Shown piece after piece: positions 1-28,340 of a DNA stretch of 28,340 nt. The DNA is taken from positions 1-28,340 of IMG/VR virus record IMGVR_UViG_3300032289_001132. One strand, 5' to 3'. The position numbers were made by a program, and so were the translations under genes. Numbering within the stretch: the stretch's first letter is position 1; every line of letters starts with the position of its first letter. The stretch is from a virus. Below the pieces are notes generated by a model that saw nothing but the letters and a program-made list of their open reading frames with translations, was not told the DNA's origin and did not search any database.

Positions 1-293
1 TTCAGCTTCGCCCACTTCGCGGCGACCATCGCACGTTGGCTTTCCGTGAGGTGGCGGCGGTGCAAGTTGTGACTCATAACGAATCCAAGCGGATCGTCAC
101 CAGTGTATTCAGTGAAGCGCGGCTGCAACCCCGCAATCCCGCAGGCGCGGAATCTGTTGCGACCGTCAAGGATTTTCCCCTCGTATGATGTGATCGGCAA
201 AAGTTGACCCTTTGACTTGATATCAGCGGCCAGCGTCTGTAATTCCTTATCTGGAAGCATACGATAGATGTTTGCGTATTCGTGGTATTCCAT
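1..293 (-). CDS. ParB/sulfiredoxin-fold nuclease-like protein, C-terminus cut by window edge
   Basis: The reading frame opens with an ATG at 293 and runs off the left edge without a stop, giving 97 codons. Residues around 48-56 (KILDGRNRFRAC) match the core of ParB N-terminal-like domains, in which the DGR-R segment lies in the nucleotide- or DNA-binding pocket. Near the end comes NLHRRHLTESQRAMVAAK, typical of the helical segment after this core in phage ParB-like proteins. Such proteins are often stand-alone DNA-binding or nuclease-like factors, or are fused to a methyltransferase; the missing C-terminus prevents a choice. The start is preceded by an A/C-rich leader without a Shine-Dalgarno sequence. 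The gene follows the RecE-like gene by 26 bp and is probably co-transcribed with it. Confidence 0.75.
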   Translation of the reverse strand, partial: MEYHEYANIYRMLPDKELQTLAADIKSKGQLLPITSYEGKILDGRNRFRACGIAGLQPRFTEYTGDDPLGFVMSHNLHRRHLTESQRAMVAAKWAKL

Positions 294-319
294 TTTTGTT
301 TTTCTGTTTGGTTTCGTGT

Positions 320-1087
320 TCATGCCCAAGCCGGGCGAGTCAAAAGGTTTATTCCGCCGTATGGTTGCGGCCATTTGCCACTTGCGCGGCATTCTTTGAG
401 GGTTTCAAGCGCGGTTTCCAGCTTGCGCTCTCCGCTGACTATCCAATCGGATGAGTCATAGACGGCGCAGGTGTATGGAGCGGTTTTTTCGACGGCAATC
501 CAGTAAAATGACGGCTCGGTTTCGATCTGGTGATGCTGGGCGAGAATGGCCTTGTAGAGTGCCGCCTGGAGGTCGTAGTGGTAGTTAGCGACCTTGCGGG
601 CGAACGCTTCGGGTGATGCATCATCGGTCGTTTTGAGGTCTGCAATAACCCATTCTAGGCCATCGGTGCCGACCGCATCAAGCAAGCCCTTGCATTCGAT
701 GCCGCGCACGTTGGCGAGTATCGGCGTTTCACGGTTTTGGCAACCGCGAAGGATGGCAACCGCGTGCGGGTTTGCGGCCACGCTGTCGGCCATCCCGACT
801 AGCGCGGCAGCGTCGTCTGCGGAGATGATCGGAAGGTGTCCAAATTGGGCCTTCCAAGCCTTTCCCTCTTTTGTGGCGAGCGATAGCCCATCCGGCTTTA
901 CTGCCGCCATCTCGCAAAGTAGATGGCCTTCTAGGATGATGCTGTGCGCGATGGTGCCAAGCAGCATCGCGGGCGTTTCCGTGCGATCCTCCGCAAGTGC
1001 CGCCTGGTAGTGCGCGGGGGATTTCAAAATCGCCTTCAACGTGCTGAAATTGACGGCGGGATGGGCGCGGTATTCTGAGATTTTCAT
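320..1087 (-). CDS. RecE-like PD-(D/E)XK exonuclease (DUF3799-type)
   Basis: This 255-residue protein looks like the nuclease partner of the RecT annealase encoded just upstream, resecting 5' ends of double-stranded DNA for phage recombination. The nuclease signature is visible: GTIAH at residues 44-48, Glu120, Asp137 in the KGLLDAV segment, and Asp150-x-Lys152 in VIADLKTT, followed by the YDLQAALYKA helix (QxxxY motif) near 171-180. The length fits the compact phage C-terminal nuclease domain of exodeoxyribonuclease VIII rather than full-length RecE. It starts 18 bp after the recT stop, with no Shine-Dalgarno sequence but an A-rich leader. Family assignment is from motifs; the enzymatic role is inferred from the family and the pairing. 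Confidence 0.88.
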   Translation of the reverse strand: MKISEYRAHPAVNFSTLKAILKSPAHYQAALAEDRTETPAMLLGTIAHSIILEGHLLCEMAAVKPDGLSLATKEGKAWKAQFGHLPIISADDAAALVGMADSVAANPHAVAILRGCQNRETPILANVRGIECKGLLDAVGTDGLEWVIADLKTTDDASPEAFARKVANYHYDLQAALYKAILAQHHQIETEPSFYWIAVEKTAPYTCAVYDSSDWIVSGERKLETALETLKECRASGKWPQPYGGINLLTRPAWA

Positions 1088-1105
1088 GGTGTTTCTAGTT
1101 GATGG

Positions 1106-1849
1106 CTATTCCAACGGCGAGACAATCTCGGTTTCGACGGTTTCGGCTTCCGTCGTTTCGTCGGCTGTCGGCAAAACGAAAGCTGGAGCTTGGCGCGGCG
1201 TGGCGTTTCGCATCTCGCGGAAATGGTCATCGTCGCGGGATACGTGATCCATGATTTCCGATGACAGCGGCAGCATTTTGGACAGACGGCGCACGGCGGT
1301 TTTCTTGGCCATCTCTGCCCAGTAGTTTACCCATGGTCCTGATTTGCCCGCCTTGCTTTTGTCGCGTATGGCATTGACTTCGGCGCGGGTCAAAACCGCT
1401 GATTGAGTCTCGCCGGTAGTCATCGTGGCGGTGGCATAAACCGCTTGCACTTCGCCGCGATCTTCGCGCCAGTTGATGTTGTGCTCAATCTCGCCGTTCG
1501 ACCATGCGAAGAAGTCTTTTTCGCAAACGGTTTCCGCACGGATGCTGGCAACGTCGCCGCTGCGTCGTATTAGCTCCACAAGTCCCTTGTAGTCGATGAT
1601 GAGGGTGCATTCGCGGCCATACGGGATAAGATGCGCCCGCCGCCCATCCGGCTCAATGCCCATCGCGGAGCAATCAAGCAGACATTTCATGACGCTTTCT
1701 GGCGTGCATTCCTGGAGCTTAGGCGTGCGCGTCAAAGCCGTAATTGCAACGCGGGCGAATCGTTCTGGCGTTAGGTGTTTTGGCAAAGCGCGGGCGAATT
1801 GCTCGCGCATACTGTCGGAGTTGATAATGGCTTTCAGTGATGTTGACAT
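1106..1849 (-). CDS. recT: RecT-family single-strand DNA annealing protein
   Basis: The 247-residue protein matches the RecT/Bet-like annealase family, which coats resected single strands and pairs homologous strands during phage recombination. Characteristic segments are LPKHLTPERFARVAITAL near residue 23, the CLLDCSAMGIEPDGRRAHLIPYG block around 57-79, CTLIIDYKGLVELIRRSG, and the C-terminal GPWVNYWAEMAKKTAVRRL helix. The last 30 residues are acidic and low in complexity, a common RecT tail feature. The ATG follows the stop of the upstream small gene closely, and the intervening leader contains TCTAACC and CTAACC. The adjacent RecE-like gene makes a two-component recombination module. Confidence 0.93.
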   Translation of the reverse strand: MSTSLKAIINSDSMREQFARALPKHLTPERFARVAITALTRTPKLQECTPESVMKCLLDCSAMGIEPDGRRAHLIPYGRECTLIIDYKGLVELIRRSGDVASIRAETVCEKDFFAWSNGEIEHNINWREDRGEVQAVYATATMTTGETQSAVLTRAEVNAIRDKSKAGKSGPWVNYWAEMAKKTAVRRLSKMLPLSSEIMDHVSRDDDHFREMRNATPRQAPAFVLPTADETTEAETVETEIVSPLE

Positions 1850-1868
1850 AGTTTGGATTGGTTAGTGG

Positions 1869-2108
1869 TTAGATCGGAGCGAAATATCTGCGGTAAGCCT
1901 CGACGGTCAGGATGATGCCACCGCCGGATGCTGGCGCGTGCTTCTCGCGGCGATGGTCGAGCATTTGAATGAGCATGATTTCCTTTGCCGTCTTTGGCCA
2001 GCAGCGGAAAAAGAATCCTTTAAGAGTTCGGTGCTCAAACTTGGTCTGATTGCGTTCGTCAATTACAGGGGTAATGACGCACGGATTGTCTTCGCGTTGG
2101 GTAATCAT
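1869..2108 (-). CDS. small hypothetical protein (79 aa)
   Basis: I do not recognise this protein. It is 79 residues, basic and soluble-looking, with the central segment CVITPVIDERNQTKFEHRTL and a C-terminus ending in VEAYRRYFAPI. Its ATG overlaps the preceding gene's stop in ATGA, and its own stop TAA sits inside the TCTAAC hexamer that recurs through the window. Position between a small early gene and recT suggests an accessory recombination or host-takeover protein, which is only context. Overlap with both neighbours and good frame use support it as real. Confidence 0.65.
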   Translation of the reverse strand: MITQREDNPCVITPVIDERNQTKFEHRTLKGFFFRCWPKTAKEIMLIQMLDHRREKHAPASGGGIILTVEAYRRYFAPI

Positions 2109-2347
2109 GGTTTTTGTGATGTAGTCGTGCGCTCTTCGAAGTTGAGGCGGTGCAACTCGGTGCCGACGCGGATGGCGTAGTGGTCAGAGCTGTATCCTTG
2201 AAAACCAGTTTCCCAATTATCGTTTGGACGTTGGGTTACGGCCGCGATGTCGTAGGATTTATCGTCAGGGATACAATTTAACGGCCCCACCCCGAAGTAT
2301 TCAAAGCCCTCTGGCGGCGCGGGGATCTGTTGTTGTGGTGCGTTCAT
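2105..2347 (-). CDS. small hypothetical protein (80 aa)
   Basis: An 80-residue protein without a recognised family. It begins MNAPQQQIPAPPEGFEYFGV and has an aromatic, proline-rich first half, resembling many short phage proteins of the form PPxGFEYxGxGPL. It overlaps the next gene by ATGA and is itself overlapped by the stop of the 53-residue membrane protein upstream, so the three are almost certainly translationally coupled. No catalytic motif, membrane segment or signal peptide is visible. Confidence 0.7.
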   Translation of the reverse strand: MNAPQQQIPAPPEGFEYFGVGPLNCIPDDKSYDIAAVTQRPNDNWETGFQGYSSDHYAIRVGTELHRLNFEERTTTSQKP

Positions 2348-2505
2348 GGTGTGGAAAGTAGTGCTGCCACGTAAAACGCGGCGATGATCATGATTCCCGC
2401 CAAGACAAACTTGACGGCTGCGGTTTCCGGTTCCTCATACGAGGCTCGGCGTTTGTTCAGTGGTGGCAAGCCTTGGCTTGCGCGTGTTTTCATGGTGTGT
2501 TTCAT
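2344..2505 (-). CDS. small single-pass membrane protein (53 aa)
   Basis: This short frame begins at the ATG at 2505 behind a leader of repeated AACC units (ACCAACCAAACCAAACC) and ends in an ATGA overlap with the next gene. Translation gives a basic N-terminal half (MKHTMKTRASQGLPPLNKRR) and one hydrophobic segment at about residues 31-51 (VKFVLAGIMIIAAFYVAALL), so a one-pass inner-membrane protein is likely. A second in-frame ATG at codon 5 is an alternative start. It is the first gene after the terminator at about 2,600 and heads the recombination cluster. Function unknown. Confidence 0.6.
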   Translation of the reverse strand: MKHTMKTRASQGLPPLNKRRASYEEPETAAVKFVLAGIMIIAAFYVAALLSTP

Positions 2506-2590
2506 GGTTTGGTTTGGTTGGTTGTCTGTGACGCAATCAACCTACCAAAAACCTCCCCGCTCGCAACAACTGTTAGAGACTCGCACAAAC

Positions 2591-2628
2591 GAAAACCCGC
2601 TAGCCTTTATGGGAGTAGGACTAGCGGG
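2591..2628 (-). terminator. Rho-independent terminator after the metallophosphoesterase gene
   Basis: The arms CCCGCTAG (2621-2628, read on the minus strand) and CTAGCGGG (2596-2603) form a perfect 8-bp stem that can extend by CCT/AGG past one bulge. It is followed on the minus strand by TTTTCGTTTG. It lies 30 bp beyond the stop at 2658 and ends the lysis/metallophosphoesterase transcript. The 85 bp between it and the start at 2505 contain one TCTAAC and an A/C-rich leader; I see no convincing promoter there, only weak TTGnnn candidates. Confidence 0.7.
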
Positions 2629-2657
2629 CGGAAAAATTAGAAAGATTTTTCTTTGCG

Positions 2658-3662
2658 TCATGATTTCATGCGGCCAGATAGCCCGCCAATCATGGAACGC
2701 CCCTGGCAAATCGGGATGTTCAGGTGCAGGAAATCCCCGCTTGTCGCGACGATTTGCAAAGCGTAGCCGTGACTCCATGAGGTGGGGTCGCTGTGACGCC
2801 AGAGCGGCTGCTGGATGCAAAGGCAACCTGGATTCCACGCTTTGACCATCCCGATTCCGGGATAAACGACGGTGCTGGAATCCTCTTGATGAGTGTGAGC
2901 ATAGACGACGTTGCCAGCGGTTCGCATCAAGGATGCGCGGGCAGCGTTTTTCCCACCCGAAAGCTGATGGACGAAAAAGCATTTGCCGCGTTTTATCCAC
3001 CCCGGCGGCAGTCCAGCTTCGTGAACCTTGCCAACCTCGAAATAATCGATCCCGCGCTCGGCTAATCGGAGCAAGGTTCGCGGTGATAGCAACTCCGCAA
3101 TGAATCCGGCATCGCGCCCGTTTCGTATCGTCTGATCGACCGCCCATTTTTCGATGCGTTGATCGTGATTGCCTTCGATGTAGAGGATCTTGGCGCGTGG
3201 TGCAGCTTTTGCAACCTCGTCAAGAAACCAATTCGCAGCGGCAATGTCGTCTTGGTAGTTGTAGGATGTTTGGGCGACGTATCCCAGCGTGTGGTATGCG
3301 GCCAAGAATCCGCCGCATTCCACTATGTCACCGTTCAAAATGATTTCATCCGCGTCCCATGTTTTGAGGTCTGCCAGAAACGCGGCAACCGCGTCCTTGT
3401 CCATCTGCGAGCCGTGGAGGTCGTTTGCGATGATTCGCACGAAATCATCCTTGGCACGCTTAGGCGGCGATTTTGGACGCTCTGGCGGGGTGTATTTTGC
3501 GGATTGAAGATCGGAGTATTCCCGAAGCAGGTCGTTTCTATCTCGCGTGACCGCGGTTAGCTCCCGCTGCGTCTTTTCGAGTTTGGCGCGGATCTTGATT
3601 ACGTCGTGGATTGCGGCATCGCCGCTTACCCGTGCGCCTGTTAGATTGTGTCCTTCACTCAT
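2658..3662 (-). CDS. calcineurin-like metallophosphoesterase with N-terminal coiled coil
   Basis: The 334-residue protein carries the complete set of dinuclear-metal phosphoesterase motifs: Asp81-x-His83 (ANDLHG), Asp112 (NGDIVEC), Asn165-His166 (EGNHDQ), His232 (FFVHQ) and His256-x-His258 (YAHTHQ). Before the catalytic domain, residues 20-56 form a charged heptad-like helix (KLEKTQRELTAVTRDRNDL), then a proline/lysine linker to about residue 72. The family hydrolyses phosphomono- or diesters, including nucleic acids and cyclic nucleotides; the substrate here is unknown. It lies between an HTH gene and a terminator, outside the replication block. Possible roles are DNA processing, nucleotide-signal degradation (anti-defence) or RNA repair; only the fold is secure. 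Confidence 0.9.
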   Translation of the reverse strand: MSEGHNLTGARVSGDAAIHDVIKIRAKLEKTQRELTAVTRDRNDLLREYSDLQSAKYTPPERPKSPPKRAKDDFVRIIANDLHGSQMDKDAVAAFLADLKTWDADEIILNGDIVECGGFLAAYHTLGYVAQTSYNYQDDIAAANWFLDEVAKAAPRAKILYIEGNHDQRIEKWAVDQTIRNGRDAGFIAELLSPRTLLRLAERGIDYFEVGKVHEAGLPPGWIKRGKCFFVHQLSGGKNAARASLMRTAGNVVYAHTHQEDSSTVVYPGIGMVKAWNPGCLCIQQPLWRHSDPTSWSHGYALQIVATSGDFLHLNIPICQGRSMIGGLSGRMKS

Positions 3663-3674
3663 GGTTTTAGGTGG

Positions 3675-4088
3675 TTAGTATTGCGCGGCGGTATCGGGGT
3701 GCATAATCATGCCGACCCAATCATCTTCGGAAACTTCGACAAACTTAAAACATCCAAGGTCTTTTGCGTGGCGGCGAATGGTTTCCTCGGCCATGCCCCA
3801 TTGCTGCGCCAATTCGGCGGGCGAGAATCCGCGACCTTTCGGAAGTCGTTTGATAAACTTGGCGGCGGATTCCGGCGGCTTGCGTGGCAAGACTCGTTTT
3901 GACGAGAGGTTGACGCCCCCGGCGACTGGTATCGTCGGCTCGGCTTGCGGTGTCGGCAGGGTTCCAAGTTTTGCCCGCACGGCGGCAACTGCTGGCACCG
4001 TGGTGTTTAAGTTCTTGGCAATCCTTCCATTCGGGAAATGCGGGTTGCGTTCTATGCTGTTTTGGATTCGGTCTTGTAGTGTTCTCAT
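3675..4088 (-). CDS. HTH DNA-binding protein with two helix-turn-helix segments
   Basis: This 137-residue basic protein has two likely HTH units. The N-terminal one spans about residues 22-42 (RIAKNLNTTVPAVAAVRAKL); the C-terminal one spans about 88-112 (SPAELAQQWGMAEETIRRHA). A proline-rich linker joins them. The arrangement suggests a sequence-specific DNA-binding protein such as a late transcription regulator or a terminase-small-like protein. The location just after the endolysin and before the metallophosphoesterase is more compatible with regulation. The ATG has no Shine-Dalgarno, only an AAACCAAACAAAATACC leader. No target site can be assigned. Confidence 0.7.
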   Translation of the reverse strand: MRTLQDRIQNSIERNPHFPNGRIAKNLNTTVPAVAAVRAKLGTLPTPQAEPTIPVAGGVNLSSKRVLPRKPPESAAKFIKRLPKGRGFSPAELAQQWGMAEETIRRHAKDLGCFKFVEVSEDDWVGMIMHPDTAAQY

Positions 4089-4112
4089 GGTATTTTGTTT
4101 GGTTTTGGGAAA

Positions 4113-4664
4113 TTATTTAATCCAGCGCATTACCGCCTTCGCGTAGCATATTCCAAGCTCCCGCTGCTTGCCGTCGAATGCTCGCCAGTCGTTAGGATTC
4201 GATCCGAAGAATGGCTCTGCGATGATCGCCGGGCATGGAGTGAGATTCAAAAACGCCGCGCCGTTTCCAGTGCCACGCGCCAGCAATCCGCGTTCGTTGA
4301 TGTCTGGAAAGTCTGCGGAAAATTGATCCTCGAAACATTGAGCGAGTGACTGCCCGCGTCGTGATCCTGGATAGTGGATCCACTCATGGCCATTTGCGGC
4401 AGCGTTGGATGATGCGTTGAAATGAAGCTCAATAGCCGCGCTAGCTCGATCCTCCTTTAGCTTCGCCGCTAGCCATGCCATCGCTGCGCTGTATCCCTTG
4501 CGCGGGTAATCGTTGTAAATCTTGGCGGCGACGCCGTTGGACGCGAGGTGGTCAAGCATATGGAGCGCAACGCTGCGGTTGTAATCCCACTCGCGCACGC
4601 CGCCGAGACTAACTGCCCCGGCTCTGTCGCCTTGGCGTGAATGTCCGATGCAAATTGCAATCAT
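4113..4664 (-). CDS. N-acetylmuramoyl-L-alanine amidase endolysin (Amidase_3-like)
   Basis: The 183-residue protein matches zinc-dependent amidases that cut the bond between N-acetylmuramic acid and the stem peptide of peptidoglycan. Putative zinc and catalytic residues are His8 (CIGHS), Glu25 (GGVREWDYNR), His81 (IELHFNAS) and Glu150 (IIAEPFFG), in the order and spacing of the family. It has no signal peptide and no cell-wall binding domain, so a holin would be needed for release. Several tiny membrane-protein genes precede it in the same operon. It overlaps the upstream gene by ATGA. This is the lytic enzyme of the lysis cassette. Confidence 0.9.
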   Translation of the reverse strand: MIAICIGHSRQGDRAGAVSLGGVREWDYNRSVALHMLDHLASNGVAAKIYNDYPRKGYSAAMAWLAAKLKEDRASAAIELHFNASSNAAANGHEWIHYPGSRRGQSLAQCFEDQFSADFPDINERGLLARGTGNGAAFLNLTPCPAIIAEPFFGSNPNDWRAFDGKQRELGICYAKAVMRWIK

Positions 4665-4894
4665 GGTTTGAGGATTTCGAGTTTCGTGATCGTGGATTTT
4701 ACGATTGTGAACCGCTTTTCGTTTTCTGGAATTGAACGCTCAAAACGGTTAGAATGCGCCCATGAAAGAATTTCATAATGCTTGCGCCCGATCTTGTCAA
4801 TCCTGCCCCAAACCTTGAATGCGTATGGGTCATTACCATCCTCTACGTGGTCAAGAAATTCTATTTCTACGATTGATCCGATTTTTGGTTTCAT
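4661..4894 (-). CDS. small hypothetical protein in the lysis cassette (77 aa)
   Basis: A 77-residue protein starting MKPKIGSIVEIEFLDHVEDG, with a beta-rich first half suggesting a small SH3- or Tudor-like barrel and a charged C-terminus. It has no membrane segment or signal peptide. It is coupled by ATGA overlaps on both sides, to the 40-residue membrane protein upstream and to the amidase downstream. The barrel idea comes from the pattern of hydrophobic residues alone. Function in lysis is not shown. Confidence 0.65.
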   Translation of the reverse strand: MKPKIGSIVEIEFLDHVEDGNDPYAFKVWGRIDKIGRKHYEILSWAHSNRFERSIPENEKRFTIVKSTITKLEILKP

Positions 4895-5013
4895 GGTTTC
4901 GCGATTACGGTGGGCCTTGCTGGGAGTGATCTAAAGCGTTTGATGAGGCAGGCGATGCCGATGAGGGCGAGGATGCCAGCTTCAAACATGGCGGCGAGGA
5001 TGCGGGTTTTCAT
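4891..5013 (-). CDS. tiny membrane protein, 40 aa (lysis cassette)
   Basis: The frame opens with ATG at 5013, overlapping the lipoprotein stop as ATGA, and closes in another ATGA overlap with the gene starting at 4894. It encodes MKTRILAAMFEAGILALIGI followed by ACLIKRF, then a polar tail. Residues 5-23 make one hydrophobic segment, flanked by Lys/Arg on both sides. Coupling at both ends and the membrane segment argue that it is translated. It could be a holin or antiholin subunit or a spanin partner. It is easily missed because of its length. Confidence 0.55.
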   Translation of the reverse strand: MKTRILAAMFEAGILALIGIACLIKRFRSLPARPTVIAKP

Positions 5014-5240
5014 TTCGTCGCATGGATGCGCTTCGTTCCGACTTCCACGCGGCCGATGACGTTTCCGGCATCGTCATAGATGGGGGCTGTGACCTTGCCA
5101 GCGGGTTTTCCATCGGTGAAAACTAAACCGCCTTCGATGCCGGTGTCTGGGTCGCGGTAGGAGATGCTACCGTCGATGCCTGCAAATTCGGCGCAAGATG
5201 ACAAGGCGACGGCGATGATTGATGCGATGATGAGTTTCAT
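5010..5240 (-). CDS. small lipoprotein, possible outer-membrane spanin
   Basis: The 76-residue protein begins with a short basic and hydrophobic signal peptide ending in the lipobox LSSC at residues 13-16 (MKLIIASIIAVALSSC). Residue 17 onward is a beta-rich polar domain with repeated glycine-containing strands (YRDPDTGIEGGLVFTDGKPA, then a YDDAGNVIGRVEV strand). Acylated small proteins in lysis cassettes commonly act as outer-membrane spanin subunits that help disrupt the outer membrane. The domain here is not the usual proline-rich one, so that role is only a suggestion. It implies a diderm host. One base separates the upstream stop from this ATG. Confidence 0.72.
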   Translation of the reverse strand: MKLIIASIIAVALSSCAEFAGIDGSISYRDPDTGIEGGLVFTDGKPAGKVTAPIYDDAGNVIGRVEVGTKRIHATK

Positions 5241-5241
5241 G

Positions 5242-5394
5242 TCAGTCTTTTTTGATGATGTTTATGAGTCCGATGACAGACAAGCCAACGGCGATTATGG
5301 CTTCTTGAAGCTCTGGCGCGATAGTGACGCCAGCGGCGATTGCAAGCGCGACAAATCCGCGCCAGGTTGATTCTTGTTTCAGGTGTTCGATCAT
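5242..5394 (-). CDS. holin-like small membrane protein (50 aa)
   Basis: The ATG at 5394 lies behind a CCCCCAAACCAAA leader; the stop TGA is one base before the lipoprotein ATG. The product starts MIEHLKQESTWRGFVALAIA and continues through GVTIAPELQEAIIAVGLSVIGLINIIKKD. It has two hydrophobic stretches (about residues 13-24 and 32-46) separated by a short PELQE turn, and ends in a lysine pair. This is the pattern of very small phage holins that permeabilise the inner membrane before the amidase acts. Homologues of the WRG...PELQEAI pattern are common in phage lysis regions. It is the best holin candidate in the window. Confidence 0.7.
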   Translation of the reverse strand: MIEHLKQESTWRGFVALAIAAGVTIAPELQEAIIAVGLSVIGLINIIKKD

Positions 5395-5417
5395 TTTGGT
5401 TTGGGGGTGAGTTGTGT

Positions 5418-5705
5418 TTAAGGATTGCGGGAAACGTAGCGTTCGATATTTTCAATTTTGCGGTTGGTTTCTCCGGTTTGATTGGCAAGCGATTGGATGG
5501 CTTGGGTGTTTGCCCGCACTACGTCAACCATCGCCTTGTTGGCGGCCTGTAAATCCTGATAGACGTAAATCAACATGAAGGCAAAGATGATGCCCGTTCC
5601 AAATTTGCCAACTGCCCATACGACGATTCCCGGCCAAGTGTTTGGAACCTCTACGTTATCAGGGGCGTCTTGACTTGCGATGCTGTGAAGTTGATCTCGG
5701 CTCAT
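5418..5705 (-). CDS. membrane-anchored coiled-coil protein, second holin or spanin candidate
   Basis: I place the start at the ATG at 5705 (MSRDQLHSIASQ), giving 95 residues; an upstream extension of the frame overlaps the preceding gene and looks non-coding. Residues 24-48 form one transmembrane segment (GIVVWAVGKFGTGIIFAFML), followed by a long amphipathic helix of about 45 residues with heptad spacing (QDLQAANKAMVDVVRANTQA). A single membrane helix plus a coiled coil fits an inner-membrane spanin or a tail-associated membrane protein. It is the first gene of the lysis cassette, next to the holin-like gene. Confidence 0.68.
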   Translation of the reverse strand: MSRDQLHSIASQDAPDNVEVPNTWPGIVVWAVGKFGTGIIFAFMLIYVYQDLQAANKAMVDVVRANTQAIQSLANQTGETNRKIENIERYVSRNP

Positions 5706-5709
5706 GGTT

Positions 5710-6162
5710 TTAAGAATCGTAGGTTGTGCCGTAAAGCCTTGCGAGCCCCGCAAGCGCGGACTGCAATACTTGTCCAAATTGGGAATCCGTAGCGGCAAGA
5801 GCGAATGCGTCACGAATCGCGAAGCGGGTGCCATCCGCGAAAAGGATGTGCGCGATTACTGGTTGCTCAAGCGAGGCCGCGTTGACGTTGATTAGCTTGA
5901 TCGCGGTGGAAGTTTCGGTCTGCCGCTGGCATTCGGCGACGAGGCTTTGCAACATCGCATCAAGCTCGGAATCCCCCGATCTTTCGGAAGTCAGATCGGA
6001 GACGATGAGGGGCGGCAGCTTTTGAAGGAGCAGGTGCGTCCCGTTGTAAGGGAGAAATTGCGCGGTCAGGTGACCTCTGCCGCTGAACGAAATGTTGAGG
6101 CGGGAAACCCACAATCCCGAAAACGGGGCGGTGGCCGTGGTGGCGGAAGGGTTAGCGATCAT
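5710..6162 (-). CDS. hypothetical protein at the end of the tail module (150 aa)
   Basis: A 150-residue protein with no family I can name. The first 55 residues are beta-rich (APFSGLWVSRLNISFSGRGH), followed by an alpha-helical part with ELDAMLQSLVAECQRQTETS, then a mixed C-terminus (QPVIAHILFADGTRFAIRD). It overlaps the LRR gene upstream by ATGA, so it was probably translated with it. Its position as the last gene before lysis suggests a tail tip, fibre or assembly protein. No membrane or signal segment is visible. Confidence 0.6.
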   Translation of the reverse strand: MIANPSATTATAPFSGLWVSRLNISFSGRGHLTAQFLPYNGTHLLLQKLPPLIVSDLTSERSGDSELDAMLQSLVAECQRQTETSTAIKLINVNAASLEQPVIAHILFADGTRFAIRDAFALAATDSQFGQVLQSALAGLARLYGTTYDS

Positions 6163-6767
6163 GATGTGTAGACGGTGTATCCTTTAAGTTCGGCAATGGT
6201 GGTGTCGCAGGTGTCTGCGCCGGGGTTATCATAGCAATAAATCTCCGCAATTCCGGGATCTGGCAGAGATGTGAAAAATGCGTTCAATGCAGACTCGGAA
6301 AGTTGATTGGATGAAATATCAACGTGTTGCAAGGATGACATGCCAGCTGCGATTATCTCGGTGAGATGATTGACAGGAAGATCAACTGCTGTAATTCCGT
6401 TGCATTCGGTGCCATCGAATGTAATTAAGTGGTATCCGAATAATCCTATGGATTCAATCAATCCATACTGCGTTCCCGATTCGTCGCACGAAAAGATTGC
6501 AAACTCTTCGATTCCGTCTGTTGGTGGAATTATTACAACTAAGTTATCTGCCTTTACTTCCCCCAAGACACCATCAGGAAAGACAATGCGATAAAACCCA
6601 GTGGATGTTGTCACGTTTTGGCCAGTGCTTACATTTGCCGAGTCCCGCGTGAATCGCACGATGCTGGCGGACGCTGGATAATCGCCGGGCAACAAAGGAG
6701 TTGCCCCGCTTGTGGATGGCAAGCGGGTGGGTTTTCGCGTTGTTAGTCTTGTGGGGTTGCGAATCAT
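6159..6767 (-). CDS. leucine-rich-repeat tail protein, receptor-binding candidate
   Basis: I start the protein at the ATG at 6767, which overlaps the previous stop as ATGA; 202 residues result. Residues 40-82 are beta-rich. Residues about 115-200 show leucine-rich-repeat spacing: ITAVDLPVNHLTEI, then MSSLQHVDISSNQLSESALN, then IAEIYCYDNPGA, with the asparagine ladder at SSNQL and YDNPG. LRRs are protein-binding modules, rare but known in phage adhesins and common in bacterial surface proteins. Three cysteines at 179-188 and earlier positions are unusual here. The gene reads as more AT-rich than its neighbours, suggesting recent acquisition. The adhesin role is inferred from location and fold. 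Confidence 0.68.
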   Translation of the reverse strand: MIRNPTRLTTRKPTRLPSTSGATPLLPGDYPASASIVRFTRDSANVSTGQNVTTSTGFYRIVFPDGVLGEVKADNLVVIIPPTDGIEEFAIFSCDESGTQYGLIESIGLFGYHLITFDGTECNGITAVDLPVNHLTEIIAAGMSSLQHVDISSNQLSESALNAFFTSLPDPGIAEIYCYDNPGADTCDTTIAELKGYTVYTS

Positions 6768-7735
6768 TCCGGCAGTTCGTTGACGATAGTGCGGATAGAG
6801 GTTGATCCGGTGGCGGATGCCACGTTGATGTTTATGGTTGGCATCATTCCGCAATTGGTTCCAATCAACTGCCCGGCAGCGGAAAACGTGATTGCGTTGT
6901 CACCTGAGAAGTCAACAAAAGTGCCATTCGTTCCGCCTGTTAGAGCGGTTTCGGCAATCGGCTTGATTAGTTCTTCAACGTCCGCATCGACGGCAAGCGC
7001 GGCGGTAAAAAGCGATGTGAAATCTGGGGATTGCAATGCGGCGAGAACATCGCCAACGGTTGAAGTGTTTGCGGAGTTGTCGCCGCCGCCCGCGAATGCT
7101 TCGGCGGCTTGTGCTGCTACCGCCGACGCGCCTGTCCCGCTTGCGGTTGCGGTAAATCCGGCCAATGCGTCAACCGCGGCAGCGATCAGGGTTGCGGTGT
7201 TTTTTGTATTGTCGGGATCACCGGCACCATCCGTTCCAAGGGTGATGACCAGGCGCGGGCGGGCGTGCGCAAAACTAAGGCTTACTGCCAAGCTGCTGTT
7301 AATTGTTAGAGGTGCGATGACAATGACGTCCCAAGCGTTTCCTTGCGTGCCTGCCGTTGCTTGCGTAATTGTCACAACTCCATTCGTGCCGGTTCCGATT
7401 GCAACGGTTGCGGCGTCGCCCTCGTCGGTTGCGGTGTTGACAACAATGTCCAGCCCGGTTTTTACAACGGAAAGCGTGGAATTGGGATTAGTTGGAACAA
7501 CAACCGCAATCGTGATCCCGTTGCCAAACGTCCCGCCGTCTGTGGCACTTAGAACGATGGCGTCCGCATCTTCGTTGTCGTCGATTGTTTTTGTCGCTTT
7601 AGCGGGTGCCGCTGTCGCGTATTGAGCTTTCACGACACCGCTGGCAAAAGTCCCGCTGCAAGCAATGGAAAATTCGCGGCCTTCGCTGATGCCTTGGACT
7701 GGATAGTTGCCGTCCGCTGTTAGAAGTCGATTCAT
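6764..7735 (-). CDS. tail structural protein with a duplicated beta-domain
   Basis: The 323-residue protein contains two related segments. The first, residues about 62-112, has GTFGNGITIAVVVPTNPNST then LDIVVNTATDEG. The second, about 128-185, has AGTQGNAWDVIVIAPLTINS then RLVITLGTDGAG. The shared order (GN-x-V/I strand, N-S-T/S-L-V, hydrophobic strand, T/GTD, Thr-rich loop) indicates an internal duplication of a module found in several phage tail and sheath-like proteins. The C-terminal third is alanine/glycine rich with strands. It has no signal peptide. It probably belongs to the tail tip or decorates the virion, judged by position between other tail candidates. Confidence 0.62.
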   Translation of the reverse strand: MNRLLTADGNYPVQGISEGREFSIACSGTFASGVVKAQYATAAPAKATKTIDDNEDADAIVLSATDGGTFGNGITIAVVVPTNPNSTLSVVKTGLDIVVNTATDEGDAATVAIGTGTNGVVTITQATAGTQGNAWDVIVIAPLTINSSLAVSLSFAHARPRLVITLGTDGAGDPDNTKNTATLIAAAVDALAGFTATASGTGASAVAAQAAEAFAGGGDNSANTSTVGDVLAALQSPDFTSLFTAALAVDADVEELIKPIAETALTGGTNGTFVDFSGDNAITFSAAGQLIGTNCGMMPTININVASATGSTSIRTIVNELPE

Positions 7736-7746
7736 GGGGATATTTG

Positions 7747-8808
7747 TTAGGTTGTGGAAGCGATCACCGTGACGTCAACTTGTGTCGCGCCAGTGGTGTT
7801 TGTGAGTTGAATTGAATCAATCGTGGAAAAGATTCCGGATTGGTTGGCAAATTGGATTTTCTCGCCTGCTGTGATTGGCTTGCTCACATCGTCAATATCG
7901 ATGGTGCATCCGCCGGAAACGCAATGGATGAGGATTGCTAGGATTGTTGATGGCGGCTCATACGGATAGCCTTGGAAATCAACTTGAGGCTCAATCCATT
8001 CGGATTCCGCGCCAGGGGTGAAGCTGCCAGACGTCGCCGCGATAGTGCCGGTTCCGTCGTTGCCAGTGGTATTCGCTGCCGTGATGCCGGAAACCAGATT
8101 GAGTGCTGTGATCGCGGACGCGGCGGATGCGGCAAGCGGCGTGACGGTGGGGGTGCCAGTGGCGGGGGATACGGCCGTCCAAGTAGTGACGAGGTCTGGC
8201 GATACCACGTTCTGCGTGGATTGCCAGCGCGTGCTGCCGGAGTGTTTCAGTGTCCATTTTTCAGCATCCCAGAAAACGTAGATTTCAGAGCTTTCGGTGT
8301 CCAATGCGCTTTCCGTGTATGCTGGCTTACCATTTTCCTGCCCTGCGTAAATCAACGGCGGAAAAGTCACCGCGGTAGATCCATTACTGGTAAGAGATCC
8401 GGTCACAATCATCACCCGCTTGTCCCCACTCGTCACCCGTAATTGCGTCCCTACTTTCGCCGCTGTCAGTTGCGTGCGGTCTGTCGTGGAGTCGATCACG
8501 ATTGCCGCCGTCAAAAGCGTTAGATCGGTGCTTTCGATGTCGATGCTGTTATTTGTGCCGGAAGGATTGAGCGTGATTTCGGATGGCGTCGCCGGGTCTG
8601 GAGTGAAACTGGTTGCGAAGTCGCTAAGCGCGACGTCAGCTTCCGCCGCTCCCGTCATGACGGCCCGCCCGGTAAAAACGATGTCACCATCGTCGAAAAC
8701 TATTGACGCGGCGGGGCTTCCTAGTGTCACGCTGCCGGAAACTCCCGGGCGCGTCGCCGTGCCGGTCGCCTGGACTCCAAAAAGGGCTTGCGCGGAGGAA
8801 ATGCTCAT
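7747..8808 (-). CDS. beta-rich tail or receptor-binding protein candidate (353 aa)
   Basis: A 353-residue Ser/Thr/Ala/Gly-rich beta protein without named homology. It begins MSISSAQALFGVQATGTATR and has many short strands, an aromatic central stretch (EIYVFWDAEKWTLKHSGSTR) and a C-terminal domain around residues 276-353 with CVSGGCTIDIDDVSKPI. The composition is typical of tail-tip, fibre or baseplate-periphery proteins. Unlike its neighbours it has its own promoter-like element directly upstream, spaced for leaderless transcription, so it may be expressed to a higher level. The assignment as tail protein rests on position and composition. Confidence 0.62.
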   Translation of the reverse strand: MSISSAQALFGVQATGTATRPGVSGSVTLGSPAASIVFDDGDIVFTGRAVMTGAAEADVALSDFATSFTPDPATPSEITLNPSGTNNSIDIESTDLTLLTAAIVIDSTTDRTQLTAAKVGTQLRVTSGDKRVMIVTGSLTSNGSTAVTFPPLIYAGQENGKPAYTESALDTESSEIYVFWDAEKWTLKHSGSTRWQSTQNVVSPDLVTTWTAVSPATGTPTVTPLAASAASAITALNLVSGITAANTTGNDGTGTIAATSGSFTPGAESEWIEPQVDFQGYPYEPPSTILAILIHCVSGGCTIDIDDVSKPITAGEKIQFANQSGIFSTIDSIQLTNTTGATQVDVTVIASTT

Positions 8809-8843
8809 GCGGGTTTTATCGGTTAGATTCGGTTATTTGTCAA
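8809..8843 (-). promoter_or_regulatory. sigma70-like promoter, leaderless, before the 353-aa tail gene
   Basis: Read on the minus strand: -35 TTGACA (8843-8838), 17-bp spacer, -10 GATAAA (8820-8815), then 6 bp (ACCCGC) and the ATG at 8808. The -35 overlaps the stop of the upstream gene. The spacer holds two direct repeats of TAACCGA, the second within TCTAACCGA. With this spacing transcription would begin at or next to the start codon. Confidence 0.6.
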
Positions 8844-9616
8844 GCGCCAGGACCGCCGTTTATCGGCAGTCCGGTCAAAATGTCCCATGCCGGGTCGCCG
8901 GATTTCGTGGCGTATGGGTGCCACTCGGTGGCGGTGATGGTGAGGGACGCGGAGACGAACGGCTCCTGGACTGCGACGTGTGCCTTGATGTTGAAAACGC
9001 CAGATGCCAGTGAGAGCGGGACATCGAGCGCCGGGAAATCATACGGGTATGCGTCGATGGATGCGCGGCTATTTGCGATACTTGGCGGCACGGTGGTGCC
9101 GGTGGATGCCGTGAACAGAAACGTGCCTTTTATCCAGAAATCACCATTTTCGTCCTCATAGATCGCCTTGGTGCGGATGACGGATCCGCCCATGGGCGAA
9201 AGGTCGCCCAGCTCGGTGTCGCGGTCGAGGAATGGATAAGCGTCGGGCGGGTTGGTGCCGCCCTGGCGGTTTCTCGCGAAGACTTCCGCCTCGGTCGGTG
9301 GGATAATCTCGTCGTATTCGTCGAAATTCCCCGTGTCCGCTGTGATGGTCCCGGTGGCGGTGTCCGTGGCATTGGTTGGGGGATCGTCGGAAATCTGATA
9401 CGTCACATAAAGGTCGAAATCCAGGCGCAACACCCGATAAAGCAACTCCATGACAGCCTCCTTACTCATCGGACCGATGAGGGACTCATAGGGGCCGATG
9501 TATTGGTCGGGGTCGGATGGAGCTTCCAGGGCGGAGAGAGTGGTATCCTCTGTCGGGTAGGGCCACGGGTAGCGATTAAGGCGTGGCCAGCGGCGGGATG
9601 TAATGCGGGTTCCCAT
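8840..9616 (-). CDS. tail protein candidate (258 aa)
   Basis: The start ATG at 9616 follows the previous stop after two bases; longer readings of the frame overlap the upstream gene implausibly. The product begins MGTRITSRRWPRLNRYPWPY and includes a helical segment (MSKEAVMELLYRVLRLDFDL), an acidic middle, and a beta-rich C-terminal half (GTFLFTASTGTTVPPSIANS; VFNIKAHVAVQEPFVSASLT). I do not recognise a domain. It is one of a run of seven mid-sized proteins downstream of the tape measure, where tail tip or fibre genes are expected. Confidence 0.62.
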   Translation of the reverse strand: MGTRITSRRWPRLNRYPWPYPTEDTTLSALEAPSDPDQYIGPYESLIGPMSKEAVMELLYRVLRLDFDLYVTYQISDDPPTNATDTATGTITADTGNFDEYDEIIPPTEAEVFARNRQGGTNPPDAYPFLDRDTELGDLSPMGGSVIRTKAIYEDENGDFWIKGTFLFTASTGTTVPPSIANSRASIDAYPYDFPALDVPLSLASGVFNIKAHVAVQEPFVSASLTITATEWHPYATKSGDPAWDILTGLPINGGPGA

Positions 9617-9618
9617 GG

Positions 9619-10314
9619 CTATTCTTCCTCCGGTGGTGTGAATCCTGCCGGGTGCGTCGGATGCGGCAGCAAGCACTTCACTGCGATTCCATTAAAAAAT
9701 CCAAAGTCGAGAAGCTGCGATGTGACCGTGGCTTGCGTGATCGTCGGGGCGTTAGAAGTCACGTCAATCTTGCCGACGTAAAGCCTAACCTTGGTTTGCT
9801 TCCCGTAGGTTTCCGATTCGTCATCATCATCAATATCAACCTCGTCAAGCGCGTTTGTTGATTGGGCGATTGTCCACCCGCTAACGACGTAATCTTGAGC
9901 CAATACCGGAGGGTCTGCTTCTTCGTCGGCTTCAATGTAGGTGACGTTCGCGGCGAGGTAAATAAACACGGTTCTGTCGCCCGTGCCCGACAGTGTGTCA
10001 GGAGTGTCAAACTCATCAAAACCATCCGCCGTTAGTGCTTCCTCGCCATTTGTTCCATCGGTGATTGTGCTGCGGTCGGATGAAATTTGAAACGTGATTA
10101 CGCCTTCCTCGCCTCTTCCCGTGGTTAGAAAAAACGGGGTGCTATTTTGCGATGATCCGCTAGTTCCGCCGGGATGGTAGAAAATAGGTCTGTCGCGTAA
10201 TTGTTCAATGGCCCTAACGCATTCGCCAAGGCATTTCATAACGCCAGCCATTCCCAAGCGCGGATGAACGCGGCGTGGTGTCGTGATCTTGCCGGGTGTT
10301 AGTGCGCGTTTCAT
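9619..10314 (-). CDS. tail protein candidate with acidic insert (231 aa)
   Basis: I use the ATG at 10314, which overlaps the previous stop as ATGA. The 231 residues include a basic N-terminus (MKRALTPGKITTPRRVHPRL), a short helix (MAGVMKCLGECVRAIEQLRD), a Ser/Thr/Gly linker and beta strands interrupted by a strongly acidic stretch (DEVDIDDDDESETYG) near residue 165, which could bind cations. The end (FGFFNGIAVKCLLP) is hydrophobic. It has no recognised family. Location and coupling suggest a tail-tip protein. Confidence 0.6.
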   Translation of the reverse strand: MKRALTPGKITTPRRVHPRLGMAGVMKCLGECVRAIEQLRDRPIFYHPGGTSGSSQNSTPFFLTTGRGEEGVITFQISSDRSTITDGTNGEEALTADGFDEFDTPDTLSGTGDRTVFIYLAANVTYIEADEEADPPVLAQDYVVSGWTIAQSTNALDEVDIDDDDESETYGKQTKVRLYVGKIDVTSNAPTITQATVTSQLLDFGFFNGIAVKCLLPHPTHPAGFTPPEEE

Positions 10315-11162
10315 GCAGAGTAGAGGAAAGAATCCCATTTGCCTTCTTCCGAAAGCTCAAAAACAACTTCGTTAGTGAATGATGGATTGGCGTTGATTTC
10401 TCCGGTCTGTTCAATGTTGGCGGAAACTAGCAACCAATCCCTCTCGCCGGGAGGTGTCGGCGGTGATCCTGGCGGTGATGTAATTTTTCCAAGCAAGCTC
10501 AAATCAAATCCCGTCAATGTCGTCGATCCAGCCCATCGTTTCGACCAAGTGTAACCTGCCGACCTAAAGCTATTGATTCCCTGAGACAATTTCGTTGCAA
10601 ATTCAATGCCGTCTGAGGATGTAATTGGATCTGGCGTGATGTGTTCCCCGGTGTCCGCCTTAATGCAAACGTAGCCGTCTGGGTCAAGCCAGTCTGGCCC
10701 GTAAATTATTTGCCCGGCAGCTATTTGTGCAAGTGCCGTTCTTTCTTCGGGATCTAACGCTTTGAATTTCCAGTGTTCGCTCAGCGGCGAATCTCCGGTT
10801 TGCCCGCGCATGGAATAGGTTACTTGGAATTCATTCTGATCGGCAATCGCGTTTCCGTTTCCGTCAACGCCTGGAAACCCTCCAAAATTCACGGTCACAA
10901 ACTCCCATCCGCCGGAAACTACGGAGGTGCCGATACTCCTAACCCGTAGGAATGACCATACGGATGCCGCGTCAGGGTCTAGCTCGGTGATGGATTTATT
11001 TATCGCAAAATAGGATCGCGTCACGGCACTATTGAGTGCGCCCTTGACGATCTGAAAAGATTGCGTCGCCGTCCATGCCCCGTTGTCGTCCTGCCGCTGT
11101 GCGTTGAAATCAGCTTGCGGGATGGCCAGTGTGCCTGGCTTTATGAAAATTCTTGCGCTCAT
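10311..11162 (-). CDS. tail protein candidate directly after the tape measure (283 aa)
   Basis: The ATG at 11162 overlaps the tape measure stop as TAATG; an earlier in-frame start lies inside the tape measure gene and is rejected. The 283-residue product starts MSARIFIKPGTLAIPQADFN. It is beta-rich, with an aromatic block (SVWSFLRVRSIGTSVVSGGW), a proline-rich loop (SPPGSPPTPPGERD) and a terminal strand pair (NEVVFELSEEGKWDSFLYSA). In lambda-like order this place holds minor tail or tail-tip proteins that sit at the distal end of the tape measure. No lambda M or L similarity is apparent to me. Confidence 0.62.
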   Translation of the reverse strand: MSARIFIKPGTLAIPQADFNAQRQDDNGAWTATQSFQIVKGALNSAVTRSYFAINKSITELDPDAASVWSFLRVRSIGTSVVSGGWEFVTVNFGGFPGVDGNGNAIADQNEFQVTYSMRGQTGDSPLSEHWKFKALDPEERTALAQIAAGQIIYGPDWLDPDGYVCIKADTGEHITPDPITSSDGIEFATKLSQGINSFRSAGYTWSKRWAGSTTLTGFDLSLLGKITSPPGSPPTPPGERDWLLVSANIEQTGEINANPSFTNEVVFELSEEGKWDSFLYSA

Positions 11163-12457
11163 TACATTCCTGCTGGTTGGGTGTTGTCTGCGATGCGTTT
11201 TAGGTAACTTATCCACTCTTTCGAGTTTGCCGGAAAATTTCCAGTTTCGGTTTGGATTCCAGTCCTAGCGCGGTTTGCCGAGTTTGCGACGCCATCGCGC
11301 ACGATGCGGTTTGGGTTTCGGGATGGGTCTGAGAATTGCGCGAGGTTGATTCGTAGCTCGTTCATAATGTCTTCCATGTCGCGGCGTAAAACCTCGGATG
11401 CAGCTTTTGACGATTCCTTTTTGATATTGTAGCCAGTTACCCGCTCGGTTACCTCAATCCCTTTACCAACCGCAGACCAATCTGGGATCATGTCGATGAT
11501 TCCAGAACCTCCAGAGATAAACGCATTCTTGACGCCTTTTTTCATGGCGGATCCTAGCATGTTTCCAATCGCCATGCCGATATTTGTCAGGTCGCTGGCA
11601 TTACCAGCGAATGACGCCCGCAAAGCGTCGCCTAGTCGCGTGCCAAGGTTTTCAAGCGGTTGCATGATCGACTGAAAGAATGGTTCCATGTCTGCGCCCG
11701 CATCCGTGAACGCGCTAGCAAATCCCATTGCAAACGATTCTTTCATTTGCTGAATTCCGACCGCAACTTGCTTGCTTGCGTCTGCGCCTGCCAATGCCGC
11801 CCCGCCAAGTTGTCCCTCAATCGCTGCCAGTATTAGCGATTGCGCCTCAAGCAACTTGTTAGATTGCGTTAATGCCTTGATCTTGTCTTGCTCTGCTGCC
11901 GTGAACGTGATTCCGCTGCGGCGCAATGACGCCAGCCCTTTGATCGGATCTTCCAACGCTTTGCCAAGTTGCACGGCATTGGATTCCGCAGTTCCGAATC
12001 CTAGCTCGGCCATGTCAAGCGCGAGCATGGTTGACCGGTCAAACGCCCCGCCAACCATGTTGGCTGTGCTCGCCAGCTTTTTGAAAGTGAGCAACTTTGC
12101 AATCGTGGTCTTGATAACCTTTTGATCGACGCCTAGCATCCTCCCGTTAGCATCTGCCATGTCGTTTAGCCTATCGGCAACCTTGCCAGATTCCGCCCCA
12201 AAAACGCCGATAGTCTTGGCTACGTGCGTGACGAGCTGCTCCGAATTGGCGGCTTCCTCGCCCATTTTGTTAATGGCCAATCCTAAATCAATCGCCTTTT
12301 TTGCGGCGGCAATAAGCGCAACTCCGATGCCGACAACCGCCGCGCCAGCAATCCCGGCAGACTTCGCCGCTGTAGCTAGTCCTGCCTTCATGTTGGCAAG
12401 GCCGCGTTTGACTTCCGTGCCGTCAAACGAGATTTTCAGAGTTGTTCCAATGGCCAT
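11162..12457 (-). CDS. tail tape measure protein (short, 431 aa)
   Basis: This long helical protein sets tail length in siphophages. It has an N-terminal strand (GTTLKISFDGTEVKRGL), then a hydrophobic, alanine-rich region at residues 27-60 (AKSAGIAGAAVVGIGVALIA) that could insert into the host membrane, then a long helical body (EEAANSEQLVTHVAKTIGVF; SNAVQLGKALEDPIKGLASL) of the type seen in phage tape measures. At the usual ~0.15 nm per residue, 431 residues predict a tail of roughly 65 nm, much shorter than lambda. It overlaps the frameshift ORF upstream by 22 bp. Confidence 0.85.
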   Translation of the reverse strand: MAIGTTLKISFDGTEVKRGLANMKAGLATAAKSAGIAGAAVVGIGVALIAAAKKAIDLGLAINKMGEEAANSEQLVTHVAKTIGVFGAESGKVADRLNDMADANGRMLGVDQKVIKTTIAKLLTFKKLASTANMVGGAFDRSTMLALDMAELGFGTAESNAVQLGKALEDPIKGLASLRRSGITFTAAEQDKIKALTQSNKLLEAQSLILAAIEGQLGGAALAGADASKQVAVGIQQMKESFAMGFASAFTDAGADMEPFFQSIMQPLENLGTRLGDALRASFAGNASDLTNIGMAIGNMLGSAMKKGVKNAFISGGSGIIDMIPDWSAVGKGIEVTERVTGYNIKKESSKAASEVLRRDMEDIMNELRINLAQFSDPSRNPNRIVRDGVANSANRARTGIQTETGNFPANSKEWISYLKRIADNTQPAGM

Positions 12458-12699
12458 GATCTTTCGCGGTTAGAGATTTCTGCGAATCGCTCGCTCCGGT
12501 CAAATGTTAGATCAATCCCGTGATCATTGCAAGCCATGCGTTCGATCTTGATTCCGTTAGATTGCCAGTAGCACGCAAGCATCGCGTTCGCCTCGTCAAG
12601 CGGCATCTCGCACGCTGTCCGGTAGCTAATGCCTGCCGATACAAGCGCGAAGATCAACCGGGAAAAAACACCGACCATGCCAGCCTGATCCTCTCCCAA
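12436..12699 (-). CDS. T-domain of tail assembly chaperone, reached by -1 frameshift
   Basis: This frame overlaps the end of the G-like gene by 46 bp and lies immediately before the tape measure. The only start codon near its beginning is TTG at 12699, without a ribosome-binding site. A -1 shift at the T6 run at 12668-12663 would fuse the G-like protein (ending VFF) to SRLIFALVSAGISYRTACEM and the rest of this frame, about 78 extra residues. In lambda and many siphophages the analogous GT fusion carries the T domain that binds the tape measure. The relative frame and the position both fit. I treat it as the extension of the gene at 13016 and not as a free protein. Confidence 0.7.
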   Translation of the reverse strand: MGEDQAGMVGVFSRLIFALVSAGISYRTACEMPLDEANAMLACYWQSNGIKIERMACNDHGIDLTFDRSERFAEISNRERSWPLEQL

Positions 12700-13016
12700 A
12701 GTGTCGGATTGTCCGGGAGTTGGATGGGCTTTTTTGGCGTGACGGCGGTTTCTGTGAATTTCTGAATCTCGTTTTGCGCGTGCCGTTGAAGCTCGTCAAA
12801 ATCTTCGGCAGTTAGTGTTTCCAGCAGTTCTTCCACCGACTCCGTGATCTGTTCATCCGTCAATCCCTTGATCGTTTTCATCGGAAGGACAAACGGCAAG
12901 AGCATTTCAGCAATGTCGTAAAAGCCGAATTCCTGGCCGCTGATGGCCTTGTTTTGGCGGGTTTCGTTAAGCCATCGCAAAATTGCAAGGCTGCCGGGTA
13001 ATGGTTTTGTTTTCAT
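12654..13016 (-). CDS. tail assembly chaperone, G-like
   Basis: A 120-residue acidic helical protein (MKTKPLPGSLAILRWLNETR; SVEELLETLTAEDFDELQRH), the usual appearance of the G component that coats the tape measure during tail assembly. The gene sits two frames upstream of the tape measure, as expected. Its last codons read GTG TTT TTT CCC GGT TGA, so the run of six T lies just before the stop and offers a -1 slip site. It overlaps the upstream gene by ATGA. The family was judged from order and composition; sequence similarity in this family is always poor. Confidence 0.72.
   Translation of the reverse strand: MKTKPLPGSLAILRWLNETRQNKAISGQEFGFYDIAEMLLPFVLPMKTIKGLTDEQITESVEELLETLTAEDFDELQRHAQNEIQKFTETAVTPKKPIQLPDNPTLWERIRLAWSVFFPG
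12660..12669 (-). other. putative programmed -1 frameshift site
   Basis: On the minus strand the sequence is G-TTT-TTT-CCC in the frame of the G-like gene, four codons before its stop. A -1 slip of the second TTT keeps full pairing in the P site and continues as TCC CGG TTG into the overlapping ORF. Six consecutive T and the G/GT context support it; I did not evaluate a downstream stimulatory structure. Confidence 0.6.
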
Positions 13017-13591
13017 CGGTTTCTCAGTAGGTATTGACGTTGTTTTTCTGGGATGTTTTCTGAAATGAGACTGAATCCGCCGCCGTGATTCATGAATATC
13101 GAAATGTCGCCGTTTCGTTGTGCTTCCTTGGCACGGTCTAGCAACTCAAAACGGTTGGCAATAAACGCGGCAGCATAGGCAAGGTCTGATTCCGGTGAGG
13201 CATTGCAAATCTCAATCACGTTTCGCATCGCGGAAAATGCCGCGTCAATCGTGATGCCGCAATACTCGCCAAGGTGTGCAATCCACGCTTCTCGCGATGG
13301 TCCGGTTTCCTTTGGCTTGCTGCCGGAAAATGCGCAAACTTTCGGAAATCCGTGATTGATGCTCTCAAGGTCGCGCATTGCGCGATGATCGCTCCAGGCG
13401 GCAGACAACATCATTGTCGGTGTTCCATCAAGCGCGGTGTCACGCAAGCGAAACGTGACGTAATCGCGCCCGTTGTCGGACGATATGAGCTGAGCCGGAG
13501 GATCATGCGGCGGGCATCCTACCGTCATGAGTGCGGCGGCAAAGTTTGGGTCGCCCGTAGTGATCGACTGTTCGGATTTGAAAATTGGCAT
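13013..13591 (-). CDS. hypothetical tail-module protein (192 aa)
   Basis: I do not recognise this 192-residue protein. It begins MPIFKSEQSITTGDPNFAAA and has a mixed alpha/beta first half. The second half is helical (EAWIAHLGEYCGITIDAAFS; DLAYAAAFIANRFELLDRAK) and ends in a basic tail. It lies between the tube candidate and the G-like chaperone, so it may be a tail tube, chaperone accessory or tail completion protein. It overlaps the chaperone gene by ATGA. A TCTAACA hexamer and a TTGACG lie in its 19-bp leader, but no -10 fits. Confidence 0.6.
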   Translation of the reverse strand: MPIFKSEQSITTGDPNFAAALMTVGCPPHDPPAQLISSDNGRDYVTFRLRDTALDGTPTMMLSAAWSDHRAMRDLESINHGFPKVCAFSGSKPKETGPSREAWIAHLGEYCGITIDAAFSAMRNVIEICNASPESDLAYAAAFIANRFELLDRAKEAQRNGDISIFMNHGGGFSLISENIPEKQRQYLLRNR

Positions 13592-13610
13592 ATTGTCATT
13601 TGTTAGATCG

Positions 13611-14021
13611 TCAATCCGTCAGCGTAACCGGGGCATTGCTCGCGAAGAGCGGCTTGTAAAGGCCGGAGACTTCGCCAGTCTCAAACTCGGTATTGGCGCG
13701 GGTCAGGTTCGCGCCGGTCACGATAAATCCGGCGTTGGAAACTGGGGTGGTGAAAAGTTTTGCCGACTGAGTGCCGTTTGCCAGCGTGACGGCGGCGGCA
13801 AGGTCAGGGACGATGCCAGTGGCTTCGACTGCCACGACGCCGCCAAGGGTGATTTCTGCGCTGTCGTTGTAAATCGACATTGCGATGTCATTTCCAAGAT
13901 GGTTCTTGGCAAACGCTTGTTCCGTCTGGAGATTGGTGGTAAATGATCCAACCGCTAGCCCGGTTGCGGTCACATCCTTGACAACGCCATAGCGTGGGGT
14001 TCCGAATACTGTTGCGGCCAT
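13611..14021 (-). CDS. probable tail tube (major tail) protein (136 aa)
   Basis: The 136-residue protein is almost entirely predicted beta strand, starting MAATVFGTPRYGVVKDVTAT and containing DIAMSIYNDSAEITLGGVVA and FIVTGANLTRANTEFETGEV. It follows the tail-terminator candidate and precedes the chaperone and tape measure, where lambda V-type tube proteins are encoded. It is smaller than most tube proteins, but small beta-barrel tubes exist. A head-decoration role is the main alternative. The leader reads CTCTAATATT-ATG without a Shine-Dalgarno. Confidence 0.5.
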   Translation of the reverse strand: MAATVFGTPRYGVVKDVTATGLAVGSFTTNLQTEQAFAKNHLGNDIAMSIYNDSAEITLGGVVAVEATGIVPDLAAAVTLANGTQSAKLFTTPVSNAGFIVTGANLTRANTEFETGEVSGLYKPLFASNAPVTLTD

Positions 14022-14025
14022 AATA

Positions 14026-14472
14026 TTAGAGAGGGTTGGAAATTGCGGGTCTAGCGAGGATTTCGAGGTTGACGGTTGCTACCCTGCGTCCTGCGTCTGC
14101 GGAAAAGATAGGGGAATCCGCGAAGATGTCAAGCACGACTGTTAGATTGCGCCCGTCGATCCATTGGAGCATTCCGTCGATATCTGCGATGATGTCGTAA
14201 AGCTCTCGCACCATCTTGCGGGCGTCATCCGCGCTTGTTCCGCCGTCAACATCCGGCACGGTATGGAGTTCGACTGTTAGAGAAACCGTCGATACCCCGC
14301 GAATTGGCACGCCGTCTTGCTCGGTGCGTGCGCTGCCTGTCTCGTTTATCACGATCATCGGCGGGGCGGCTGTTTCGGTTTCGCCGTCAACCAGGATTTG
14401 CACGCCCGTTAGAGACGGGAAATCGACAAGCCTAAAGGCTATCCATTCTGCGATTGATGCGGGGAGGTTCAT
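14026..14472 (-). CDS. tail terminator / tail completion-like protein (148 aa)
   Basis: I choose the ATG at 14472, which overlaps the previous stop as ATGA; a longer frame reading into that gene is basic and non-globular. The 148 residues begin MNLPASIAEWIAFRLVDFPS, then alternate strands and helices (STVSLTVELHTVPDVDG; SADDARKMVRELYDIIADID), ending in a final strand set (RRVATVNLEILARPAI). The N-terminal helix, central strand pair and KMV-x-LYD helix resemble small head-tail joining or tail-terminator proteins (gpU-like fold). Gene order, after a gp10-like neck protein and before the tube, agrees. Confidence 0.6.
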   Translation of the reverse strand: MNLPASIAEWIAFRLVDFPSLTGVQILVDGETETAAPPMIVINETGSARTEQDGVPIRGVSTVSLTVELHTVPDVDGGTSADDARKMVRELYDIIADIDGMLQWIDGRNLTVVLDIFADSPIFSADAGRRVATVNLEILARPAISNPL

Positions 14473-15233
14473 GGTTTTGATTTTTTGGGGCGCAATGCCA
14501 TGCGATACCATTTGATTGCGTTGGGCAACGCGCCGTTGATGGCGTCTTGCGCCGCATTGCTGGAAAGCACGGATTTGTCGGCGGAATGCGCAACGTTGTT
14601 TGTGAGTTTTACGACTGGCGCGAAAAGGTTTTTTGACAGTGAGCTTGACCCTGTGGTGGATGTTTTTTGAGCGTATCCTATGTAACCTGCGCCGATTGTG
14701 ATTCTCTGCGACCCGGTCTGCTTTCCGGCTAGGTCTTTGCCCGCCGCAAGCCACCCGCCCTTTGCTTGTCCAATTTCCTTGGCGCGGAGTTTGACGGCAC
14801 GCTCTACCGTTTTACGGATGGCAACGCGGCGATCTTCTACGGGCAATTTTGGCGTGCGCCTGCGCCTGCGGGTGCGGTTAATGCGAATCCACTGGTTGAC
14901 CTCTGCCTCGCTCGTTAGAAACTTACGGGTTGGCATGTAGTATGTCTTACCTTGATTCGTGACTTTCCAACCGCTTGCCGTGCGCGTTGCGGAATCCACA
15001 ACAAGGATCACATTAAAAACGTCTGCCCAAATTGCGCCAAGCTGAGTATTTTTTGCGTCGGTTGCAGACTTTCCGCCACCACGCCCGCCAAACACGGCAG
15101 TCGCCACGGCGAGTTCACGGGCAGCTTGAACGCCCCATCGCACCGTGGCTTGTTCCGTGCTGTCGCCAAATTGACGAGCATAACGCTCAATAGAGCGTTG
15201 CAGCTTACCCATGTCAATCTCGGCGCGTGCCAC
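14469..15233 (-). CDS. minor neck/tail protein (HK97 gp10-like candidate)
   Basis: The 254-residue, strongly basic protein starts at a GTG at 15233, which is placed exactly 6 bp after a -10-like hexamer; an ATG eight codons in is the alternative. The N-terminal helix (DMGKLQRSIERYARQFGDST) followed by TVRWGVQAARELAVATAVFG is the pattern of tail-completion proteins. A cluster of arginines (RINRTRRRRRTPKLP) near residue 120 could bind DNA at the neck. The C-terminus is lysine-rich. Position between connector and tail terminator supports a neck role. Confidence 0.6.
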   Translation of the reverse strand: MARAEIDMGKLQRSIERYARQFGDSTEQATVRWGVQAARELAVATAVFGGRGGGKSATDAKNTQLGAIWADVFNVILVVDSATRTASGWKVTNQGKTYYMPTRKFLTSEAEVNQWIRINRTRRRRRTPKLPVEDRRVAIRKTVERAVKLRAKEIGQAKGGWLAAGKDLAGKQTGSQRITIGAGYIGYAQKTSTTGSSSLSKNLFAPVVKLTNNVAHSADKSVLSSNAAQDAINGALPNAIKWYRMALRPKKSKP

Positions 15234-15268
15234 GCCGACACGATAGCGTCATCCCTGCCATCTGTCAA
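15234..15268 (-). promoter_or_regulatory. sigma70-like promoter, leaderless, before the GTG at 15233
   Basis: Minus-strand reading: TTGACA (15268-15263), 17-bp spacer, TATCGT (15245-15240), 6 bp GTCGGC, then the GTG start at 15233. The element overlaps the last codons of the ligase gene. Its geometry equals that of the other leaderless promoter candidates in the window and supports the GTG as the true start. Confidence 0.5.
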
Positions 15269-15782
15269 TGTCGTCTGTTAGACGCTTGACCTTGATGACG
15301 TCGCCGCTGCGTCCTGGTCGATACTCGCTGCCGGGGCGGCGGATGACAAGACCCTCGCCGCCAAGGCTCACGATGTGAGACTCCAGTGCCGCGAGTTGCC
15401 CGTGGCCGCACAAGTCGAGATGGTCAACCTTTTTGCAATGCGGCGGCAAGTCAATTTCCGCAAGCGCGGCGTTGCGCTCTTCAAACGTGCCGACGTCGGC
15501 AAGATCAAAAACCATGAAATAGACGCCGTGCCAATCGCTACCTTTGTGTTGGATCGTGGAGCGCAACGCGTCAAACGTGCCGCGTCCCATCCAAAGCTCG
15601 CCGTCAAGTCGAACGTCGGCAGGCAACCCGGCAATAAACCATGCGGGAGGATTGAGGTTTTTCCCGTGGCGAGTGACAAGTTTGCTTCCCGTCCATATTG
15701 CGCGAACGCCATCGAATTTCTCGCTGGCCCACCATCCGGTAACGTCGGCGGGGATTTCAGTGGTTAGGAGTTGCGCTTGCAT
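15249..15782 (-). CDS. minimal ATP-dependent DNA ligase (nucleotidyltransferase domain only)
   Basis: The 177-residue protein has the ligase adenylation motifs in order: motif I Lys22-x-Asp24-Gly25-x-Arg27 (SEKFDGVRAIW), motif III LDGELW with Glu62, VFDL at 92-94, motif IV GGEGLVIRR with Glu143, and motif V DVIKVKR with Lys164 and Lys166. Lys22 would carry AMP. The start SEKFDGVRA resembles the short bacterial Lig E type, but there is no signal peptide and no C-terminal OB domain; the protein ends about 11 residues after motif V. It lies within the connector genes. It could seal nicks in DNA before packaging, or be a relic. Adenylation looks feasible from the residues; nick sealing without an OB domain is uncertain. 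Confidence 0.85.
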   Translation of the reverse strand: MQAQLLTTEIPADVTGWWASEKFDGVRAIWTGSKLVTRHGKNLNPPAWFIAGLPADVRLDGELWMGRGTFDALRSTIQHKGSDWHGVYFMVFDLADVGTFEERNAALAEIDLPPHCKKVDHLDLCGHGQLAALESHIVSLGGEGLVIRRPGSEYRPGRSGDVIKVKRLTDDIDRWQG

Positions 15783-15853
15783 GGCTAGACCTTGACAAAA
15801 TCCTCCGCTGAATCAAGAACTGTTAGATCAAAACCGCTGGAACGCTTGCGGCT

Positions 15854-16084
15854 CTAGGCGATTTCCTTAAATTTTTTTCTAGTGAAGTGAAATTTTCCAC
15901 CACAAGCAGAGCATTCGACGGCGACAAAATCCTCATGCCCGTAGTATTTGGCAACCGGAATTCGCTCAATACTGACGATAATTCTTGTGTCTTCGTTTTT
16001 GCAAAATGGACACATTTCGTCCATCGGGCGTTCGGGGTGTGTGTATGCGCCTGGATTGTGCGCCTTGCTTGGGTGTATTTTCAT
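15854..16084 (-). CDS. zinc-ribbon protein (76 aa)
   Basis: The 76-residue protein has two cysteine pairs, CPFC at about residues 25-28 and CSAC at about 58-61, forming a four-cysteine zinc ribbon around a strand-rich core (RIIVSIERIPVAKYYGHEDF). The end (KFHFTRKKFKEIA) is basic. This matches the Lar-like or restriction-alleviation-type small zinc ribbons found in phages, although only the fold can be stated. It overlaps the connector gene upstream by ATGA. About 70 bp separate it from the ligase; that gap holds a TCTAAC and a weak 4-bp hairpin. Confidence 0.72.
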   Translation of the reverse strand: MKIHPSKAHNPGAYTHPERPMDEMCPFCKNEDTRIIVSIERIPVAKYYGHEDFVAVECSACGGKFHFTRKKFKEIA

Positions 16085-16398
16085 GCTCGTGTTTCTGTGG
16101 TCAAATTGAGAGTAGCAAACGTCCCTCCAGCGTTGTCGATCCTGTCAAGACGCCATTGCTGCCCGCGTGCTGTCACAAGCGCGTTGACGCGGAATGCGGA
16201 GGTCAAGCGAGACGATGGCAATACCGCCGTCATCATCTTTTCCGGCTCATTGCGTCCATCGGTAAAGTCAAGCCCGGCATCCTGATCGGCTAGCACGGCG
16301 AGCACGGTTGACGCGCCTGCCGTGATCGATTCTTCACCGATGATCGTTGCCGCTTGCAAGTGTATTCGCGTGGTGAATGATTGGAGCGCGGATGGCAT
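16081..16398 (-). CDS. head-tail connector / stopper-like protein (105 aa)
   Basis: A 105-residue protein beginning MPSALQSFTTRIHLQAATII, with a hydrophobic first half, the acidic GLDFTDGRNEPEKMMTAVLP loop and a strand-rich C-terminus (NALVTARGQQWRLDRIDNAG). Small proteins with a final GxxWRVD/xxI pattern after the capsid gene are typical head-completion or stopper proteins (FII/gp16-like fold). It has its own promoter-like element with leaderless spacing and a terminator just upstream, so it begins a new transcript. Confidence 0.6.
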   Translation of the reverse strand: MPSALQSFTTRIHLQAATIIGEESITAGASTVLAVLADQDAGLDFTDGRNEPEKMMTAVLPSSRLTSAFRVNALVTARGQQWRLDRIDNAGGTFATLNLTTETRA

Positions 16399-16432
16399 GG
16401 GGAAATCCTAACGGGTTTCGGTTAGATTGCAA
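16399..16432 (-). promoter_or_regulatory. promoter with CTAAC-N8-GTTAG dyad before the connector operon
   Basis: Minus strand: TTGCAA (16432-16427), 16-bp spacer, TAGGAT (16410-16405), 6 bp TTCCCC, ATG at 16398. The spacer contains TCTAAC, and GTTAG overlaps the -10 start, giving CTAAC-8 bp-GTTAG (16408-16425). It directly follows a strong terminator, as expected for a fresh transcription start. Confidence 0.55.
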
Positions 16433-16436
16433 CGCA

Positions 16437-16466
16437 AAACGCGGGGCCATTGCTGACCCCGCGTTT
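16437..16466 (-). terminator. strong hairpin terminator after the 120-aa head gene
   Basis: A perfect 10-bp inverted repeat (AAACGCGGGG at 16437-16446; CCCCGCGTTT at 16457-16466) with a 10-base loop. On the minus strand the second arm runs into TTTTGCGTT. It lies about 30 bp after the stop at 16497 and just before the connector promoter. Confidence 0.75.
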
Positions 16467-16496
16467 GACACGATACACGAACCAATTCAGGGAGAG

Positions 16497-16859
16497 TTAG
16501 TATTCAATACCCAAAGCATCGAGGCGTTCGCGTGCCTCTTTTACGTCCTTCTTGCGGGCGTCGCCTTGGGCGGTTTCGATCAACTCCGCAATCGCCTCGG
16601 CGGTTTCATCGTCCGTTTCGATTTCGGGTTGCTCGGGGGATTTTTCGATCACAATTTCGTCAATCGCGGGGGCGGGCGAGTCATCACGCAAAACCAATCC
16701 TTTCGGGTTGGATTTTGCCTTGGACGGCACCGGGCGAATGAAAGCATAGCACTCGTTAGACGACGCTTTCAGCTTTTGGATTACTTCGTCCGCATTTTGA
16801 TGGACGGAAACGACTGGGTCGCCGTTGACGATTTCGAGGAAAAAGGATGGTTTTTTCAT
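16497..16859 (-). CDS. hypothetical head-associated protein (120 aa)
   Basis: The 120-residue protein starts MKKPSFFLEIVNGDPVVSVH. A short beta/alpha N-terminal unit is followed by a linker with KSNPKGLVLRDDSPAPAIDE, then a very acidic helical tail (DDETAEAIAELIETAQGDAR). It follows the major capsid gene, where head decoration or maturation proteins are often encoded. The gene is bracketed by two strong hairpins and I see no promoter of its own, so it would depend on read-through of the first hairpin. No family is recognised. Confidence 0.65.
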   Translation of the reverse strand: MKKPSFFLEIVNGDPVVSVHQNADEVIQKLKASSNECYAFIRPVPSKAKSNPKGLVLRDDSPAPAIDEIVIEKSPEQPEIETDDETAEAIAELIETAQGDARKKDVKEARERLDALGIEY

Positions 16860-16870
16860 GGGTGAAATTT

Positions 16871-16901
16871 GGCGCGGGCAGGGTAGAAGCCTGCCCGCGC
16901 C
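16871..16901 (-). terminator. 12-bp hairpin after the major capsid gene
   Basis: GGCGCGGGCAGG (16871-16882) and CCTGCCCGCGCC (16890-16901) form a perfect 12-bp stem with a 7-base loop, 16 bp beyond the capsid stop. On the minus strand only AAATTT follows, so it may be an attenuator or an mRNA-stabilising end instead of a complete terminator. A TCTAAC lies at its 5' edge. Confidence 0.7.
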
Positions 16902-16916
16902 TGTTAGATGTTAAAA

Positions 16917-17801
16917 TTAGGCGGTCACGACGCGGACACCGTAGTCCATGCCGACGGCAACACCGTAGAGCAAGCCAACGGAATACTTGAGTTCGCCCGC
17001 GTTCGGGTCATACCAGCGGCGGAATTGAACGGGGAGGTTCAAGCCGGGGATGGTGATGTTCTCGACTTCGACGCCAGCTTGGGTTGCGCCAGTCGAATCG
17101 ACTCCACGGCCTGCCATGAGGAGCGCGGAACGATGGAATGCAAACGCGGCGAGGTTTTGGCTATTGGCATCGCATTGGTCGGATTCGTAAATGTTAAATC
17201 CGGCAACGCGGGGAGCGGTGGCCTCGGCCTTGTTAGAATCCATGCCGGGGAATTCCGCGGAGTTCAGGGTCTTGACAATCGATCCGTAGTGACCAGGAGC
17301 GGCCCAAATGGTGCGGCCTGCTTTCGGTGCCTTTTTGGTATTGGTAAGCGACGTTCCAAGATCGACGATGTCATCGCGGTCAAAGTTGGCGGCGGTGATG
17401 GTGGTGGAGGTGGCGAAGTTGCCGGAAACGACGAGGTTCCAAATATCGCCAAAGACTTTCGTGCCGACAGCTTGAAGCGCGGGCGAAATGAAAAGGTCAT
17501 TGAGGAAGATGGACGATTTCGAGCGTTCAGCATCACCGAATCCATAGACGAATCCAAAGAACGAATCAAGCGTGACGGTCTTGGCGGTCAGCGTGGTGTT
17601 TTGGCTGGTGTAGCCGCTCGAAAGATCGACTGCGCTAGGCACGGTTGGAAAGCGAGTTGTTACCGACGCGCCTTCTTGGGCGATGTCGCTTGAAAAGTCC
17701 GTAATCACACCGTTGAGTGGCGCGAAAAGGGCTTGAAGATGGGGAAGGGTTTCTTCCGCGATTTGGGCGAGATTGACACCCGCGATGGTATTGGTAGCCA
17801 T
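16917..17801 (-). CDS. major capsid protein (HK97-fold candidate)
   Basis: The 294-residue protein begins MATNTIAGVNLAQIAEETLP. It contains segments typical of phage coat proteins: RFPTVPSAVDLSSGYTSQNT in the N-arm and E-loop region, then a spine-helix area (LFISPALQAVGTKVFGDIWN), IWAAPGHYGSIVKTLN near 170-185, and FHRSALLMAGRG plus the terminal LKYSVGLLYGVAVGMDYGVR in the A-domain. It directly follows the protease/scaffold gene, as in lambda-like head modules. There is no long N-terminal delta domain, in agreement with a separately made scaffold. It is the coat protein by position and pattern; the exact family was not computed. Confidence 0.85.
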   Translation of the reverse strand: MATNTIAGVNLAQIAEETLPHLQALFAPLNGVITDFSSDIAQEGASVTTRFPTVPSAVDLSSGYTSQNTTLTAKTVTLDSFFGFVYGFGDAERSKSSIFLNDLFISPALQAVGTKVFGDIWNLVVSGNFATSTTITAANFDRDDIVDLGTSLTNTKKAPKAGRTIWAAPGHYGSIVKTLNSAEFPGMDSNKAEATAPRVAGFNIYESDQCDANSQNLAAFAFHRSALLMAGRGVDSTGATQAGVEVENITIPGLNLPVQFRRWYDPNAGELKYSVGLLYGVAVGMDYGVRVVTA

Positions 17802-17824
17802 AATGGTTTAGGGGTTGGAGATTA

Positions 17825-18298
17825 TTAGGATTTGATGGAAAGGATTTTTTTGTGCTTGGCGAAGTATTCGGAACGCTCTTGCCCGGCTGGCATAGCTGCA
17901 AACTTGGCGCGGATTTCGGCGTGAGTTTCGCTGGCTTCCGGCTCTGGAATCGGTGCCGTCTGCCCAACGCTTGCTAGCATTGCAATGGCTTGCTCGCCTG
18001 CGGATGCCTTGGCGGCTTCCACTTCCAATTCAAGCGCGGCAACCCTGGCGTTAGATTCGCTGATTGCGGTGGCAAACTCGGAAACTCGGTTTTCAAGATC
18101 GACGATCTTTTCGTCGCGCTCGCCAATGGTCGCGGCATGCGTGGCGATGGTTTCTTGCGCGGTGGCAAGTTCGCTTTGCAAAGCGTTGACCTGCTCGGCG
18201 GAGGCGTTGGCGTTGCTTTCAAGCTCGTCGATACGTGCTTGCGCGGCGACGAGTTCTTCGGGCGCGGCGGATTTGAAGATTGAGGCAAGGAAGCTCAT
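17825..18298 (-). CDS. nested in-frame scaffold protein (internal start in the protease gene)
   Basis: An ATG at 18298, codon 212 of the protease frame, would give a 157-residue protein starting MSFLASIFKSAAPEELVAAQ, made of the coiled-coil scaffold region alone. The arrangement copies lambda C/Nu3, where an internal start in the protease gene yields the scaffold. Here a TTGACA/TAGTTC pair lies directly before the ATG. A scaffold is needed in many more copies than the protease, which gives a reason for separate expression. Expression from this start is inferred, not shown. Confidence 0.6.
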   Translation of the reverse strand: MSFLASIFKSAAPEELVAAQARIDELESNANASAEQVNALQSELATAQETIATHAATIGERDEKIVDLENRVSEFATAISESNARVAALELEVEAAKASAGEQAIAMLASVGQTAPIPEPEASETHAEIRAKFAAMPAGQERSEYFAKHKKILSIKS

Positions 18299-18931
18299 GC
18301 CCGAAGAACTAACAGATTCGGTTAGATTGTCAAGCGACTTGTTAGACGCGGATTTTTCGGTTATGAATCCAAGCTCGAAAGCCTGCGACTCATTCATCCA
18401 TGTTTCCGCAAGCATGAGTTGGCGAATCTTTTCCTTGTCGTATCCGCTGCGCTTGGCGTAGGTGGTTGCAATGTCGTTAGAAATGCTTTCGAGCAAGTCG
18501 CCCGTGCGCTTCATGGCGCGGGCGTCTCCCCATACGGCGGAGGATGCTTCATGGATCATGATGCGGGCGTTTTCCGCCATTGTGCGCCGGTCGCCAGCCA
18601 TAAGAATCACGCTGCCCATACTAGCGGCGATTGAGTCAACGTGAGTGTGAATCATGACGCCGCGATCACTCATGCCACGCAATGCGTTGTAGATTCGCTG
18701 ACCTTCAAACACGCTGCCGCCGGGAGAGTTGATTTCGACGGTGACGGTTTCCAAGGCGTCATCCGCTGCACATACGATGTCGCCAATCCGCATTCCAGCG
18801 GCGACAGCATCCGGCCCGTAAAGCCGTTCCAACTCTTCAATGAGCTTGTCGGCGGATTCCTTGTAGACGCCGCTATTGAGCTTCAACTTGCCCTTGCGGT
18901 TTTCGATTTGGAGAAATTCAGTCTTCATCAT
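17825..18931 (-). CDS. prohead protease, ClpP/S49-like, with C-terminal scaffold domain
   Basis: Numbering from the ATG at 18931 (368 aa; an ATG at 18961 and one at 18928 are alternatives). The protease part, to about residue 195, has the NSPGGSVFEGQRIYNAL oxyanion segment, catalytic Ser104 in SIAASMGS and His127 in RIMIHEAS, matching ClpP-fold head maturation proteases. Residues 212-368 are a long acidic coiled coil (VAAQARIDELESNANASAEQ; IGERDEKIVDLENRVSEFAT), the expected scaffold, ending in KHKKILSIKS. The protease would cut portal, scaffold or coat during head maturation. It overlaps the end of the portal gene, and an internal start with its own promoter-like element may give the scaffold alone. 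Confidence 0.88.
   Translation of the reverse strand: MMKTEFLQIENRKGKLKLNSGVYKESADKLIEELERLYGPDAVAAGMRIGDIVCAADDALETVTVEINSPGGSVFEGQRIYNALRGMSDRGVMIHTHVDSIAASMGSVILMAGDRRTMAENARIMIHEASSAVWGDARAMKRTGDLLESISNDIATTYAKRSGYDKEKIRQLMLAETWMNESQAFELGFITEKSASNKSLDNLTESVSSSGMSFLASIFKSAAPEELVAAQARIDELESNANASAEQVNALQSELATAQETIATHAATIGERDEKIVDLENRVSEFATAISESNARVAALELEVEAAKASAGEQAIAMLASVGQTAPIPEPEASETHAEIRAKFAAMPAGQERSEYFAKHKKILSIKS
18299..18334 (-). promoter_or_regulatory. intragenic promoter with CTAAC-N7-GTTAG dyad, before nested scaffold start
   Basis: Minus strand: TTGACA (18334-18329), 16-bp spacer, TAGTTC (18312-18307), 8 bp, ATG at 18298. TTGACAATCTAAC is identical over 13 bases to the element before the gene at 20666, and both continue into CTGTTAGTT. 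CTAAC and GTTAG arms lie 7 bp apart (18310-18326). The element lies inside the protease coding frame. Confidence 0.55.
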
Positions 18932-20387
18932 CTTCGTGATTTTGAGGGGTTTCCTCGCCATTTTGCGGCGGGGTTTCGTTCGGGGTGATTAGATACATTT
19001 CGCGGGGGTCAATCGCCACGCTGTATTCCGCCTCTGCCTTTTGGCGGGCAATGGTGCGCATGGCGGCGATACGGGCGCGTTTATCCAAAAACGATTGCAG
19101 ATTGTTGCCGCGCCCTTCGATGATTTCGTCGAGGTTAACGTAGCCTGTCATCAAGCCTTCGCGCTCTGCCTTGGCTTCGCGCCCATCGTCAACCGTTAGG
19201 CGGGCAGGCATGGAAAAATCCCACATTGTGGGGGATTCCACGGCGGGGACAAGTCCACGCTGAGCAAAGACGCTGTAAGCCCATGCAAACGCCCGTTTTG
19301 AGTGCCACAAAATGCCTTGCTTTCGGCGAATGGCGTTGCGCGCTTTGACAATCTCGGCGCGTTCCGCTGTGCCTTGTCCCGGCCCTTTCCATGCGAGCGT
19401 AGTTGCCCATTCCGCACCGACGATAGCGTTGCGAATCAAGCGATCTTGGAAGGATTCCCATTCTTGACCGGGGTTTTGATGGGTGATTTGGTCGATCCGG
19501 TGTTGCCCGTCTCCAGGCTGATAATAAACGCCGCCGGGGAAGTTTTGAGACACCATCGCGCCCGCGCCTGTTAGATTTTCAACGTCATTCAGCGGGTCGT
19601 CAATGTCCGGCCCGCCCGTTTCATTGTTGATGATCAAGTGGAGCCGCGAAACGATCACTTGGCGCATCCGTTCATCTTGGATGCTAGCCATGCAATCCTT
19701 GATGTCTTCCAAGGCGTGCGAGAAAAGCGGATACCCGCGCCCTTGTTCGGCGTAGGCAGGGTCGAAGAAATGGATGACGTCGGATGCTGGCACTTGCTTG
19801 TATTCGCCGCCTCCAATCTCGAAAAGGTATCCGGCCGGCCTGCCGCTTGCGAAGTAAATGACGCCATCGCGGAGTCGGTATCCGTCAAACGTGCCACCCA
19901 CAACCCGGTCGCCCATCGTGCCGCTGTGGCATCGATGCGAGGGGACAAGCTGGATGCGCGGGAATTTGTCATCCCCCACGACCATGATCCAGAAACAGTC
20001 GCCGTCTCGATCCATTGAAACGCTTGTCAAATAAAGCATCTGCCACCAGTCAAACACCCCTCCGCGAATGTCGCATTGCGGATACCAGACGCTCTCCATG
20101 TATTTCGCCGCCTGTGCGCCGCGTTCGGGGTTTCCGCTGCCAACGTAGGATGGCAACCATGCCGCGCCAACGCTGAAATCGGCACGTTGATGCGCGATGG
20201 TTTTGATAACGCCAAAATTGAAAAACAATCGGTTAGAAAGGGCGGCGAGCGTGCGCCTGTCGCTTGTCGTAATCAGCTTGTCAATGTCGCCAATCAAACG
20301 GGCGTATTGCGGCCCGCGATAACGCGATTGATCCGCCGCGTGTGCGAAGCGGTAGGGGGTGCCAAATTGATCTAGGATTGTCGCCAT
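18918..20387 (-). CDS. portal protein, lambda gpB family
   Basis: The 489-residue protein is a lambda-type portal, the dodecameric DNA channel at the head vertex. Characteristic segments are an N-terminal arm (RGPQYARLIGDIDKLITTSD), DGDCFWIMVVGDDKFPRIQL, the VPASDVIHFFDPAYAEQGRG motif in the middle (VIHxF...RG), SFQDRLIRNAIVGAEWATTL, and GLMTGYVNLDEIIEGRGNNL near the C-terminus. The tail is acidic. The length fits the family. The ATG is three bases after the stop of the gpW-like gene (TTC-TAA-CCC-ATG), so a TCTAAC hexamer includes that stop. It is followed directly by the protease. Confidence 0.9.
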   Translation of the reverse strand: MATILDQFGTPYRFAHAADQSRYRGPQYARLIGDIDKLITTSDRRTLAALSNRLFFNFGVIKTIAHQRADFSVGAAWLPSYVGSGNPERGAQAAKYMESVWYPQCDIRGGVFDWWQMLYLTSVSMDRDGDCFWIMVVGDDKFPRIQLVPSHRCHSGTMGDRVVGGTFDGYRLRDGVIYFASGRPAGYLFEIGGGEYKQVPASDVIHFFDPAYAEQGRGYPLFSHALEDIKDCMASIQDERMRQVIVSRLHLIINNETGGPDIDDPLNDVENLTGAGAMVSQNFPGGVYYQPGDGQHRIDQITHQNPGQEWESFQDRLIRNAIVGAEWATTLAWKGPGQGTAERAEIVKARNAIRRKQGILWHSKRAFAWAYSVFAQRGLVPAVESPTMWDFSMPARLTVDDGREAKAEREGLMTGYVNLDEIIEGRGNNLQSFLDKRARIAAMRTIARQKAEAEYSVAIDPREMYLITPNETPPQNGEETPQNHEDDED

Positions 20388-20390
20388 GGG

Positions 20391-20666
20391 TTAGAAATAG
20401 GTTTTGGCTACGCGGGAAATAGGCTCGCCGAGGTCGAACATTTTGACGACAAGGCGCAACATTTGCAGACGGTTTCCCTGCGTCATCGGCCCAGACGTGG
20501 TGAATGTTTGCCCGTTGACGGTGCCGCTAGTCACCATTTGAGACGCGGCAGGATCGGTTGCAATAGCCAAGGCGAGGCTTGCAAATTCCGCACGAATGGC
20601 GGTAACGGACGCGGGGGTGTCCTTGGTCGCCTCATAGATCGTGCGTGCCGCGCCGAAAATGTCCAT
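20391..20666 (-). CDS. small head-module protein, gpW-like candidate (91 aa)
   Basis: A 91-residue protein starting MDIFGAARTIYEATKDTPAS, helical at both ends, with a short strand pair in the middle (GTVNGQTFTTSGPMTQGN). The middle resembles the beta-hairpin of small gpW-like head-tail joining proteins, and the location between terminase and portal matches gpW in lambda. It is longer than lambda gpW, so this is a candidate only. The ATG is preceded by a TTGACA promoter with leaderless spacing that would begin the portal-protease-capsid transcript. Confidence 0.55.
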   Translation of the reverse strand: MDIFGAARTIYEATKDTPASVTAIRAEFASLALAIATDPAASQMVTSGTVNGQTFTTSGPMTQGNRLQMLRLVVKMFDLGEPISRVAKTYF

Positions 20667-20701
20667 GCGCGGAAACTAACAGCGCGCTGTTAGATTGTCA
20701 A
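20667..20701 (-). promoter_or_regulatory. head-operon promoter containing an 18-bp palindrome (probable operator)
   Basis: Minus strand: TTGACA (20701-20696), 17-bp spacer, TAGTTT (20678-20673), 6 bp CCGCGC, ATG at 20666. The perfect palindrome CTAACAGCGCGCTGTTAG (20676-20693) fills the spacer and enters the -10. A factor bound there would compete with RNA polymerase. The same CTAAC/GTTAG arms occur in two other promoters of the window. Confidence 0.65.
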
Positions 20702-20712
20702 TCGTCGGGATT

Positions 20713-20895
20713 TCAGCGGATGCAAGCCACGATGCCCGCAATCCATCTGCTACGGCTCATGTCGCCGCGTAGCTCGTCAATTCTCGCCCATGTTGCGGGC
20801 GGCAAGTTGATGCTTGACGTTGTGACAGTGCGGCCTGTGCCGCTACCAGGCTTGCGACCTGCGCCTTCTCTTGCGCCTCCTCTGGTTGGTTTCAT
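20713..20895 (-). CDS. small RHH-like DNA-binding protein (60 aa)
   Basis: The 60-residue protein starts MKPTRGGAREGAGRKPGSGT. Its glycine/arginine-rich N-terminus (GGAREGAGRKPG) is shared with many small phage proteins, and the part RTVTTSSINLPPATWARIDE with GDMSRSRWIAG matches the strand-helix-helix layout of ribbon-helix-helix proteins. Such proteins usually bind DNA as dimers and could be the regulator of the nearby palindromic promoter, which is only a suggestion from position. Its start overlaps the upstream gene's stop by ATGA. Confidence 0.7.
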   Translation of the reverse strand: MKPTRGGAREGAGRKPGSGTGRTVTTSSINLPPATWARIDELRGDMSRSRWIAGIVACIR

Positions 20896-21092
20896 GCTGT
20901 TGCTTTAAGGTGGTCTTCGATCAATTCTTCTAAAAGTTGTTCGGTGTAAGTAGGCTGCCCCATGACTAGCTTTATGTAGTATTCCATTTTGCACTGCGTT
21001 GCGAAAGCGGGGTGAGGTTCTCCTGCTGCCGTGTAGTTGGTGAGGATGATTTCACTGAGTTGCTTGATTTTGTTTTGTGTGGTGTTGGACAT
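20892..21092 (-). CDS. small hypothetical protein (66 aa)
   Basis: I use the ATG at 21092 (MSNTTQNKIKQLSEIILTNY), not the TTG two codons earlier, because it lies exactly 6 bp after a -10 hexamer. The 66 residues are mostly helical (MEYYIKLVMGQPTYTEQLLE) and acidic at the end. No family is recognised. It begins the short cistron that carries the RHH-like gene and would run into the head operon. Confidence 0.65.
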   Translation of the reverse strand: MSNTTQNKIKQLSEIILTNYTAAGEPHPAFATQCKMEYYIKLVMGQPTYTEQLLEELIEDHLKATA

Positions 21093-21127
21093 GCGCAAAC
21101 ACTACCCGCTGTTTTGAATCAAGTCAA
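21093..21127 (-). promoter_or_regulatory. sigma70-like promoter, leaderless, downstream of terminase
   Basis: Minus strand: TTGACT (21127-21122), 17-bp spacer, TAGTGT (21104-21099), 6 bp TTGCGC, ATG at 21092. It sits in the AT-rich gap after the large terminase gene. In the same gap a weak hairpin (CCTTG at 21172-21176, CAAGG at 21183-21187) may end the terminase transcript. Confidence 0.6.
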
Positions 21128-21190
21128 CATCTTTTTTCATTTTTCTCAATTATTTTTCACTGGCGGAAAATCCTTGATTTTACAAGGGTT

Positions 21191-22978
21191 TCACTCGTTT
21201 TCCGCCTCCGCCGTCTCGTCATATTGAAACAATTTGTAAAGCAAACCCTGCCCAACGGCGTAATACATACAGTCCCAAAGGTGGTTTTGCGCGTGCGATT
21301 TGCCCGGCGTCCAGATCCATTCCGTTCCTTGATCCTTGCCAAGGTTGCGCTTTTCCCTTCGCTCGCAAGTCATGTGCTCGCGGAAGGAGTCGGAAACGTC
21401 GCTCGGCAGTTCAATCGCGCCCTCGCGTTGCGTCATACGGTAGAGCGTGTCCTTGATGGGGTTTGAAGCTAGGCGGCGATACGTCGCAACCTTGCCATCC
21501 GGCAGCATCTTGCGCGACTTGTCGGAAAATAGACGTTCGACAAATCGCCCGTTTCCGATTGGCCAGCGGAAGGATCGTTCATCGCGGCCAAGAACGCCAT
21601 GCCAGCCGTTAGTCGCCGCAATGCTCGCCATGCGGTCAATCTCAAATCCGAAGTCCAGCCAAACGCGATGCGGGGCGATGCCGTAGCTCGCCGCAATGTC
21701 CACAAGTTCTTGCTCGTTTCCGCCGCGTGATTGCGTGCGACCTTCGCGGAGCACTTTTAAAACGCCACCCGGTTTCCATGTCGTGACGCAATACCAAAAA
21801 TGATCCTTGCCTGCGTCAATCGTCATGAAACGCGCTAGGCCGATGTCCCGGCCCTTATGCCGCATCTGGATTTCTGCCGACAATCTCTCTTTGGTGGCAA
21901 CGTCTGCCATCGAATACGCCGCGCTTGTCGAAAGTTCGATTGGCGAGTCTGTCATTTCATCGCTCCAAAATTCGGCGCGGTGTTTCTGCCGCCATTGTTG
22001 CAACGGCATGTAATCGCCAAGGTTTTTGGCTTCCATCGCGTTCAAAAACGCCAAAACGTCATCCGCCATCGGTATCCACCACACTGCGCCACGGTCAACC
22101 TGGAATCCTCGCCTTTCCGCCGGTGCGTCCTTCCCGCGAATGTATCCGCCTTTGCCGTTGCCCATGTTAGATTCTGCCAACGCCCGGCGCGATTGCGTCG
22201 TGTCGGGATGTTCTTTCCCGCACGATGGACAAACTCGGCGAGCGGTTTTTGCTGTCGCGTCCTTGTCGCCTTCAACGGTGTCGAATTTCACTTGATCCCA
22301 GTCGAAAGGTTGTTCGCTTCCACACTCACAACGCCAGCCAAAGCGGCTCATGTCAGTCGCTTTCCATTGCGCGTCAAACTCGCCATCCGAAAACCCGCCT
22401 TGGCTCACCATGTATTCCTTGCGGTTCCATCGGTTGTGGTGTCGCGCTTGAAACTCGCGCACAAGACCCGCTTTCCATGCCCAAACCTCGTCACCGTAAA
22501 GCCAACGCATTGAGAGTTCTTGGAAGCTACTCATGTTCGCGCCGGTCACAAGGAGCGGCATGTGGGGAAACATGATCTCGGTCTTGCGGACTTTGTTCCG
22601 GTCTGTCGGAAGCAAGGCCGCCAGCGGCTCGCATTGCCGGATTGCAGGCATCAATCGAGACTCTGCCCAAAAGCCGGATGTCGCATCCGTTTGCGAGGCG
22701 TAAAGCATGGGGCCTGGATCTTCGGAAACGACATAGCAGGTCAACGCTTCCGCCATCGTCGATTTTCCGCTGCCGGTAGGCGCGAGAACGACAACTTGCC
22801 GAGTCTCAATGTCGGCGGCGCATTCCATCGGGGCTTTCCACCATGGGGTTTGCGAGGGATCAAAAAACGATGAACGCTCGGAGTTGGCAATGCGAACGTG
22901 CTTTGCCGCCCATTCCCACGGCGGAAGACCTGTCGGCGGGCGCAATGCTGCGCGAAATGATTCATAGACTGCTTTCAT
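21191..22978 (-). CDS. terminase large subunit, GpA family
   Basis: The 595-residue packaging motor and nuclease fits phage lambda GpA-type terminases. The ATPase part has Walker A APTGSGKS (residues 66-73) and Walker B-type LYGDEVWAW with Asp163-Glu164. A zinc-ribbon insert uses Cys217, Cys219, Cys250 and Cys253. The nuclease part shows Asp388 (FMTIDAGKDH), Asp442 (WLDFGFEID) and Asp569 (NHLWDCMYYA), the acidic triad of RNase H-like terminase nucleases. It overlaps the small terminase gene by ATGA. GpA-type motors usually cut at cos sites, so unit-length packaging is likely; I did not find a cos site. Confidence 0.93.
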   Translation of the reverse strand: MKAVYESFRAALRPPTGLPPWEWAAKHVRIANSERSSFFDPSQTPWWKAPMECAADIETRQVVVLAPTGSGKSTMAEALTCYVVSEDPGPMLYASQTDATSGFWAESRLMPAIRQCEPLAALLPTDRNKVRKTEIMFPHMPLLVTGANMSSFQELSMRWLYGDEVWAWKAGLVREFQARHHNRWNRKEYMVSQGGFSDGEFDAQWKATDMSRFGWRCECGSEQPFDWDQVKFDTVEGDKDATAKTARRVCPSCGKEHPDTTQSRRALAESNMGNGKGGYIRGKDAPAERRGFQVDRGAVWWIPMADDVLAFLNAMEAKNLGDYMPLQQWRQKHRAEFWSDEMTDSPIELSTSAAYSMADVATKERLSAEIQMRHKGRDIGLARFMTIDAGKDHFWYCVTTWKPGGVLKVLREGRTQSRGGNEQELVDIAASYGIAPHRVWLDFGFEIDRMASIAATNGWHGVLGRDERSFRWPIGNGRFVERLFSDKSRKMLPDGKVATYRRLASNPIKDTLYRMTQREGAIELPSDVSDSFREHMTCERREKRNLGKDQGTEWIWTPGKSHAQNHLWDCMYYAVGQGLLYKLFQYDETAEAENE

Positions 22979-23502
22979 TGGTGATCCTCCGTTGCTTCAA
23001 AAATGGCGATTGACTCGCTGGATAAGCGGTCAAGAACGGCGTAAATCTCGTCTCTTAAAACCCGCTGGATTGCCGTCTCGGCTAGGCCGCTAATTCGCGG
23101 AGGTAGCTCGGATGGTAGCTTTGTGAATTCCGAACGGATTGCAGACACTACACGGATGATCTTTTCCCTGACTTCTTTTTCGGGAAGAAGTTCGCGGGCG
23201 GCAAGCCTGACTTGCGCGGCGATTTTTAATGCCTTCAGCTTCTCATGCGAAATCTTCACGCTCGCCATGTCATCGGCGGCGGAAACCTCGTTGATGATCT
23301 CCTCAAGCGTTTGGGCGGCTCGCGTTCCAATGTGATCCGATGTTTCCGGCGCGTTCTTGGGCGAGCGGCTAGGCTTTTCCCGGCAATGGTTCCGCATCTC
23401 GTCATCATTCCAAATGTTCACGCCCTTTGCCTGCGCGTAATTGACTTGGTCCAGGGTAATCCCGTGGAGTTCGGCAATCGCTTTTTTGGTTTTCTTGGGC
23501 AT
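22975..23502 (-). CDS. terminase small subunit (Nu1-like)
   Basis: The 175-residue protein begins with MPKKTKKAIAELHGITLDQV, where KKAIAELHGITLDQVNYAQA is a short HTH as in Nu1-type terminase small subunits that recognise the packaging site. The middle (DDMASVKISHEKLKALKIAA) and the LPEKEVREKIIRVVSAIRSE part are helical, for oligomerisation. It directly precedes and overlaps the large subunit gene, and follows an HNH gene, a common arrangement at packaging modules. The family judgement rests on order and the HTH. Confidence 0.82.
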   Translation of the reverse strand: MPKKTKKAIAELHGITLDQVNYAQAKGVNIWNDDEMRNHCREKPSRSPKNAPETSDHIGTRAAQTLEEIINEVSAADDMASVKISHEKLKALKIAAQVRLAARELLPEKEVREKIIRVVSAIRSEFTKLPSELPPRISGLAETAIQRVLRDEIYAVLDRLSSESIAIFEATEDHQ

Positions 23503-23504
23503 GA

Positions 23505-24212
23505 TCAGATGGGGAGGTTCATTTGTGGAACGGTAATCCGGTTCCTTTTTGACGTGTTTTCTTTAGCGCAAAGCGGGCGCAAGTTGGAATAGTGCCAGCA
23601 AAGCGCAATTTGCTTTTCGTCTGAATGGTCAAACGAATCAACCGGGTGTATGTGGTCAACGTGCCAGCGGGTTCCGTAGTTTTCCCATGTCATCCATTTT
23701 TGAAACTTACGCTCCAAGTGTTCGCGCAACTCTCCAACGGTGCATCCGATGTATTTCATGGTGGTCTTGTCCTTCCCAATCTTCAAAACCTCGCGAAGCC
23801 TGCTGCGTAGGTTTTTTTTCATACGGAAAAGCGGATCATTGCAATACTTGCGCTGTCTTTCGGCGTGGCGGGCTTTTACCTCTGGGCGCTGGCGGTATTC
23901 TTTTTTCTGGATAGCCTGTTGCCTTGCGTGCTTTTTGTATTGAGCCTTATGGTCGCGCCTTTTGTTTTCCATGTATCTTAAGGCCAGAATAGACCAATCT
24001 GGAAATACCGTTGTCTTGCGGTGCGTGTTTAGCTCTGAAATCCAGTATTGCTTGAACACGTCGTATTGCTTCCCGTTTTTGGTTCCCCAGTGTTTCTTTT
24101 TGACAGCCTCGATTCTCGCGCTTTCGCCGCGTTGATACGTAATGCTTGCAATTTCTTCGGCGTCATTGTCTTGCCGCCCTTCCTGCTGAATTCTTTGTGG
24201 TTCATGTTGCAC
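23505..24212 (-). CDS. HNH endonuclease adjacent to terminase (N-terminus uncertain)
   Basis: The frame can encode 235 residues from a GTG at 24212. The C-terminal half holds the HNH core: RWHVDHIHPVDSFDHSDEKQ followed by CWHYSNLRPLCAKENTSKRN. A basic, helical middle (MKKNLRSRLREVLKIGKDKT; EHLERKFQKWMTWENYGTRW) is typical of phage HNH proteins. The first ~40 codons overlap another plausible small ORF and look less natural than the rest, so the true start may be further in, for example the GTG in QYDVFKQYW or the ATG in RYMENKRR. HNH proteins next to terminases stimulate cos cleavage in several phages (HK97 gp74). A homing role is the alternative. Confidence 0.75.
   Translation of the reverse strand: MQHEPQRIQQEGRQDNDAEEIASITYQRGESARIEAVKKKHWGTKNGKQYDVFKQYWISELNTHRKTTVFPDWSILALRYMENKRRDHKAQYKKHARQQAIQKKEYRQRPEVKARHAERQRKYCNDPLFRMKKNLRSRLREVLKIGKDKTTMKYIGCTVGELREHLERKFQKWMTWENYGTRWHVDHIHPVDSFDHSDEKQIALCWHYSNLRPLCAKENTSKRNRITVPQMNLPI
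24029..24205 (-). CDS. small basic protein (58 aa) overlapping the HNH gene in another frame
   Basis: An ATG at 24205, behind a promoter-like TTGACA, opens a 58-codon frame reading MNHKEFSRKGGKTMTPKKLQ and ALRINAAKARESRLSKRNTG. The RKGGK...MTPKKLQALRINAAKARESR pattern looks like the short basic phage proteins of the GGK/AAAARW type, so its first 40 codons look more genuine than the overlapping HNH frame. Its last 18 residues (Ser/Thr/Asn-rich) look non-coding. The two frames may be two overlapping genes, or one gene broken or recoded by a -1 shift. Confidence 0.45.
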   Translation of the reverse strand: MNHKEFSRKGGKTMTPKKLQALRINAAKARESRLSKRNTGEPKTGSNTTCSSNTGFQS

Positions 24213-24218
24213 GTGTTT

Positions 24219-24247
24219 TTGTTAGACCGCTGTTAGAAAGTTGTCAA
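24219..24247 (-). promoter_or_regulatory. promoter-like element before the HNH / small basic gene
   Basis: Minus strand: TTGACA (24247-24242), 17-bp spacer, TAACAA (24224-24219), 13 bp, ATG at 24205. Two TCTAAC hexamers lie in and next to the spacer. The -10 is weak, and the distance to the start differs from the leaderless set. Confidence 0.35.
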
Positions 24248-24466
24248 GTCGTTTTGTTGTATGTCCCTTTTCAAACAATCGTTTGCTTGTAATGCCTCGG
24301 AGGCGCAGCGAGGCGCGAGGTCGGGAGTTTGAAATCTGTTATTTTTTCTAGAGTGCCAATCCTTGCCCCCTAGCTCGCCCCGTGCCGCGTCGCAACGCAT
24401 CGCCGCTTGTCTTGTGCCGTCGGCACTCTTCCCCCTGCTTAGAATTGATTTTAGCGCGGTGCTCAT
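24233..24466 (-). CDS. uncertain ORF (77 aa) in a structured, possibly non-coding interval
   Basis: A 77-codon frame from ATG 24466 (MSTALKSILSRGKSADGTRQ) fills the only large interval without a clear gene. Its composition, with scattered Cys, Arg, Trp and Asn and no hydrophobic core, looks like translated non-coding DNA. In its favour are a promoter-like element upstream and the purine run GGAAAGAG near the ATG. Against it are several strong inverted repeats in the interval, such as AGAGTGCC/GGCACTCT and CAAAC-GATT-GTTTG. An RNA gene is a fair alternative. Confidence 0.25.
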   Translation of the reverse strand: MSTALKSILSRGKSADGTRQAAMRCDAARGELGGKDWHSRKNNRFQTPDLAPRCASEALQANDCLKRDIQQNDLTTF

Positions 24467-24482
24467 AGTCTCGCTCTTTCCA

Positions 24483-24513
24483 ATTTTAGCGTTTGATTTC
24501 TGTTAGGTGTCAA
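24483..24513 (-). promoter_or_regulatory. promoter-like element before the 24.3 kb interval
   Basis: Minus strand: TTGACA (24513-24508), 19-bp spacer, TAAAAT (24488-24483), 16 bp to the ATG at 24466. A shifted -10, GCTAAA, would give 17 bp. It lies immediately after the stop of the gene at 24522, so it could begin a new transcript or a small RNA. Confidence 0.4.
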
Positions 24514-24521
24514 GGATAAAG

Positions 24522-24788
24522 TCATTTTATGGATTCAAGCGCGGTCTTGCATTTCTCAAGGCACCGCGTCAATCGCTCCGCTTCATCGTGGTGCATCCGG
24601 TATTTCGCCCGAAGCTCGTCGCGCTCGCGGGTGGCCTCGGCAAGCTCGCGTTCAAGTTGGCGGGCAAAAGGTGCAGGCACGGCGATTCCGTGCGGCCGAT
24701 ATTCGGCTGTGTCCGTGTCCCATCGCCAAGCGGTGAACATGGCCGCATCCGTCCTCGGCGTATCACTCTCCTTGTTTTGTGTTTCCAT
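24522..24788 (-). CDS. small coiled-coil hypothetical protein (88 aa)
   Basis: The 88-residue protein starts METQNKESDTPRTDAAMFTA and continues with PAPFARQLERELAEATRERD. The opening TPRTDAA, followed by an aromatic segment and an (F)ARQLER-type helix, is a widespread pattern among short phage proteins of unknown role. Residues 45-85 are a charged coiled coil (LRAKYRMHHDEAERLTRCLE), so it probably oligomerises. It follows the DnaC-like gene by 12 bp; that gene's stop lies in the TCTAAC at 24800. Function unknown. Confidence 0.72.
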   Translation of the reverse strand: METQNKESDTPRTDAAMFTAWRWDTDTAEYRPHGIAVPAPFARQLERELAEATRERDELRAKYRMHHDEAERLTRCLEKCKTALESIK

Positions 24789-24800
24789 TGTGTTTCTTGG

Positions 24801-25499
24801 TTAGATTTTCACTCTATCATGCGCGACAACATGCTTCATGCCCGTCGTCAACCTCCGAATGATAGCCTGCGCTTGCGCTGAGTCACGCCCATTTTGAGCC
24901 AAAATCTTCTCCTTCAATTCTGCGCCAGTGATCTGCATCGTCCATATTGTCGGGAGGTGGTTCCCGGTGCGCGATTCTAGCAGGTTGTAAAGCGCGGTTG
25001 ACCATGACTCTGTAAATTTGGCTTGTGCGATATCGTCGATCACAAGCAAAGGCAAGCTGTGCATGGCGTCGTTCCACTTGCGTTTCGGCCCGGTCATGCC
25101 GTCATCAGCTTTCGCCGCGTCGATGCTGATTTGCCGGATTTCGGTTCCGCTCCACCATCGAAACGGCATTTTAAGCCATGCGACAAGGCAGGCCACGGCG
25201 CATGATTTACCAAGCCCGCTAGTGCCGATCACACCGATTCCGTTAGGAAACTTGAAACGATCCCATCCCATCACCCCGTCAAGTTGCGGCGGGATTTTAG
25301 ACGGAACGGCATTGCGGTAGTTTGCCGGCATGTTTTCAAGCATCGCCTGCCATCGGCGGTGCTGCTCTTTAGCATCCCATTCGGCGGCCGCTATCGGTTC
25401 GCAAGCGTCGCAGATTGGAACGATGCCTGGTAAATCCGCGCATGGCTCGTATTCAACGTGAACGCCACATCGCGGGCATGGGTTTGTGATCGTTTTCAT
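24801..25499 (-). CDS. DnaC/IstB-like helicase loader ATPase
   Basis: The 232-residue protein is an AAA+ ATPase that would load the host replicative helicase at the phage origin. A zinc-binding N-terminus uses Cys8, Cys11, Cys30 and Cys33 (CPRC...CDAC). Walker A is GTSGLGKS at residues 92-99, Walker B LLVIDD at 151-156, and the sensor region is IWTMQITGAEL near 185-195. Arg215-Arg216 in QAIIRRLTTG are arginine-finger candidates. It pairs naturally with the replication initiator at 27909. The gene overlaps the preceding one by ATGA. Confidence 0.88.
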   Translation of the reverse strand: MKTITNPCPRCGVHVEYEPCADLPGIVPICDACEPIAAAEWDAKEQHRRWQAMLENMPANYRNAVPSKIPPQLDGVMGWDRFKFPNGIGVIGTSGLGKSCAVACLVAWLKMPFRWWSGTEIRQISIDAAKADDGMTGPKRKWNDAMHSLPLLVIDDIAQAKFTESWSTALYNLLESRTGNHLPTIWTMQITGAELKEKILAQNGRDSAQAQAIIRRLTTGMKHVVAHDRVKI

Positions 25500-25744
25500 T
25501 GGTTATTGGGACTTTCGGGTGAGGATAATTTGCTGTTAGCCAGAATTGCCCTATGTTCATTCACTTTGTCGCGGACATCGCCAGCGTGGGGGTAGTGCCA
25601 TTCCGTTTCGTCTCCCACGCGCCATCCGGGGAATGCGTAGTCCACTCCGCGCCAGCACATGCCCTGATTTTGCAGCCATCGGAGGCATTCAGCGGTTTTC
25701 AGTAAGTCGCGGTATTCGTCTATTGGTATTTTGATCGTTTCCAT
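25496..25744 (-). CDS. small hypothetical protein (82 aa)
   Basis: I start at the ATG at 25744 (METIKIPIDEYRDLLKTAEC), because the extension to 25780 lacks coding character. The 82 residues combine a helical N-terminus containing a LLKTAECLRWLQNQG stretch with a Trp/Tyr-rich middle (DYAFPGWRVGDETEWHYPHA). There is no recognised domain. It is coupled to the helicase loader by ATGA and may be a replication accessory factor by context alone. The 42-bp gap before it holds nothing clear. Confidence 0.62.
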   Translation of the reverse strand: METIKIPIDEYRDLLKTAECLRWLQNQGMCWRGVDYAFPGWRVGDETEWHYPHAGDVRDKVNEHRAILANSKLSSPESPNNQ

Positions 25745-25786
25745 AATTTCTAAAGAGGCTAAACAAGGGAGTGATGGCAACGGGAA

Positions 25787-26788
25787 CTAGCCGTTTGAGT
25801 CGGTGGTGGATTCAGAGTCCTGCGCGGCTAGTTCCCGCGCCATACCCCCAGCGTTGTCCCCAAGAATTGGACGCGCCATCAGCACGCCGTGGAACGTCTC
25901 GTATTCCATACCGTCTTGGGTCGGCCCTGGACACGGGCAGGTGTCGTATTCACACCCACACAGGGAACACACGTTCCCGAGTTCGCCCGTGTCTTCATAT
26001 TCATCATCGTAGCTTTCGCAGTCGCCAGCGAAGCTCACGCGCCGCCATCCGGTATCACCTCCCCATTGCAGAGCCATCGCGTCCGCGATTCCCTGATACG
26101 TCTTGGAGCGTTCCCGCCAGCGGTCAGGCGAAGGGGTGAGCTTATTCTGGCCGTTGTCGCATTGGTTCGCCCAGCGGGGCTTGCCGTAAACCATCCGGGG
26201 CGGGACATTCGCGGTTGGTTGGAGTTTTGGCAGACCTTTCAGCCATAGTCCGGTTGTCTTGCTGGCATCGTCCCCGAATTGATGTGGCTGTATGTATTGA
26301 TCCGCCTTGCGGATGTGGCTGGAGATTGCGCCCACCGGGTTCTCGATGGCGATGCGCGGGCAGTCGGCATCCATGAATAGGCGCACGAAGTCCAAGGCTT
26401 CCGCTTGTGCCTTGCGGCGGGCTTCGCCCACCAGCGTTCCGGGTTTAACTTTCTGGTGATACCCCACGCCGGGGAATTTCACGAAGTCCGGGTCAGATGA
26501 TGCCCACGCTGCCGCGACGTTTAGATAGGTGCATGGCGGATGGGCGATGATTAGATCCCATCCGTTGCCGAGGATGTCCCTAACGTCCCCGGTGTAGTGA
26601 TCGCCGGGTGTTTCCGTTTCCAGCATATCGCAGGAGGTGGCGACGTGTCCCAATGCGTTGAATGCATCCCGGACGGTTCCCGATGACTCGCAAGCCACAA
26701 GAATCCGAAGAGGGACAACAAGACCTTGCTCACAACCGCTGACAGCGGCGGAGTCTGGGGCGAGTTTAAGCTGTAATTGCGCTGTCAT
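25787..26788 (-). CDS. C5-cytosine methyltransferase-like protein with Cys-rich C-terminal extension
   Basis: The 333-residue protein has a C5-MTase-like Rossmann core: motif I-like LRILVACESSGTVRDAF (residues 28-43), Asp in SCDML, the catalytic-type loop AHPPCTYL with Cys86, and the IAIENPVGAIS segment with Glu149 corresponding to the ENV motif. The end of the core (NQCDNGQNKLTPSPDRWRER, then TYQGIADAMALQWG) is typical of this phage family. Residues 250-333 add an acidic stretch and a cysteine cluster (CSLCGCEYDTCPCPGP, 274-289), probably zinc-binding. It could methylate phage DNA against host restriction; no nuclease partner is present. Target-recognition parts of classical enzymes are not evident. 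Confidence 0.82.
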   Translation of the reverse strand: MTAQLQLKLAPDSAAVSGCEQGLVVPLRILVACESSGTVRDAFNALGHVATSCDMLETETPGDHYTGDVRDILGNGWDLIIAHPPCTYLNVAAAWASSDPDFVKFPGVGYHQKVKPGTLVGEARRKAQAEALDFVRLFMDADCPRIAIENPVGAISSHIRKADQYIQPHQFGDDASKTTGLWLKGLPKLQPTANVPPRMVYGKPRWANQCDNGQNKLTPSPDRWRERSKTYQGIADAMALQWGGDTGWRRVSFAGDCESYDDEYEDTGELGNVCSLCGCEYDTCPCPGPTQDGMEYETFHGVLMARPILGDNAGGMARELAAQDSESTTDSNG

Positions 26789-26800
26789 CGGTGTGAGAAG

Positions 26801-27166
26801 TTAGGCGTTTGCAGTTTCCCCGCCCGCAGTCATAACCCCATCTAGCGAAAGGGACACGGGCGGGGGATTTTCTCCGATTTCGGCACTCGCCGGGCGGGGA
26901 AGGTGGTTTGAAAGCAGATTGCGGCCATTTTGCGTTAGAATCCACGTTGAAGGGTTTGGGCGCGTCCCGTGCTGTTTGACTAGCAAGGCTTCCGCCAATC
27001 GGCGCAACGTCGAATACGCGGTGGTTAGCGGTATGGCTGTGCAATCGGTTACTTCGTTTGTGCTGCATTGCCCGCGCTCTTCGATCACAAGCAGAATTTC
27101 CAAGTCATGCAAGCTGGAAATCCCGGCGCGGCGGAAATGGTGGATTTGTTGGCGGAGTGTTTTCAT
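26801..27166 (-). CDS. winged-helix (MarR-like) DNA-binding protein
   Basis: I start at the ATG at 27166 (MKTLRQQIHHFRRAGISSLH), five bases after the previous stop; the longer frame runs over the end of the replication gene. In the 121 residues a winged helix is clear: LHDLEILLVIEERGQCSTNE, then VTDCTAIPLTTAYSTLRRLA as the recognition helix region, and LVKQHGTRPNPSTWILTQNG as the wing. The last 35 residues are proline-rich. It could control the early operon or assist replication. A plausible operator is the inverted repeat at 27,970, but nothing in the sequence proves the link. Confidence 0.75.
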   Translation of the reverse strand: MKTLRQQIHHFRRAGISSLHDLEILLVIEERGQCSTNEVTDCTAIPLTTAYSTLRRLAEALLVKQHGTRPNPSTWILTQNGRNLLSNHLPRPASAEIGENPPPVSLSLDGVMTAGGETANA

Positions 27167-27171
27167 GGTGG

Positions 27172-27909
27172 TTAAAATGGCAATGGATCGACCATGCCGT
27201 GTTCTTGTTGGTTGAGGTCGCCGGGGCGGCGGTGTGTAGATGTGTTTCTGCGGTTCCATGTCCTGACGGTGGCCCTCCAGTCTTTGATGCTTGTCTTGCC
27301 CCTTATCCATCCGTTCGCTTCATAGTGATCAATGAAGTTGTCAGCTTCAAGAAACGGGGGAGAGAGAGTTGCGCCGTAGGCGGCAACTTCTGCGACTGTC
27401 GGCTTTTGAAATCTCTCTCTCTTAGGTTTGTCTTTAGTTTCTGCTTTTGTATCTGATTCTGCTTCTGCTTCTGCCTCTGTATGTGTGCATTTTGCTGATT
27501 GTAATTGACTGTCATTGACTGTCATTGACATGTCATTGACATTTTCACGCTTGGTTGAGCGGTATTCGGCTTGTTTGCGGCGGTTGTATTCCCTGCGTTC
27601 TTCGGCAGACAGCAACGCCCGGTATTTTCCGTGGTTCAAAAGCCGCCACCCGCCGTCAATCTCTTGGATGCGCCTGCCCTCATGGTCTTTCGTCCGGCTG
27701 TATTCGTCCGGTGATTCCAAGCAGGCAAGTGCTGCGTTGCATTGCTGCAAAGTGACGCCTGCCCGCTTGGCAAGCCCTGGAATGCTCGCGTGAACCTCGC
27801 CGTTGCGGTCAACCATTGCAAGCATGGTGATCCAGACAACCTTTGTTTCTAGCGGTTCTTGCCAGATTGTGCTGTCGAGGATGCTGTTGAATAGCTTTGT
27901 GAACTGCAT
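27172..27909 (-). CDS. replication initiator / replisome organiser (DnaD- or lambda O-like)
   Basis: The 245-residue protein has an N-terminal winged helix of the phage replisome-organiser type (MQFTKLFNSILDSTIWQEPL; IPGLAKRAGVTLQQCNAALA), a Lys/Arg-rich region (ERREYNRRKQAEYRSTKREN), a low-complexity acidic linker (EAEAEAESDTKAETKDK) and a C-terminal domain with NFIDHYEANGWIRGKTSIKD followed by WRATVRTWNRR. This last block is common in phage primosome proteins. It would bind the origin and hand the helicase loader to it. The DNA coding for its linker holds palindromic tandem repeats, as in lambda O. A near-consensus promoter lies upstream. Confidence 0.82.
   Translation of the reverse strand: MQFTKLFNSILDSTIWQEPLETKVVWITMLAMVDRNGEVHASIPGLAKRAGVTLQQCNAALACLESPDEYSRTKDHEGRRIQEIDGGWRLLNHGKYRALLSAEERREYNRRKQAEYRSTKRENVNDMSMTVNDSQLQSAKCTHTEAEAEAESDTKAETKDKPKRERFQKPTVAEVAAYGATLSPPFLEADNFIDHYEANGWIRGKTSIKDWRATVRTWNRRNTSTHRRPGDLNQQEHGMVDPLPF
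27501..27541 (-). repeat. tandem 10-bp palindromic repeats inside the initiator gene, origin candidate
   Basis: Plus-strand units are GTAATTGACT, GTCATTGACT, GTCATTGACA, then one extra T and GTCATTGACA. TGTCAATGACA is a perfect inverted repeat around its central base. A second short tandem, TTCTGC three times, lies at 27457-27474. Repeats within an initiator gene often form the replication origin. Confidence 0.55.
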
Positions 27910-27944
27910 GGCGGGATTCTAGCGGATTGTGTATTTAATGTCAA
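27910..27944 (-). promoter_or_regulatory. near-consensus sigma70 promoter of the replication operon, leaderless
   Basis: Minus strand: TTGACA (27944-27939), 17-bp AT-rich spacer, TAGAAT (27921-27916), 6 bp CCCGCC, ATG at 27909. It is the best promoter in the window, with a perfect -35, ideal spacing and a -10 with five of six consensus bases. Transcription should begin at or beside the start codon. Confidence 0.8.
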
Positions 27945-27969
27945 GACTTTTGTTGACTGTGTATGTTGC

Positions 27970-27987
27970 GTAACGGTTAGGCGTTAC
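27970..27987. promoter_or_regulatory. inverted repeat upstream of the replication promoter, operator candidate
   Basis: GTAACG (27970-27975) and CGTTAC (27982-27987) are perfect 6-bp arms around GTTAGG. The element is about 26 bp upstream of the -35. No T-run follows on either strand, so a protein site is more likely than a terminator. Confidence 0.4.
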
Positions 27988-28021
27988 AAGTCAAGCGGGG
28001 ATTCGGTTAGATTTGATCCAG

Positions 28022-28336
28022 TCACCGGTTATTAGTTTGATTTTCTAGGTATTGCCGCCATTGTCTCGTCATTCCTTTCCCGGTATCGCCAGCGGCGGCG
28101 AGCGAGTGACGGGTTGCGTTTATTTTGCCGCCAAAGTGGATTGCCTCATGGCATTGGCGGCATACAGCCATTAGGCATTTCAGCGTGTCATGCTTTGGAT
28201 ACCATCGGTGATGAAGTTGAAAAAAAGGCGCATCATGTCCGCAAAACTCACAATTACCACGCGCCCGACGTTGGGCGGCATCGCGCAAACGATGCCACCC
28301 TACACGGTCGCGCTCTTTGGAATTGTGAAATCTCAC
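28022..28336 (-). CDS. small HNH endonuclease, possibly 5'-truncated by window edge
   Basis: The frame gives 104 residues from a GTG at 28336, four bases from the window edge; the frame stays open to the edge, so the real start could lie outside. The HNH core is clear: CEFCGHDAPFFQLHHRWYPK followed by LKCLMAVCRQCHEAIHFGG, with CxxC pairs for structural zinc and the HH and H-x(n)-H metal ligands. It is a compact, single-domain nuclease. Here it is about 110 bp upstream of the replication operon and separated from it by a promoter. Homing, DNA processing or packaging roles are all possible. Confidence 0.8.
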   Translation of the reverse strand: MRFHNSKERDRVGWHRLRDAAQRRARGNCEFCGHDAPFFQLHHRWYPKHDTLKCLMAVCRQCHEAIHFGGKINATRHSLAAAGDTGKGMTRQWRQYLENQTNNR

Positions 28337-28340
28337 AAAA

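Follow-up and report, generated by a model that had tools for sequence, protein, structure and literature searches.

An exact word on one strand

The phage DNA analyzed here (the window: 28,340 nt, positions 1 to 28,340 of the viral record IMGVR_UViG_3300032289_001132) raises the question as to why the hexamer TCTAAC should recur throughout one strand and hardly at all on the other. A preliminary description had reported about 40 copies against one, and our count over the whole window gives the same numbers: n = 40 on the − strand, which is the sense strand for all genes of the window, and n = 1 on the + strand, starting at 10753. Both coding frames are in use, as had been described: 12 copies are read as TCT-AAC and 15 as N-CTA-AC, while the other 13 do not lie wholly within our set of ORFs. 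The TAA of the motif terminates an ORF at the three positions named earlier (1868, 20390, and 24800) and also at 24232. The copies of TCTAAC are as follows.

1868–1873, −, TAA stop of the upstream ORF
2572–2577, −, non-CDS
3640–3645, −, frame N-CTA-AC
4748–4753, −, frame TCT-AAC
6939–6944, −, frame N-CTA-AC
7305–7310, −, frame N-CTA-AC
7719–7724, −, frame N-CTA-AC
8519–8524, −, frame N-CTA-AC
8822–8827, −, non-CDS, start codon 13 nt downstream
9751–9756, −, frame TCT-AAC
10124–10129, −, frame N-CTA-AC
10753–10758, +, sole opposite-strand copy
11858–11863, −, frame TCT-AAC
12469–12474, −, frame TCT-AAC
12506–12511, −, frame N-CTA-AC
12556–12561, −, frame TCT-AAC
13602–13607, −, non-CDS, start codon 10 nt downstream
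14141–14146, −, frame N-CTA-AC
14276–14281, −, frame N-CTA-AC
14408–14413, −, frame N-CTA-AC
14914–14919, −, frame N-CTA-AC
15277–15282, −, frame N-CTA-AC, ligase-like gene
15822–15827, −, non-CDS
16421–16426, −, non-CDS, in dyad CTAAC-N8-GTTAG
16755–16760, −, frame TCT-AAC
16903–16908, −, non-CDS, 3′ of the capsid gene
17232–17237, −, frame TCT-AAC, major capsid gene; GCGAAC in sister phages
18050–18055, −, frame TCT-AAC
18321–18326, −, frame N-CTA-AC, in dyad CTAAC-N7-GTTAG
18341–18346, −, frame TCT-AAC
18476–18481, −, frame TCT-AAC
19570–19575, −, frame N-CTA-AC, portal
20232–20237, −, frame TCT-AAC, portal
20390–20395, −, TAA stop
20689–20694, −, non-CDS, in the 18-nt palindrome CTAACAGCGCGCTGTTAG
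22166–22171, −, frame TCT-AAC, terminase
24221–24226, −, non-CDS, start codon 8 nt downstream
24232–24237, −, TAA stop
24800–24805, −, TAA stop
26934–26939, −, frame N-CTA-AC
28006–28011, −, non-CDS

The division into coding and non-coding DNA follows − strand ORFs picked by hand rather than by a gene finder. On this division, the 27 coding copies compare with 3.7 ± 1.9 expected from synonymous-codon shuffles and with 3.55 ± 1.94 (highest of 150 shuffles, 10) under a null that preserves dinucleotides along with protein and codon usage. No other hexamer deviates as far as TCTAAC from the coding-sequence shuffles. Since all 18 of its one-mismatch neighbors occur near expectation, recognition of the word must be exact. 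The words one mutation away, which could have served as sources, are not depleted. The 1,367 nt of non-coding DNA hold 13 copies where base composition predicts about 0.5. Chance expectation is thus lower than the 5–7 copies per strand first suggested, and the enrichment amounts to roughly 7-fold in coding and 25-fold in non-coding DNA, in the sense orientation only and wherever the codons allow it. The antisense form, GTTAGA read in sense, occurs once against 1.7 expected; this normal count indicates that the strand bias arises by gain of the sense form. Because the coding shuffles are exceeded, the neighbors are normal, and 13 copies are non-coding, the idea that selection acts on the exact word at the nucleic-acid level and not via protein is strongly supported, in line with the preliminary description; the codon-preserving shuffle proposed there as a possible refutation fails to reproduce the count. 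In the comparison of Leu codons proposed there, CTA makes up, before Thr, 15 of 27 Leu codons preceded by T but 9 of 33 without this T, against 87 of all 675 Leu codons. Of the 30 Ser-Asn pairs, 12 are spelled TCTAAC.

The copies are loosely placed, about 0.7 kb apart. They spread close to randomly along the full length of the window (KS p = 0.34, gap CV 0.87) and show no preference for a position within genes. Their density is highest in intergenic gaps and in the structural operon, with a twofold excess in the structural-gene region 6764–20700 (30 vs 10, p = 0.001, post hoc). Sites near start codons are almost inevitable, because the gaps of this compact genome are mostly short. Three copies lie in CTAAC-N7/8-GTTAG dyads that could form hairpins. 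The preferred context is perhaps wider than the hexamer, (A/T)TCTAAC(not T). A promoter −10 element was considered and discarded, since the site logo has no −35 element at fixed spacing.

Phage relatives

The nearest relatives share about 35–67% protein identity in most common genes and 91% in the capsid protein, and searches with the portal and tape-measure proteins found no closer ones. The nearest sister phages show only a weak excess of CTAAC (25 vs 13). The excess of TCTAAC is weak in contigs G005 and G012 and absent in G003, G007, other related contigs, and Verrucomicrobia phage P8625 (NC_029047). The latter, a phage of a Puniceicoccales host, is the nearest cultured relative found; it has the same one-way order of genes and its capsid protein is 68% identical to that of the window phage, but the strand counts of TCTAAC are 2 to 3, without excess. 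Absence of the bias in close relatives, proposed earlier as a refutation, is borne out in part, since the nearest relatives show only the weak CTAAC excess. As the relatives compared are not truly close, this marks the excess as lineage-specific rather than unreal. Positions of TCTAAC are not conserved among the relatives. The capsid site at 17232 reads GCGAAC in sister phages, so that at least one gain altered an amino acid.

A phage methyltransferase was dismissed as the driver, because relatives with an 87–92% identical enzyme do not have the motif. Another word in the same role was sought among relatives, and the candidate TGTCGTG of L219 and G411 was explained by a local tandem array with a 5-bp unit. 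A scan of the collection for triple TCTAAC returned at least 80 loci; the best candidate among the matches listed (L312) encodes collagen-like Gly-X-Thr repeat proteins, and the others among the matches listed are local repeats. Among the papers searched, none assigns a role of this kind to TCTAAC or GTTAGA.

Possible readers of TCTAAC

The excess is very unlikely to stem from codon usage, from a preference for certain codon pairs, or from a mutational hot spot. The mildly raised CTAAC in the sister phages would suit such an origin, but shuffles that preserve protein, codons, and dinucleotides give 3.55 copies, and their maximum of 10 in 150 runs falls far short of 27. The 13 non-coding copies and the undepleted source words also speak against it. 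An orientation-dependent restriction effect, proposed earlier, is scarcely credible and already largely refuted. By this account TCTAAC would be a Type III-like asymmetric site held in one orientation, comparable to the EcoP15I hexamer of phage T7, a genome of one-way genes in which all 36 sites share one orientation (PMC3874151; 0 to 36 in our recount). However, in T7 the bias arises because one orientation is depleted (sense CAGCAG 0 vs 9.5 expected in our recount), with a mild rise of the other, whereas TCTAAC shows pure excess, 7-fold in sense, with the opposite orientation at expectation (1 vs 1.7). Restriction selection adds no sites, and the inverted copy at 10753 already permits head-to-head cleavage. 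An RNA-level signal is unlikely but a more serious contender: a protein or a small RNA could bind UCUAAC in mRNA and so influence decay, processing, antitermination, or translation. All 40 copies on the − strand lie in the transcript-sense direction, the density peaks between genes and within the structural operon, and the three dyads could fold into hairpins. Against this, the copies have no preferred position in genes, and their closeness to start codons is expected from the short gaps. Predicted RNA accessibility at the sites shows no difference from that at permuted hexamers (p = 0.91); this comparison is weak evidence, and it offers nothing in favor of a binding site in single-stranded RNA.

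The reading we favor, at slightly less than an even chance, is that TCTAAC is an asymmetric site read one way by a candidate protein specific to the phage lineage or to a narrow host. This reader would most likely act on phage DNA with direction, rather than on RNA. It might be an end-degrading nuclease for which the word serves as a Chi-like switch, a nickase acting on one strand, or a protein that forms a polar roadblock, for instance a repressor bound at stoperators. Small predicted DNA-binding proteins and nucleases of the window are encoded at 20713–20895, 22975–23502, 23505–24212, 26801–27310, and 28022–28339. Many loose copies about 0.7 kb apart would fit a site whose number matters more than its position. 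The window encodes a predicted GpA-type terminase, RecT, and a PD-(D/E)XK exonuclease, which implies linear and concatemeric DNA ends in the life cycle. Chi in the cos phage lambda acts in the orientation of the late-gene sense strand. On the other side, six bases are short for a specific DNA-binding protein, and the non-coding enrichment before start codons could suit a role in RNA or translation too. Since all genes point one way, the polarities of DNA and RNA are inseparable here, as the preliminary description correctly stated for replication and transcription. That the phage itself encodes the reader is possible, if on the unlikely side; the word would then be written genome-wide in one direction as a self-made Chi or a guide for packaging or replication, fast-evolving and without host precedent.

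One specific form of the polar recognition site, distinctly unlikely in our view, is a host Chi-like word: TCTAAC would attenuate an AddAB/RecBCD-type nuclease, and a phage that lacks an inhibitor of this nuclease would gather the protective orientation. To our knowledge, known Chi words are G-rich; unlike them TCTAAC is not, which counts against this form, although its length is within the Chi range. Chi of temperate enterobacterial phages is likewise a short, asymmetric, directional word, over-represented in phages with a recombinase and without a RecBCD inhibitor (median O/E 2.5; Bobay et al. 2013, PMC3784561). The window phage also carries a recombinase, as its RecT and exonuclease fit this form, and TCTAAC is over-represented beyond composition (27 vs 3.55 ± 1.94; 13 vs 0.5), but its 7- to 25-fold enrichment is almost wholly one-stranded. 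In contrast to Chi, it is not enriched in candidate host genomes. In 241 Verrucomicrobiota genomes, and in 177 from the order to which the nearest capsid gene belongs, TCTAAC is rarer than its reversed control. Pooled coding copies in that order number 45 against 42.5 expected in about 0.4 Mb; all these are candidate hosts, from which the true host may differ. The excess is thus absent in host genomes of the Verrucomicrobiota/Opitutae type, and the host-wide Chi-like word considered earlier finds no support in the likely host order or phylum; nor do other phages of the group have the excess. The highest host ratios followed up came from AT-rich genomes, whose codon-corrected counts show no excess, and a run of + strand hits in the order-level matches was a listing effect, not a strand bias. 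Programmed single-strand nick sites, as in phages T5, phiKMV, and tf, are another specific form, and an improbable one. The 9-base motif of tf occurs 14 times on one strand and never on the other (our recount; PMC3517423), and the 13 nick motifs of phage Rembedalsseter all lie on one strand (PMC11780129); both are exact, asymmetric, and dispersed over coding and non-coding DNA, like TCTAAC with its 40 to 1. The window also encodes a predicted ligase-like adenylation domain and two predicted HNH/endonuclease VII-like nucleases. Yet 40 copies of a 6-base word would be many for programmed nicks next to 13–14 copies of 9 bases. Conservation of the nick motif extends to about 60 distantly related phages; TCTAAC, by contrast, is not common to its relatives (absent in P8625, G003, and G007 and others, weak in G005/G012), including those that carry the ligase gene and have no strong excess. 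Stoperators, about 13 bp long against the 6 of TCTAAC, provide a further specific form with a similarly small chance, in which a phage repressor at dispersed one-way sites would block transcription elongation. Those of Cluster A mycobacteriophages are asymmetric, dispersed, and mostly in one orientation to transcription, and their sequence drifts among related phages (PMC6550527). TCTAAC is alike in these respects, being dispersed (KS p = 0.34) and in one orientation to transcription. A 60-residue protein encoded at 20713–20895 resembles, by eye, a ribbon-helix-helix DNA binder, and the TCTAAC copy in the 18-nt palindrome adjoins its gene. The Cluster A sites have a known repressor; by contrast, no integrase or immunity repressor was recognized among the proteins searched from this possibly incomplete window, and P8625 is annotated without either.

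Implications

The earlier interpretation stands as to selection on nucleic acid; the counts argue against restriction, and a host-wide Chi finds no support in the candidate hosts. Each of the dispersed one-way words of phages, namely Chi, nick motifs, and stoperators, has revealed a mechanism of its own. TCTAAC presents a clean case, letter-exact and strong in one lineage only, and its reader should be encoded by a small phage genome or a narrow host. The test used here, which sets an exact word against its neighbors and against a null that preserves protein and dinucleotides, with the strands counted separately, is applicable to all phage genomes with one-way genes and would show how common one-way words are.

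Results and Discussion

The phage and its probable host

Minus-strand open reading frames cover nearly all of the 28,340 bases of this virus contig, and their putative products, assigned by homology, give a small tailed phage:

Terminase large subunit, GpA-type
Terminase small subunit
Portal
ClpP-like head protease
Major capsid protein
Tape measure
Amidase endolysin
Metallophosphoesterase
RecT
PD-(D/E)XK exonuclease
DnaC-like loader
DNA methyltransferase
15249-15782, ligase-like adenylation domain
Two HNH/endonuclease VII-like nucleases

The protein encoded at 15249-15782 (177 residues) resembles an ATP-dependent DNA ligase, apparently as the adenylation domain alone, and also occurs in the sister phages G009 and G012 (67%). 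A 60-residue protein encoded at 20713-20895 resembles, by eye, a ribbon-helix-helix DNA-binding protein and has a 63% identical relative in the contig G418. The capsid protein shares 68% identity with its counterpart in Verrucomicrobia phage P8625, whose host is Puniceicoccales sp. IMCC8625, and likewise with a copy carried by an Opitutae MAG, which makes a host in the Opitutae part of Verrucomicrobiota probable. A short contig from a Flavobacteriales-labelled MAG carries a further capsid match, at 76%.

TCTAAC is enriched in one orientation

TCTAAC occurs 40 times on the minus strand and once on the plus strand, as the preliminary description had estimated, and its complement GTTAGA has the top strand bias among all hexamers in the window. 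Relative to 46 minus-strand ORFs, assembled by hand and not by a gene finder, 12 copies read TCT-AAC and 15 read N-CTA-AC; the other 13 fall at least partly outside the ORFs, and four of these supply a TAA stop. The earlier claims that both coding frames are used and that some copies provide stops were borne out. TCTAAC writes 12 of the 30 Ser-Asn pairs, and CTA is chosen for 15 of the 27 leucines that are preceded by T and followed by threonine. Spacing is near-random, with about 0.7 kb between dispersed copies. A or T is favoured before the word, and T never follows it directly (0/40, P about 0.002).

Codon usage does not explain this excess. A global synonymous shuffle yields 3.7 ± 1.9 coding copies, with no more than 11 in any of 500 shuffles, where the window has 27; a stricter null that retains protein, codon counts and dinucleotides yields 3.55 ± 1.94 (maximum 10 in 150; z = 12.1, with the second-ranked hexamer at 6.1). 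None of the 18 one-mismatch neighbours departs from its sense-direction expectation by more than 2 standard deviations. The 1,367 bases of non-ORF DNA hold 13 copies, where base composition predicts 0.5; stop codons here often sit in a CTAAC context (8 of them), which could raise that expectation by one or two copies but not as far as 13. Selection on nucleic acid, proposed earlier in place of selection on protein, is the interpretation that accommodates the coding and the non-coding copies jointly.

The bias arises by gain of the sense orientation and not by loss of the antisense one, since the antisense count (1) matches expectation (1.7). In the T7 control, the EcoP15I word (PMC3874151) is split 0 to 36: the sense-strand form never occurs where 9.5 copies are expected, a depletion opposite to the sense gain in the window. 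The undepleted antisense form argues strongly against the orientation-dependent restriction effect once suggested. A Chi-like word, another early suggestion, is unsupported as an order-wide host signal: in the tables for 241 Verrucomicrobiota genomes and for 177 genomes of the same order, TCTAAC always falls below the reversed control CAATCT, which has identical letters, and about 0.4 Mb of order-level DNA holds 45 copies against 42.5 expected after codon correction. The window ratio of TCTAAC to CAATCT is 1.37. A Chi word confined to this phage's own host is still conceivable.

Distribution among related phages

Terminase, capsid, RecT, exonuclease and methyltransferase genes served as queries for related viral contigs, and among those of testable length none comes close to the window in TCTAAC excess. 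Nor do the longer records, about two dozen relatives, show a comparable excess; they have top words of their own (z 5 to 9). The nearest sister phages, G005, G012 and G009, share 91% capsid identity with the window and roughly 27-67% in other shared genes; being mostly 95-98% identical to each other in shared parts, they count about once. They carry a weak CTAAC excess (25 vs 13 expected in coding DNA), and in G005 the two strands hold 36 and 3 copies. The TCTAAC positions of the window are not conserved; in the sisters, the capsid site reads GCGAAC. The bias, whose absence from close relatives was named earlier as a counter-argument, survives as this weak excess in the nearest relatives available. 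Because of the weak excess and the unconserved sites, TCTAAC seems to have become more exact and more numerous along the lineage of the window, perhaps starting from a weaker CTAAC preference, a direction of change that we infer.

Other words are avoided, over-represented or repeated in the window and in other viral contigs. GTAC and TATA are missing from both strands of the window (56 and 30 expected in coding DNA). Many related phages (G005, G012, L041, L095, L106, L009 and L013) likewise have no GTAC or almost none, and L009 and L013 have no TATA, which suggests an avoidance common to relatives, restriction or regulatory. The palindromes CCGCGG, GCGCGC, GCCGGC, CCATGG and CAATTG are strongly avoided in the window. 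GGATCC is over-represented in P8625 (20 vs 5.4 by codon expectation) and L095 (12 vs 3.6), which is unusual for a palindromic restriction site. The related contig L219/G411 contains a TGTCG-type 5-bp tandem repeat array (14501-15639), as does its relative L222/G414, and the short viral contig L312 encodes several long collagen-like Gly-X-Thr repeat proteins.

Possible mechanisms

TCTAAC is an exact, one-way, selected and dispersed word and, of the lineages examined, is specific to this one. As an asymmetric and dispersed word it resembles Chi (PMC3784561), nick motifs (PMC3517423, PMC11780129) and stoperators (PMC6550527), and we file it under none of them because each family has at least one defining feature that TCTAAC lacks or may lack. 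A protein probably reads TCTAAC with polarity; on DNA, the word could attenuate an end-degrading nuclease, be nicked or act as a transcription roadblock. Since the coding strand is also the genome strand, the word might instead act in RNA. The predicted RNA accessibility of its sites is ordinary.

Three CTAAC-N7/8-GTTAG dyads are built on TCTAAC sites:

20676-20693
18309-18325
16408-16425

One is a perfect 18-base palindrome preceding an ORF start. Together they take 3 of the only 10 sense GTTAG words in the window; random placement of GTTAG produced three dyads in none of 20,000 trials. The structural region holds 30 copies of TCTAAC against 10 elsewhere, a twofold excess (p = 0.001, post hoc). 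Both this excess and the dyads, each recognized post hoc, may be informative on how TCTAAC works in this phage.
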